A stretch of DNA of 64,000 nt from Nereocystis luetkeana. Lineage: Eukaryota; Sar; Phaeophyceae; Laminariales; Laminariaceae. The notes beneath the pieces were generated by a model. The model did not search any database. It had not been told where the DNA came from and was given only the letters and a program-made list of their open reading frames with translations. Where the stretch lies: NCBI GenBank assembly GCA_031213475.1, contig JARUPZ010000021.1, positions 3,431,545-3,495,544 of the forward strand, written 5' to 3'. Below, piece by piece: positions 1-64,000 of the stretch (position 1 is the stretch's first letter; each line of letters begins with the position of its first letter). Both the position numbers and the translations under genes were made by a program.

Positions 1-2328
1 ATCTTGCGCAACGAATGTCAAATGGCGAGCAACCCACTGCTGCGGCCACCCTGTCAATTGTGTTGTGCCATCGTGTGCCGCATCTAACAACTGTCTTTTC
101 GGACCTTTTTCGGAACGTTGATGCCGTGCAACAGGCGTCGGACGGACGGAGACAGCTCCCAGTGGCCGCGTGCGCCCACCCCGTAACACACCGTAAACGT
201 TAGGGCATCACGACGACGACCGAAGGGTCGCCATGCGTCGGACGGGTAGCCCTAGCCTCATGGGACAACCTGTCAGTGCTTTGTGGTGAGGCGAACGTTG
301 TTTGCCCGCCTGCAAGGCAAGGCGAAGTCGAACTCGTGGTATAAATAAAATATATGCGGTCTTACTGTATCGAGGCGCTATCTTGCGGGGACTCGGTGAT
401 GGACCGACGCGTTCTGAGGCTCTATCTCTGTGAAGAGAGATGCAGAGGTGGCACCAAGTGACTGCAAAGAACGCTTGTTGTGGTGATAGAAAAAAAGGGA
501 AGTCGCAAGAAAATGCGCTCATTACGTGGCCATTGTGGATGCAAAGAACAAAAAATTGGTCTCTAGAGAGATCAAAAAAATAAGGTACGGAGACAACAGA
601 AGAAGAAAGCGAGAAACGTAACGATCGGCAGAAAGGGTGTGACCATTGCCTGGCCACCTCGACACTACGTCCCCCACGTGCCAAGGTACTGTAGGCCCAA
701 ACTGTTCGCCGTACGACAACTTCGGTGATAAGAATGTTGCACAAACGTCTACGTGAGGCGGCGTTGTTTTGGAGAACAACTGACGACACGGGTACACAGC
801 GCAAACGGGCAGGGCCGTGGAGTAGACCAACGCTAGCTGGGGCATTGCAGGGTATAAAGTTAGACGTGAGGGAGGCGGAATCGAGGCCTCTCGCGCGACC
901 CAAGGAGATGCCAGGAGGAAATGGCGGCGTCAGCGGCGGGTAGCATGCCTCATGTGCATCGTTGCTCGGCAGTCAGGGTGATTGGTTATCTAAGGGGTTA
1001 GATGCAAAGCTAGTCATTTATTTCTCGGGGTTGCGGCAAGGAAAATGTTCCGGAAGGCATGTAGAAATTAGGAGGCCTATCTATCAGCGGTCGGGTCAAA
1101 CGTCGCAGATCACGCCGGATCGCGTCGGGCAACGGTGACCGGACCCGAACCGTGAAAAACTGAATGGCCTCCTGACCTGATCCTACCCAACCGGACCCGT
1201 GAGGTTTCGAAAACGGCCTGATCCGACTCGTGGGTTGGGACAATGACCCAGTGAAGAGCCTCGGAGATCGTCACCATTCTTCGGCATGCACCATATATAT
1301 ATAGAGTGTCGTCTCTAACGGCACCCAAACGGTGTGGACAAAACTGAAACAAGTTGGGAGTCAGATGCCCCTGCCGATGAGTGCGGATACATACATACGC
1401 CTTGGGTATTTCGTTTTTCCTTTCGAAAAAAACAAAACAAAAAACGACGCCATGTGTCGGTCAGCTGTTGTTGCTCTCGTTGTGGGTATGCATGTACCAT
1501 CAACAGGGATATCAACGTCATCCCGCGGCGTGAACAGAGAGGCCTGGGTGTATCTCCTGGGTGGGTTGTCGCTGACGATACAGGCCACACCAGGTATAGC
1601 ATCAGTTAGAACAACCGCTGCACTGGCCTCCCGCACTTTCTAAAATAGTGTTTCGTCCATTTCGTTTCGCTTTTTTTCTGGGCGCCTTTCTGAGATGGTC
1701 TTCCTTACGGATTTACCATGCGTTCTGGGTATTTCCCATGGTTTTTTCAGCAGGTACGAAAGGTTGGCACGAGGAGGTGTGACTCTTCCCCCACCTTCCA
1801 AAAGGAGCTCAAAAATGGGGGGGCTCCCGTCCTCCCGTGTCGATGGTCTAGAAAAAACGGAAACAGAAAGTCCGGAAGAGCACGAACCGAAAAAACCATG
1901 TGTGCAAAGCTTCAAGCCAACAGCTTGATGCCTCGGAAACACGCTGCGCCGACGGCAACAACACCACGCACGCTGCTCGGCGGTTTGTTTTGTAAGTATC
2001 CAGGGCGGACCATTTTTACTCGGGCCCATTAGGACACTATTAACACTATTATCAGTATTAATACAAATACTGTAGATACGGCCCGGTCGATGCTCACCAG
2101 ATACTCTGTCATTCCTGGACGTTACTTGTTGGACCGGGACGTCGTGCTTTTTGGTACGAGATCAGGATACAGCAGGTGCCTTACGGACTGGTGCGAAGGT
2201 AGACGCAGCACCTACCTATTGTTTTACCATTATTATCGCTAGACGAGCTATATACTGTACTAGTAAGTCACCCACAGTAATATTATGAGCAAGGCTCAAA
2301 GTGCGACCCGATGAGCTATCCGTAGGCC
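1..2328. other. No recognised gene
   Basis: I see no convincing exon here. Open frames on both strands (the longest is 231 codons, minus, 208-903) show no motif I recognise and have no clear splice borders. Positions 1085-1245 hold GGGTC/GACCC-rich sequence resembling the larger block at 60.55-60.85 kb. Confidence 0.4.
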
Positions 2329-2422
2329 TATTACACCATAGTAAATAGCACCAAATATTCTGGGTAAAAATAGGTAAACAGATAGGTGTTTGTGTGTACC
2401 ATAGGTCCTATTTACTATGGCC
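2329..2422. mobile_element. MITE-A copy 1 (degenerate)
   Basis: Both arms of the family are readable (TATTAC, CCATAGTAAATAG at left; CCTATTTACTATGG at right), but the G-rich tips have decayed. It lies about 20 bp from a second copy. Confidence 0.65.
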
Positions 2423-2439
2423 GGCCGACAAGAAATTCC

Positions 2440-2546
2440 TATCGCGGGGGGGCATAGTAAATAGGACCAAATACTGTTAGTAAAAACAGGTCAACGTATA
2501 TATTTGGGTGTACCATAGGTCCTGTTTACTATGGTCCCCCGTAGTA
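2440..2546. mobile_element. MITE-A copy 2
   Basis: Inverted-repeat element. The left arm reads GGGGGGGCATAGTAAATAGG and the right arm CCTGTTTACTATGGTCCCCC followed by GTAGTA. The interior is AT-rich and non-coding. Confidence 0.8.
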
Positions 2547-2611
2547 GGAGTAGCACGAATCATACAGTACATCACCTCCTGGTATACTATAAATAATGGG
2601 ATATAACTTTT

Positions 2612-2695
2612 TTAGAGATCCAGTCACGTTTTCGGGACAAATCACTCAAATCCTGAGGAGTTTGTCCCTAACACGGGGCAGTCTGTAGTCCTGAA
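2612..2695. mobile_element. TTAA-hairpin element, degenerate copy
   Basis: Two arms with the family's inner sequence (TTCGGGACAAATCACT and AGTTTGTCCCTAACACGG) are arranged as a hairpin. The outer tips are eroded, so the borders are approximate. Confidence 0.45.
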
Positions 2696-3548
2696 CAGGC
2701 TGAGGGCCTCGATCGATCCGAAGACATTCGGCCAAAGCATGCTACCCCTATTATTGTAGCACGCCTTTACAGGGGTCGCCAATGTTGTTTTAGTAGGTGG
2801 GGTCCGTTGTGCGTCAAAAAGCGGACGGTCTGCTTGGCAAAGTCGCTCCTGCGAGATAAAAGAAAAACCGTGGCGGGAAATCGGGTACGGCAGGACATGA
2901 CGGAAGGTCTCCAGCTGTCCGGGTCGCCAACACCGCCTGCTGTCCTCGGAGCTACAGTACCATACCCGGCAGCTGCGGCATTGCGGAGCGGTAGCCCTCG
3001 GGGGGGGGGGGGGGGGTACTATATATACTGTAGTAACCTATCTACTCGTGCTGAAAATGAATCCCACTCTGATTACAAGTACTCTGTCCCCAGAGACGTG
3101 GATGCGCACAGTTATCCCCGTCAACAGTCAACAGCGCTGAGTTCGCACAGGGGTGATGCGATCGTTTCTCAGCGCTTTTTGTCTTCTCTAAACAACGGCA
3201 TACCCAAAGTCGAACGTCATATGTCTTTCAGGAAGGCTCTCGACCAGATCTTTCCGGAAACGCGTACCACTCTCTCCCGAAATATAGGGACCATTTCTGT
3301 ACTAATATCCAATACGAAAGGTCCTGAGTTTGAGGTACATATTGGTACCTTTATTCGGGTACTACTGGCAACCTTCCAGTGGTACACATAACCCCGTGAA
3401 CCCCGTCGGGGCTCCGGACGGTGGAAAAATGTCGAAATTGGCAGGCGATCAACGAGCGATGCCTCAGTTTGGTTGGTGCTTTGTTTCGTGAGCTCCTCAC
3501 AAAAGGGACTCAATACGTCTCACCCTAAATCTGTCTCCGAAGAACAAC

Positions 3549-4035
3549 GCGTTCTACGATAGAGGTAGCACATCTCCGCTATAATGTTTCTGAATGACGT
3601 GGCCCCCTAACCCAAAATCGTCGGAATGTCAATATTATTTAGAAAAATGATGTCTTGGTACACTGGGGCCATGGGATTACTCATCGGTGTTATGAGACTG
3701 CTTTGTATGAGGCTGAAAGCCCGGTAATTACCTGGGTTCTGGCACTAGGATCGTATTTGTAGTACTTGGAAGGCGTATCTTAGGTGGAAAACCAGGTGGA
3801 AAACCAGGGGTTTTCCAGAGAGGCACGAGTGTGGTCTCAGTCTCCGTCGTGCACGAAAGGAATAAAGCTACTCTTCTATCTCTAAGCGAACATCAACGTG
3901 AGTACCACTGTTCGTGATCTTAACATCGGGATACAATTTGACTTTTTTTGCTGAAGTCAGTTTTCGGGTAAGGTATGGAGCCCTTCAAGTGAGGAGCCTC
4001 TGAAAATTGAGGGTGGACCTCTATCGTACAACGCC
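3549..4035. mobile_element. MITE-B copy 1, split by a nested insertion
   Basis: Starts GCGTTCTACGATAGAGG and ends CCTCTATCGTACAACGCC, so the tips are inverted repeats. Compared with the copies at 4053 and 19684 it carries 242 extra bases (3688-3929) flanked by the direct repeat CATCGG, read here as a later insertion. Confidence 0.7.
3688..3929. mobile_element. Nested insertion with 6 bp direct repeat
   Basis: This sequence is absent from the other MITE-B copies. CATCGG occurs at 3682-3687 and again at 3924-3929, as expected for a target-site duplication. The insert has no ORF and contains a short direct repeat, GGTGGAAAACCAGG-like, near 3783-3815. Family unknown. Confidence 0.5.
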
Positions 4036-4052
4036 TCGAATGGGCTCCAGAT

Positions 4053-4292
4053 GCCTTCCATGATAGAGGTAGCACAATTCCGCTGAAACGGTTTCTGAAT
4101 GACGGGGCTCCTTAGCCCAAAATTGTCGGAATGTCATGTTCCTGAAAAATACTTTCTTGTATACTTGGGCCATGGGATTATTCGTCGAGAGGCAACTTGT
4201 TTTTTGCTGAAGTCAGTTTTCGGGTGGGGTATGGAGCTCCTTACGTGAGGGGCCTCAGAATATGCAGAGGGACCCTCAATCGTAGAACGCCT
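4053..4292. mobile_element. MITE-B copy 2
   Basis: About 240 bp with tips GCCTTCCATGATAGAGG and CCTCAATCGTAGAACGCC. The interior shares GGGCCATGGGATTATTCGTC and GCTGAAGTCAGTTTTCGGGT with the other copies. No coding capacity. Confidence 0.75.
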
Positions 4293-4561
4293 CTCCACTC
4301 GAGCCTGCGCAGGGTCACCAGGCTTCGTTTTTATCACTACTGCTCCGGCGCGCCAAGAGCATTTATTTTGCCCCCCCCAACCCCCCCCCCCGGTTGGGTT
4401 GGCGTCGGTTGGCAACGACACTGGAAAACGTCCCGCTCACTACTTGAGCTAGACAACCATGGTACACGTTTTGTTTCTTTTCTTTTCTTTTCGGAGGTCG
4501 GTCACTGCTGGTTGTCGAGTTAGATCGTTTGTGCGAGGCGAACAACCTTTACACCGCAAAA

Positions 4562-4959
4562 AACAGACAAATCAGAAAAATGGGAACGAAGCCTAAAATG
4601 AGAACCAAGCCGTATCTCCAGATCCATGTGGTGTATCAGATAACCAAAATGATCCTGCGAAACCCCTTGGCCAGCCCTGTGAGAGGAGCTCGTCAGAACG
4701 GTCATGCTCCGTCTCGTGCCTTCGGGTGGGCGCAAAAAGCGATATACGTTGGCTCTATTATTGTTATTTCTCTAGATGCTGGCTACCGCGGCGATGCCGA
4801 GGACTTCCAGCCTGAGCGACAGCTTATTCGAAGGCTGCTGTACAGCCCCACAGGACTGTCAACTTTTTTTCTTGGAGTTGTACACAATTGGTTTGCTTTC
4901 TAAAAAAAAACGTCCGTTCTCATTTTTTGTTTCGTTCCCATTTTTCCGATTTGTCTGTT
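4562..4959 (+). mobile_element. TIR element with 4 bp target duplication, copy 1
   Basis: A 398 bp element. The left end AACAGACAAATC...ATGGGAACGAA is repeated inverted at the right end, giving terminal inverted repeats of about 28 bp. AAAA flanks both sides (4558-4561 and 4960-4963). A second copy at 43225 differs by one 3 bp in-frame deletion and a few substitutions. Both copies keep a frame of about 107 codons on the plus strand starting MGTKPKMRTKP and ending HNWFAF. I recognise no transposase motif in it, so it may be chance conservation of a young element or a small real protein. Confidence 0.8.
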
Positions 4960-5079
4960 AAAAGTGGGAATGATCGTATCACGTAGTGTTTACGGTAAGG
5001 CACCCAAGAGGCAGTTACATAATATTCCCATTGCTGTCTCTGGAAATGCCTACACTGAAATTAAAATCAACTCATTGAA

Positions 5080-5330
5080 GCTGTCACCCATATGCAAGTC
5101 CGCCTCACAAGCGGTTCTTAGTAGGATGCAGCTCACCCTCCATGCGACTCGCCAGATATCTTACGGCGCTTCGCGCTTGGTGCAAGCAATGTCTGCCCGG
5201 TCGGTGAAAACCCGACATGTTCCGTCCCGGCATTGTAGGGATGCGAGGGTCTGTGGTCATACGACTACGGCCATGCATGAGATCGAGTGCATATCCCCTA
5301 TCGAGTATCCCCCCCCCCCCCCCCCCCCCC
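5080..5330 (-). repeat. Poly(G)-linked dispersed repeat, long copy
   Basis: One of the fullest copies, in reverse orientation. It holds the family body (GCGGTTCTTAGTAGGATGCA, CGCTTCGCGCTTGGTGCAAG), then TACGACTACGGCCATGCATG, and ends in a C run of about 22 at 5309-5330. On the minus strand this reads as a G run followed by the repeat. Confidence 0.75.
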
Positions 5331-5871
5331 CGGTTGCCAGCTTTGAAGCCTGTCGACCATTCTCGGGGAACCGCTCGCGAAGCGAAGTTGTTTTTGCCGT
5401 ACTCAAACTGAGCCCACCTCCACACCGGATTGTTCGCGCAATCCGACCAAGATTTAAATGCGCTGCTCCTCAAAAATAAAAATACTACAACCGTAAAAGT
5501 GTCATACTAACCGGTATATAGCTGCTCACTTGAAGAGCTCAACCGGTAACAAAATATTGCCTAAGAAGGCAAAAAACGCAACCCCCTATTAAAGCATCCA
5601 CCAAACTAAAACCAGCCCGGGCTAATAATGGGGTAGGGAAAGAAAGCTGTGCGAACAACAAGATCTACCACTTCTTACGTAGTCCCAGACGGGAATACCA
5701 TGCCCGTTTTGGACTCCCTGACGATATGCATACGGATCAAACGGGGATAGTATTCATGGCCACATAGGGGTGAGGAACTGTACGTGCGGCACGCGCGCAG
5801 GATGGTGGAATACTTAGAAACATCTGCAAGTTATCGTCATTTTGGGATCAACTGCTAGATAAGATCGCAGA

Positions 5872-6178
5872 CGCATGCTACGGTAGAGGCGCACTATTTT
5901 TTTGCCCTTCTGAGGCTGTAATGCCCGCTTGAGGAACTCCATGCCTCACTTGAAAACTGACTTCAGCAAAAAACGAAAGTGCAACGGTTGATAGATAAGG
6001 TGCACATTGTCGGATGGCAAGAGACATAATAATAATCCCATGGCAATAATCCCAAAACACACACACACATTTTTTAGATAAGATTGGCATTCCGACGATT
6101 CGGGGAAAGAACACCCCGGCATTCAGAAAATATTTTATTAGCGGATATGCGTGACCTCTTTGTGTATCGTAGCACGCG
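5872..6178. mobile_element. MITE-B copy 3, with insertion
   Basis: Reverse-oriented copy with GGTAGAGG at left and TATCGTAGCACGC at right. The centre contains extra bases, including CACATTGTCGGATGGCAAG. That motif is the tip of the 15.8-16.8 kb TIR element, so a fragment of it may have inserted here. Confidence 0.6.
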
Positions 6179-6179
6179 T

Positions 6180-7290
6180 CCGCACTCGTTTTTATTCTGA
6201 TCTATAAACATGTGCGTCCCACGAAAGGTCCACCCCTTTTAGAACTGCACTCCCTCCCGTTTGGGGTAAAACCACTCGGAATTAGACTGACATGTAAATG
6301 CGCAAGGTTAACTCCTTCTTTGGCACCTACCTCGAGGTAGCGACGAAACCAGCGTTTTTTTTTCTGTAGCAGTCGTCGCGTAGGTTCGTCACTTTGTTGC
6401 CTCTCGAGTCCCCCAAGAAGGACAAAAAAAACTTCGGTTTTGAGAAGAGTGACTCCCGCGATTTGTTTTTTTTCTCGCACACTCTGGAGGCCCCCGGACA
6501 TCTCCTTCACGCCCGACACGTTTGACGGCTAGCAGAACCATCGATCCTGCTTGAGGCCGCCCCCCTACACTTCCCGAACAAAGCGGCTTACTGACCTCTT
6601 TCTTCGTGTGCGTGTCCCATGTCTTCATCGTGGGACGCATGGTGTGGTAGGCGTGCCGAAACGTGGCTGAGGGCTCCTCACTTGGGGCCCTGTGGGACCC
6701 CCGAGACGTCGACCAATACAGCAGCAACTGAGGCGTTCCACGATGTGATAGCGGTTCGCCCTAATTTTTTTCTGGGGTTCCTGCGTCCCCCCGAGACGTA
6801 CAGCGGAATTCAACGGGCAGTACAAGATGTGTTTCATACGGCTGATGCTACACGCACGCATCTCGTACGTGTGCGTACGCACCATGCCCAACAATGTACC
6901 AGTAGAGCACAAGTAAGTTCCATATATATATATATATATATATGTGCACTCATTCTCCAACAACAGGCGCCCCGGAAAGGAGGCCGGGGTGGTGGCTCGG
7001 AAAGTTTTCCCCCCCCTTCCCAAAAATGTGATGCATCTATCGTGCAACGCCTCAACTGTTGACTTTATCGACCGTCTCCGAGCACGAGCAGCTTGAGAGC
7101 GGCCGGCGGTACGGGCATATAGAACCAGGTTTCGGCCGTGCCGTAAGACTTCTTCGCATCAACCATTGTAACTCGGATACGCAACTAACTTCTATTACCA
7201 TCCCCCAACCCACGGAGTGACCACAATGGTTGCTGGAATCGTAACTTTTCAAGCCATGTTTTCCCCGTCAGAGGTCCCAAGAAGGTGTTA
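6180..7290. other. No recognised gene
   Basis: I see no exon. A short (AT)n tract lies at about 6922-6944. The end sequence TCTATCGTGCAACGCC near 7040 resembles a MITE-B tip. Confidence 0.35.
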
Positions 7291-7291
7291 A

Positions 7292-7381
7292 GCCTTTGAG
7301 AATTGCAGTCCCGTTTTTGGGGCAAACTACTCAGAATTTGAGTGGCTTGAACCACGACACGGGACTGCAGTCCTAAGAGGG
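7292..7381. mobile_element. TTAA-hairpin element
   Basis: Arms reading GCAGTCCCGTTTTTGGGGCA and CACGGGACTGCAGTCC form a hairpin. The left flank is TTAA (7288-7291) and the right flank is TAAA, one base off the same target. Confidence 0.65.
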
Positions 7382-7799
7382 TAAAGGGGCTCTCTATCCT
7401 ACAGACACCAAAAAAAAAGCTGAGTAAAAATAAATCAAGACGAGCACTGCCCTGGCCTGGGTACACAACGAATCGTATCATACCATGGTATCGAAAAAAC
7501 ACCAATGGTAGTTCCAGTGACATTGGGTACTGCTGTCGTCGTTCCTCAGTTGAAGGAACCCCGTCTGTCAGAATATGGTTTGGCCAAAAGGTGCTGCCTC
7601 GTAGCTCGGGCCATGGAGAGTCTGTACGTGAGTAAAAAAAACCTTCTCCTCGACGCGGCGTGCGCAACACACATACATACTAAAGTAGAGAGAAAGGGAT
7701 TTCGTGCCCGCAGGTAGAAAGTAAGCCTGTACTTGCCGGAGGTGAGGGGGGTACTCAAGGTCAGGCCTGGCCGTAGTCAGTCGTATGAATATAGGTACG

Positions 7800-7985
7800 T
7801 GGACCCTCACACCCCTACAGTGCCGCGCCGGAGCACGCCGGGTTTTCCCACAGACCAGGCAGGTAGTATTGCCTGCACCAAGCGCGAAGCGCCGTGAGGT
7901 GTTCGGCGAGTCACATGAAGGGCGAGCTGCATCCTTCGAAGAACCCTATGTGAGGCAGACTTCCTTGCGTATGGATGACACATCG
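7800..7985 (+). repeat. Poly(G)-linked dispersed repeat, body without the G run
   Basis: Matches the body of the copies at 46.2 and 5.1 kb: GCACCAAGCGCGAAGCGCCG, then GTGAGGTGTTCGGCGAGTCA, then GAGCTGCATCC. The G run and the CATGCATGGCC block are missing. Confidence 0.6.
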
Positions 7986-8552
7986 TCGAAGGCAATGGTT
8001 TGTCTTCCAGCGTGGTCACTTCCGGAGACAGAAAATGATACATACTACACAACAGAACGGTCGGAAGTCATTTACAGGAATATCGTACGTAATCATATGA
8101 CAAACCAGGTATGCCAGGGCACGCCATCATACACCAGGTATGCCATCATGCATAATGCCTGCCAGCAACTCCGGGTTAGACCTCCGTACAGCGGCCGAAG
8201 CTTCACCGAGATATTTCTAAATAGAAAAAACAGAAAAAAAGGTACGAGCATATCGTCTGCTAAAAATAAGAAGTACAAGCTAATTTGGTTGTTCACATTT
8301 CAAAACATAACCCTACTTTGCCACTTGTTCGAGAAAATGGTCGACGCACGCCGTCTACACACGACACTGTACCTGGTATATGATCGCGTAGTTTCTAAGT
8401 TAAAGGAACCCCGCGAATAAAACAAATAACCATACAGTAGACTCTTTCAAGTATATTGTTATTAGGATTCATGAGCTGAATGCTTGAGGCTTCTTACTCT
8501 TGGGGGGGGCACGGGCAGGCTCATCGCCCGGCCAATCCGACCTAATCAGGGC

Positions 8553-8819
8553 TCAGGACTTTATCGTTGTTGCTGCCGCATTGCTGACCAGTCCGTCTAA
8601 AATACGGGCGTCCTCGTCGTTGAGCTGCCAGTCGGGCCCGTTTGTCGCCGCGGGCTGCAACCCCGTCGCCGCAAGGTGAGCCCTATACGCGGCACAAATT
8701 AGGTAAACGTCTAGCTGGGACCGACGTCGGTCGTGCATGAGCTCCTTCGCTCCCCTCTCTCCGAGAGCTATATGCTCTTCCGTGAGCTCTTCCTCGGCGT
8801 TCCTCATCGCGGGGATTTC
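8553..8819 (-). CDS. Terminal exon of MORN-motif gene
   Basis: Last of three consecutive phase-0 exons. The acceptor is CCTCATAG just above 8819, and the frame runs 88 codons to TGA at 8553-8555. The product is acidic and helical, beginning EIPAMRNAEEELTEEHIALG, with alternating charges that suggest a coiled or helical C-terminus. I do not recognise a domain in it. Codon use and the matching phase with the exon at 9236 support coding. The stop context and the absence of further in-phase exons below make this the 3' end of the coding region. Confidence 0.6.
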   Translation of the reverse strand, partial: EIPAMRNAEEELTEEHIALGERGAKELMHDRRRSQLDVYLICAAYRAHLAATGLQPAATNGPDWQLNDEDARILDGLVSNAAATTIKS

Positions 8820-9235
8820 CTATGAGGCGGTAGCATGTGTATGGAGGCGTTTTCGGCAGGCACGGTGGGAGTGCGCGCAAAACGCGACATCGCTTAAGAA
8901 ACTGAGCGTTAAGAGCATTTGGCTCGACGTGTGCACGACACATATTTAGGAAACCCGCTTTTTGATGCTGCACAGTAGTGTAGGACATGCCCTGCCCTAC
9001 GTAATAATTTGCGCGAACCACAGCGGGAAGAAAAACGCCTCCCTCGCAAGTCATCAGCCCTTACAAATACCCAAAAACCCACCCCGTAAACCACGGGGCC
9101 ATGCCGAAAACAGCCTCCACCCGCCGATCGACACCCCCCACCCCCCCCCCCCAACCCCACTCTACCCACCCAACCCCACTTCACCCCACACCCACCCCCC
9201 CACCCACCGCCTCCAAAAACAAAAAACGAACGAAC

Positions 9236-9619
9236 CTCGTCCTCGTCGGGCATGTGCGGAAAATCGACCTCCGTGGAGGAGGGCGAGGCCAGGCGCAGGA
9301 GCGGGTGCCCGAAGTCCGGGCTTCTGAGGTGACGCTGCAAGATGACCGCCTCGTCCGTCAGTCCGTCCTCCAAGAACCCCACCGTGAGGGAGACGAGGCC
9401 CGAAATAGTCCGGACGTCGTAAGTCGCGAGTCCGACACTCTCGTCGCCATCGAAGGCCTGGGAGGGCGAGGGGATGCCCGGCGATGACAGCTGGGCGTCC
9501 ATAGCGCCAATTTTGGAAGCCGGGGGAGAAACCGTGGTGGTGGTGGTGGTGGTGGTGGTAGTGGTGGTGGTGGCGGCCGAGGGATTCGGTCCTTGTGCAA
9601 GTCGGACGAGGGAGTCGAC
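9236..9619 (-). CDS. Middle exon of MORN-motif gene, with poly-Thr run
   Basis: 128 codons, phase 0 at both ends. The acceptor TATACCCCAG lies above 9619 and the donor GAG|GTTCGT below 9236. It begins VDSLVRLAQGPNPSAA, followed by about 13 Thr encoded by an (ACC)n repeat, then a Ser/Pro-rich segment. A conserved-looking block follows (GLVSLTVGFLEDG, ILQRHLRSPDFGHPLLRL). No family is recognised. The Thr tract is the GGT microsatellite at 9533-9575 read in frame. It could vary in length between individuals. Confidence 0.6.
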
Positions 9620-9799
9620 CTGGGGTATAGGTCGAGCGGCGCAGCGAGGACTCAGTTTGTGCAAGAGAGGGCACCACGATTAGGTGTCGGTCCCGGTTGG
9701 CTTTGTTTTGTTTTGCTTGTTGCGTTGTCTTTGGATTACATTTTGAGAAAGAGAAGGAGAAAGATAAAGAGAAAGAGAAAGAGGGAGAGGGAGAGACAG

Positions 9800-9890
9800 C
9801 GGGGGGGGGGGGGGGGGGGTGCACTCGATACCATGCATGGCCGAAGCCGTATGACCATAGACCCGCTCGCATCCCTGCAATGCGGGAGAA
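9800..9890 (+). repeat. Poly(G)-linked dispersed repeat
   Basis: A run of about 19 G, then GCACTCGATACCATGCATGG and GTATGACCATAGACCCGCTC. It is a short copy that stops soon after the CATCCCTGCAATGC block. It serves as the uninterrupted reference for the copy at 44.6 kb. Confidence 0.75.
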
Positions 9891-10227
9891 AGACAGAATA
9901 GAGAGAGAACAAAAATAGAAACGAAGACGAGTCGACTGACGTGATAGCGGAGAAACGAAAGACCCGTGCGTGCTGCGGTACCGGCTACGGCGAGACCGCG
10001 ATGATTTATTATCTTCTGTCGGTCGGCGAAACGAACATTGTGCACAGGCAGGGATGGGAGCCGAGCGCCACATTACACTACAAGTACCAGTACAGGACCC
10101 TCTACATGGTCGCGATCCCCGCATTTCGAGCACCCAAAAATGAGATCCCCGACTTGCCCAGACAACGGACCAACACAAGGAGCACAAAATGCCGCGCGCC
10201 CCTATCGAAAATCCAGAGCGCACCCAC

Positions 10228-10308
10228 CTCCCCCTCAAAAATGTTCCCATTCGGGTAGCAAATGGTCCCCACGTCTTCCTGTACCACCACCGCCGAGGCG
10301 GCGTCCAT
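10228..10308 (-). CDS. MORN-motif exon
   Basis: 27 codons between acceptor CCACCAGCAG and donor GAG|GTGGGT, phase 0 at both ends. The product ends CYPNGNIFEGE, matching the core of a MORN repeat (YxNGxxYEGE), a motif often found in membrane-associated and cytoskeletal scaffold proteins. The exon begins with ATG directly after the acceptor, so translation could start here or further upstream. The following exon does not continue the MORN pattern, so an exon may be missing between them. Confidence 0.5.
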
Positions 10309-10574
10309 CTGCTGGTGGTGGGAACAGGCAGCGAGGTAAAAGATGACGAACAATCGACCGGGAAGCCCGAAAAGCCGGCTTAGGAGAAGCGCCCGACGGC
10401 CGAGCAGCACACGTATATACCGCAAGAAAACAAGGGAAAAAAATACGCAGTGGGTTGAGACAACCGGACACGCTCCAAGCGAGTAGCGCGTTGATATCGA
10501 GAGCGCTCTGATCGACTGCGGAGCGAAGACGAGCAAAAAGCAGGCAGGCAGGCAGGAAGCACGCTTACGGCAAC

Positions 10575-10896
10575 AAAACAAAAGGGGTACGCACCAGCAA
10601 ATTCCAGAGGCTCTTTCGCCCTAGGGGGGGGGGCTCTACATCTATAACTCGAAGAATTTACAACAACAAATATGCAACCTCAACCCGATCAGCAACCCTG
10701 TGGTTTTGGTCTGTCGCGAAAAGAAACGTACAAATAAAACAAAAGGGGTACGCACCAGCAAACTCCAGAGGCTCTTTCGCCCTAGGGGGGGGGCTCTACA
10801 TCTATAACTCGAAGAATTTACAACAACAAATATGCAACCTCAACCCGATCAGCAACCCTGTGGTTTTGGTCTGTCGCGAAAAGAAACGTACAAATA
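10575..10896. repeat. 161 bp tandem duplication
   Basis: Two head-to-tail copies (10575-10735 and 10736-10896) are nearly identical. One visible difference is AAATTCC versus AAACTCC. No coding frame is evident. It is a recent duplication or an assembly artefact. Confidence 0.9.
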
Positions 10897-11483
10897 AAGT
10901 CGTACGTTATTGGGTAGCTCCTCGGTTGAGAATACCTGTCAGTCATAAAAATTGCCTCAGAAGGCAAAAAAAAAAAAAAGTGCTACCATTGTATCGCAGG
11001 ACGCAGGCGCAGGCTCACGCGGGGTCGACTACGTGGCGAACAAAAGACGTCCATATGGTCCCCTAGTTGAGGCTGGTGGCAGCCAACCCAGCGTCAAGGA
11101 ACACAATACTAGCCGAATCCTACTTGCCCACCCGCCAAACGACCAGAGCCTGCCGGAACAAGGCCGCACAACGCAACGCGGGGAACAAAACGCGCTTAGC
11201 TTTTCCGCAAAATAGGGCCCCAAGTGCACAGGCCATCCCCGTGTGCACACCGCGAGGTGCGCACCGTCCAGATCTCTCTTGGCCGTACCGACCGAGTGAC
11301 CAAATCCGCCAAAAACTAAAGCAGTGCAGCGCAAAAAAAAAAAAAAGAGAAAAAAAACGCCCTGTGTTGCCGCTCCAAGAAAGGGTTCCCCGTATATTGG
11401 CCATCCCCTTGTGCGCGAAGCGAGGCCTGCCCGCCGTTCGCTACGCCAACCGACCGCCGCGCGCGGCTTCCCCGGTGGTCCTC

Positions 11484-11621
11484 GCTATTCACGCACTCCT
11501 GACCTGCCTCCTGGTCTCAGCAATAAGCTATATCCATCGCGGGCAATGGAATGCTATTCACGCACTCCTCACCTGCTTCCTGGTCTCAGCAATAAGCTCT
11601 ATCCATCGCGGGCAATGGAAT
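11484..11621. repeat. 69 bp tandem duplication
   Basis: Two adjacent copies begin GCTATTCACGCACTCCT and end CGCGGGCAATGGAAT, with three or four substitutions between them. Confidence 0.9.
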
Positions 11622-11961
11622 AGATCTCGCTCGTAGACGTCGATGGCGCGACCTCTAAACGTGGTGGGGACACGCCGCGGCGGGAAAGACGATACGATAG
11701 CGCGGGGTGCGCGTAGACGGACATACGGTTGGGGTTGGGACGCACGAGAGTAAATAAACGGGGGGGGGGGGGGGTGGCAGGGCGAAACGACCGACACAAC
11801 AGCAGCAGGGCTGTGAGAATCGCGGCCTATGCACTCGATTCAAATCGACATCGGAATCGCTCAATGGTTGCGAATATTTGGCGATCGGTTCATAACGTAT
11901 TTAACGGCTGTGCTGGCCCCCTAACCAGCCGGGGGTAGGAGAGGGGGGGGGGGGTTAGTCA

Positions 11962-12020
11962 TTCGATGCTCGCCTTAGTCATTTGACCATTGACCACGCA
12001 GCCCTTTCGAGAAGGAGCGT
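11962..12020 (-). mobile_element. LINE-3 3' fragment
   Basis: Reads on the minus strand as the conserved tail of the LINE at 25.8 kb (GAPSRKGCVVNGQ-like, then TKAS). Only the extreme 3' end is present, as expected from 5' truncation during target-primed insertion. Confidence 0.55.
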
Positions 12021-12209
12021 TGATTGGGGCTCGCTTCGCTCGTTCCTATTATTATTATCTCCGAAATTCTAGCGAGCCGATTCATGTTATTGGTTTCGAC
12101 TTCGGTGAATCGGCTTCGTCGAAGCCGGCTAGCGTTCTATCCAAGCTTCGCTCCGATTCACATTTCTACACAAAAGTCACAAACCAGTGTTCAGTCCCCT
12201 CTAGCTGCG

Positions 12210-12437
12210 TCACCTGTTCCAGAAACGGTAAAGGACCATGGGTAGGTCGCCGTCGAGGTGGTAGTCCAGCCGCTCCGAGGTCTCGAGTAGCTCCGCCTTG
12301 AAGCGGCGGTAGAGGTTTTCGGGAGACACGTCGGTGCCCTCCAGGGCGGCAGTCGCCTCCTCCAGGAACACCCCGAGCGACCCCGTGCTCTCTCGCACGT
12401 CGCTGTTTGTGTAGTAGTCGGTCCATACCCTCCTCGC
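12210..12437 (-). CDS. Terminal exon of an unidentified gene
   Basis: 75 codons plus a stop, from acceptor CAAACCGCAG to TGA at 12210-12212. The peptide starts ARRVWTDYYTNSDVRES and ends LPMVLYRFWNR, with a balanced, globular composition and good codon structure. An alternative is an internal exon with donor AACAG|GTGACG. That would end in phase 2, which does not match the MORN exon at 10228, so I favour a separate gene ending here. Family unknown. The candidate first exon at 14017-14250 could belong to the same gene. Confidence 0.5.
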   Translation of the reverse strand, partial: ARRVWTDYYTNSDVRESTGSLGVFLEEATAALEGTDVSPENLYRRFKAELLETSERLDYHLDGDLPMVLYRFWNR

Positions 12438-12460
12438 CTGCGGTTTGTACGGAGGTCACA

Positions 12461-12572
12461 CGATAGGATGGGATGGGACGGGATGGAATGGGATGGAATA
12501 GAAAGGTATGGAATCGGATCGAATGGGACGGCATGCCATGGGATGGGATGAAATGGGATGGGGTGGAATGGG
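12461..12572. repeat. (GGGAT)n-type imperfect pentanucleotide repeat
   Basis: Repeated GGGAT/GGAAT/GGGAC units over about 110 bp. Non-coding; it lies just upstream of the acceptor of the 12.2 kb exon. Confidence 0.85.
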
Positions 12573-13209
12573 ATGTAGATATGAGAGCGAGCAATAGAAC
12601 GAACACGGGGCTACCTTTCTGCCACTAAACGGGAAGGGCATCCCTTCCAAGGAGACAGCACAGAAACACAGCACCACGCCAGTGGTCTTCCACCACACGA
12701 GCCCCGAAAGTCCAGGGCGTGGCCGTTTCGGCTAGCGACTACAAACACCCGCCAGAGAGGCTTGGGGAGACGAGTAAACCTCGTGTTTCTGAAACAAAAA
12801 CGCGGGAGAGACGGTAGCGGCGCTCTCCGCCGGGAACACACCCGCACGATCATGAGCAGCAGCCCCGAACACCTCGCCACATACTGTAATTCGGCTAGCA
12901 TCAAATAGGTAGTATACAGACAGACACACCACGAAGCTGATAGAGCTGAGTACCGCCGAATCTAATTTGGTTCGACACACAGCTGACGTTGTATCACAAA
13001 AAACAGGCGTCAGCACCCGCTTGCATCTGAACTGTTTCAACAAACCCGTGCGGCCCCAATAGATACTGGTAGAGTTTTCGCCACGAACACTTTTTTTGAC
13101 CGAAAACCGGAGCAACGAACGGGACGGTGTTTGGAAAATGTAACCGTCGGGGCATGAACCAACGCGCTCCTTCTTGCTCTGCCGTTGCGCGAGGCTAACC
13201 GATACAGCG

Positions 13210-13330
13210 GTGCGCATCGCGCTCGGCACCAGCGGCATCACGCTCGGCAGAAGTGGCGTCGCGCTCGGCAGCAGTGGCATCACGCTCAGCAGCAGTGGCA
13301 TCACGCGCAACAGCGGTTGCAATCGCGCTC
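13210..13330. repeat. 24 bp minisatellite
   Basis: About five copies of a unit like GCGCTCGGCAGCAGTGGCAT followed by CAC. On the minus strand it would read as ERDATAAE-type heptad-like peptide repeats, but I see no exon borders that would make it coding. Confidence 0.8.
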
Positions 13331-14016
13331 CGGCAACGGTGACATCGCGCCCCCGCAGCAGTAAATTGGCCTCGCGCCTGAGCGCACGCACGCGCGCGCC
13401 GCCGACGCGGTGTGAGAAAAAAAAAAACACAGGCTAACCGCCGAGACGAAGACAGCCGGGACTGCTCAACCGGCACAATGTAGGGACCACTACAGTATCG
13501 GCTAAATTATGGGGCAGGCTCGAGGCACGACACACGGGTGGCGGAAGGGAGGGACGGGGGGGGAGGGAGGGAGGGAGGGAGGGGTGGAGGCGCAGACGGG
13601 GTGCCCTTGCGGGGCAACGTCCGCGAGCTGCGCGCGGGGTCAATCCGCGATCGCGAGGCGTTCGCGTGGGCATCTCGCTGGCAATAGGACATGAGGAAGA
13701 TTGGCAACTTTCTGGTGGCGGCCACTCGCCACGCGCGCGCCCTGTCTATGTCACGCCACGCACGCACTGACTCGAAACTTCCAGCGGCAAAAACGCCCTC
13801 GAAACATCACCTGCTGATGACGGTACGAATTCTCCGCGGCGCACTCACCGCCACGCCCAGTCGCCGAATGCACCGCTCCTCCAACCCCTCCCCTCGCGAC
13901 CCGCTGCGCCCTTCTTCCGCCGCCGCAAGCCCAACGTGACCCACACCTGCTCCTGCTGCCGGAACGGTCGACGCGCCCACCTCTGACCGCCCCCTCCGCC
14001 CCCCCGTCCTGCTCAC

Positions 14017-14250
14017 GCCGGCTGCGCCTCGTTGAGACCCTTCCGCAGCAGCCCCTTGGGCAAGCCATCCTTTCGTGAGCTGCGCCCGTCGACGATCTCT
14101 CCGGTGGCGGTGGCGGCACCCGTCAGCGGGCGGCGCTGCTGCGAAAGCTAGTGGGCGCGACGGTATCGCGGCATCCCCGACCGCGGCAAGGCTCGGGCCT
14201 CCGCTGGCCAGCAGCAAGGCGAGGGAGGCGACGGCGGCGGCGGGCTTCAT
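14017..14250 (-). CDS. Possible first exon with signal peptide
   Basis: ATG at 14248-14250 opens a frame starting MKPAAAVASLALLLASGG, which looks like a signal peptide with a hydrophobic core and small residues at the cleavage site. About 15 residues later comes RPLAFAAAPP, reminiscent of the Ala-Phe motif at the start of plastid transit peptides in algae with secondary plastids. The frame that looks coding before the donor (ends LPKGLLRKGLNEAQPA, donor GGC|GTGAGC) is one base off the ATG frame, so either an indel or a wrong model is involved. Treat as tentative. Confidence 0.3.
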
Positions 14251-15799
14251 CTTCTGCAGAGGGTCGCTGCTCCGGATTCGGCACAAAAAGACGATCCTCA
14301 CAGCAGTTAGAATAATGGTGGCCGAAAGATTCCAGCGATATCGATCGCATCATGGTTTATGAATACCCAGCAATCGCTTCCAATATACACTACACGGGGA
14401 GCAGTTTTCGTCATACACATCCTTCGCATTGATAGTGTAAACCTGTCGTAGCCCAAGACCTCAAACCTCTTACTACAGTAGTTGTAGTGTATCTAGGTGC
14501 CTGACATGTGAGAGCTATGAGTACCCGTGCGTATACGAGGGGCTATGAAATTTCTTTGCTGGTATATACCCGTACCAGGCAGCCATTACCTGGTTGCAGC
14601 CTGCTTTGTGGCGACAGGCGATATTCGAGGGAATGGATGAGAACATCACCATGAATCGTCAAGTGTACCGTACTCGTGCTGGTGCCAGGACGTACGATAT
14701 CAAGCACCTGGCATCATACTATTAATATTGATGCTGCTGTACCAGGTGCCGTGTGAACACAAGCACTCGAGGTGCCCCAGTACACATACTAATATCGAAG
14801 TTGACGTTAGCCTCGAGCTTCCCTGCTGCGCCTGCTGAGTACCACAGATTGTGGCCGACTGTTGCTGCTGTCGCGGGCGTCTCGTGGTCTCAACAACCTC
14901 TCCGATGATAAGCAGAGTCTATTGGACCACAAACTACTCGCGCACAAGCTACCAAAACAGCTGGGAGGCCCTACTGAAGAGGGCAAGCCGTCCGCCTCGT
15001 GCCCTCTTCCCTCGTCCCTCGGGATGCCACACGCTGTACTGACAAAAAGCTTCAGGGAACAACGTGTTTACCCTACGAGTGCGCCCAAAGAAAGGATTTC
15101 CCGGGGCAACTCGTCATGCTACCACGTGGTCAATACCTCACGGTTCACCCGAGCAACCCGTACAATCGGGAATTCACCTCGTGTAGCTCTTGAACCCTGG
15201 CTTTATGGTGAGATATTTTGCACCCAGAGTGCATGCTGGAATGTGGAAGGCAACGCTGGGTGTGGGTTTCCACAAACAGTTTATGACGGTACCAAACGGG
15301 TTCGTTTGCAATTCTTCCCCTTGGGTATATTTCCGTTTCTGTTTTCTTGTGCCGTCTTGATATCCTGGTAGTATACTTTATCACAAAGATCATGGCGGCG
15401 TAGTGGGTAAAACTATGGGCGTGCGCATCACACAAAATGGCGCTCTGTAGTTCGTAGCCTGTAGTGCAAGCATTGCTGACGCGGCGGCGAAGCGCCGCTC
15501 AACCAGCACCGGGAAGAAGGTACACAACTGTTACAATCGTCCGGCATGCTTCTTGGACCAGCTCGCATTTTTTTTTTTAGGTTTTCGCAATCGCTTGGAA
15601 GTTTAGCGCCCCAAGTTTTTGGTACGTAGCGAGCGGTGTTCCTCGATCTGCAGAGCGTTTATTTGTTGGTGCGGGTAGTCTTAGAATCCGAGTTGTTATA
15701 TCGTCGAGGAATCCTATATCGAACAAATCCCATCATGTACGAATATAAATCGGTGCTAGTCCGCAAAATATACTTCTTCTGTCTCGTAACTATTATTAT

Positions 15800-16831
15800 T
15801 ATGCTTGCCATCCGACAATGTGTAGAGTTGTTCTAATAAACGACTAACAGAAAGTAAGTGAAGAATTCTCCAGAACAAAAGCGCGGCAGTATCCTACGAC
15901 AAATCAGAACTGATGTGACGCTCATGCAGACTACTACAAACAACATCCCTCCATCTCGTCCACCAAAAAACGACCACTCCCCTCCTTAAGCACCCCCCCC
16001 CCGAAGAAGCATCTACCAAAAACCCGCTGCCTATCAAAATGGCTGGTTTATTTCTGCTACACGCATGTTTCAACGCGCAGAAGGTCGTGCGGTGTTGCTG
16101 GTCTACACTGCTATCGGTAGTGCCTAGGAGAGAGTCCCTGCCGTCTCACTCTTCCTGCGGCTCTTCCACCTTATTCTCCAACCCTTCCCACCACACACTA
16201 TTACTACTCTTTTACTTCTCGTACCCCTGACCGTGCCACCTCCGACCGCAAGGGCCCAGCCCTCCTTCCTAAGCAACCCCGAACAAGCATCTACCAAACA
16301 CCCGCTATCCATCGAAATGGCTGGTTTATAACTGCTACGCGCATGTTTCAACGCGCAGAAGGTCGTGCGGTGTTGCTGGTCTACACTGCTATCGGAGGTA
16401 CCTATGAGAAAGTCCCTGCCTTCTCGCTCTCTCTGTAGCTTTTCTACCTCCTCCAACCCTTCCCCCCACACACTATTACTATACTCTTACTTCTCGTACC
16501 CCTGACCCTGCAACCTTCAACCCGCAAGAGCCCAGTCCTCCCCCCCAAGCACTCCCGAAGAAGCATCCACCAAAAACCCGCTGTCCATCGAAATGGCTGG
16601 TTTATAACTGCTACGCGCATGTTTCAACGCGCAGAAGGTCGTGCGGTGTTTGTTGCTGTGCTGGTCTACACTGCTATCGGTAGTGCCTATAGGAGAGAGT
16701 CCCAGCCGTCTCACTCTCTCTGTAGCCTTACCTCCACCTCGATTCGTAACTATTAATAAAAGAGAGTTATTCACTTTCTTTCAGTCGTTTATTAAAACAA
16801 CACTACTACACATTGTCGGATGGCAAGCATA
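15800..16831. mobile_element. 1.03 kb DNA transposon with long TIRs and internal tandem units
   Basis: The left end TATGCTTGCCATCCGACAAT is repeated inverted at the right end, and the similarity extends about 60-70 bp inward (AATAAACGACT near both ends). ATTAT flanks both tips (15795-15799 and 16832-16836). The interior is three head-to-tail units of about 280 bp and has no transposase, so it is non-autonomous. Confidence 0.75.
16010..16750. repeat. Three ~280 bp tandem units inside the TIR element
   Basis: Each unit contains AAATGGCTGGTTTA, then CATGTTTCAACGCGCAGAAG and GGTCTACACTGCTATCGG. The units start near 16010, 16290 and 16565. Short hydrophobic frames occur in each, but their ends differ between units. 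Confidence 0.85.
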
Positions 16832-16839
16832 ATTATGAG

Positions 16840-18890
16840 GGTACCTAACTTTGGACGGGTCCGATTTGATTTTCGTTTTTTATTGCATTCGTCAATGTTT
16901 TTTTAGCTAAAACTAGTATCTCTTTCACACAGTGGATGCTTGACACACGCAGCCGAGCGTCCGCAAAGAACTCGGTCGGCCCGAGAATGGCCGTAAATCG
17001 CTCCATTTTCCAGCAAAACATTTGAGACCCGGAAACAGGAAAAAACGCGAAAATTGGTTAAAAACCGCGAAAATCGCAAAACAACCATTGATTTCAGCTT
17101 GATTTCGGATATCTCCGTGACATTCACCTACACATACATGCCCCATCTAACAATTTTTTGTCATGAAATCGCTATTAATAGTGCTCGACGTGAAAACGTC
17201 CCAAATCGGCCAATGTTGGTTCTAAAAGGACGAAAAGGTCCTAAATCGGGGCTATAATTTTACCTTGGTTTTAGTATCGAAAGCTTGCTCCTTTTTTCTT
17301 TTCGTTTTTTATCAGCTTCATCGGCGCTTTATCTTTCTCTACAACCCAGCTATAATAGGATGATCGTCAACGTTTGAATACCTAAACGATTAAACGCCAT
17401 TTAGTTACCCTAACTTATGAGACAGAGGAGGATGTGTGTATATGTGTGTTCAGGGGGTGTGTCGCCGACACTTCTTGGCGTGAGTGAGCGTTCGATCTCC
17501 TTGATGGGGCAAGGGGAAACGATCGATACCCTCGCCACCGCTCTCAATTCGCTCTCAATCATCAAGAGGTCATTAAAAGTAACCTGTAAAGGCAGTATGG
17601 ACCTAGGGGCCGACTACTGCTCGCAGGTGGGGCCTTTGGCTCTGCTCTGGTCACTCGCACAGGGTGCTTGACGATGGTATAAGCGCTCGTGTTATTATTA
17701 GTTGTTGCTTGCCTTGTCAGATGTCTTATGAACGAAGGGGCGAGGCATTCATAAGTAAGGCAGGCGATCACGCCTGCCAGGTATACTGAGGGGGCACTTG
17801 ATACAAATCATGATGCCGCATCAGGGGAGAGGGGATACCAGAGCACTAGCCCACCCTGAAGGGTCATACATGCAGATACATCGAAAACTCAAGCTCGAAC
17901 CAAACCCATCCGGGGAAATCGGAGAAGAACGGCTCGAAGATGCGGCGCTTCACAACCCACTCCCACACCTCTAACTTGTAAGGCCGAAGCTGATTACACG
18001 TGGGCACTTCGAATCAGACAACAACAAAAGTCCGAGAATGCGCGTACGCGGAAGTAGGCAAAACAAGCTAGAACTAGCCGAACGCTAAATCGAGGAACAA
18101 ACTCGAGGAAGCGGTGTGGCTCGCGTAACCAGGAGCGACATAAACTGAGGTTAGTCGAACAACGTACCATTCGATCATACGTAGCGAAATACCGTAACAA
18201 GATGTTGCAAAGTGCACACGATCCCTACAAAAAAAACATTCAAGATACTACGTACGATGAGAGACACAAAATCTGGGTTGAGCAGCGCAGTTTTACGAGT
18301 CAAGTTTTTAGCTGAAAATTTGAAACGTGATTCGAAGCGCATTAAAAATTGTCTACTCGTAGCTACCCTGGTAGGTGTTCAAGCTGGTTCCACCCGACGA
18401 AAAAGAAACGACTTAAATTTTGGTCGATTCCTAGGCCTTGTTCACTCAAACAGTTACTATTTTACCTCCGCAACTTTATATCTTTGGGCACCAGATTGAC
18501 CCATCGGTCCTTGCGCATACCGAGCGCGATGCAAATTCCACCTCAAAAACCGCACAACTGCGCTGCGAAAATCCTCTTGATATTTAACTGTCGTCCCGGC
18601 TGGCTCTAAAACCAGACGTAAGGTTCGAGGTGGGACCACTTTGTATCGCTGTAAGAGTTTATTCTTTGTTACTATAACTTTAAGGTGTTCAGTCGCGGCT
18701 GCAAGCAGTGGTATGAGTCCCAAGCCACCACGATACGTGTATACGTGACGACAGGTTATTTTGAAACGCTCATGTTTATGGTGTAGTTAGAGTGGACACG
18801 TTATATATTGCAGCGGCGAAGATGCGATAGGAGACGAGCGTGCCCGTTAAGACGACGAACGATCGTGTCACCCCATACATCCATGATACA
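16840..18890. other. No recognised gene
   Basis: AT-rich to mixed sequence with only short frames. I see no exon or repeat family that I can name. Confidence 0.35.
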
Positions 18891-18893
18891 TAC

Positions 18894-19009
18894 TACTACG
18901 GGGAGCCATAGTTAACAGGACCAAATATTGGTAGTAAAAAAGGTTAAACATATACCTGGTAGGTTTTTATGTATACCATAGGTCCTGTTAACTATGGTCC
19001 CCCGTAATA
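18894..19009. mobile_element. MITE-A copy 3
   Basis: Tips TACTACGGGGAGCCATAG and CTATGGTCCCCCGTAATA. Its interior carries TACCTGGTA at 18953-18961. Relative to the copy at 40359 this is an exact CCTGGTA insertion after a TA. Confidence 0.85.
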
Positions 19010-19683
19010 GGTGGTACGTGGTGATGCTTTTCTAACTGCACGTCGGGCACGTTTTCCGTTGCTACTCTAGCAAGAAAGGCGAGGCATCCGTCGCGAGTCG
19101 GAGACGCTTCAGGGTCCTCGAACTAGTCTGAGTCGCCGAAGATTGGCTTTACAGTGTTGTATTAAGTATCAAGTCTATATACCAGGTAAACATCTGGATC
19201 GGGTGCAACAGAAGAAAGTGGTCACAACTCTGTCGGCCCATGTTTGATAAGCTGGTGTACATCCATCTCTCACCAAGAAGCGAAGTCTACCCATTGTACT
19301 ACAGCACCACAACAGAGATACATGTATAGAGTCGTTCTCGCTGTCTCGCCGCCGCCCCATGCCGGGGTTGACGGTGTGTGGCAGTTAACAGGTAAAATCT
19401 CGAGGACTTGCTCTTCGGAAGCACGACAACAATATCATTATTTCGAGGTTATTATTCAAGCAAACACACATACGCCCGATGCCGAAATTCCAGGTTGTTC
19501 CTGGATCGTGCGTACCACCTGTTATCCACCTCGGGCGGATTATCGCTTCCCCCTTGATGATTTGGATTTTTTCGGGAAGATAGATTCCTGGCCTGCAGGC
19601 TGTAGCTCTTGTTGCCGGGTGGAAGCCGTGTAACCCGTATGATCTAGGACAGGATTCCTGGTTTGGATCTGTACGGTATAGAA

Positions 19684-19923
19684 GGCGTTCTACGACAGAG
19701 GACCTATTTTTTCTGGGGCTCCTCACTTAAGGAACTCCATACCTCACCCGAAACCTGACTTGAGCAAAATTCAAATTGCATCCCGAATAATCATCCCATG
19801 GCCCACGTATAGGAAACGTCATTTTACGAAACGATATTGGCATTGCGACGATTTTGGGTTGGAACCCAGTCATTCAAAAAACAAAATAATAGCGGAAATG
19901 TGCTACCTCTATCGTAGAACGCG
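19684..19923. mobile_element. MITE-B copy 4
   Basis: 240 bp, the cleanest copy. GGCGTTCTACGACAGAGG at left is the inverse of CCTCTATCGTAGAACGC at right. No ORF. Confidence 0.8.
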
Positions 19924-19929
19924 TCACAG

Positions 19930-21435
19930 ATCCTGGGCAGCATCTCAAACCGGCAGGTTAGGATCTAGATGATCTACCGCATTGTCGATAGATCGTCATC
20001 CGCCCGATATGTGTACTGTCTGTTGTAAATCTTGCCAAAAAGACAAAGGGCGACCGTAAATAAACCCATTCTCATTGTTAAAGAAAATCTGCCCATGACA
20101 ATCGATCCTACCACGGCTCGAACCCGAAATGCAGCTGAGAGTGCATTAAGTCCCTTGTCCCTGCTAAAAAAAAAAGGCAACGGTTCAAGAACAACCCTAT
20201 TCTACTCGAATACCAGTACGTCTACTGTACAGCAATTGTGTATACATCGACAGCACGTACCGCGCGGGCGCAAATAAACGCCTTCCCTTCAGCACATGAG
20301 ACCGTGCTGACCTGCCCAAAGCACCCACTACGCAGGCAAAAACAAATATGCCAGGTTTGAAGGTTTGTACGCCGCTCTGAACATATCTCGCAAATCGTGC
20401 ACACAATACGAGGATGCAGCTCGCACGGAACACCGGAACGACTGCCAAGTACTGCGGAGGGCAGTAGGACTCTCACAGCGGGCGGAGTAAAACGACCACA
20501 CGTTCACTGCAACTACCACATAGCACCACAGCAAACGTAACGATGATGACCCGTCTGCAAGCGAGCACCAATAGCGGCAGCAGCAGCAGCAGCAGCAAGC
20601 AAGCAAAGCACACAACAAACCCACGGACATTGTCTACGTACCTAAAGCGTCGGACGGTACACCGAGCCGACCATCTAAACCGGCAAAACGCACAGCCCTA
20701 ACACTATTCTAGCCAGCAGCGTTGCTTCAACGCGAGAATACCGCCATATCGACTTAGGAAACCCTCGCCAGCGGGAAATAAAAGCACTCGGGACATCGCC
20801 GCGGCCACGACGACGACGACGCAAAAAAAAAAACGCCACGCGGGTGCATTCACCGACAAGGCGTCGTCTGCATAAAAAAAACTAGCAACACTAAAAGCAT
20901 ACCAGGTGTGTGTGTTCTTCACATTAAACCGTTCTTTCTACCCGTCGACATCCAGCACAACCAGTGTCCGTGCCGATTCTTCAATCCTAGAAGAGATACA
21001 AGTTATGTGGTCACAAAGCTACGCCACAGAGATACTACGTTGCCACGTGTGCAGTATGCACTGCAGTGGGCAATGCAAAGCCATGTCATCATACTAGATA
21101 CGACAGGCACGACATACGCAATCTATGAAATAGTGAAACGAAAAGAGACAATCAAAGAGAAAACAAAAACAAGGTAGACAAATCGAAAGAGAAAAAGAAA
21201 AAAAATGAAAGCAAAAACTAGGAGAAACAATCTGTCGTGCCCCCCCCCCGCAGGCGAGGTGCCAACACTTGAAAAAGAACGAGCTGGAAAAAAGAAAGAA
21301 GAAAAAAAAAATGAGAAAAAACACCACTGCTTGTAAACAGAGTAAGACAAAGAACCAAGGAAAAAAGTTACAAGGAAAAATAACAAAGGGGAAATAACAG
21401 GCAGACCAAAGCCCAAAGCACCTTCCAGGTGGCGG
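19930..21435. other. No recognised gene
   Basis: Nothing I can support, apart from a short (CAG)n at 20576-20596. Confidence 0.35.
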
Positions 21436-21439
21436 CAGC

Positions 21440-21545
21440 AGTTTGTGGTACGAGTAGTATAGCCAGGTTCTCCCTGCGAATCCGCCTGGTACCTTGCTAC
21501 CCAGACTGCCGTCTCCGCCCTGCGTTCGTCAACTATGCCCAGCCC
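21440..21545 (-). mobile_element. LINE-1 3' fragment (second copy)
   Basis: Shares the 3' terminal sequence of the adjacent LINE at 21802, including CTGGTACCTTGCTACCC on the plus strand. It is a much shorter truncated copy in the same orientation. Confidence 0.6.
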
Positions 21546-21801
21546 CTTGGCGTCAGACAATACGAAACGAGCAGAGCAGGTTCGTCATCCAACCACGCCA
21601 CACGGATCCTTCAGTACGGCTTATCAATCAGAAAAGGAAGAGAAGAAAAAATAAAATGAAAATCACGGAGAGTCAGCGCAAGAAAGAAAAAAAAAGAAAA
21701 AAAAAAAGAAAAAAAAAGAAAAAAAGAGAAGACAAGGGAAGACCACGTTCGAACCAGCTGCACCAGTTGGTAGCACTAGTAGTATGGTCATGTTCTACTT
21801 T

Positions 21802-22880
21802 CTAGTCGACTTGGTACCTTGCTACCCTGTCTGCCATCTCCTTCCTACTTTCGTCTACCACCGTTTCCCTTCTACCCCTCCTGTTCCCCCCCCTCTCCGC
21901 ATTCCCTTGGTCGGGCTGTCTGCCACTTCTCCTGTTGCCCCCTCCCCCCCCGTTCCCTTGGGCACCATCCACGGCGGATGCGCGGCGCTGCCTACTCATC
22001 TCAGCCTCAGCCTCGTGCCACCTCATCATGAACCGTTCGGCTGCTTCAAGGATCCCCCGGTACCACTTCCCCGCCTTTTTGGCTGCAGTGGACCACAACG
22101 CGGTCTCAACTCCAAACACCAAGGGGGCAACTTCCGTTGACCCTTCGGTGGCTCGGAACTCCCTAAGGTCTTCGACTATGCATCTATGCCAAGTCTTACA
22201 CTGTCCGCCTGGTCTCGGGTTCTCCCCATCAGTCATCGTCCCGAACATTACCCGACTGGGTAATCGCTTCTTGCTTTGCCGTGCCACGCCCCCCGCAAAG
22301 AAGAGCCGCCGTTTACGAATGGTCGTTTCGATGCTCTCGCAACGTGTCATCTTGAGGGCCTTCGCGTACGAGAGGGTGGCATGGTCAGTACGAAGTCGGC
22401 GCTGGAAGCCAATGACTCGCAACAGGACTTGGTGGTGAGCCGTTCGAAGCTTGGCAAAGTGTTCCGCTCTGAGGGTCCACGTCACACACCCGTACAGCAG
22501 GGTCTCAATCACCTCGGCCTTCAGCATTCGGACTTTAAGGCTAAGGGGGGCGGTCGTCCTATCATACAACTCCGGGCCGAACCGTTTGAGGCATGCTCGC
22601 ATGAGGCGGATCCGTCGGTCGATTTCGAGCGAGAGCGCAGCGTTTTCGTGGATAACGCCGCCTAGGTATAATAACTGGGTCGTCTGCTTATACCTCTGAC
22701 CTGCCGCTTCGATGACGAGCGGTGGTGCGAGGGTTGTCCGGTCTGGTGTTTGTAGGACCATTGTCTCAGTCTTATTTTCCGACACCGTGAGGCCTGCTAC
22801 GAAGTATTTCTCGACAAACATACACCAGGTATATCGATATTTCCCCAGAATACATATTTTTGTAAAGATTCCACTCGATT
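21802..22880 (-). pseudogene. 5'-truncated LINE-1 reverse transcriptase
   Basis: An uninterrupted frame of about 350 codons matching the C-terminal side of a non-LTR retrotransposon polymerase. It contains GLTVSENKTETMVL (motif after the catalytic palm), YLGGVIHENAALSLEIDRRI, LLYGCVTWTL and HHQVLLRVIGF. The catalytic YxDD part and the endonuclease are absent, so this is a 5' truncation. The C-terminal tail is Arg/Gly-rich and ends VARYQVD before a stop. Its clean frame points to a recent insertion. The 5' border is near 22880, next to a CTG repeat. Confidence 0.8.
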
Positions 22881-22927
22881 CGCGCAGCCTGGCGACGGCG
22901 GCATCAGCACGAGATGTGGTTCGGCCG

Positions 22928-22929
<2 letters not shown>

Positions 22930-22971
<42 letters not shown>
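22930..22971. repeat. (CTG)14 microsatellite
   Basis: Uninterrupted CTG run just upstream of the LINE-1 remnant; no exon evident. Confidence 0.95.
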
Positions 22972-23589
22972 AACTGCTGATATACAGCTTTTCACAGGTG
23001 GCTTGAGGGTACCTCGGGAATCTTGGATATGTGCGGCTGAATGCCCTTCATGATCTCGTGCATGTGCAACACGTCCTGAGAACACAACAAAATGCATCGC
23101 CGTGGGGGGGGGGGGATCGGAGACGAAGCAGCACAGGCAGGCAAGCACAGGCAGGGGCAGGAAGGTAGACAAGCAGGTAAGACATGGACGTAAAACAATC
23201 GCACCAACATCGCGAAGACAACTATAGGTACATCACGCGAGAGTACACACACACTAAATCGGGAGTTGAAAACAATTTTATTTCGCACCAAACACGAGGA
23301 ACCCATTTCGAAAACCTGGACACACCTTCCCTGTCGTACGAATTTCGTGTTCGTACGTAGTGCACGCCCCGAACAGACCATCGATTCCCACTCCATGATG
23401 TAGATCTTTCTACTGTAGGCCGATTTATGACCAATACTGCTGTACCGATCTAGCTCATGTTGACGTGTGGGACCCGGATAATCCGCACGATGTATTGTAG
23501 CACATGTTTCTTGGGTTGAATCTGAGCCGCTACTATGCAGATCCTGCTCAACCGCTTACACCGGCGGATAAGGAACTAGATAATGTACT

Positions 23590-23835
23590 GTATATCATCA
23601 TCTATCTGATCTGTCTGAGGTGTCAAGAGGATGATCTAGATCATGACCTGTCCGATGTGTCAAGTAGTGTCGCGTAACGCGCTCATCACAAAACATTTCC
23701 AATACCAGTCGTACAGTATATCATGATCTATCTGATCTGTCCGAGGTGTCAAGTGGGTGATCTAGATCATCACCTGTCCGATGTGCCTAGTAGTGTGGCG
23801 TAATGCACTCATCACAAACATTTCCAACACCAGTC
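23590..23835. repeat. ~126 bp tandem duplication
   Basis: Two copies share TATATCAT, TGATCTAGATCAT and CATCACAAA-CATTTCC. Each copy contains the palindrome ATGATCTAGATCAT or a close variant. Confidence 0.8.
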
Positions 23836-23839
23836 TGTT

Positions 23840-25735
23840 CAGAAACCTAGGACCATCTGAGTACTACAAACCCAAGGATCGTTTTGGGTGACAACACGAA
23901 CGCGCAAACGGCCCTTCCATTCATGGGAAAAAGTCTTGCAAGGTACCAGGTGCATGATACCAGGTACTGGTATGTTTTATTCCAAGTCGACTCGGACTTG
24001 GAGCCGTAGCTCTAAACAATAAACGGTTGCGAGGGTACCGCAAGCAGTACAAACGTAAAAGCGGGCACACACGGAGATCTCGCGTTCAGAAGGCGCACAG
24101 CAAGCAGTGGCTCTGTCGTCTCTACTCAGTCCGACAGAAAATATTCGCGCCGCTTGGAATATACAGGATCTTCTGCAGCAACGACGTCGCGCCAATCTCA
24201 TCTGTCTGCTCGGTACGCACGAAGGGTTTTTTTTCCGGGGGGGGGAATAACCAGTTCGATACCTCAATGGGAGCAAAGCCACGGGGGCCTAACGTCGATT
24301 GCAGCATCGGCTACACGAACCAGCCCTCGGCTGCTGGGTTTCTCCGAGCGTAGCAACCACAATGCAAGGAGTTTCGGTCCAGACACGCGCGCAGCAAAGC
24401 AACGAATACTACCCGGGCTGCTGCGCACTCTCATTATTGTAGTATATATGACATACCAGGTATTCCATAAAGCTATCCATCGCAATGTGAGGACCGTTGT
24501 CGTACAAGCAAAAAGACCAGTCGGTCTATACATTTCCGTCCGTAGTGGCACTTGGCCGAAAAGACCGCCGAAAAGACCGCTATACGTACCTGCCTCCTAC
24601 GTACGAATAGAATGCGCAGTAATTGCAAGGTTTAGCATGGAAATCGGGGGACGCAGCGTGGCTGGCCCCCACGTGGTCCCGGTTCAAAGAAGCTTTATTT
24701 TCCTATCTGCATGAAACGCTACCCTAACCCCCACCCCCCCCCCGCCCAAACCCTACCCTACTACCCATAAAAAGTACCTGGTAGGAAATATGTCCGGAAA
24801 AAAAGGCTAAAACCCATGCTAAAGTATTATTGCTGGAAAGAATGGGGACAATTTTAAAACGAAAAAGACGAATACGCCCCGACTGCTATTAATAGAATAC
24901 TTTCCTCTCAGATCTTGGTAAAATGGTGTAGAGAAGGCTACATAGTGGTGGTGGTGGTGGTGGTGGTGGCCGTTTACATTTGGTTAATGTAACACCCGTC
25001 AAAGACAGTCTCTGACCTTGCCGAACACCGCCTTCATCGGGCCGTCGCAGTTGATCAGGCTCTTCTTTTCCGGCTGCTGTAGATTCTTCTCCTTGATGTA
25101 CACCCATCTGGACGAGCAACACAGCAGTACGCCGAGAGGGGTATAATACGCCGCTTGAGTTACATATTCCCGGGGAGTTCTTCCACTCCAGAGTTATTGT
25201 TCGAGCCTGTACTTTGACCACTGACGAGATAATGACAACGAGTTAACCCTGTTAGTACTGCTGTAAGTGTACAGAAACGTGTATTCACTCTGTCCCTACA
25301 TATAAGGAACGTTAGTATACTACAGTAGCATTCAATACAAACGGTCGTTATATTAGGGACTTAGTGGTTTTTCCACTCTTAATTCAAGTAATTTGTCCCC
25401 GAAATGGGAGTGCAGTCCCAAAGGGGGCTAGTGTGATATGAACAAGAACAGCAGCAGCGGCAGCAACAATAACTGCAACAGCAACAGGACACAGTCGAGG
25501 CAGGGGTAACGAAACAGTATCATGAGGGTCCGCGAGCAAGAAATAGCCCCGTAAAAAAAACGAGGCTCGCATTTTTCGAGACGGTGAGAAAAGGTTGGAT
25601 TAAGAAATCCTGCTCGGCGGCGGAAGCTACATTAAACCCTACCACTCTACGTAAGTCATATAAGGCACATCTTGACCTTCAGTGGCTATCTAATGTCCCA
25701 GATATTTACGATCAGACTGTCAAGTAGTAGCCCAC
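23840..25735. other. No recognised gene
   Basis: No exon that I can support. A (GGT)n stretch lies at 24949-24970 and a degenerate TTAA-hairpin arm at about 25381-25425. Confidence 0.35.
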
Positions 25736-25740
25736 TGCTC

Positions 25741-25810
25741 AGGTTGGCGTCACGCTAAGGTATCAGCGCTGATTGAGGTTGGCGTCACGCTAAGGTATCA
25801 GCGCTGATTG
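25741..25810. repeat. 35 bp direct duplication
   Basis: AGGTTGGCGTCACGCTAAGG followed by TATCAGCGCTGATTG occurs twice in tandem, next to the 3' end of LINE-3. Confidence 0.9.
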
Positions 25811-26650
25811 AAGGAGGCGTTTCCTGGTGGCGGGCCCATACTGCTGTGCCTCCTTTGGGACTTGAGGAAGGGGCGAACTCGTTTGTTGCTTGCCTTAGTA
25901 ATTTGGCCGTTGACCACGCATCCCTTTCGAGACGGAGCACCGTTCCTACTCCTACTAGAGACTCCTTCTACAGCGCTCGGACGCGCATTGCGTTGTTTCC
26001 ATATATCAGGTACAACATACCAGGTAGAAACTTTTTGCCATCCCCTTCCTGATTCGCTCCCTGTGACCATCATCTATCTCCTAGAATAGCGATCGTTTTC
26101 TCGCTGCTATCTAGTGTACCAAACTCCTCCGTGTCACGTTCGCCTATTTCCCTCATTTCTTCTAACACATCCCGTTCCTCCTTGTACATTTCACATCCTC
26201 CTACTACTGTACGCGAGTTCTACTTTGTATTGCTTTGCCACACGGGAGCATCTCTGCATCTACGTCCTCCTCCTCCCGGCTACTGGTATATCTCTTTCCT
26301 CTTCCTGGCAGGTCCAGGTCCCCTACACGAAATCGCATTTCCAGCGTTTTCGCGAAGTCCAGTGGGTCGTGCGAATACGTTTTCATTTATATCCCTTCGC
26401 TTAACCCCCCGTATATCTCTACGCGTTTCTCCGATTTCACTCTGTTTCTTAGCGCCATCATACGTACCCGTTCCCTTATTTCTGTACTTTCTTCTACTGT
26501 ACTTATTTCTGTCTTGTACCCCCCAAACTTCGCTGCGGGCATCATCTCTTCTTGGTTCCCTCCTATACCCTCCCAAACTTTCTCAGCTACGCTATCCCAC
26601 CCTATCCTAGATGGTTCTAAATGTGACAATTTTTTCGGGGAATAAGCTGC
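25800..26650 (-). pseudogene. LINE-3 reverse transcriptase 3' part, decayed
   Basis: Minus-strand frames in succession read EKVWEGIGGNQ, ERVRMMALRNRVKSEKRVEI, PLDFAKTLEMRFRVGDLDLP, GKRYTSSREEEDVDAEMLPC, DSSEKTIAILGDR-like and SRNGAPSRKGCVVNGQ. The order and the Cys-containing block fit the region after the polymerase of a non-LTR element. Stops and frame changes show decay. Pieces of the same element recur at 11962, 45600, 53215 and 58268. Confidence 0.65.
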
Positions 26651-26654
26651 TGCT

Positions 26655-28369
26655 GCTGTTGCTGCTGTTGCTTTGATGCCTAAATTTGTACCAGGTATTC
26701 GATAGGGCTCGAGGTGGCCGTGTGGTCGAAGACGGAAAGTGAATAATTAAAACTCTATTTTCAGTACGAACTAGTTAAATTGAAATTCAGCTCCATTTTA
26801 TTCTTTTGAAATCACGTATCGGCATCCCCGATACTAAATTATCTTGCCTATGTTAGACCTATGCCAACGGAAACGCAAAGTCCTAAGGTTTTCTTTCAAA
26901 TATATTACTTTCAAAGAACAGCCTAAAAATCCCTCGTATCGCCGCTGTGGGAGAAAAGAGAAAAAATGTTTGTTTTTTTTTGTTTTTTGTTCCAACGGCT
27001 GCAGGCGGCGCAATTTTTTTTTCTGGTTGCAAATTGTCAACACGCTGATATAAACCAGCTCGTGCGACGATTGACGCTCGATCTCGACATATAGACTCAG
27101 CCCAGGGCCAACCCGCTCGGTGTCCGGCAAGGCCAACGACATAACAGATGACGGCCTCGAAAATATCAGGTGGATCCATGGTCTAGGGGGCGAGAGCTTG
27201 CCGGCGACGTCCTACGGTATATCCTCCCAAACCTCAAAAAAGGCCTACCAGGTATTTTTAGCCATTCGAGACGGATGGAGAAGTTTTGTCTTCTGTTTTG
27301 TGCACACCAGCGGCCAATTGTTTTTTCATCATACGCCTGGTCAGCTCCCGCCACATGACCCCGGCCATGGTGTGAAGACGGTGATCCTAGGGTGGGTCGG
27401 AGCCCCTAACGAGTGCGCTCTGTTCAGAATTCATGACGCAGTCGTTGGTTTTGTCGATCGATGTATGTCAAGGACTCGGAACCTCGTCGCTTCGAAACAA
27501 AGATCGGTCTGAGTTTTTCTCAAGCCGATGTTGGCCCAACATCGGCCTACTTTTTTCGGGCCTTTCCAAAAGTTTGGACCCTTTTTTTTCTAATACACGT
27601 GCCCATAGGAACCGTGTTCTGGAACAAAGTTGGAGGGTATACATATCTTTGAAATTCAAACTTTTTATTGATTCGTACTTCGCTTTCTTTCCCATTGGCA
27701 TAGGTCGTATTTCGCTTTCTTTCCCATTGGCATAGGTCTTTAAAATGTCAAGTTTTCTAAAAGTCACAAAGTTTTTGAAAATTCAAGTTTAGGTATGGTT
27801 GAAATGCGAAGGAGGAACTTAACTTCGTGCTCGCTCTTTTCTGATTGCTCAGATTTTGTACTCGCAACGCCAGCCGCTTGCTGTTCTGTCACGCTTCCAG
27901 TGTAACGGCGATTGTTTGTCGCCCCCTGCTTATGGAGCGCCGCAGCTATGACACTCGCACGTATCTGGTGGCCCCCATATCGTATCAACCGGGAACATGC
28001 AACCTTCCAAACCTCGACAGATCATGATCTATCTATCTGTGTGTCTACTGCTGTAGATCATCCGTCAATGGTTAGTTTCTCACACCTATCTGCCGTCGTG
28101 AAAGGTTGGTTGTGTGCAGGAGCTGCACAGTACAGATCCAACCCACAGAGAAGCATACGCAGTTACTGCTGTAGTGCAAGTCAGTAGGTCATGTGTCATG
28201 CAGCTCTGTTACGGCCCTATATACGAGTATACACGATCGACTTTTTGCACTCACACTTCTTTCATGACCAAGGGCCTTGTGGTCTTTGCCGTGCGGGTCA
28301 AAACCTGAAGGGCGGGAGAGAGCGCGACGAGACTCTTGCCTGCTGACATGTTCTCTCGGAGGAGAGCTG

Positions 28370-28415
<46 letters not shown>

Positions 28416-29745
28416 TGCTGCCGCTGCTGTGTTAGTTGTTGAAGGTTGTTGCGTGTCGTGTGGTACTACAGTCTGTAGTGTACGTGGTGTATGTTGTGTT
28501 TGTTGTGTTTGTTGTGTTCCGTGTTCTGTGTTCTGTGTTCGTTCTGAGAATGGGTTTCAGTACAAATGGAAGGTACTTTTTTCAAGGGGCATGGGGATCG
28601 CTTATTATTACGAAACGGCTGAAAAGAAAAGAAAAAAAAAACTGCTCGCTTGCTCGAACGCAAAGAAAGATGTCAGGATTTTAGGAGAAAGTATTTTTTT
28701 TATCCCCTTGACAACTTCTACTGTCAGTGATTATAACTTTGCCTTGGCATGCGTTGTGATTGACACGAATATACTATTAATACCAGGTATGTGGGGAAGA
28801 CCCCCAGGTTCGACTCGACGTCTATGGCACTTCCCTTTCTGAAGAGTAGGGTAGCGTGTAGGACACGCCAGGTAGGTTTTGGTATAGGATCGGTACGGAC
28901 GATCCCACGAAAAATCCATCAACGATGATGGAGCAGAAGAGTGTGTGTGCAAGGCACGGGCCTTGCATTCCAATCTGCAGTGACTACTTGTCACACGGGA
29001 CAATGTCACTGCTGACGACATCTATCTCTGCTGACAACAACAAATAGTCCAGGAATGAATATGGGTGACCACAGCAGTCGTACAACAAGATACGGATATC
29101 CACGACCTCGGCGAATGGTGGGACCTCCGCGGGACAATACCCATGCGACGGTCTGGTCGAGAACCTGGAACCCACATCGCCCCCCAATGTGTGAACGCGT
29201 AGTGCTGGAAAACCCAGTACCGCCTTTGAACATTTAAGAAGAATGGCCTGATCGAGAACCTGGAAACCACAGGTAGGTACAACAGTATATAGTATTACAT
29301 ACTGTAGTATATAGGTTTTAGTGTAAAACAATGGGCCGCTGACACCCTTGACCACACGTCGTTTGGTGGTTTCTTGCTTTGCATCATCACAGAATCATCT
29401 CTTGACACAACAACAAGATTAGTAATTATTGATGATGAATAAATCGTGTTTCTCAACCTTCTCTCTGTTTTAGATAGATGGAACACAGAGAAAAGATCAA
29501 TCAAGTCGAACTCCAAAAAATAACGTCGACAAAACGCTGTAATATAACGTTGTTGCCAAATTTGTGGAGGCAAAAGAGTTCCCAACAGTAGTAGTAGTTA
29601 GTAGTGGTTATTAATTGGTTGCAAAAGAAAACTGGTCGTTCCTCTCCCCTTTTGAATGCGCTGGGCACACACCCTGGACAATTCCTATTTCAATATAGTC
29701 TAGTCTATTTAAAATATTATGTCTACAATTGTTTCAGGAGGCTGT
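26655..29745. other. No recognised gene
   Basis: Contains a 31 bp tandem duplication at 27679-27740 and a (CTG)n at 28373-28430. A plus-strand frame of 130 codons at 27120-27512 has no motif I recognise. The minus strand there has coding-like fragments but no intact frame. Confidence 0.35.
28373..28430. repeat. (CTG)n microsatellite
   Basis: About 19 CTG units with a few substitutions. Confidence 0.95.
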
Positions 29746-29752
29746 GTGTGTT

Positions 29753-30108
29753 AATTGGATTAAACGGCGGGATCTTTGGTGCGTCGGAACCGTATACATA
29801 CGTCCGTACGCTGGCCTACCCGCTTCGTTTCATTACCTGGGGAACCAGGGAGATGTGTTTTTTTAGGTGTGCACGCGCAAGCGTTTCTGTAAAAAAAGCG
29901 TTCGAAGTGAGGTTCGAACCCGTGACCTGGACGACGTCAGATGTGAAGGTATTGCTTATATACTGAGCTATAGGGGTAAACGACCGATCGATTACCCACA
30001 GCCCAAGGTAATCCTTATAACACTCTCCCCCCCTCTGAACGGCGGGGTCTTTGGGGCGTCGGAACCGTATGTATACATCCGTACGCTGACCTACCCGCTT
30101 TTGTCTTG
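29753..30108 (-). repeat. tRNA-like (SINE-type) unit between ~75 bp direct repeats
   Basis: The minus strand at about 29895-29985 reads TATAGCTCAGT (A box), an anticodon-like loop TTCACAT (CAC, Val) and CACGGGTTCGAACC (B box). The arms are imperfect, so it is a tRNA-derived sequence, not a working tRNA. It is enclosed by two copies of a ~75 bp sequence (CGGCGGGATCTTTGGTGCGT and CGGCGGGGTCTTTGGGGCGT, then GTCGGAACCGTAT). Confidence 0.55.
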
Positions 30109-30119
30109 ACAATTGGTTT

Positions 30120-31065
30120 TGGCGACTGTGTGTCTATTATTATTGATTGAAATTGTCCATACAATCGATTTCGGCGATTGTCCATTAATTGGAATTTTGG
30201 CCAGACCACCAACAATGTTTTCGGTGATTGTCTATGAATTGGAATCGTATAGACAATACATTTCGAAGACCATCTAATAATTGGAATTGTGTGAGCAATA
30301 GGTCTCGAGTGTTATGAATTGGAATTGTTTAGACAACTAACTGTGATTGCGGAGACTGGTAATTAATACCAGGTAGGTATTATCCAGCAAATTGATTTCG
30401 GGTGCTGGCCCAAAAATTGGAATTGACCGGACAATTGATTTCGGGGGTTGTCCACTAACTGAAAATGTCCAGACAGCAACAATTGATTTCGGGAGCTATC
30501 TATCAATTGGATTTGTCTGAACAATTGATTTCGGATGCTGCTTATTAAATGGAATTGTCCAAGCAATTAATCGTTTTCGGGTGCTGATAATTAAATGGGA
30601 TTGTCCAAACAGACTTCGGCGACTGGAAAGTAGTTGGAATTGTCTGCACAATTCATTTCAGATGCCGCGCAAGAAATCAATTGCTCCATAAAATTTAATG
30701 TCATGGGCGTGTACCGATGAATTGTGTTACGATAGACACTCCCCGGGTTGAATTGATACTACTCGTGATATGCCACAATGAAGCACCTTTCAAATGATGG
30801 AGTACAGAGGGAAATTCCCGATCCGGTTGTAGAGGCAATACTAGCATGGTGGTATTGTTGTGTACTGACCAAATCAACTGTAGTTTTTCAAGTAGCTGCC
30901 GGTTTTCAAATAACACAGCCCTCTTAAATTCGATAGTCATGAAAGTTCCAAATAATAGTAGATCGCTTGCGGAACCAATTGCCCGGACAATTCCAATCAA
31001 TGGGCGGTCTTTCAAAGCAGTTGCCTCGACAAGTCCAATTCATGTAAACTACCCTAAATCAGTTG
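30120..31065. repeat. Diverged ~55 bp repeat array, left block
   Basis: Repeated cores ATTGGAATTGTC and GACAATTGATTTCGG recur at about 55-60 bp spacing with heavy divergence. Near 30.95-31.05 kb the orientation flips (GGACAATTCCAATCAA). Confidence 0.75.
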
Positions 31066-31074
31066 TTGGACAGA

Positions 31075-32275
31075 CTTAAGAGGGGTCTCCCTGATTCGAG
31101 CATCATTGCTGAGCTCGGAGGCTGCTTGCGAGAGACTCGGGACACGTGGGGCGTGACGAAGGAAGCGATGGAGGGCATCGTCCTCGAATCTTGGTTGGAA
31201 TGGAGCCTGTGGGTGCAGAGGGGGACCTGGTCCCAAGGCCTCCTGAGGCCGACATGTTGGCTGCGCATGACGCCGTAACCACCAACTCCCGGAAGGCTCA
31301 ACAGACGTTGGGCAAGCTGGTGAATCAGGATCGGCACGCTGCACACACAGCCTCGCTGGAGGAGCTACCGGAGATTGCACGCCCACCTGGACCAGGCGAC
31401 CCGCTGGGGGGTGGAGCGAGACCAAGGTCTTCGCCAAAGCTCGCTACAGGAGTCTACAAGGGGCAGGAGCCGCTGCTTGCCTTCGGGCGCGGCCAACAGA
31501 CTCGCTCCGTGTCATACCAGCAGCGGAGTTCGTGGGCATGGGGAGGCGCTTCATGGGCATCGAGGAGCACTTGGCAGTGAGGTGCCCCTGCTGCGACGCA
31601 GTCAACGTAGACACACGCCACGCACGCATCTGCCCCAGAGCAGGGGCACAGGTGAACCAGCATTAACCGTTGGTTCACGCGATCTCCCGCATGCTGAAGC
31701 GGCTGGGAATCCCACACCAAGAGGTAGAGAGCGGTGAACCAATCCCTGCAGACCGGAACCTGCGGATGGAGATCGTTGTTAATAGAGGAGGTCTTCGGGA
31801 CGCTCCTAACATGGAATACAGGGAAACGTCCATCCTGCTGGACGTCGCCCATGCGGACCCGCAAGCGCAGGTCCAATTGCGAGGGGGCAGTGCTGATCAC
31901 GATGGATCAGCTACCTCTACCTCCGAGGCGCGCAAGCGCCAACACTACGCGCGTCCGGGGCATGTGTCCTAGCCACCTTAGCGGTGGAAAGCTTTGGGCG
32001 CCTCGGGGTAGGGGGCAGCAAATTCATTGACCAGCTGGCAGCTAGCGTCATGGGGGGCAGGGATGGTGGGTCGATGGCAAGGAAGGGGGTGTTGAAGGAA
32101 CGCCTGCTCCAATTCGTCTCGGTGGCCACCCGGGTCGCCATTTCGAGGAGGGTGTCGTGCTTCAAGCTCCAGCTTAGGGACCGCCAGGATTGGAGGTACA
32201 GGGGGGGGGGGGACGACAGACCCACGCCGATGGCGTGGGGATGGAGCTTGGATGTAGCTTGGGATTTAATAATAT
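31075..32275 (+). pseudogene. LINE-2 reverse transcriptase C-terminal region, decayed
   Basis: Frames on the plus strand give, in order, RVIPAAEFVGMGRRFMG, a zinc-knuckle-like CPCCDAVNVDTRHARIC, MLKRLGIPHQEVE, ETSILLDVAHADPQAQV, SEARKRQHYARPGHVS and VATRVAISRRVSCFKL. This is the conserved C-terminal region of a second non-LTR retrotransposon type. At least one stop after GAQVNQH and several frame changes make it inactive. It interrupts the ~55 bp repeat array. Confidence 0.7.
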
Positions 32276-32454
32276 AACGTAATGAGAAGGAAGGAGCAAG
32301 GGCAGCAAACGGAGTAGACAAGCCGAAAGTTGGCACAGAAGGGAGAAATACTTGGTGCGTGGGTTTCCTTTTGTTTCCGACGTTTTCTTCTTTGGGGAAA
32401 GCTATGAGTGATCAATGTTGAAGATCATGCTGCACTTTGTCGGATGGTATGAGG

Positions 32455-32850
32455 AATAACAATTGTTAGATCACAATGCCAATTAATAGGCAGCCTGTGA
32501 AATCGTTTGTCAGCACAATTCCAATCAATAGGCAGCCCCCGAGATCATTTGTCTGGACAATTCCAATTACCTAAAAGCACCTAATAACATCAATTGTTCA
32601 GACAATTCCAATTAATGGGCAAGTCTCTGAAATCATTTGTCCGGGCAATTTCATTGATGAGAGTCTCCAAAATTATTTATCCGGACAACTCCATTTGTTG
32701 GACGGTTACCATATATCGATTGTCCGAACAAATCCAATTCATAGACAGTTTCCAAGATCAGTCGTCTAAGCAACTTCAATTGCTAGACAGTCTTTGACAT
32801 CACTTGCCCGGACAGTTCCAATTACTAGACAACTTCGTGACTCTGCTGTA
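32455..32850. repeat. Diverged ~55 bp repeat array, inverted block
   Basis: The same cores as the 30.1 kb block in the opposite orientation (GGACAATTCCAATTA, ATTTGTCCGG). Confidence 0.75.
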
Positions 32851-33069
32851 GGGGCAATAGTCTATAGGTCTATTGTCCGAGGCAGAAGCAGAAAAAGGCG
32901 GGACGTGTACATCAACTTTAACTTTGTTTTTTATGTCCGCACGTAGGGCGTTTTTTATACCGCCTATATGGCCCATATGTGCTCAGATGTAAATCATTAA
33001 CAAAACGTGTCACGAAACAAAGTAATCCGTATGCACCGAGATAATCCGTATGCACTGATATTTAGACAT

Positions 33070-33550
33070 GGACGGGCAATTGATTCTGGAGACTGCCTGC
33101 CTATATGGCATCATCTGAAGATGTGTTTTTTGGATATTTTGTATTTATTTGTAGAAATTTGCCCGGATAATTGATTTCGTATACTGTCTATTAATTGAAA
33201 TTGCCCAGACAATTGATTTCGAAGGCCCTCTGCTGATTGAAGTTGTCCGGGCAATTGATTTTGGAGCCTGTGTACAAATTGGAACTGTCGGGGCAATTGA
33301 TCCGGGAGACTTCTAATAATTGGAAATGTCGGCACAAATAATTTTGGCGGCAGTCTAATAACTGAAAATTCTGGGCAACTAATTCGGGGGGGCGTCTGCC
33401 AATTGGAATTGTCGGGACAATTGGCTCAGGAGACGGTCTGTTAATTGGAATTGGCCAGACAATTAATATAGGAGAAGGCCCACCAATTAATTGGAATTGT
33501 CCGAACCATTGATTGCGGCGACTGCCTATAAGATGGAGTTGTCTGGGCAA
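33070..33550. repeat. Diverged ~55 bp repeat array, right block
   Basis: Returns to the left-block orientation (ATTGGAATTGTCGGGACAAT). A short CCCTAACCCTGACC stretch follows at about 33690-33730. Confidence 0.75.
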
Positions 33551-34179
33551 TAGGGCCAGGTAGGGGTCATTCAATAGAAATTGGAGGACCTTTAACAATC
33601 TGGGAGAAGGGATCTTTAGGTTGGTAGGCTGGTAGGCTATTCGGATGTTTTGGTTCCTGTTGGGATCAAGGCACGGGCGAAGACCCAACCCAACCCCTGA
33701 CTCTAACCCTAACCCTGACCCTGACCCCAAACCGCAGCCGAAACGGGCCAAAACTCGCCATAAACGAGGCTACGCCGAGTTTGCATCGAACCAGGAACTT
33801 TCTCAGATGCGGACGACGATTCCGAAGTGCAGACCACGCTACACATTTTTCAAGTAAAAAACATCCCTAAAGATCCCTTCTCCCAGACTGCTAAACCTAC
33901 TCGTTGCCTGGATAACAGAGCTCAATGCCTTTCAATTAACTGGAATTAGGGACCACAATAAACATTAAATTTGCTATAGGAAGCTATTATTAATAAAAGA
34001 CACTTGTCCACGGTGTGAAAAAAACGCAGAACGGATATGTAAGCTGGTATCGGCTGGCTCTGCCTGCATGGCTGTTGCTATGGTTTTGGTGGTACACATG
34101 TATACGTGGGTACACGGCGCGCGACTGCTGTTTGGTGTGGTTATGCAATCGGTCAAGCTGTTCCTTCTTCATGGCTCGG

Positions 34180-34365
34180 CCGAGTGGGACGGGGTTCTAT
34201 TTTTTCGGCTTTGCGAACGCGCCGCACCGGCCACGCGGGGTCTATAGCGACGGCGAGGCCCGGCGGGCGCGCGCCCAGGCCGATTCCCCGCCGGCCGAGC
34301 CCGGCGACGACGAGACCGCCCTGGAGGCCGCGGAGCGAAAACGCGGCGCCGGGCGAAAAAAAACA
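34180..34365 (+). other. GC-rich island, possible exon
   Basis: A sharply GC-rich block inside AT-richer DNA. The plus frame reads VYSDGEARRARAQADSPP and EPGDDETALEAAERKRGAGR, an acidic then basic peptide of the kind seen in real proteins. Splice borders are unclear and nothing flanking supports a gene. It may be an exon, transferred DNA or chance. Confidence 0.25.
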
Positions 34366-34869
34366 CAATGGATAATTGTACTCAACTTGTACCTGGTACT
34401 CTTCAATGTATGCCGGTAAATGTATACCCTGTGATACTAAAACAAGCGTTTCAAGAGCCGTCGACACAGTCAACTACGACAGGTACGACTTATAAGAGGG
34501 TTTATCGCCCGCCGTAAAAACGAAAGCACACGGACAATCCTGTGGTATGAGCAAGACGGGAGAGTAGGAGTTATAGTGCATGAAATTTTGTGACAAATGC
34601 GAAAAAAAAACGAGGCACGCAAGGGGCCCCACCCATCACAACACACACCTACAATAACACCAGTTGTTATGATGCATACCAGGTACATACATGCAGCATG
34701 CTCGCGCGCACGCGGTGATGCTGGGGTCATTGTGCAGAGTGTACGCCTGAAGCACGCAGGTGCGAGGAAGGAAGGAAAAACAGGAATAAGAGCAAAAGAC
34801 ACCGTCAGGTTCTCGGTTGTAAAGCAATGCTCATTACTTGCTCGTGTATAGGTCCACAAAGCGAGCCGT

Positions 34870-37335
34870 CCAATCCGCGATCACCGCGACTACTACATAG
34901 CGCGACAACGATCACCGCTGTTGGGTCCAACAACGATCGTTATTAGGTATAATAATCCTGGTGATTGATCATGATGAGGACCCCCAAACATCTGAACAAC
35001 ACAGGTGGCAAAGTAGATAGGTACGTGTAAGTCCTTAGCCGACGTTTATAGGTCTCTCTCTCTCTCTCCCCCCCCCCCCCCCTCCCCCCTCCTCCCCCTC
35101 CCCCCCCCCGCCCCGCCACCCCCCCCCCCCCATCTTCCACCTCACCCCCCCCCCCGCCCCCTCCCCCGTTTCACCCTGCCATTTCGGACCAAAAAATGCC
35201 TGATCCAAGCCTGGCTGCGGCCAATACAAAAAAGAAGCGTCTTCATAATAATATGCATCATATTTTCGTGAGTCTAACGCAAAAGAAACAATAAAAGAGA
35301 GACGGGGGGGGGGGAGGGGGGGGGGGGGGAAGATAAAGCGTGCCGATCTGCCAAAATAAAGTCCAACATCAGGGAAGACCAAGCGCGGCTCTTTAACTAT
35401 GCCTACTACTGCGCTACAGAGCGCGCACGAATTACGGCAGCCCCACACCGCAAACAAACCGAACCTTTCCGAACCAGACACGCACGTGGCGCGGTATCGA
35501 AACCCCATACATTCTCCGCGTTGGTAAGTGTTGACACCCCGTCGCGGCGCACGGTTTTATAGTGTCCTTGGATATTTATTCCCGCTTCCTTGCCCGCCTT
35601 TCACCGCTGCTGCTGCTATTGCTACTCCTACGGCTACTACATAACAGCCTGGAGAGAAAAGACATTTGGTGCCGGAAGATTTCCTATTGGTCAATCTTCC
35701 TCTCTCCAATGCATTCGAAGTAAAAGTACTACCAGCATCGACGGCCGATCGCCACATCTCTCTTCCTTCTTCCCTTCCCCTACTTTGTTGGTCCCTGAAC
35801 CACCACCCAACACCACCACCACCACCACCGATGCGGCACTACTGTCCACCTCTGCTGCTGCTGCTGCTACTGCCACGTCTCCTACCCTTTCTTCTGTTGT
35901 ATGTAGTATTCATAGCTATTATAGAAGTGGCATAACGTCTTTTTCTATCCAACGTGGAGACGGGGGTCATTGTCTATCACACGCCCCCCCCCCCCCCCCC
36001 CCCCCTCCCTCCTTCCCCTCCCACCCCCCAATCCATAAGAGAAACAAGGAAGAGCGGAAGATTGGCGCGCCGAGGGGGAGGGGGAGGTTCCTGACGTGTG
36101 GGTTTAGTCGGCATCTTCTTTCCGCAGACCCGAATCGAGCTCATCGAAAACAACAAAAAAAGGGGAAAACAAACAGCGCCATATTGATGGCGCAACCAAA
36201 TGGAAAAAGGGGCAACTTCACAACCCCCGCGACTCGCCGCTGCTGTCACGTACGCACGCAGGGTAGGGACTGTAGTGTGAGGTTTATAGCCCTCACCTTC
36301 CCCCCCATACCCACCCCCACCCCCACCCGCCCACCCCGAGCCCACAAAATAAAACTACATGGTACAAGTGCGTTCCCGCTGAGCGAGGGTGCGCATCCAA
36401 CTGCACACGGAAAAACGCCGAAAAAAGTGACAGGAAACCCCCAGTGTCATTTCGGCGACCCCCCCACCACCACCACCACCCTCCTTCCGACACTCCCTCT
36501 CACCACTCCCCCCCCCCCCTCCAGCAACCATCACCACCATATCCCACTCCACCACACAAGAAGTAGACGGAGCCACACCCCCATGCACAACAAGAATACA
36601 ACTGAGAGCAGAATGAAAAAAAAAGCGAGAAAAAAAAAAAGCAAAACACCGGAGTCCAGCCCGCCAACACCATCACCAACACCAACACCCAAGCTCGGCG
36701 CGAACGGACCGCGTTTACGACTTACGTACGTACGCTAAAAGACGGCGCCCTAATGCTCTGGCGGCGCCCTTGAAAATTATCATCGTCGACATCATCATCA
36801 TCATCATCATCATCGTCACGCGCAGAACAATGACAAGCAAAGCGAACAAAAAAAAAAAAAAATGCGAATGTTTCCATCGTGCGTGCCTGCGTGCATCGAT
36901 CGGTGCCCCCCGTCTTTCCCTCCCCTACACCCCCCCCCCCCTCCCACCTACACCCTGCACCCCCCCCTCCCCCTCCTCCCTCACCCCCCCCTCCCGCCCC
37001 CCCGCTTCCACGAGCTCGTATGTTGAACGAATTTTCGGCAAAAGTTGGATAATTTCACGGCTACCCTACCAATCGGAATGAGCCAGCAATGCCGAGCAAA
37101 TTGGTTAGCACGCCTCTGCTCATCCCTACCGGATCAAAGCCCCTACCTACCCGTGTCCGAAATCTTTCTCCATGCTCTCCGTCTCTCCAAATCGGCGAAT
37201 CTCCCAAGAGAAATCGAATTAAAGCACCAGGGGGGGGAGGGAGGGACCACTACATGCTCCGCGTCCCACACGCCGCCCTGCACCGGTACGGTAATATTAG
37301 CTGCGCCTCAAATCCCTTGTTTAAAAAAGAAAAAT
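34870..37335. other. C-rich low-complexity region
   Basis: Long C, G and CA/CCA-rich tracts (for example 35069-35165, 35985-36030 and 36900-37010). The plus frame of 382 codons at 35590-36738 stays open because C-rich DNA lacks stop codons; I do not treat it as a gene. Probably intergenic. Confidence 0.5.
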
Positions 37336-37340
37336 CGCAC

Positions 37341-37519
37341 AGCGCATGCAGCTTGTACTTTATAATCCTTGGTGGGCTGGCAAGCGCTACTGCCACTGTT
37401 GCTGCTGCTGCCGCTGCCGCTGCCGCTGCTGCTGCTGCCGAACCGCCACCCTCTGCGATGGTGTCGGGCGCACACGGCAGCCGCACCCACACCGAATACT
37501 TGTGCTCCCCCGCGGTGGT
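37341..37519 (-). CDS. YEATS-like domain exon with poly-Ala insertion
   Basis: The minus frame reads GEHKYSVWVRLP, then a Gly/Ala-rich insertion with about 13 Ala, then PRIIKYKLHA. This order (H-K/R-x-x-V-x-V-R, then a beta strand ending K-L-H) is the start of a YEATS domain, the acyl-lysine reader of AF9/ENL, Yaf9/GAS41 and TFIID/SWR1/NuA4 subunits. The exon would run from acceptor GCGAGAG to donor CT|GTGCGA. The rest of the domain (the Trp-Gly-Glu-Phe part) should lie at lower coordinates but I could not find it. The Ala run is a CTG-type repeat (37393-37440), unusual inside a YEATS fold. It could also be a broken gene. Confidence 0.4.
37393..37440. repeat. CTG/CCG trinucleotide repeat
   Basis: Imperfect GCTGCTGCC-type repeat encoding the Ala run in the minus-strand YEATS-like exon. 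Confidence 0.9.
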
Positions 37520-38175
37520 CTCTCGCCCGACCCTCCCCTCCCTAACCAAACGCCTCCACCAACCCAGAACTCCCCAATCCCTTACCTATCACCCCCCAAA
37601 AAACCCACACCCATAACCCCCCCTCAAACCTCCCGCGGCCGCGGTATAAAATGCGATGTTTCTGCCAAGCACGAAGCTGACGCACTCGAGGGATATACTA
37701 CCGTTCAGTGGTTTCGCATGGATGCTGCGAACACAACATTTAACACGGCAGGCTCGTCTACGCGCACTCGCTGTACGGCACAGCACAGCAAAGCACAGCA
37801 CAAACAGCAGTGTTTCGGTGTTGCTTGCGCCCATTTGACTCCGGGTCGGCGGATAGCCTCGATAAAGGACAACAACGACGACGAGCGATAACGACAGGCG
37901 CTAGTCCACACGCCCACTAGCCGGCAGCGTGTTCACCCCATTCACCGTCTCGGAAAAAAAAGAAAAAAAAAACAGAAACCCGCCCCGGATAACCCTCCCC
38001 CCCTCCCCTCCCCATTTCCCTCCCCAACGGCATACACACCGAAGCGAGCGAGCGAGCACATCGGATAAACCCTCGTCCTCTCTCTATCAAATCCTCCCGC
38101 CCCTCCCCTCACCCACCCCCTCCCACCCCGCTCCCCCCCCCCCCCTCCGCCGACCTAGCCTCCCCTCCAATTCCT

Positions 38176-38893
38176 CTACCGTCTGTCTGGGTGGCGCTGC
38201 TTCTTCGCTCCAGGAGCGGGAGGGATCCCCCTCGGACCCACCATATACTCCCCATCGTCGTCCTCATCCCCCCCTCCGCCGTACACTCCATAACCCAGGG
38301 ACGACGGCCCCCCTCCCCCTAAACCCACACCGCCTCCTCCACCCCCCGCCCCCCACGAACCCCACCCACCCTCCTGCACTCGCGAGACGGCGTCTCCACC
38401 ACGACCGGCGGCTGCGCCGCCGCCGCTGCCGCTGCCGCTGCCGCCCCCGCTGCCGCCACCGATGCCGCCACCGCTGCCGCCACCGCTGCCGCCACCGCCG
38501 CCAACGGGCTGCTTTCGCTTCTTCTGGGTGGCCGCGTGACCTTCTGGCCGAGCGTCGCCCGTCGCGGGTCTAAATCCTGACCCCGACGACCCCGACCCTG
38601 AAACTAACCCTGACCCCGATCCCGCCCCCAACCCGCCTCCTCCCCCTCCACCCCCACCTCGAGCAACGCCTCCGGCATCGCCCGGGGTAGCAGCACTCTT
38701 CTTCTTTTTCTTGGAGGAAGGTAACGCTCCACCACCTGCCCCCTTAACACCTCCCCCGCCGGCACCACCACCACTACTGCCGCCGCCACCCCCGCCACCA
38801 CTACCGCCACTCCGCGAGACCCCAGAAAACAGCACGCTGCGGAGCGCGCTTTCGGCTATGTTCATCGCCGTTCGACACTGGTCCACGATAAGG
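38176..38893 (-). CDS. BRWD/PHIP-like gene, last exon
   Basis: The acceptor GCGTGGCAG joins in phase 2 to the exon at 41538 to give NPAGSLIVDQCRTAMNIAES, the last bromodomain helix. The remaining ~200 residues are Gly/Ser-rich with basic patches (PSSKKKKKSAATP, QKKRKQPVGG) likely to act in nuclear import, and end in an acidic then basic tail (DEDDDGEYMVG, APGAKKQRHPDRR, stop). The intron just upstream has 50 consecutive C on the transcribed strand, 35-85 bases before the acceptor. Confidence 0.85.
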
Positions 38894-38927
38894 CTGCCAC
38901 GCAATCGCAGCGGCAAGAGGCGGGGAA

Positions 38928-38979
<52 letters not shown>

Positions 38980-41900
38980 GCGTGAGGGGAGAGAGGGCAT
39001 TATCGGAGGCGTTCCTCTTCAGGGTGCGACAGCCGAGCGCAATGCCCCCCTTATCGCGTTCGGGCCCCGCCATTATATGGTTTGTAATATAGCACTACCT
39101 CGCGCTGTGGGACATGTCCGATTTTCGGAAAATCCTCTGGTAAGACCGGTAAAAAATAACCTAAAAAATGCTTTACCCTCGGTTCGGGTGGGAGGGGGGG
39201 GTACATATTGTCATGCATGGCCGTAGTCGTATGATCATAGACCCTCGCATCCCACAATGCCGGGACGGAGCGCGTCTGGTGTTCACTGACCAGGCAGGCA
39301 TTGCTTGCACCAAGGGGAAAGTATACTTACTGCAGAATTATACCTATTACGGGGGACCATAGTGCCGGTCGCCCCGGTGGTTCAAGTGGTTAACCTCGAA
39401 TTCTCCTTGAGTTTGAGTCCTGGGTTCGAGCCCCAGGTGGGTCGGGCATTTGACTTTATTTGCAAAAATAAAAATAAAAAGGATTCAATTATTGAGAGCG
39501 CCTTGCAGCGTGGGTAGGCACAATACGATGCGAGTCGACGAGGGAAGAAAAGGCTGAAATCTTCTCGCGATAAAAATGAAGGCACGTACCGTAGCGGGAA
39601 GGGGGGAGAAGAGCCTACTATGTGACTCCGGATCTGAGTTACGATGTTGGAAGGAGAGAGAGAGAAGATGTGCGAAGATAATGAATGGGTATGAGCAAAA
39701 AAGAAAAAGAAGAAGTAAACAAGACCTACGGTACACACAAACACCGGTACATTTCCGTATATTCATCAACAATATTTGGTCCTATTTACTATGGTCCCCC
39801 GTAATAGTACAGGGATATAATATTAATAGTTATCATAGCCGAAAATGGCGGGGAAAATGTAGGGGGAAACACGTTTCTTGTTTTTCGGTCCCATCGTGGG
39901 TTCTAATGACTTTTTTTTCATTTATTTTTGTAATCATCACTTTCACTCTCCAGCTTCACTCGTAGGAGGTTTTACCCTCAGCGGTATTCTTCTGGACAAG
40001 CCGTGGTCACAGGTGTGTCGTCCCTTCTCCCCCCTCGGGCACGTGCCTTCATTTTTTGTCGCGCCTACGGTTCAGCAGCCCCGCTGCTATTACGGGGGGG
40101 GGCATAGTTAATAGGACCTATGTTATACATAAAACCTATACCTGGTACAAGTATGTATAACCATTTTTATTGACAAAATTGGTGCTATTAACTATGGTCC
40201 CCCGTCATAGTCAATTTTCATCGAATGTAGCCAACTCACGCTCTCGCACTTACCGCCACGAGTCAATTCCATGCAACAAAAAGTCCTCACAAGTACGTGT
40301 GCACTCGGTGAGGCTTGAACCGAAAAAAATGATCTTAGTAGGCACGCGGACCACCTACTATTACGGTGAACCATAGTAAATAGGACCACATACTGTGGGT
40401 AAAAATAGGTAAATATATAGCTTTTTATGTGTACCATAGGCCCTACTTACTATGGTCTCCCGTGATAAGTCACCGGGGGACTATGCCCCTCCCAATAATC
40501 AGACCTAAATATGGCGTGTGAACATGAGGGGAAAACGTGTTTTTTGGGTCCGACGCGGGTTCTGGTCATTACGGCGCCCCCACGTGGCGAAGAGTTTGGA
40601 GGCGTACTACTACAGGGGTACGTAGAGACCTTACTTTATGAGCCTCTATACTTGAGGAGCTCCCACGCTCTTTTGAATGAGCAGAGTCACCCAACAACCG
40701 AAGCCGAAAAAAATAAACAGCACGTACGGTGGGCTCTATCAACACCCATTGCCAGAACAATCCCGCGGCCTCTTGTACGTAGATATTATAGGTGCACGCA
40801 AACAATGGTGCGCACGGCAAGAAGGCATGCCTTGTGAGGCGTAGTTCTTTAGTGGAGGGAGCTCCGGTCCGTCCCAGCGACCAACATTTCGGCCAAACCA
40901 GCGCTCTACACTAAAGAAAACAACCAAAAAGAGATCATATCAGGACGATCGACGACACGTGGTTTTTTTTGGGTGTTGCACCAGGTACCCCCCCACTACT
41001 ATACCTCCATATATCGTCGGCAGAGTCGTATCGGAAAGCGGATCATACCGGGACGAATCATCACCCCGTTCAACCCTTTGAGGACCGCGGGTCCCGTTTG
41101 GGGGACAAAACTACTCGGAATTTCAGTGGTTTGACCCAAAAACGGGAGCAGTCCCAAAGGGCAAAAAGATAGCTCCGGTGTTGGCGGACCGTCTACGACC
41201 AGCGTCGTGAGCGCCCAGAAGCAACGGGTAGGGAGGGGACCACGCCGCGCCCGGGCCGAACACACGGTTCCTTCGCAGTGTAGCTCGCACACCAACGAGC
41301 ATAAAATAAGTATATACTGGTATACAATATACCGGTAAATATATGTATCACCCCGCCCAATCACATACAGTAGTTGCCGTTGCTGAGATAGTCACGTTCT
41401 ACCCTTCATCTTTTTCCCCTTCCCCTCTCCCTCAAGGCCCCCAAGAGGGTTTCGAACTCCCCAGGCGTTTCGTTCCCACAGCGGGGGAGTGCTGCTCTGA
41501 ACGGGGCAATACTTCCGTTGCGGCGTCTCCCACTAACCTGCCGGCGGGGTTGTAGGTGTTGCAGTTGCTCTCCAAGAGCCGGAGGTCTGCGAAAAGGCCC
41601 TCTGGTCGTCGATAGAACCTACGCCGTAAACGCTCCTGGATCATCGTCAGGTGCATCGGCAAGGCTATCTCCTGGAAGGTCGGGGGCAGGCAAAAGGAGG
41701 CCAGGGCCGGGGACGGGGGACGAGATATAGCGGGCTTGTCATGAAAGTTGCTACAGTAGGAGGCCCAAAAAAATTGATCGATTGAACGACCTCCCCCTAC
41801 TTTTTCATCTTTTTTGTTATCGTTACTCTTACTTTCCAGCTCAAGTTTAAGGGGGTTTTACCCTCAGCAATCTTCTGAACAAGTCGAGGTCATAGATGTC

Positions 41901-44900
41901 GTTCCTTCCCCCGATACGTGCTTCGTCCTTACGTTTTTATCGCTTTTAGGGTTCAGCATTCCCACTTCTCGTCGATTTTCATCGAATATTGCTAACTCAT
42001 ACTCTCGGGCTTTCCGCCGATCAATTTTTTATGCAAAAAAAAAAAACTCCTTACGAGCATGCACTCGGTGGGACTCAAACCTCGTATAGAAAGGCCAAAA
42101 CAGGCCGTCGGCGCGCAACGAGCAACGAGAGACCAGTCTCCCATATAGCGACCATATAACACGCAACGCAAAACACCCGCAACAAAGATAGGTAATAAGG
42201 GGGGGGGGGGGGGGGGGGGGGGAAAAAATTGGGCGATAATACAACACTACCTTATCACACGGGTGATAATGTAACACTACCGCATCACACGGGTGATAGT
42301 TATAACACTATCGTATCACACGGGTGATAAGATAACACTACCGTATCACACGGGTGATAAGATAACACTACCGTGGCACACGGGTGATACTATAACACTG
42401 ACGCATTACACGGGTGATAACATAACACTGCCTTATCATACGGGTGATAGGATAACACCATCGTACCACACGGGTGATAACATCACACATCGTATCGCAC
42501 GGGTGATAATATAACCCTACCGTATAACAAGTGTGATCGTGTGAAAAGGTAACCCTACCGTAAAACACGGGTGATAAGATGACCCTACCGTAACACACGG
42601 GTGATAATATGACACTACCGCATCACACGGGTAGTGGGATAATCTTACCGTAAGAACACGGGTGATAACATAACCCTACGGTGAAACACGGGAAATAAAC
42701 AACCCTACCCTATCACACGGGTGATGAGGTAACCCTGCCGTACAACACGAGTGATAATATAACCCAACCGTATCACACGGGTGATGAGATAATATTACCG
42801 TAAAACACGGGTGACAACCTAATCCTACGGTGAAACACGGGTGATAAACAACCCTACCATATCACACGGGTGATGAGGTAACCCTACCATAAAACACGCA
42901 ACACTACCGTAAAACACGGGTGATAATATGACACTACAGTATCACACGGACAATAAGATGGCACACATCCCCGGGCGAATTTCCCAGCCGAATTTCTTCA
43001 AACCCGGGGGAGAGGGAAGGAGGGAGGGGGGGGGGGCAACAACGAAAGTGGCTTTGGAAAGATCTCGAGGGTCCCTTCGCTGGGCGTTTGCATCTTTCTG
43101 CCCATGGTCGATGAAAACCAGCTTCCAAAATTCGCCTTACCGGGGGGGGGGGGGGGGTGTCATTCTATCACCCGTGTGATGGGGTATTGTGCTTGTCATC
43201 CTATCACCCGTGTGATACGGTATTAACAGACAAATCGGAAAAATGGGAACGAAGCCTAAAATGAGAACCAAGCCGTATCTCCAGAACCATGTGGTGTATC
43301 AGAGAACCAAAATGATCCTGCGAAACCCCTTGACCAGCCCTGTGAGAGGAGCTCGTCAGAACGGTCATGCTCCATCTCGTGCCTTCGGGTGGGCGCAAAA
43401 AGCGATATACGCTGGCTCTATTGTGATTTCTCTAGATGCTGGCTACCGCGGCGATGCCGAGGACTTCCAGCCTGAGCGACAGCTCATTCGAAGGCTGCTG
43501 TACAGCCCCACAGGACTGTCAACTTTTTTTCTTGGAGTTGTACACAATTGGTTTGCTTTCTAAAAAAAAACGTCCGTTCCCATTTTTTGTTTCGTTCCCA
43601 TTTTTCCGTTTTGTCTATTTATTGTGCCTGTCATCCTATTACCCGTCTGGCAAGGTGTTACCTACTGATCTACCGCGGGTAACACATCGACCGATTCCCA
43701 AGCTATGGGGGGGGGGGCTTAAAACAAAATTGCAAACCTTAACCAGATCATGATCCATCCATCCATCTATCTATCTATCTACCTGTCTATCTGTAGATCA
43801 TCTAGTTGCTGACCCGCCGTCGTGAGAGGTTGTGCAGGATCTGTACCGTACAGATCCAACCCAGGAAACACTTGTCACAGTCCAGTAGATCATGCAGACT
43901 ACAATACACGGCTCACACCCGGCAACATGAGCTATTACGGGGGACCATAGTTAATAGGACCTGTGGTATACATAAAAACCTATATATTTGGCCATTTTTA
44001 GTAACAATTTTGGTCCTATTAACTATGGTCCCCCGTAATATTAATAGATCATACAGATCATACAGACCAGGAATATATCTATCTACCATGAGATATCTAA
44101 ATCATCCCGTGGGACTCGATGATCTGTCTGAGCTCGATGTGTCTGAGCCGTGCAACCCCCCCCCCCCGGCGAGGTCTTTTGGGACCTGCTGCATTCTCAG
44201 AGAACTCCGCGATCGAGCATCAGGCCGCACACGAGACTCACGGAGCGCGCCCCCCCCCACCTTCCCTCGCCCGCGCTCCTCTCCAAAAGGATGCGTAATC
44301 CAGCAGTCAACTTACCCCAGTAGTAATAACGCAAGCAACCAAAAAGAGTATACCTGCCCCACCTCCTCCCCTCCCTCTCTGCCCTCCGCCCAACCCCCTG
44401 CACCCCCTCACCTCGCTGTAGTTGGGCGCAATGGCGTCGGTGACGGGGTCAATGAAGAACTCGAATACGCCCGGCTGTTGCTTCACCACCCGCTCCAAAG
44501 AGGAAAGCGCGGCCGCGCTCTGCAGTTTTCAACATGGACAAAGCGCGGAAGAGAAGCGGGGGAGGGGGGGGGGGGGGGGGGGGTACTCGATACCTGGTAT
44601 CATGCATGGCCGTGGTCGTGTGACCACAGAGGGGAAGTTGGCTGGTTAAACGCGAAAACACACAATGGATTGGGGGTGGGGTGGGGTGGGATAGGGCCCG
44701 TTTTTTTTACACCAGATCGAATCGAAGCCATTTCGATTCATGAAAAGTGGATCGCTTCGATTAAAAAAAGTGTCCTTCGTTAAAACGGGCCTGTCGCAAA
44801 ACTACAAGATGATACGGATTAAATCAGGAATAACGTTCTGGAAAAAAAAAGCATCCTTGAACAAACAGTATTGGAAAAACGTGACAGGTACACATGAACT

Positions 44901-47900
44901 GGCGAACAACTTTTTTTGGAAAAACACGCTGAAAAAACATATTGGAACAAATGAGAACGGACAACTGGAAATAAAAATGTGGCGGAAAACGTCAGTAACT
45001 CCACCAATTACCGAGATCCAACTAAATGCCGATTGATGTCACTCTCTCTCGAAGAGTAACGCCCGCTTGGGCAAAAAATGGAAACCCCCTACCAGCCCCA
45101 ACGTCCTTACAATTCCGTATATATAGTGCTACAACACCGCTCTACAATATATAAACACGGGCGATGTATCTCTTTAGCTCGCACGGTTGAGCATCAAAAA
45201 CCACTCAGTCGGTCAAAATCACAGCTGACGCAATTGCAACAATTCAAAAACAAACCGTGCACCTGGTACAAGAGATTTTTTTTAAAAACAAATACAAGAA
45301 AAAAAAATCACCTGCTCCGAAGAGAGGAGCCCTCGCTCCGCGCCGGCCTGTCTCGCCCACGCCGCCGCGGGGTCCTCGTGCAAACCCGCGTCCAGCCGGC
45401 GCTTTTTCACCATCGGAAGAACGCGCTTGGGCCACACCAACTCCCACACATTCACCACATCCTGGAGTGGGGGGGGGGCAGCAAGGCAAAGCAAAGCCAG
45501 GTAAGGCAGGCAAGGCAAGGCAAGGCAAGGCAAGGCAAGGCAAGGCAAGGCAAGGCAAGGCAAGGTGAAGACGGCGGGTGGAACGTAGGGGGTTACTCAT
45601 TTCTTGCTTGCCTTAAGAGATTTGAGCGCTCGCCCAACGCGTCCCTTTCGGAGACCCGAGGATGATTCCTAACGCCGAACAGAGGCAACTCCAACTTTGG
45701 ACCGCTCTTAATTTCCATGTACATATGATATTACATTTGGGAAAAATAAATAAATATACATACCTATGTATCGATATATAATACTTCGTATATACATGCA
45801 TCGTATCTCCTTCCGGTTTCCCCGCCTGTGGCCACCGTCTACTGTATCTCCTAGCATAGCGATCGTTTTCTCGCTACTATCTACGAAGGGTACCGAACTT
45901 CTCCGAGTCACATTTGTCTGTTTTCCTCCTACCCTCCTCTCGACACATCCCATCCCTCCCTGCACACCTCACGTTCTCCAACCCTGTTAGCTCTTACCAG
46001 GTATCAACTATTGCTTTGCCACAAAGGCGCATACATCTGTGCGTCTGCTCTCTCCTCCCCCCGACTAGTGGTATACCTCTTTCTTCTTCCTGGCACGTCC
46101 AGGTCCGCTACACGAAATCGAGGTTTGAACGTTTTCGCGTAGTCCATTGCGCCGAAATCGAAAACGAGGTGTGTGTGTGCGTGTGGGCGGGGGGGCGGGG
46201 CGAGGTACTCGATAGGGGATATGTACTCGACCTCATGCATGGCCGTGGTCGTATGGCCGTAGACCCTAGCATCCCTACAATGTCGGGACGAAGCGCCGTG
46301 AGGTGTCTGGCGAGTCGCATGACGGGTGAACTGCATCCTACTAAGAACCGTTTTTGAGGCGGACTTGCATACGGATGACAGCTTCAATCAATGACTCGAT
46401 TTCATTTCCGGCGCGGGAGGGGGGGGGGGGGGGGGGGGGTGTACTCGATAGGAGAGATGTACTCGATCTCATGCATGGCCGAAGTCGTATGACCATAGGC
46501 GGGGGGGGGGGGGGGTTAGGTGAGAGTGCGGTGCGCTCGGTGGCAACTATGGCAGCGTCTTATTCTGGGCGCTATCATTGCCCCCCTCCCCTCCTCTCGA
46601 GGTCTCAACAGTGCGCCTGGCTGCTCCACTCACCGACCCTCCCGAATCCCAGCGCACCGTTACCCCCTTCCAGAACGGCCGTGGGCGAGAACCCTTCCCT
46701 CCCACCCCTCCGTCTCCTCCTCCTCCTCCCGCCGCGGCGGCGCCGACATGTTTGCTCGCGCTGCCGGAACCATCGTCGACGGCCAAAATTTTCCCTTCGT
46801 ATGCCTCCCCGCCCGCGGGGCGCATGCTAACGGTGTCTCCAGGCCGGAATCCTTCACTTAGAGACTACGAATCGGCCAGAGTGGGAAGGCGGTAGAGGGG
46901 GGGGGGGGGGGGGGGGGGGGGGGGAAGCAATAAAGCGAAAAAACAAGAAACGTATAAATCAAAGTTAGGGCTAATTTTTCCGAGGCTCCACCTCAGTTCT
47001 ATTACTTCACCCCAAAAGTTGTCATGCTTTACGTGTGCTGCTAGTATAGAGGTAAGCAGCACACCTATTTTTGTTTAGTCTCGGAGGGACATAATTTGAG
47101 GAACCCTGAATATCTCCCACAAGAATGATCTTGAAGGGAAGAAAAAAAAAAGGACGCCTAAGCGTCTCGCGGCCTATGATATCGTAGGTGTTATTCGAAA
47201 AATATTGCCACCAAAAAAATGATATTCCCAGTGACACAGTGACATTGGGTATTGTCCCTCAATTGAGGAAATCCTTCCTCGTTTGAGGAAATCCCTTCTT
47301 ATCTGAGGAAACCCTTCCTCCTTCGAGAAACCCCGTCGATCAGACACGTACAAATTTTGGCCCCCAAAATGCTACGTACCAATCTCATGGCGCGCGGCTT
47401 TTCGAGAAAATATTGAAAGTACCCCGACAAATCCGACCGCCTGCGTACGAGTAGGTCGCACGCTGACCCCGAGATACAGCGGATCGTTTGGATTGAGCAT
47501 GACAGTAGTACATACACAACTTATCCCTACATCTTGGGTCAAGAGTGCCCCGCCTACACGAAACAGCTATTTTAATAACACGGGGGGCCACAATAAATAG
47601 GACCTACGGTAAACACAAACACCTACATATTTCGCTATTTTTACAGACAACACTTGGTCCTATTTACTACGGTCCCTCGTAACACGCAATCTGAGCCAAA
47701 AGCCTTCAAACCTTTAGAGTGGCACCCTCTTTGAACAACCTCGAGAATAGGCCAGTATATAGAATGTAGTGTATAGCGCTCGCCCCTTAGTGAGTGAGCA
47801 CGATTTCCTCAAGAAGATTTTCTCAAAAAGCGTTCCCCCCCAAACACCGAGCCTTCATGTTCTTATCTTTATATTGGTCGGTTCTTGTACGTGGGCCTAC

Positions 47901-50900
47901 ACCGTAGTCATAATGTAAACGCAATTACCGCGGTCCTCCTTTTTCTACCTCCTCCTCCTCCTCTCATCTCGAACACACAACGCCAAAAAAATCCACGATG
48001 TTTTACCTGCATGACCTTCCGCCGAGGGACGAGGAAGTCGGCACAGTCGCTCGGTCTTAGCGACATCTCGTGCTCGCCGCCGCCTCCACCTCCAACCCCA
48101 CCACCCCCGGCGGACGCGAGAAGAGAGACTACCGCGCCCGCCAGGGGAGGGTCGAAGTTGTCCCCCCTCGCCGGCAGCTCATAGTCGACCCTCCCCACTC
48201 TGCAAGCCACGCCTCCGCGGTCCACCTGTCAACATGGGAGGGCAATATTCACGGGGTAATGGGGGTATCCGATTACAAGAGATCCGTCAGAACACGGCGG
48301 TATCCACCGTGCACCGTACCCGCATGCAGTGTCCCACACCCCCTCCACACGAATTTCAACAGGCTGGGTTTCTCGACAGCCAGGAGGGCGTACTGAATAC
48401 GAGGAGCGGCGATGATGCGTCTATCGCAAACCTTCTCGACAAAATATTTCCAAAAAGCCAACATTTTTTTTCGGTGTGTGCCCCCCCCCCCCCCCCTTGC
48501 CATGTTTTGGAGAAAACCGTGTCTGAAATTCGTCCCGGGGGGTGTTTAATCTTACCACCCAGCGTGATAGGGGGTGCGTTATCTTATCAGCCAGTGTGAC
48601 AGTGATATAAGGTGTACCGCTCTTCTCTCCGACCAGTTCGTGTGCCCATTCAACCCCTTCGCGACTGCGACCATTCGAATGCCCAAGCAGCTTGTCCCCC
48701 AAGACAGAACTTGCAGCTCTAAAAAAAGGTGCTGAGAGTTATATCTGATGCTAAAGCCCGCATCCATCGATCCTTTTTACCGTATACCAGGCACAAAGGC
48801 ATACCTGGAACCAGGCGCGTGCAACAGCCAGTAGTGTGGAAACCGATTAGAATCGGCAAGGTCGGAACCTTCCAGGAAAACGACAATTAGTTCGACTGCC
48901 AACTACTGGAGCTGCTAACAAAGCCCCTTAAGGGCTGCACTTCCGTTGTGGAATAGATGTAAACTTCAGGCTCAGTGCAGTGCAGTACAAAAAGGCGCTG
49001 ACTCGAAACTCCAATATGTATATATACTGGTATATTCTATATATATATATATATATTCGTTGTTCGTAGCTATTTCATGTTACCGCTGAATCAGGTACAT
49101 ATTAGTATCTGTGACCAGGAAAAAAAGAAAATTCACCTATTACGGGGGACCATAGTTAACAGGACCTATGGTACACATAAAAACCTATCTGTTTATCCAT
49201 TTTTACTAACAATATTTGGTCCTGTTAACTATGGCCCCCCGTAATACTAATAGAACCTATTTTTGGTACTAATCCAACAAAAAAACGGCATCGAGGACCA
49301 CCGTGTAAAATCGTCGGCACCCGCCGAACCAAAAAAAAGCCACCCGAGCACTCAAAACCCTCGGGAGGCCTGCCCACCTTGCGGAAGGCCGGAGAGACCT
49401 TCCGGAGGTGCATCCTGGGGTCAGGGTGTTGCTTCAAGAAGGCGGTGTGTCCGGCAGGGAAGAAGAACACCTCATCCCCCTTTTGCCAAAAGCACGACAC
49501 AAACACACAGAAAGATAAATACCAGGGGCGGAAAAAGCAAGCAGAGACAAAACAGACGAGAGCGGAAAAAGACGGGAGAAAAAACAACAAAAACAACGCG
49601 GAGGGCGAAGAAAAGAAAAGAGCGGAACAAAAAGAAACAACAGGGAGAGCAGTCGGCAGTCAGCACGAGTCGGGAAAAGGGGGGGGGAAAGAGGAGGGAG
49701 GGGGGGGGGATGGTGTACCCATGCCGTGCACGGCCGTAGCCGTTTAACCAAAACAGAATTCACTTCCAGGAATATTCAGGACTATCCTCTCGTCTTTGAG
49801 GAAAACCCAGCGTTTGAGATTATTCGGTTACCTCTCTCCTTTCATGTGCTTACTTGGACCTCGATCCATTGTTTTCCGGCGTTCATTATTCGCCACCATT
49901 AGGCCGTTGCAGCCATGTACCAGTACCCCCCCCCCCCCCCCCCCCCCCGCCCCCTCCCCCACAAAACTCTCAGGCGTCCCGACCCTTTCCGCACAAACCC
50001 GCCTAAACGGACGCAACCAACCTCTCTTACCTCGGCCTCCGCATCCTCCCGTTTTCGTCTCGCTCTGTCTTTCTCCTCTACGTGTATCCCACACCTGTCT
50101 CTCGTTCCTGTCTCTCGGTCTGTCTCCTACTCCTCTCTTTGCCCCATCTATTTTTCTGGCTCTGGCCGTCTTTTTCCACTGCCTACCCCATCCTGCCCTG
50201 CCCTGGCTCTGTCTCCCCGCCTCACGTGCCCGCTCTGCCTTCCCCACCTCTCGGTGATTACCTCTTGCCTCCATATCGCCCACTCTAAAGCGAAAAAAAA
50301 AAAAAAACGTTTTTGCCACTTTTCGTAGTTTGCCAGCCATCTTCAGTGCCGCCGATGATACCAGGTCTTATCATTTATTTATTTCTGAAAGAAGAAGAAA
50401 AAAAAACACCCATCGTCCCCTACAAATCACCATTTTTTTTCCGACCTCCTTACGTACACGGATGTATCAACCTCCACGGGAACATAGGGTCCGTTTCCCT
50501 TCCATGTTAACGCCCGAGCGGACCTTTACCATTTCGTCCCTGCCAAGCCTGACAAGGCAAAGCATGCGCCTTTGACTTGGAAGAGGACGGGGTATAACCA
50601 AGTATATACATCTCTTCTCTACTATATTCTCCGTCTCAGTTCAGTTTTTTTTTTGGTCGCTAGAAGCCGCACTGCCGCTATCGCTTAGGGTGTGTCTTAC
50701 CCCCCCCCCAGAGAGCATTGGAACGAACCGAATGGAATATTACTTGCCGCATGAATTGGTGTTGATTGGTTGTGGGAAACGAATAGATTCAGTGCAGCCC
50801 GAGAACAACAGTATATCTAGAAAGAGGAAGAAGTGGTGCACCCCATTTTCTTGTTAGGGAGGACCGAACGGCCCGACCGAACGGGAACAAACAGCAGATT

Positions 50901-51560
50901 ATTTGATGTAGACGGACACCACCGAAGATGGATGTGGACACAAATTTGCTTTGGCACGTGCAAAAGATACCGTTCGTGACGATTCGGCTAGCGAGGCCAG
51001 GATTCTGCATGGACCCAAAACACGTTTTTTCTTTAGGTGGGGACGAAACGAACCACCACGAACAGCCTCGTTCCGTTCCGCTCGTTCCCATGCTCTTTGG
51101 TGGGAGTTAACCCCTTTAGAACCGATGTCCCGTTTTGGGGACAGACTACTTGAAATTTGAGTTGTTTGTCCCCAAAACGGACTGCGGTTCTAAAAGGGTT
51201 AAGACACACCCTTATCCCTCTCTCTCTCCCTCTCTCCTCCCCCCCCCCCCCTCCCCCCCACTGCTCACCTCCTGGGGGACGTATTTGGCCAAGTTCGGGG
51301 CGATCCCCTGGAGCCAGGTTCGCTTCGTCCTCAGCAAAACACGTTTGTCTACCGCGGGAGCGAAAGTCGAGCGACACACGAAAAAAGCCAGAACAAAAAA
51401 AAAGGCATTTATATTATCATATACGAAGTATCATACCACACGTACCACGTAAGACAGAACAAAAAAAATAACACTACTCGTAATACCTGGTATAAAACCA
51501 GGTATGATAGGAACATACGTACGCAGAGTCTAGAAAGACAAATGAAAAGCTAAAGACAAA

Positions 51561-51591
<31 letters not shown>

Positions 51592-54192
51592 AATGAGACT
51601 ATCAGAAACAAAAAAACGGTTTTCAATCGAGCGGAGGGAGGCACGTGCACCTTACGTGGGCCCACAAAGGCAATCACTCAGTAACCAAAAGCCGCAGCTA
51701 CTCGAAGCTCCCGTGAAAAAAAAACATAACACCAGTTTCAGCGAAAAGACAGAAATTCGACGGAACCCTTGATCTCTCTGCCGAGGCGTGTTGATTTTTG
51801 CTTTTATGGTAAATAACACATCGGCATCTTCAGATATACCGAATATGTCGGGGAGTTCATTTAGGTCTTCGGGGCGCCAAAAAAAAGGGGGGGAGGGGGG
51901 GGGGGGGAAGGGAGAGGGACGGGGTGGCAGATTTCCAGCTGGACCATCCCGCCTGCCTGCATAATATCCTTCTATGGTACATGCGTGGCGATGATTCTGT
52001 ACGTGTTACCAGGTACACCTCTCCAAAATAACAGTCCTTCACAAAACACCTGGTACGCATAAATAATTCCAACCATGGGCGCTACCTCGCCCATAGAACT
52101 ATCCAACCCTCAGCCCCCCACCCCCCCCCCCCGTCTCACCTGCCAAGGGCACGGGAACGATGGGACGACCCACCATCCCCCCGATCCCCGTCCCCGCACC
52201 GCCACCGCCGCCTCCTCCAACACCCCCCTTGGCCTTCGCGGACCCAGGCAAAATACCCGACCTCTTCAATCCCATAGCGTTAGCAGCCTCGAGATTGTTC
52301 GGAACGCTCCCCCCACCTCCATCGCTTCACCACCACCACTGCCGCCGCCGGCACCCAGCCCTCCAGCCTTCCCCTTGAGCTTCGACTTCGGCTTGCCCTT
52401 TGCGGAACCGAGGGTGTCGCCAGTAGCCGCCGCTGCTGCTGCTGCGGCCGCCGCTGCGGTCGCTGCGGCTACTGCCGCCATTGCCGCAGCGGCAGCGGCG
52501 GGAGCTGACGCCATGTTCGGGCTGGCGTTAGCGGCGGCGACGGCGGCGGCGGCGGCGGCAGCAGCGGCTGGGCTCGGCGCGGGCGACGCCTTGGGGTTGG
52601 CCGGCGACTTTTTCTTCTTGTTGAGGGTGGATTTTTTGCCCTTTTTGGCGCAGCGAGGACAGGCGTACTTGGAGAACCGGTTGCAGTCGAGCTCTGTCAG
52701 GCCCACGCAGCGCACCTGGAGAGGTACCACGCGTTGTATTGGGTGGGGGAGGGGACGGAGGGGTGGGGGAGGGAAGACGTTACGTGGGGAGTAACGAGGA
52801 GGACGGGTGGCAGGGGACAGGGACAGGTGTACACAGGCAGGCAGGCCATGCACGGGGATATGCGGGGACACAAGGACAGACACAGACACACAGACAGTCC
52901 CGGGGATTACCATCTGCAGCCGAAAGCACACACAGAAAGAAAAAGCAAACACAAAAACGTATACCTGGTATACAATATCCAAACAAAACCCCCCAACGAA
53001 ACACACACCTAGCACACACATAAAGACACACACCAGACACACAAACAATACAAAACACAAACCTGTGACACAAAATGAAACCCTAACCCCTTGACGGCAA
53101 CCACTGTGCGGAGACCCTCCTGCGGCTAAAAAAACAATGGCCACCCCCGCTACCTGCCCATGTAATATACGGTAACAACGTAATGAGCGCCCAGCTGTTG
53201 GGGGTGTATATATTAGGAGTAGGAACGGTGCTCCGTCTCGAAAGGGATGCGTGGTCAATGATCAGAAACAAAGGCAAGCAACAAATGAGGATCCCCGCCC
53301 GCCCCCCCGCCCGCCCGTCTTACTCCTGGTGTCATCCATTTCTTCGCGATGCAGTACACAAGGCCCACAACCCCCGCCCCCCTCCCTCAAAAGTATGAAA
53401 ACCCTCACGTGGAACCAGTCTTCGCAGAAATCACACTCCAGCATGGTCCCCGAACCATCAGCCGTGCGACATATGCAGTACACCACACCCTCCCCCCTTC
53501 CGCCGCCCCGCCCGACCCGGCCCCCATCCCCTCCCCCTCCTCCATCGCCTCCTCCCCTCCGACCCCCGCCTCCATCTCCATCTCCATCCCGCCCTCAAAC
53601 GGCTCCCTCTGCCCTCCCGCACCACCTCCTCCTCCTCCGCCGCCGCCGCCGCCGCCATCACTGACGGTAGCGCGCTGAGTCTGAGCCTGGGAAGCAGCAG
53701 CCTGCTGGATTAATTCCGGCGGAAACCGCGGACCGGCGTCGGCATCCGCGGTCTTCGGTGGTTAGTAGATAGAATTGATGGGGATAAAAGCAAAAAAAAA
53801 AAGCGTGAACGAGAAGAGGGCATGTTCTTAGAGGGGGGAGAGAATGATCGGGGGGGGGGGGGGGTTGATTGTTTGTTTGTTGGTTTGATGCAGCAAAGAA
53901 GGCGACGGAGCACCCACCTCCGTTCGAACTAACCTGAGACACGCAGGCTGTGCTCGAGCCTTTCTTTCCAGATGGATGACGTTGTAGTGTTCAAGTGGGG
54001 AGCAGTGGCTGTAATAGGCAAGCTATTCAGGTACATACACCCTTTGCCTTCTTCGCCACTTCAAGCCTCCAAGTTCCTGTACAGCATCTCATCGTGGTCT
54101 TTTGGCGGTAAACAACTACAGGTACAGCCAATTATTGCTATTATTCGTGAACCTGGCGCGATTGCGGTCCATATCTTCGTGAGCTACGACTG

Positions 54193-54283
<91 letters not shown>

Positions 54284-56709
54284 CACTACTACTACTACTC
54301 CTACTACTACTACCACTACGACTACGACGACTACTACTACTACTACTACTACTACTACTGCTACTGCTACTACTACTACCACTACTACTACTACTCCTAC
54401 TACTACTACCACTACGACTACGACGACTACTACTACTACTACTACTACTACCACTACCACTACTACTACTACTACTATTACGGGGGACCATAGTTAACAG
54501 GACCTATGGTACACATAAACACTTCATGTTTAACCATTTCTACTAACAATATTTGGTCCTGTTAACTATGGCCCCCCGTAATAGTAATAATAATAATAAT
54601 ACTACTGCTGCTACTGTATGGAGCAGCATTGAACAATAAGGAGTCGACACGAGTCACATGCCGGCATAAGTAATTTTGCTGTCGAAAATACCCCATAAAA
54701 TCGTTTTGTTTTGCTGTTTCATCCCCGTCGGAGTCACGCCTTTCTTCCGGGCGATCGGAAAACCAAAAACCTTCATCCGGGCGATAAAAAAAACATAACC
54801 CATCAGTGAGTTGACTTCCTTCCTTCGAGAAGGTTCTTCTTGATACTCTTACTTACATATGTATTTTTAATATTACGGGGGATCATAGTAAATAGGACCA
54901 AATATTGTGAGTAACAAAAGGTAAACATACAGTTTTTTTGTGTATACCATATGCCCTATTAACTCTGGTCCCCCGTAATAGTACCATCATTTATATTTTT
55001 ATTTTACCTTTCGTTTTTAACCATCACGTCTACCTTCCAGCTCACCCCCCCCCCCCCCTCCCCTCTCTAAACCGCATCCACGTCTCAGCTCTTGCCCCCA
55101 CCTTCTTCCCTTTTGCCGACGGCTTGGGCGTGGTTTTAGGCGTGGTCTTAGCCGTCTGCTTAGCCGTCGGCTTCGGCGGGGTCTTAGCCGCGTTGGTTTT
55201 AGGCGTAGCCTTACCCGTGGCCTTGGGCATGGCTTTAGGCGTGGCCTTCGCGGTCGCCTTAGGCGTGGCCTTAGGTGTGGCCTTAGCCGTCGCCTTGGGC
55301 GTGGTCTTAGTGGCCGCCTTAGCCGCCACCTTAGGCGCCGTCACCATCGCCTTCGGCGTGTTGGCCTTAGGCGTGGTCTTAGCCGTTGCCTTGGGCGCGG
55401 TTTTTAGCCCCCCCCGGCTTCGTCGCCGACGCCTTGGCCGCCGCCGGGCCCTTCGAAGCTCCTGCGGTCTTGGCCGGCGCCGGTCGATTAGAAGGCGCCG
55501 GCCCTTTCGATGAAGCGGGTCCCTTGGGTGCTGCCGGTTTCGCCCCCTTCCCACCGGCTTTCTTAGCGCGTGCTGCCTCCTGCGCCGTCGGGGTTCTCGG
55601 CTGCTCGTCCCCGTCCGACGGCCATGGCCTGCAAAACAGGGAGCGAAGCGCAACAAGAAGAATAAAAAAAAATGAGAGAGATAAAAAAAACTGTCGGATC
55701 TAGGAAAAGACGAAACGGGATGGGCGGGGATGAGCAATCAATGCCCCCTCGCCCCCCCCCCATCCCCCGCGCGCCCCCTCTTCCCACCACGACCACCACC
55801 ACAACCCTTCCACATAGCATACCACAACCCATCCACCGAATGCACCTCCTTTCACACAACAAAACAAATCCCATCCCAAAACAGGAAATCTCCGCACCCG
55901 GCAGCCCCTCTAGGGGACGAGGTGCTGCCTCCCGCGGCACCCCAAGGGTCCAGCGTCCCCTGAATCCCGATAGTAGGTGGCTCCGGCGCCTCCTCCTGCT
56001 CTTCCTCCTCCTCCTGCTCCTCCTCCTCCTCCTGCTCCTGCCCCTCCTTCTGCTCCTCCTCCTCCTCCTCCTCCTCCTCCTCGAAGAGACGGTTCTCTAA
56101 GTCCGTACTGTTGGTGGGGTGCTGGCGGGCGAGACAGGTACCAGAGGCGGGGTTCGGGGAGGGGTGTCGGGGTTGGGTCGGGGGAGGGGGGATTGGGGAC
56201 GGGGAAGGGTGTGCTCATGCCATGGATGGCCGTAGTCGTACGACCACAGACCCTCTTGGGGACAGGTAAGGGTGTACCCATGCCATGTATGGCCTTAGTC
56301 GTACGACCACAGGCCCTCGCATCCCTACAATGCCGGAGCACGTCGGATAGGGGTGGCGGGGATGGGTAGAGAAAGAGTACGAACATACCGCCACGACGAG
56401 CTGAACCAATCAGAGCTAGACCAAAAAACGAATCGGCAAATTCCAGGACAAGAACGAACTCGGCAGATCAAACCAACGATCGAGTCGGCGAATCAACACG
56501 GAAATCGATTTGGTAAAATCAAGTCGCCTTAAACAAGCAAGACGCAAACGACCGATACAAAAACACAAAACCGACGAGCGGAAGCGCGCTGCGTCCACCC
56601 GGTCCAGTGAGAACAACCATCATACCGACCAAACAACGGCCGAATCAGCATCGACCGGCAAACCGAAAGTGTTGGAAGTCTCACCGCCGGGGGCCACATT
56701 GGTTGCGCT

Positions 56710-56745
<36 letters not shown>

Positions 56746-56820
56746 TGCTGCTGCTGTGCCTGCTGCTGCGCCTGCTGCTGCGCCTGCTGCTGCTGCTGTT
56801 GCTGCTGCTGATGTTGCTGT

Positions 56821-56852
<32 letters not shown>

Positions 56853-57018
56853 TTGCTGCTGCTGTAGTTGCTGCTGTGCCTGCTGTTGCTGTTGCTGCTG
56901 CTGCTGCACCTGCTGCTCCTGCTGCTGCGCCTGCTGTTGCTGCTGTGCCGGCTGCTGCTGTTGCCTCCCCAAGCCTTGCGCTGGCTGCGTCGTCTGCTCG
57001 CGTCTCGACCATTGCTGC

Positions 57019-57051
<33 letters not shown>

Positions 57052-60000
57052 AACAGCTGCTGTTGCTGCTGGTGCCGGGGTGTTCCTCGCGGCCTTTGCT
57101 GCCCAGCCTGAGATCGCACCCATTATCGACAAAGAGGAATGAATAGTAAATAACGAGAAAAGGTTAAGCTGGGCAATTCGGAGAAAACGTGTGACAGGTA
57201 GTAAGTAAAATCCGTAAATGGTCTCCCAAAGCAGCACACTGCGGTCGTGCATATAGGTGAAAAGTGACCTCGAAACACCCCACACCAAGAAACAAATGCA
57301 CAGAGCGGGTACATGTTCATAGTTGTCTACGTAGTATAGCGACGAGACGCCTCAAGAAACGCAAAGAAACCTAAAAACAATCGAGAATCATCAACAAACT
57401 TTTTGGCAGACGGAACAAAAAATTCAACACACAACAAAACAAAAATCGAGAAAATCTCGGGGCGATTCTCACAGAAGGGTGACGGACCCCGGCAGCCCCC
57501 ATTTCGACTGCGCTTGGCCACCCTGCTGGCACACCCTCCTCTTCCTCCTCCCCTTCCTCCTGCTGCTGCTGCAGGTACTGCAGCTGCTCCTGCTCTTGTT
57601 CATGCTGCTGCAACTGCAGCTGCTGCTGCTGAAGCAGCAACTGCTGCTGCTGCCGCTGCTTCAGCTGCTTCTGCTGCAGCAACTGCTGCTGCTGCTGCTG
57701 CTGCTGATGCTGCTGCTGCTGCTGCTGCGTGGGCCAGCGCCCACCCCCAACCCCACCCCCCACCACCCCAGGACTAACCCCCCCACTGCGGGGAGAACCC
57801 ACGCCATTCCCGGGTCCCGGACTACCACGCATGCCTGCCGAAGCTCCTGCAACTCCAACCCCCAGGCCGAAATCAGAAGCAGGGCCGGAAAAGGGAGGGG
57901 AAGGCAAACCAGGGGATGACAAACCCGATACCCTGGAAGGCATGTCTGGTCCCACGTCCTCCCCCGCCAACCCCAGCTGAAGGGGCCGGGGGGCCCCGAA
58001 CGGGCTCCCCGCGGATGTGGGCCTCCCGTGGTGTGGGGCCCACGGGCCGCTGCTGTTGCTCGTCGCACTCAAAGACCTCGAGTGCTCCGGAGGTTGGGTA
58101 GTTGGGTGTTGATGCTGAGCGTTGTAAGACTGAGGATGCGGGAGCGGTAGCGGCGGTGAGGACAGCCGCGGACGGGAGAGGGGTGGGGGGCAGGGGCGGA
58201 CGCGACGTCATGCATGGCCAGAGTCGTGTGACCATCGACCCTCGGGGGAGGGAGGGGGAGGTACTCATATGATGCTTGCCTTAGTAATTAACTAGGCCAT
58301 TGAACACATACCTTTCGAAATGGAGAGGGGCTATATACCTTTCGCACTGCCAATACCGTATTATCACGCGAGGTACCACATACTGAGATAATTTTCCTGC
58401 CGCATATGTTCTCCAAAGCAGGGGGGGGGGGGGATTACAAAGAGCGAAAATGGTAGTTGCACTCTCCCTGTCGTCGGGACGAACCAGCGTGCAAATTCGT
58501 CCGAGGGGGTGTGGTGTCTTAAGTGTAACCATTACAAGGTAAATTCGTACTTTCCTAAAATACTTCAAGGTGTCTTGTCTCCGAAATAAGGGTGTTCCCA
58601 TGTTTCCACATGTCGGACAGATACCCCCGATAAATCATTTATAGATAGATCATCTACAGCTAGATCATGTGCAGATAGATCATCTACAAATTTACGACAT
58701 ACAGATGGATCATCTACAGAGAGACCATCTACAGATAGATCATCTATAGATATATCATCCATGGATCATCTACAGATNNNNNNNNNNNNNNNNNNNNNNN
58801 NNNNNNNNNNNNNNNNNNNNNNNNNNNNNNNNNNNNNNNNNNNNNNNNNNNNNNNNNNNNNNNNNNNNNNNNNNNNNCGTGCGTGTGTCGGTTTCTGATC
58901 CGACGTGCTCCGTCCCGGCATTGTAGGGATGCGAGGGTCTATGGTCATACGACTACGGCCATGCATGACAACCAGTACCCCCCCCTTTCCTGCCTCCTGC
59001 CCTTCACCCCCCCTCCCCCTTCGCCCCCTCCCCCCTACCCCGTCATACGACTACCGCCATACAGGACATGAGTACCCCTCTACCTACCCCCCGACCCCTC
59101 CATCCCCCAAATCTTTGACGCCGTCATCCATAGGCAGGTCCGCCGCCTCACAAGCGAATCTCAGTTAGATACAGCTCACCCTTCATGCGACTTGCCGAAC
59201 ACATTCACTGCCTGGTCGGTGAAAGGTGAAAACCCGACGCGCTCCGTCTCAGGCATTATAGGGATGCGAGGTTCCATGGCCATACGACTACGTCCATGCA
59301 CGGCATGAGTACCCCCCCCCTATCCCCCCCCTACCCCCCCCCCCCCCCCTTCCCTCCCTCGACCCCTTCCGAACTGCACCCCCGTTTTCGCATAAAAAAC
59401 TACTTTAATTTAGATAGAGGTAAGGAAGTAACAAGACCCCCCCCCCCCTCCTCCCCCCCCCCTCCACCGCCCCCCCCCCCTCTCCCCTCTCCCGTCCCCC
59501 CTCCCCGCACCTGAACACCGTAGACGGGGTCGTTCAGTATCCGCTGGAGCAGCAGCCGCGTCACCTTGGCCACCAAAGGCGGCGGGAATACTTGACCAAT
59601 CACGGCGAACTGGTTCTGGCACACGGTCCACCACTCGCCGGAAAAGGCCCGAGAGGGAGCCGGTCGACGCAGACGATTGGTCCTGGTCCCCCCCGCTGGA
59701 GCTCCTATAGAGACGACGGGGGTGAATGGGAGAGGGGGAAGTGTGTGTGTGTGGGGGGGGGGGGTCTCGTGGAGAGGACTGTGGAGGGGGACGGGGGACG
59801 GGGGGACGGGGTGTCGGGAGTGTACCCGATATCATGCATGCCCGTAGTCGCATGACCATATGTAGGGGGGGGGGGGGGGGGGGGGTACAAGGGGAGGAGG
59901 TGGAGAGGACAGTACACCTGACAACGACTTCCTGTACGATACACCTCACAGCGGCTGGTAACACATTTTCAGGGAATTTGTAACTCGACGGTAGTGTCGG

Positions 60001-63000
60001 GCAGAAACATTAACGTGTTCCATAGTTGGGAAAAAAAACGATCTTTGGGAAAAATCGAAAGCGCGGGCGCAGCCGCGTTTCTGGCCCGTTTTTTGGGGTC
60101 CCCGGGCTGGGGCCGGGGCCAGGTTTATGGGGTCTAATATCGCTACTGTAAGTAGATCCTAACCTGCGCTATATGTGAGATGCTGCGCAGGGTCTGTGTA
60201 CAGTACCACCAGATCCCAACGCAGAAAAGCACGTGCCTAGAAAAATGCACATCAGTATACGGCTCTCTCTCTCCCTCTCTCTCCTTCCACCCAGGCAAAA
60301 AAAACAATGAGCTACTGTATGTACTATTACGGGGGGACCATAGTTAATAGGACCTATGGTATACATAAAAAACCTACCAGGTATATATTTAACAATTTTT
60401 ACTAACAATATCTGGTCCTATTAACTATGGTCCCCCATAATATTAGTACCAAATATAGATAATCATACAGCATCAGGAGAAACACCCTCCCTCAAAGATA
60501 AAGACAATGGAGGAGTGGAAATCGATGATCAGTCCGAGGTGTGGAACGTTTTCAGGGTCTGTTCACGGGTCACGGCCCGAACCGTGCGGGTCGGGTCAGG
60601 AGGTACTCAGCATTTCACGGACCCGGTCGGCCCGGACCGGACCGGACCGGACCGGACCGGGTCGCGTCAGGAGGTCTTCAAAATCTCGCGCGTCGGGTTG
60701 GGGCCGGCTGGTGGGCGACCCGACCCGATCCGACACAGATGCGACACGACCCGACTCGACCCGACCCGACCCGACCCGACCCCGACTTGACATGACCCGA
60801 CCCGACCCGACCCGACCCGACCCGCGAGGTTTGACGCGACCCGTGTGAACAGCCCTATATGATACCAGGTATTCAAAGTAAATATGTCAAATATGTTCAT
60901 AAAACGTAACGAACGAACTGCGGACCACGGGTCCGAAATGCGGATCGCGCTCTCTACCCAACAAGCTCTGGCCAAAAGATCCATTTGGGCTCTGATATGA
61001 ATGTCAAACGGGATCTTACGTTCTCGGTCAGTGCAATTACCGCTGTGGTGCGAATTATGAAAAACAAAAAACGCTTCAAGCGTCGGACAAGACCACCGAT
61101 TCCCACTACATTATCTACGAAATAGTTACCGGTATTATCCCCTGTAGGACCGCAGTCCCGTGTTGGGGACAAACTACTTAAAATTGAATGGTTTGTCCCC
61201 CAAAACGGGACTGCGGTTCTAAAAGGGCTAATTGTATTGATAGCGATCGTTCAAGGCAGCTACGTACCGCTGTTTATAATAGATTCATTCCCGAACTTGA
61301 TACAGTTCGTACCATGCTGTCGGGTGGGGGACCCGTTGAAATCCTGAGTTTTTTTTTTTCTACCCTTTTCGTGCCGCAGTCTCGTTCTGGGGACAAACCC
61401 CAAACTCATAAGTAGTTTGCTCCAAAAACGGGACTGCAGTTCGTTTCGTAACACATGATTCCTGGGTTGGATCTGAATTATGAGATCCCGCACGACCTCT
61501 CACAACGGCAGTTGAGAGGAACGAGATGATATATCTATCTGTACACAGATAGATCATGATATATCTGCAGATATATCCATGATATATTAGTCCGAGGCGT
61601 GAAAAACTTCCGAGATTCATCGGGCACTGTCCACAGATGCAAAAAACAAGACTGCACACTTTCCATTTACGGCACCGTGAAAGCTGAAATTACTAACCCG
61701 CACACACGTCCTTGCCTGCCTCACGCTAACAAAAAAAACGCCGCAGCTTACCCGTACATACAACAAAACACGCACTTAGTACCCAACCCTTGGAGAAAAA
61801 AAATCCTCAAGCTGACTTTCTCGACGATAAGCAGAGCGGGAACACCGAGCGACGCGCCCGTTAAAAATATTGCCATGAACACTTTTCAAGCCCACCGCTT
61901 TCTTCGTGTGTCGTGTTCCCTGTGCTTGCTTTGGAGAAAAATCGAATCGGAAAAAATCACGCCAGGGGTTGTGTGCCATGTACAGCACCTTGCGGGTGAC
62001 CGGCTATGAACTGTGAACGGGTGGGTTCTGATGAGGCTCATGGGTGCCTAGAAAGAGGCGTATAATACGCGACCTGGTTTCATCTCTGGCCACCCCCATG
62101 CGCAGAACATTTTGCCAACAGCACTCCTGTTCCGACCTATAACATCATACCTCCTATCGTGTTGCTCGAAAAAGTACGAGTATGTATATTGCGAAATGTC
62201 AACCGCGTTGGTTGTACTACTGTATACGTGCTTCAACCATGGGTCACACGGCGGGACCGCAAAGATTTATCCTGGATTTTTTTTTGCGGTGCTGAACAGC
62301 CCGACCCCCCCAAAATGTTGTTGCAAAACCATACGCGTATTTCACATTGTGCACTCTTAAAAGACTAGCGTATACTATACCTGTACGCACGACGACGACT
62401 TGGCCAGTTCAACAATATGGTTGACAGTCAGAACTCAAACCCATTTACACACCGCAAAATAATTTTCCTAGAAATTTCCCGGGACGTTGGGGTCAGGATG
62501 AGGGTAGCTTTGTAGGGTAGGTTTTAGAATCAGACATGAGGGATATACCGGTACAATACGTGCTTGTGTTTTGAAAAGTCGAAGCTACGCCACATCGGTG
62601 CCGTGAGCACAAAAAAAAAAAGATTTCCAAGTGTTTTCCTATTTGCTATACACTATCGCGGGGTGTGCGAGATATGACGAAAATAAAAAAATTCGTGGGG
62701 GTGGGGGATACTCTGCTCGCACCGTCAACACGACGAAAAAACAACAAACAAAGCTCGAGCTCGAATTCGTACTAGTAATCAGGTGGGTTTGAAACGGGGA
62801 GCGCGTAAAGAACACGGAAAAATAACTCCCTCCCGCCCCCCCCCCATACGACTAAGGTCATCCATGACATGGAGTACATCTCTCCTAACGAGTACACCCC
62901 CCCCCCCCCTGCCCTCCTGCCTCGTACACACGATCGTAGTAAAAGGGGCTTACCTTGGTGAGCTTCACTTTACGCAGGGTGGCTTGCATCTTCTCGCGAT

Positions 63001-63010
63001 CGGGACGGAC
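38176..63010 (-). CDS. BRWD/PHIP-family chromatin reader with PHD finger (multi-exon, 5' incomplete)
   Basis: Fifteen exons join with matching phases into about 1,520 residues ending at TAG 38176-38178. Order: N-terminal exons of unknown fold; Gln-rich exons; Glu-rich exon; Lys/Ala/Pro/Thr-rich linker; C4HC3 PHD finger; the PHIP-type cryptic Tudor module (YVPQE then GDEVFFFPAGH, VGRVDYELP, DFLVPRR, FRPGDTVSM, VTVRWDSGGS); one bromodomain (FFIDPV, LPMHLTMIQERL, SNCNTYNPAGS); Gly-rich tail with KKKKK and KKRKQ. Animal PHIP/BRWD proteins have WD40 repeats before the Tudor part and two bromodomains. I see no WD40 here (it may lie beyond 63 kb or the gap) and only one bromodomain. Expected role: nuclear reader of methylated and acetylated histones. 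Introns of up to about 3.2 kb are full of transposons. Four G runs disrupt the frame (see findings). Confidence 0.8.
38928..38977. repeat. Homopolymer run of 50 G
   Basis: Uninterrupted G on the plus strand, C on the gene's sense strand, placed where the polypyrimidine tract of the last intron should be. Confidence 0.95.
39190..39330 (+). repeat. Poly(G)-linked dispersed repeat
   Basis: G-rich start, then TACATATTGTCATGCATGGC and ATCCCACAATGCCGGGACGG, then GACCAGGCAGGCATTGCTTG. It ends where MITE-A copy 4 begins. Confidence 0.75.
39345..39806. mobile_element. MITE-A copy 4, interrupted by a SINE-like insertion
   Basis: The left tip TATTACGGGGGACCATAGT stands at 39345-39363. The rest of the element (GACCTACGGTACACAC to CCCCCGTAATA) resumes after about 39716. 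The 353 bases between are the tRNA-derived insertion. Confidence 0.75.
39364..39716 (+). mobile_element. tRNA-derived SINE inserted in MITE-A
   Basis: The head has an A box (TGGTTCAAGTGG) and a B box (GGGTTCGAGCC). Its T arm is perfectly paired (CTGGG with CCCAG around TTCGAGC), and its anticodon-like arm has a TCT loop. The body of about 260 bp ends in an A-rich tail (GCAAAAAAGAAAAAGAAG). AGT flanks both ends, a short possible target duplication. Structure and position fit an RNA polymerase III-transcribed retroposon. Confidence 0.7.
39900..40330. repeat. ~300 bp dispersed repeat, copy 1 (split by MITE-A)
   Basis: Shares TTTTACCCTCAGCG-, GGTTCAGCA and TTTTCATCGAAT blocks with 41805-42090. 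MITE-A copy 5 sits inside it. Near the right end is a reverse B-box-like GGCTTGAACC, suggesting a tRNA-related origin. Confidence 0.65.
40088..40209. mobile_element. MITE-A copy 5
   Basis: Inserted in the ~300 bp repeat. The copy at 41.8 kb provides the empty site and shows that TA was duplicated. Contains TACCTGGTA at 40139-40147. Confidence 0.85.
40359..40467. mobile_element. MITE-A copy 6
   Basis: TATTACGGTGAACCATAG at left and CTATGGTCTCCCGTGATA at right. Its interior lacks the TACCTGGTA found in copy 3, so it is the uninterrupted reference. Confidence 0.85.
41074..41161. mobile_element. TTAA-hairpin element
   Basis: CCCTTTGAGGACCGCGGGTC at left and AACGGGAGCAGTCCCAAAGG at right form a hairpin of about 88 bp. 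Confidence 0.7.
41538..41671 (-). CDS. BRWD/PHIP-like gene, bromodomain exon 2
   Basis: Acceptor ACCTTCCAG, donor GCAG|GTTAGT, phase 0 to 2. Encodes LPMHLTMIQERLRRRFYRRP and LFADLRLLESNCNTYNPAG. This is the ZA-loop end through helix C of a bromodomain, with the acetyl-lysine-anchoring Asn in TYN. In animal PHIP the bromodomain next to the Tudor module has lost this Asn; here it is kept. Confidence 0.9.
41800..42090. repeat. ~300 bp dispersed repeat, copy 2 (uninterrupted)
   Basis: Same order of blocks as 39900-40330 but without the MITE. Used as the empty-site comparison. Confidence 0.65.
42236..42955. repeat. ~30 bp satellite with internal palindrome
   Basis: About 24 tandem units of the type ACACTACCG followed by TATCACACGGGTGATAA. 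Each unit holds the near-palindrome TATCACACGGGTGATA. It lies in a BRWD/PHIP-like intron. Confidence 0.9.
43160..43222. repeat. Satellite units in inverted orientation
   Basis: TATCACCCGTGTGATA units oriented opposite to the main array. They continue at 43620-43660 after the TIR element and follow a G run. Confidence 0.8.
43225..43619 (+). mobile_element. TIR element with 4 bp target duplication, copy 2
   Basis: 395 bp, about 97% like the copy at 4562, and inserted inside the satellite. TATT flanks both sides (43221-43224 and 43620-43623). The neighbouring satellite unit GGTATTGTGCTTGTCATCC shows the site before insertion. It keeps the same ~107-codon plus-strand frame with one codon deleted. 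Confidence 0.9.
43933..44040. mobile_element. MITE-A copy 7
   Basis: Complete, with perfect tips TATTACGGGGGACCATAG and CTATGGTCCCCCGTAATA. The interior reads AACCTATATATTTGG, the uninterrupted version of the site filled in copy 12. Confidence 0.9.
44412..44519 (-). CDS. BRWD/PHIP-like gene, bromodomain exon 1
   Basis: 36 codons, phase 0 to 0, acceptor AAAACTGCAG, donor GAG|GTGAGG. Encodes SAAALSSLERVVKQQPG then VFEFFIDPVTDAIAPNYSE, the bromodomain helix Z and the start of the ZA loop with the F-x-x-P-V pattern. It joins in frame to EIALPMHL in the 41.6 kb exon. Confidence 0.9.
44560..44640 (+). repeat. Poly(G)-linked dispersed repeat with TACCTGGTA insertion
   Basis: G run, then GTACTCGATACCTGGTATCA and TGCATGGCCGTGGTCGTG. 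Against the 9.8 kb copy there are 7 extra bases after GATA. Confidence 0.8.
45480..45565. repeat. (GGCAA)n pentanucleotide repeat
   Basis: About 16 units of GGCAA/GCAAG, ending just before the LINE-3 fragment. Confidence 0.95.
45600..46180 (-). pseudogene. LINE-3 fragment, copy 2
   Basis: Minus frames include VADLDVPGRRKRYTTSRGEE, VPFVDSSEKTIAMLGD and a decayed SRKG/KQARN-type tail at 45600-45660, collinear with 25800-26650. Broken by stops. Carries TACCAGGTA at 45995-46003. Confidence 0.6.
46188..46385 (+). repeat. Poly(G)-linked dispersed repeat, long copy
   Basis: G-rich start, TACTCGATAGGGGATATGTA, CATGCATGGCCGTGGTCGTA and CATCCCTACAATGTCGGGAC. The body follows, to GAGGCGGACTTGCATACGGA. 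Confidence 0.8.
46418..46515 (+). repeat. Poly(G)-linked dispersed repeat, short copy
   Basis: G run of about 20, TGTACTCGATAGGAGAGATG, CATGCATGGCCGAAGTCGTA, then cut off by a second G run at 46500. Confidence 0.8.
46634..46864 (-). CDS. BRWD/PHIP-like gene, cryptic Tudor exon C
   Basis: 77 codons, phase 0 to 0, acceptor GATTCGTAG, donor TCG|GTGAGT. Begins SLSEGFRPGDTVSMRP and GGEAYEGKILAVDDG, then a Gly-rich insertion, then PFWKGVTVRWDSGGS. It matches the last strands of the PHIP cryptic Tudor module (GDRFRS, WWFGTI, YNVCWDNGD in animals). The Gly-rich loop is longer than in animals. Confidence 0.85.
46899..46924. repeat. Homopolymer run of about 26 G
   Basis: On the sense strand it is a C run just upstream of the acceptor of the 46634-46864 exon, again in polypyrimidine-tract position. 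Confidence 0.9.
47576..47684. mobile_element. MITE-A copy 8
   Basis: Older copy: CACGGGGGGCCACAATAAAT at left and TATTTACTACGGTCCCTCGT at right. Confidence 0.75.
48007..48225 (-). CDS. BRWD/PHIP-like gene, cryptic Tudor exon B
   Basis: 73 codons, phase 0 to 0, acceptor TGTTGACAG, donor CAG|GTAAAA. Encodes VACRVGRVDYELPARGDNF and, after a Gly-rich insertion, SDCADFLVPRRKVMQ. These match the animal PHIP segments IVGIRYEVG and PDVIDFLVLRQ, in the same order between the GDEV strand and the GDRF strand. Confidence 0.85.
49138..49246. mobile_element. MITE-A copy 9
   Basis: Complete copy with TATTACGGGGGACCATAG at left; right arm CTATGGCCCCCCGTAATA. Confidence 0.9.
49378..49479 (-). CDS. BRWD/PHIP-like gene, cryptic Tudor exon A
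   Basis: 34 codons, phase 0 to 0, acceptor GGCAAAAG, donor AAG|GTGGGC. Begins GDEVFFFPAGHTAFLK and ends LRKVSPAFRK. It matches the hallmark GDEVxYFRQGH start of the PHIP/BRWD Tudor module. Joined to the preceding exon it reads KYVPQE-GDEV, as in animals (PQxGDEV). Confidence 0.9.
49690..49748 (+). repeat. Poly(G)-linked dispersed repeat, short copy
   Basis: G run, then TGTACCCATGCCGTGCACGG and CCGTAGCCG. A reverse short copy with a C run follows at 49905-49950. Confidence 0.6.
51111..51198. mobile_element. TTAA-hairpin element, best copy
   Basis: Exact TTAA on both sides (51107-51110 and 51199-51202). The element starts CCCCTTTAGAACC and ends GGTTCTAAAAGGG; the arms include CCCGTTTTGGGGACA. 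TTAA flanks with CCC/GGG tips resemble piggyBac-type ends. Confidence 0.85.
51269..51348 (-). CDS. BRWD/PHIP-like gene, exon before the Tudor module
   Basis: 80 bases, phase 1 to 0, acceptor CCGCGGTAG, donor GAG|GTGAGC. Encodes KRVLLRTKRTWLQGIAPNLA then KYVPQE. In animal PHIP/BRWD the same place has a Trp-containing segment leading into VPQMGDEV. Confidence 0.8.
52140..52715 (-). CDS. BRWD/PHIP-like gene, PHD second half and linker
   Basis: Acceptor GTACCTCTCCAG, donor CAG|GTGAGA. Starts VRCVGLTELDCNRFSKYACP then RC, completing the PHD finger (the HxxC and CxxC pairs), followed by a basic stretch (KKGKKSTLNKKKK) and an Ala/Pro-rich linker. After EVGG the frame is lost at a six-G run (plus strand 52309-52314). 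With one more base it continues SVPNNLEAANAMGLKRSGIL and GGMVGRPIVPVPLA to the donor, in the phase required by the next exon. Confidence 0.85.
53215..53290 (+). mobile_element. LINE-3 3' fragment in a BRWD/PHIP-like intron
   Basis: The plus frame has VLRLERDAWSMIRNK, and overlapping frames match the GAPSRKGCVVN tail. It sits inside the intron that splits the PHD finger. Confidence 0.5.
53409..53752 (-). CDS. BRWD/PHIP-like gene, PHD first half
   Basis: Acceptor after a CTAAC branch-site-like sequence (CACCGAAG), donor CAC|GTGAGG. Starts TADADAGPRFPPELIQQAAA, then an acidic/Met-rich stretch, then VVYCICRTADGSGTMLECD and FCEDWFH. The PHD ligands are C-x-C, C-x2-C and H. The Tyr before the first Cys, the Met in TMLEC and the Trp in DWFH are the residues that form the H3K4me3 cage in PHF8-type PHD fingers. 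One base is missing in a six-G run (plus 53492-53497) between the acidic part and the PHD. Confidence 0.85.
54193..54475. repeat. (TAC)n array with higher-order repeat
   Basis: About 283 bp of TAC/CTA units with a repeated variant block (CCACTACGACTACGACGACT occurs twice), ending exactly at MITE-A copy 10. Confidence 0.95.
54476..54583. mobile_element. MITE-A copy 10
   Basis: TATTACGGGGGACCATAG and CTATGGCCCCCCGTAATA. TAC repeats on the left and TAATAA repeats on the right show insertion into TA-rich microsatellite DNA. Confidence 0.9.
54871..54980. mobile_element. MITE-A copy 11
   Basis: TATTACGGGGGATCATAG at left and CTCTGGTCCCCCGTAATA at right. Confidence 0.9.
55102..55628 (-). CDS. BRWD/PHIP-like gene, Lys/Ala/Thr/Pro-rich exon
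   Basis: Acceptor TGTTTTGCAG, donor AAG|GTGGGG. Starts PWPSDGDEQPRTPTAQEAAR, then repeats of KATPKATAK type resembling a histone H1 tail, likely to bind DNA or linker regions without a fold. The frame changes at an eight-G run (plus 55408-55415): before it KASATKPGGA, after it LKTAPKATAKTTPKA. Ten or seven G would restore one frame. Confidence 0.75.
55898..56094 (-). CDS. BRWD/PHIP-like gene, Glu-rich exon
   Basis: Acceptor GGACTTAGAG, donor GCCGG|GTGCGG, phase 0 to 2. Starts NRLFEEEEEE with Glu/Gln runs, then APEPPTIGIQGTLDPWGAAG. An acidic tract of this kind is common in chromatin proteins. It is encoded by a GAG-type repeat. The start is less certain because other AGs lie nearby. Confidence 0.65.
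56150..56345 (+). repeat. Two poly(G)-linked repeat copies in tandem
   Basis: CATGGATGGCCGTAGTCGTA at 56221 and CATGTATGGCCTTAGTCGTA at 56284, each after a G-rich lead and CCCATGC/CTCATGC. Confidence 0.75.
56685..57107 (-). CDS. BRWD/PHIP-like gene, poly-Gln exon
   Basis: 141 codons, phase 0 to 0, acceptor GCGATCTCAG, donor GCG|GTGAGA. Starts AGQQRPRGTPRHQQQQQ and ends QEAQPMWPPA. About 100 Gln, encoded by a CAG/CAA mix (plus strand CTG/TTG). The open frame, matching phases and mixed codons indicate selection for Gln rather than a bare CTG repeat. Confidence 0.75.
57473..58129 (-). CDS. BRWD/PHIP-like gene, Ser/Gly/Pro then Gln-rich exon
   Basis: 219 codons, phase 0 to 0, acceptor CGCATCCTCAG, donor TCT|GTGAGA. 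Starts SYNAQHQHPTTQPPEHSRSL, continues through a Gly/Pro/Ser-rich stretch (SAGSPFGAPRPLQLGLAGED) to Gln/Leu runs and an acidic end (EEGEEEEEGVPAGWPS). Disordered; no domain. Confidence 0.75.
58190..58265 (+). repeat. Poly(G)-linked dispersed repeat, short copy
   Basis: GACGTCATGCATGGCCAGAG and TCGTGTGACCATCGACCCTC, then G-rich. It directly abuts a LINE-3 tail. Confidence 0.65.
58268..58325 (-). mobile_element. LINE-3 3' fragment
   Basis: Plus strand GATGCTTGCCTTAGTAATTA and CCTTTCGAAATGGAG match the LINE-3 3' end at 25.9 kb. Confidence 0.55.
58640..58777. repeat. ATCTACAGATAGATC-type short tandem repeat
   Basis: Repeated GATCATCTACAGATA units that run into the assembly gap, which probably collapsed a longer array. 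Confidence 0.85.
58778..58877. other. Assembly gap (100 N)
   Basis: Exactly 100 N, a conventional gap of unknown size, in an intron of the BRWD/PHIP-like gene model. Confidence 1.
58895..59340 (-). repeat. Three reverse poly(G)-linked repeat copies
   Basis: TACGACTACGGCCATGCATG at about 58948, TACGACTACCGCCATACAGG at about 59046 and TACGACTACGTCCATGCACG at about 59284. Each leads into a C run. The third copy has the long body (CCTCACAAGCGAATCTCAGT). Confidence 0.75.
59511..59704 (-). CDS. BRWD/PHIP-like gene model, N-terminal exon
   Basis: Acceptor CGTCTCTATAG, donor CAG|GTGCGG. If one base is added to the seven-G run (plus 59688-59694) the exon is open throughout. It reads ELQRGG, then TNRLRRPAPSRAFSGEWW, then TVCQNQFAVIGQVFPPPLVA and KVTRLLLQRILNDPVYGVQ, with phases 0 and 0 that fit both neighbours. 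It looks like a folded helical segment but I do not recognise the family. Membership in the same gene rests only on strand, phase and position, and the gap lies between it and the next exon. Confidence 0.55.
59815..59885 (+). repeat. Poly(G)-linked dispersed repeat, short copy
   Basis: GTACCCGATATCATGCATGC and CCGTAGTCGCATGACCATA, then a G run of about 22, so G tracts lie on both sides. Confidence 0.7.
60325..60442. mobile_element. MITE-A copy 12
   Basis: Complete. The interior reads AACCTACCAGGTATATATTT, which is copy 7's AACCTATATATTT with CCAGGTA inserted after TA. Confidence 0.9.
60560..60850. repeat. GGGTC/GACCC pentanucleotide repeat block
   Basis: (CCGGA)n at 60630-60662 and (ACCCG)n at 60715-60835, framed by GGTCAGGAGG-type sequence that also occurs near 1.1-1.2 kb. 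Confidence 0.85.
61139..61227. mobile_element. TTAA-hairpin element
   Basis: GGACCGCAGTCCCGTGTTGG at left and AAACGGGACTGCGGTTCTAA at right. The flanks TTAT and CTAA are near-TTAA. Confidence 0.75.
61363..61450. mobile_element. TTAA-hairpin element, partial
   Basis: CCCTTTTCGTGCCGCAGTCT at left and AAAACGGGACTGCAGTTCG at right. The right tip is lost. Confidence 0.6.
61455..62840. other. No recognised gene
   Basis: I see nothing I can support apart from short ATCTGCAGATATATC-type repeats at 61530-61590. Confidence 0.35.
62845..62912 (-). repeat. Poly(G)-linked dispersed repeat, reverse short copy
   Basis: CATACGACTAAGGTCATCCA and TGACATGGAGTACATCTCTC, then a C run. Confidence 0.65.
62954..63010 (-). 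CDS. Small exon, possibly the most upstream one of the BRWD/PHIP-like gene
   Basis: 19 codons between a strong acceptor (GATTTTTTCGGCAG) and a strong donor (AAG|GTAAGC), phase 0 to 0: VRPDREKMQATLRKVKLTK. The perfect borders and phase make a real exon likely. That it belongs to the same gene is inference. Confidence 0.5.
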
Positions 63011-63824
63011 CTGCCGAAAAAATCGGAGCACGCAGTGCGAGAGGCATAAGGAATATGCCTTAGATCAAGAAAAAAAAAAAAAAACACCCCGCGCGGCCAC
63101 TTCGTCTCCTGCTCGAAACAATACACAATCGAACGAAAGGAAAATTTCAGCCTCTGCAATCAACACGTACGACGTCGCTGATGGGGAAGACGGGGGTAGG
63201 CAGGGTCGGCGAGAGCATGGGCCATCAGCAGAACTCACAAACTATTCGAGGCCATGGTTGGTACCCACTGCGTACAGGACCGACATCACTCCCGCATACA
63301 TTGGTTGATCGGGTTTCGGGTCAGGGTAGGGTCAAAAGAGGTACACGGCGGTAGGTGGCCATTCTTGAGGGACCCTTGTGCGCGTTCGAATTTGGACGTC
63401 CCTGAAATACATACCTGGTCGTACGCATCTACGTCTTTCATGAGAGTTGGTGCCGGCCTCTTACAGTCAGTACAGTGGTGGGCAAACATGGTTGGCAGAT
63501 ACTTGAGGTCCCTTTTATACCGTTTTCCCTTATATTAGGGGACTAAGACGATCAATGCCTACCTGTGGTGGTGTTGTACCTGTAGTTCTATTCGTGACGT
63601 ACACAGTAAACCTCAACCATGCCATCGAGTACGCTGGTCGACCCCACTCTCCTCGCCGCAACACGATCCACAGATCTATACTATTAATACCGCAGGTGCC
63701 TACAATCTTGTGTACTGGTCTGTACTGGTGCCAGACACCAGGTAATGCACAAGGCCCCCATTGGGAGTCGGGGATTTGGAAGAGAGGGGGAAAGGGAGAG
63801 TCGTACGAGTAGCCGGTGTTATGA

Positions 63825-63836
63825 TGTTTTTGTTGA

Positions 63837-63887
<51 letters not shown>

Positions 63888-63888
63888 G
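63825..63888. repeat. (GTT)n microsatellite
   Basis: About 20 GTT units. Confidence 0.95.
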
Positions 63889-64000
63889 GTTGACCTCACA
63901 CCGACAGGATCAGGTGCCCATGGAGACAGCTACGGGGGGGGGGGGGCATCCCTCCAGGTAGCTCGAATATAGACGGCGAGCAAAACCGAAGGAAAAATCA

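Follow-up and report, generated by a model that had tools for sequence, protein, structure and literature searches.

A TA-flanked 9-bp palindrome of very high copy number in a brown algal genome, a probable footprint of transposon excision

A stretch of 64 kb from contig C21 of the Nereocystis luetkeana assembly (hereafter, the window) contains 21 exact copies of the 9-mer TACCWGGTA (W, A or T), and the question that it raises is how so short a word came to be so frequent. Only 0.48 copies would be expected, this figure being the mean of 100 dinucleotide shuffles of the window, among which the maximum was 3 and none reached 21. An earlier note on this DNA had reported these copies and their over-representation, and had interpreted them as footprints left by excision of a TA-targeting transposon; all 21 are present at the positions that it gave (Table 1), and the excess is reproduced.

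Copy number and form of the 9-mer

The excess is a property of the whole genome. In the assembly, which comprises 465,085,209 bases in 1,987 contigs, TACCWGGTA was found 182,395 times and the reversed control pattern 1,744 times, a difference of ca. 105-fold, with a query pattern that ended in N and matches listed to 9 bases. The genome-wide frequency, on which the earlier note had made its interpretation depend, is therefore not near that of the control. It corresponds to approximately one copy per 2.55 kb, or 0.39 per kb compared to 0.33 per kb in the window, indicating that the window is typical of the genome. Taking the 23.7 million TA dinucleotides estimated from the TA density of the window, about 1 in 130 TAs carries the 9-mer.

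The sequence itself is uniform. The inner part, CCWGG, is 5 bp long in 21 of 21 window copies, its centre being always A or T and never C or G, and the core ACCWGGT appears 40 times in the window against 3 times for ACCSGGT. The centre is A in 13 and T in 8 of the window copies, and A in 44 and T in 56 of 100 genomic matches listed. Since the 9-mer is palindromic around its centre, the two forms differ only in strand orientation. The earlier note had read the variable centre as the trace of a repaired mismatch, an argument that is lost once the A and T forms are recognised as one sequence seen from two strands; the A/T centre agrees with mismatch repair, but does not prove it.

Some related words are also over-represented. 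CACCWGGTA was found 10 times in the window (strands summed) against about 1.1 expected, the next highest single-base variant being AACCAGGTA, with 3 against 0.5. A plain TA duplication leaves the excess of CACCWGGTA unaccounted for, and it is therefore counted against excision. These sites may have arisen by decay at the outer T, or may represent a 7-bp unit, ACCWGGT, set between C and A; none of the spanning relatives showed an empty site of the CA form. Regarding altered scars, with both strands of the window counted, TACCAGTA (9 against 1.5), TACCGGTA (3 against 0.9) and TACCATGGTA (1 against 0.05) are in excess, TACAGGTA, TACCTA, TAAGGTA, TAGGTA and TACCAGGA are near expectation, and TACCAAGGTA and TACCAGGCCTGG do not occur.

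The shorter word TACWGTA was considered as another footprint, as it is found 28 times in the window against 6.9 expected, and was rejected because TACSGTA is raised too (22 against 7.1), so that this excess is not specific to W.

Table 1 Copies of TACCWGGTA in the window and related empty sites
Feature	Position	Strand	Observation
9-mer TACCTGGTA	8370..8378	+	
9-mer in MITE-A copy	18953..18961	+	carries 7 bp that copies at 49137 (93% identical) and 43926 lack
9-mer TACCAGGTA	19180..19188	+	
9-mer	23958..23966	+	near-copy TACCAGGTG at 23944, 14 bp upstream
9-mer	24454..24462	+	TA exactly 7 bp outward on both sides
9-mer	24775..24783	+	TA exactly 7 bp outward on both sides
9-mer	26018..26026	+	near-copy TATCAGGTA at 26004, 14 bp upstream
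9-mer TACCAGGTA	26689..26697	+	
9-mer TACCAGGTA	27246..27254	+	
9-mer TACCAGGTA	28781..28789	+	
9-mer within degenerate ~42-bp minisatellite	30367..30375	+	TA 7 bp outward on both sides
9-mer TACCTGGTA	34390..34398	+	
9-mer TACCAGGTA	34677..34685	+	
9-mer in third MITE-A copy	40139..40147	+	adjoins insertion point of the other two; extra length differences beside it
9-mer in poly(G)-linked repeat	44591..44599	+	only one TA in the relatives at 9789 and 59792
9-mer in LINE-3 copy	45995..46003	+	TA 7 bp outward on both sides
9-mer	51484..51492	+	AACCAGGTA 12 bp downstream
9-mer	52007..52015	+	CACCTGGTA 40 bp downstream
9-mer TACCTGGTA	52962..52970	+	
9-mer in MITE-A copy	60375..60383	+	same TA as 18953; empty in copies 43926 and 49137
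9-mer TACCAGGTA	60863..60871	+	
MITE-A copy, empty site (CCTATATATTT)	43926..44050	+	
MITE-A copy, empty site (CCTATCTGTTT)	49137..49254	+	
Empty relative of scar site L003:1501	4965..5055	-	91% identical

Insertion at TA, stacking and target flanks

The flanks of each site were joined and relatives of the joined sequence were sought in the window and in six stretches of contig C1. For 10 sites a relative spans the point. An insertion of 7 bp that duplicates a TA, as in Tc1/mariner footprints, was clean in four of them and weaker in two. The clean cases are 18953 (93% identity with 49249-49134 over 116 bases), 60375 (matching 43932 at 91%), 44591, whose relatives other than the two in Table 1 read TC, TG, CG or CC, and L003:1501, for which five relatives span the site and all four of those listed have one TA, including the one in the window at 5055. 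The weaker cases are L008:1501, whose two relatives read TA and CA, respectively, and L002:1501, where the alignment is weak on the right. Within MITE-A, 12 copies could be aligned, of which 3 carry the insert, two of them at the same TA; 5 of the 9 copies without it have TA at that place, as read by eye from the alignment. It may be that these two scars derive from a single event that was copied along with the element. The four clean sites belong to two or three repeat families, since 18953 and 60375 are both in MITE-A, and 44591 and L003:1501 are perhaps parts of one composite poly(G)-linked repeat, their window relatives 5250-5335 and 4965-5055 being adjacent.

The comparison was not clean for 30367 (relatives listed read TT, AT or T-), 40139, 45995 and L008:1582. 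These 4 of 10 comparable sites, and the variation of the dinucleotide among relatives, are counted against excision. As for the individual cases that the earlier note had put forward, those in MITE-A were right, as was the one at 44591 for the copy named there; an insertion at TA in the LINE-3 copy at 45995 finds no support, as the sole spanning relative aligns poorly across the site.

The flanks of the 21 window sites, as well as those of a set of 32 distinct sites (the 21 plus 11 from C1), have nothing in common beyond the 9-mer except a symmetric preference of the kind expected of Tc1/mariner targets; a longer conserved repeat around the 9-mer, which the earlier note had considered fatal to its interpretation, is not seen. 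In this small sample of 32 sites, T is preferred at the outward positions +1 (0.48, 0.29 expected) and +6 (0.58, 0.25 expected), preferences that reflect a TA located exactly 7 bp outward of the scar's own TA (+6/+7). Such a TA was found in 21 of 64 half-sites against 4.7 expected (p 3e-9), in 18 of 61 when three nested units were left out (p 3e-7), and in 14 of 42 in the window alone (p 1e-6), these being uncorrected single-offset values with all 18 offsets inspected. Four window sites (24454, 24775, 30367 and 45995) have it on both sides. Weaker TA signals appear at +1/+2 (13 against 5.3) and +13/+14 (11 against 5.1), and the TAs of the window in general show no excess of TA at 7 bp. Nested units aside, the 5 bases between the TAs do not resemble CCWGG, which argues for a rule of target choice rather than for decayed scars. 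We know of no such rule in the Tc1/mariner family. Mos1 transposase is described as bending its target by about 147 degrees (passage of PMC5481204), and by analogy the TA steps 7 bp to either side could serve as bending hinges of the target.

A scar has itself the form TA-N5-TA, that is, the form of the preferred target, and stacking of units should follow from this rule. Stacking was analysed in the first 100 sites among the matches listed on C1, which come from a single contig end. Of the 99 gaps between neighbours, 8 measure exactly 7 bp, adjacent units then having a TA in common (TACCWGGTACCWGGTA), against 0.8 to 1.5 expected under random choice of TA (p = 2e-4 against the larger expectation, 1.5). 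The centres have the same orientation in 5 of these pairs and opposite orientations in 3. Among the 21 exact copies of the window, none lie 7 bp apart, which is counted against excision. Both the flank preference and the sharing of a TA by stacked units fit a TA-targeting transposase. Tandem slippage was also considered as the origin of the stacked pairs and was rejected, as it would give the same orientation in all of them.

A candidate mechanism and its alternatives

The genome-wide count, the stacking and the TA-at-7-bp rule make the main case for what we consider the probable explanation, namely that each 9-mer is the excision footprint of a Tc1/mariner-like cut-and-paste element that targets TA, has ends CCAGG…CCTGG and produces 5-nt self-annealing overhangs. 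The element would insert at a TA and duplicate it. It is predicted to begin with CCAGG and end with CCTGG. Upon excision, the cut made by the transposase on the transferred strand would fall at the tip of the element and that on the opposite strand 5 nt further in, so that each flank would keep a CCAGG 3' overhang. The two overhangs could pair over 4 of their 5 bases, favouring accurate end joining and a uniform product, and the one central A:A mismatch would be resolved by repair to A or T, giving TA-CCWGG-TA with a net gain of 7 bp. If the enzyme favours targets that have other TA steps at a distance of 7 bp, the scar would supply a TA-N5-TA that draws new rounds and stacks with a shared TA. 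The excision reading of the earlier note is supported in part, by the genome-wide excess, by flanks free of any longer repeat and by the insertions at TA described above, and is deprived of the A/T centre as evidence of repair; its donor and transposase are predictions.

The symmetry of the scar and its W-only centre can be observed directly; the candidate tips of the element are not visible in the window, where no donor was detected by a paired-end test. In this test, ends of the form [CT]ACCWGG…CCWGGT[AG] (45 left and 48 right) were combined within 8 kb, and a pair had to agree in 8 or more of its 12 inner bases. No filled element was found, only three pairs that reached 8 of 12, which were taken for chance. 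This lack of a filled element in the window is counted against excision and, together with the 5-bp length and the excess of CACCWGGTA, allows for direct micro-insertion and for near-complete programmed removal as alternatives.

In the first of these alternatives, the transposase would place joined tips (CCWGG or ACCWGGT) at a TA, and a larger element would never have been present. The result of the paired-end test and the uniformity of the product would be as expected, and the 10 CACCWGGTA sites would be accommodated as 7-bp ACCWGGT units between C and A without target duplication. We know of no transposase, however, with such a micro-insertion as its main product, and simple excision yields the same sequence and has a precedent (passages of PMC7827188), so that we regard direct micro-insertion as unlikely.

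Programmed or near-complete removal, whereby the germ line or another life stage would hold TA-bounded elements that are cut out to leave CCWGG scars in the sequenced cells, as ciliate internal eliminated sequences (IES) are but with a scar, appears very unlikely to us. Germ-line elimination is not known from brown algae, and the two MITE-A copies with a scar at the same TA suggest that certain scars are inherited, having multiplied along with the repeat, although independent events at one preferred TA would fit this pair as well. The very large number of scars, their uniformity and the failure to find a filled copy in the window are in its favour, as is TA-bounded excision in Paramecium, in which the flanking ends are thought to anneal via short overhangs (passages of PMC4148214).

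A functional binding motif, for instance of a regulator or an insulator, multiplied by selection or gene conversion could account for the palindrome and for its similar frequency in window and genome, yet it is scarcely plausible when comparable repeats show a 7-bp insertion instead of base changes and stacks unite copies of either orientation at a common TA. Least plausible of all is that the 9-mer belongs to a longer dispersed repeat whose other bases have diverged, as the presence of the 9-mer in three MITE-A copies might suggest, given that the flanks share only the symmetric preference.

Comparison with known systems

The footprint of Sleeping Beauty has the form TAC(A/T)GTA. According to passages of PMC7827188, Sleeping Beauty transposase cuts 3 nt inside the element and the footprints produced by end joining equal the 3' overhangs. 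The probable footprint described here resembles those of Sleeping Beauty, ZB and Passer in its TA target and, as proposed, in deriving from the tip of the element. It differs in its inner part, which is 5 bp long as compared with a 3-nt overhang in Sleeping Beauty, 0-3 bp in ZB and 0-4 bp in Passer (passages of PMC7827188, PMC7913693 and PMC9976928). Indeed, a passage of PMC7913693 gives 2-4 bp as the length of a Tc1/mariner scar between the TAs, and the longer inner part found here is counted against excision. The footprints of Stowaway MITEs and Osmar5 in grasses consist of TA plus terminal-repeat fragments of 1-4 bp per side that sum to 1-6 bp between the TAs (passages of PMC1925063), so that length alone does not exclude Tc1/mariner. 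The same passages record a case in which a TA left by a previous footprint served again as insertion site, as well as several footprint forms at single loci, in contrast to the one exact form with 182,395 copies found here.

In rice, Mariner insertions outnumber excisions by about 2.6-2.8 to 1 and, over all superfamilies, 86 of 94 excisions show deletions or filler, a 'perfect' one leaving two bare target copies (passages of PMC4423477). The surplus of insertions in rice, set beside the window with no filled element, and the greater uniformity of the scars described here are both counted against excision. Paramecium IES are comparable in their TA-bounded excision and in the annealing proposed for the broken ends, and differ in being excised precisely, with 4-base 5' overhangs, where a 7-bp scar stays in the alga (passages of PMC4148214). 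Mariner elements and MITEs are indeed numerous in brown algae, 17 TcMar families with almost 12,000 copies, mostly MITEs, having been described in Ectocarpus (passages of PMC12477816), in a paper whose main text contains neither of the words 'excision' and 'footprint'. Such a number of scars is not reported in the literature passages on Tc1/mariner footprints, no report of scars of this kind in brown algae was found by titles and abstract starts, and the exact words TACCAGGTA, TACCTGGTA and TACCWGGTA are absent from the literature searched.

The unusual traits of the system are thus its number, its uniformity and its target rule. They invite a further-reaching proposal, offered tentatively since we find it doubtful as a whole: that this brown alga has, or had until recently, a transposition system directed at TA, whose 5-nt overhangs anneal to each other and which excises its elements almost completely with a single 7-bp scar left behind, and that the periodic target TA-N5-TA-N5-TA which it recognises is partly recreated by the scar, so that scars breed scars, some 180,000 identical ones at about 1 per 130 TAs, perhaps programmed at a life-cycle stage. 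If the excision reading is true, one element family would have marked a whole genome with exactly countable scars, and transposon excision, often invisible or ragged, would become measurable across strains and species, so that brown algae would gain both a clock and a set of markers. A transposase that cuts with a 5-nt stagger and whose products are joined accurately would be indicated as well, a useful tool, and the target rule of a TA every 7 bp would offer a direct and testable hint of the way in which the enzyme grips its target.

With respect to the other contents of the window, a Pfam scan of 20 of the 66 listed ORFs gave no match, an Rfam scan gave nothing at gathering scores, and a protein search with ORF 45860-46354 gave nothing at E 0.001. 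The LINE protein P0001 matched as a pattern in 39 stretches of the genome contigs and 3 of the viral contigs, with no confirmed locus, and the doubled motif matched in 9 stretches of the viral contigs, these being pattern matches only. The GC content of the window, in 4-kb steps, is 48-58%. A LINE reading frame at 21805-23232 (minus strand) has 73 relatives. Of those with an organism name, the ones from Ectocarpus sp. (49% identical) and from Sphacelaria rigidula (56%) make a brown algal host most likely, and one from a Parasphingorhabdus bin (81%) was taken for contamination.

Flanks and spacing of the putative scars

The flanks of 32 copies of the putative excision scar TACCWGGTA, 21 in the window and 11 in C1, another contig of the same assembly, carry a TA exactly 7 bp outward of the scar's own TA at 21 of the 64 half-sites, where 4.7 would be expected, and a second, weak TA signal is found 13-14 bp outward. 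Exact or near copies of the 9-mer are also found 14 bp apart, a spacing that corresponds to two TA-N5-TA steps.

Variant and shorter motifs

The window contains 10 copies of CACCWGGTA or TACCWGGTG, against about 1.1 expected; after CACCWGGTA, the most frequent single-base variant is AACCAGGTA, with three copies against 0.5 expected. Among shorter motifs, TACCAGTA or TACTGGTA, found at nine places in the window (1.5 expected), could possibly be shortened scars. TACNGTA is present at 50 places, at 3-4 times the expected frequency both with W (A/T) and with S (C/G) at the centre, and this excess may reflect a smaller class of footprint or else an effect of composition.

Repeats and other features

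Alignment of the 12 copies of MITE-A, a dispersed repeat family in the window, showed inverted ends around CGGGGGACCATAGTTAA...TTAACTATGGTCCCCCG. The partial LINE frame has its closest relative, at 81% identity, in a bacterial bin (a Parasphingorhabdus MAG), a match that is probably due to contamination.

Coordinates of putative scars, variants, repeats and other features (window positions; C1 positions prefixed)
Feature	Position	Strand	Remark
Example putative scars with TA 7 bp outward	24454, 24775, 30367, 45995		flank count
Exact or near 9-mers 14 bp apart	23944/23958, 26004/26018, 14573/14587; C1:20002/20016		
CACCWGGTA / TACCWGGTG	1588, 8132, 14740, 20900, 22823, 23944, 40979, 45260, 52047, 63736		
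MITE-A copies 1-6	2335-2420, 2445-2547, 18891-19010, 39714-39809, 40086-40215, 40356-40467		
MITE-A copies 7-12	43926-44050, 47580-47682, 49137-49254, 54475-54589, 54867-54981, 60324-60448		
Partial LINE reading frame	21805-23232	minus	brown-algal relatives
Predicted tRNA-Arg (CCT)	39370-39445		
Tandem repeat	42200-42980		unit about 30 bp, core ACACGGGTGATAA
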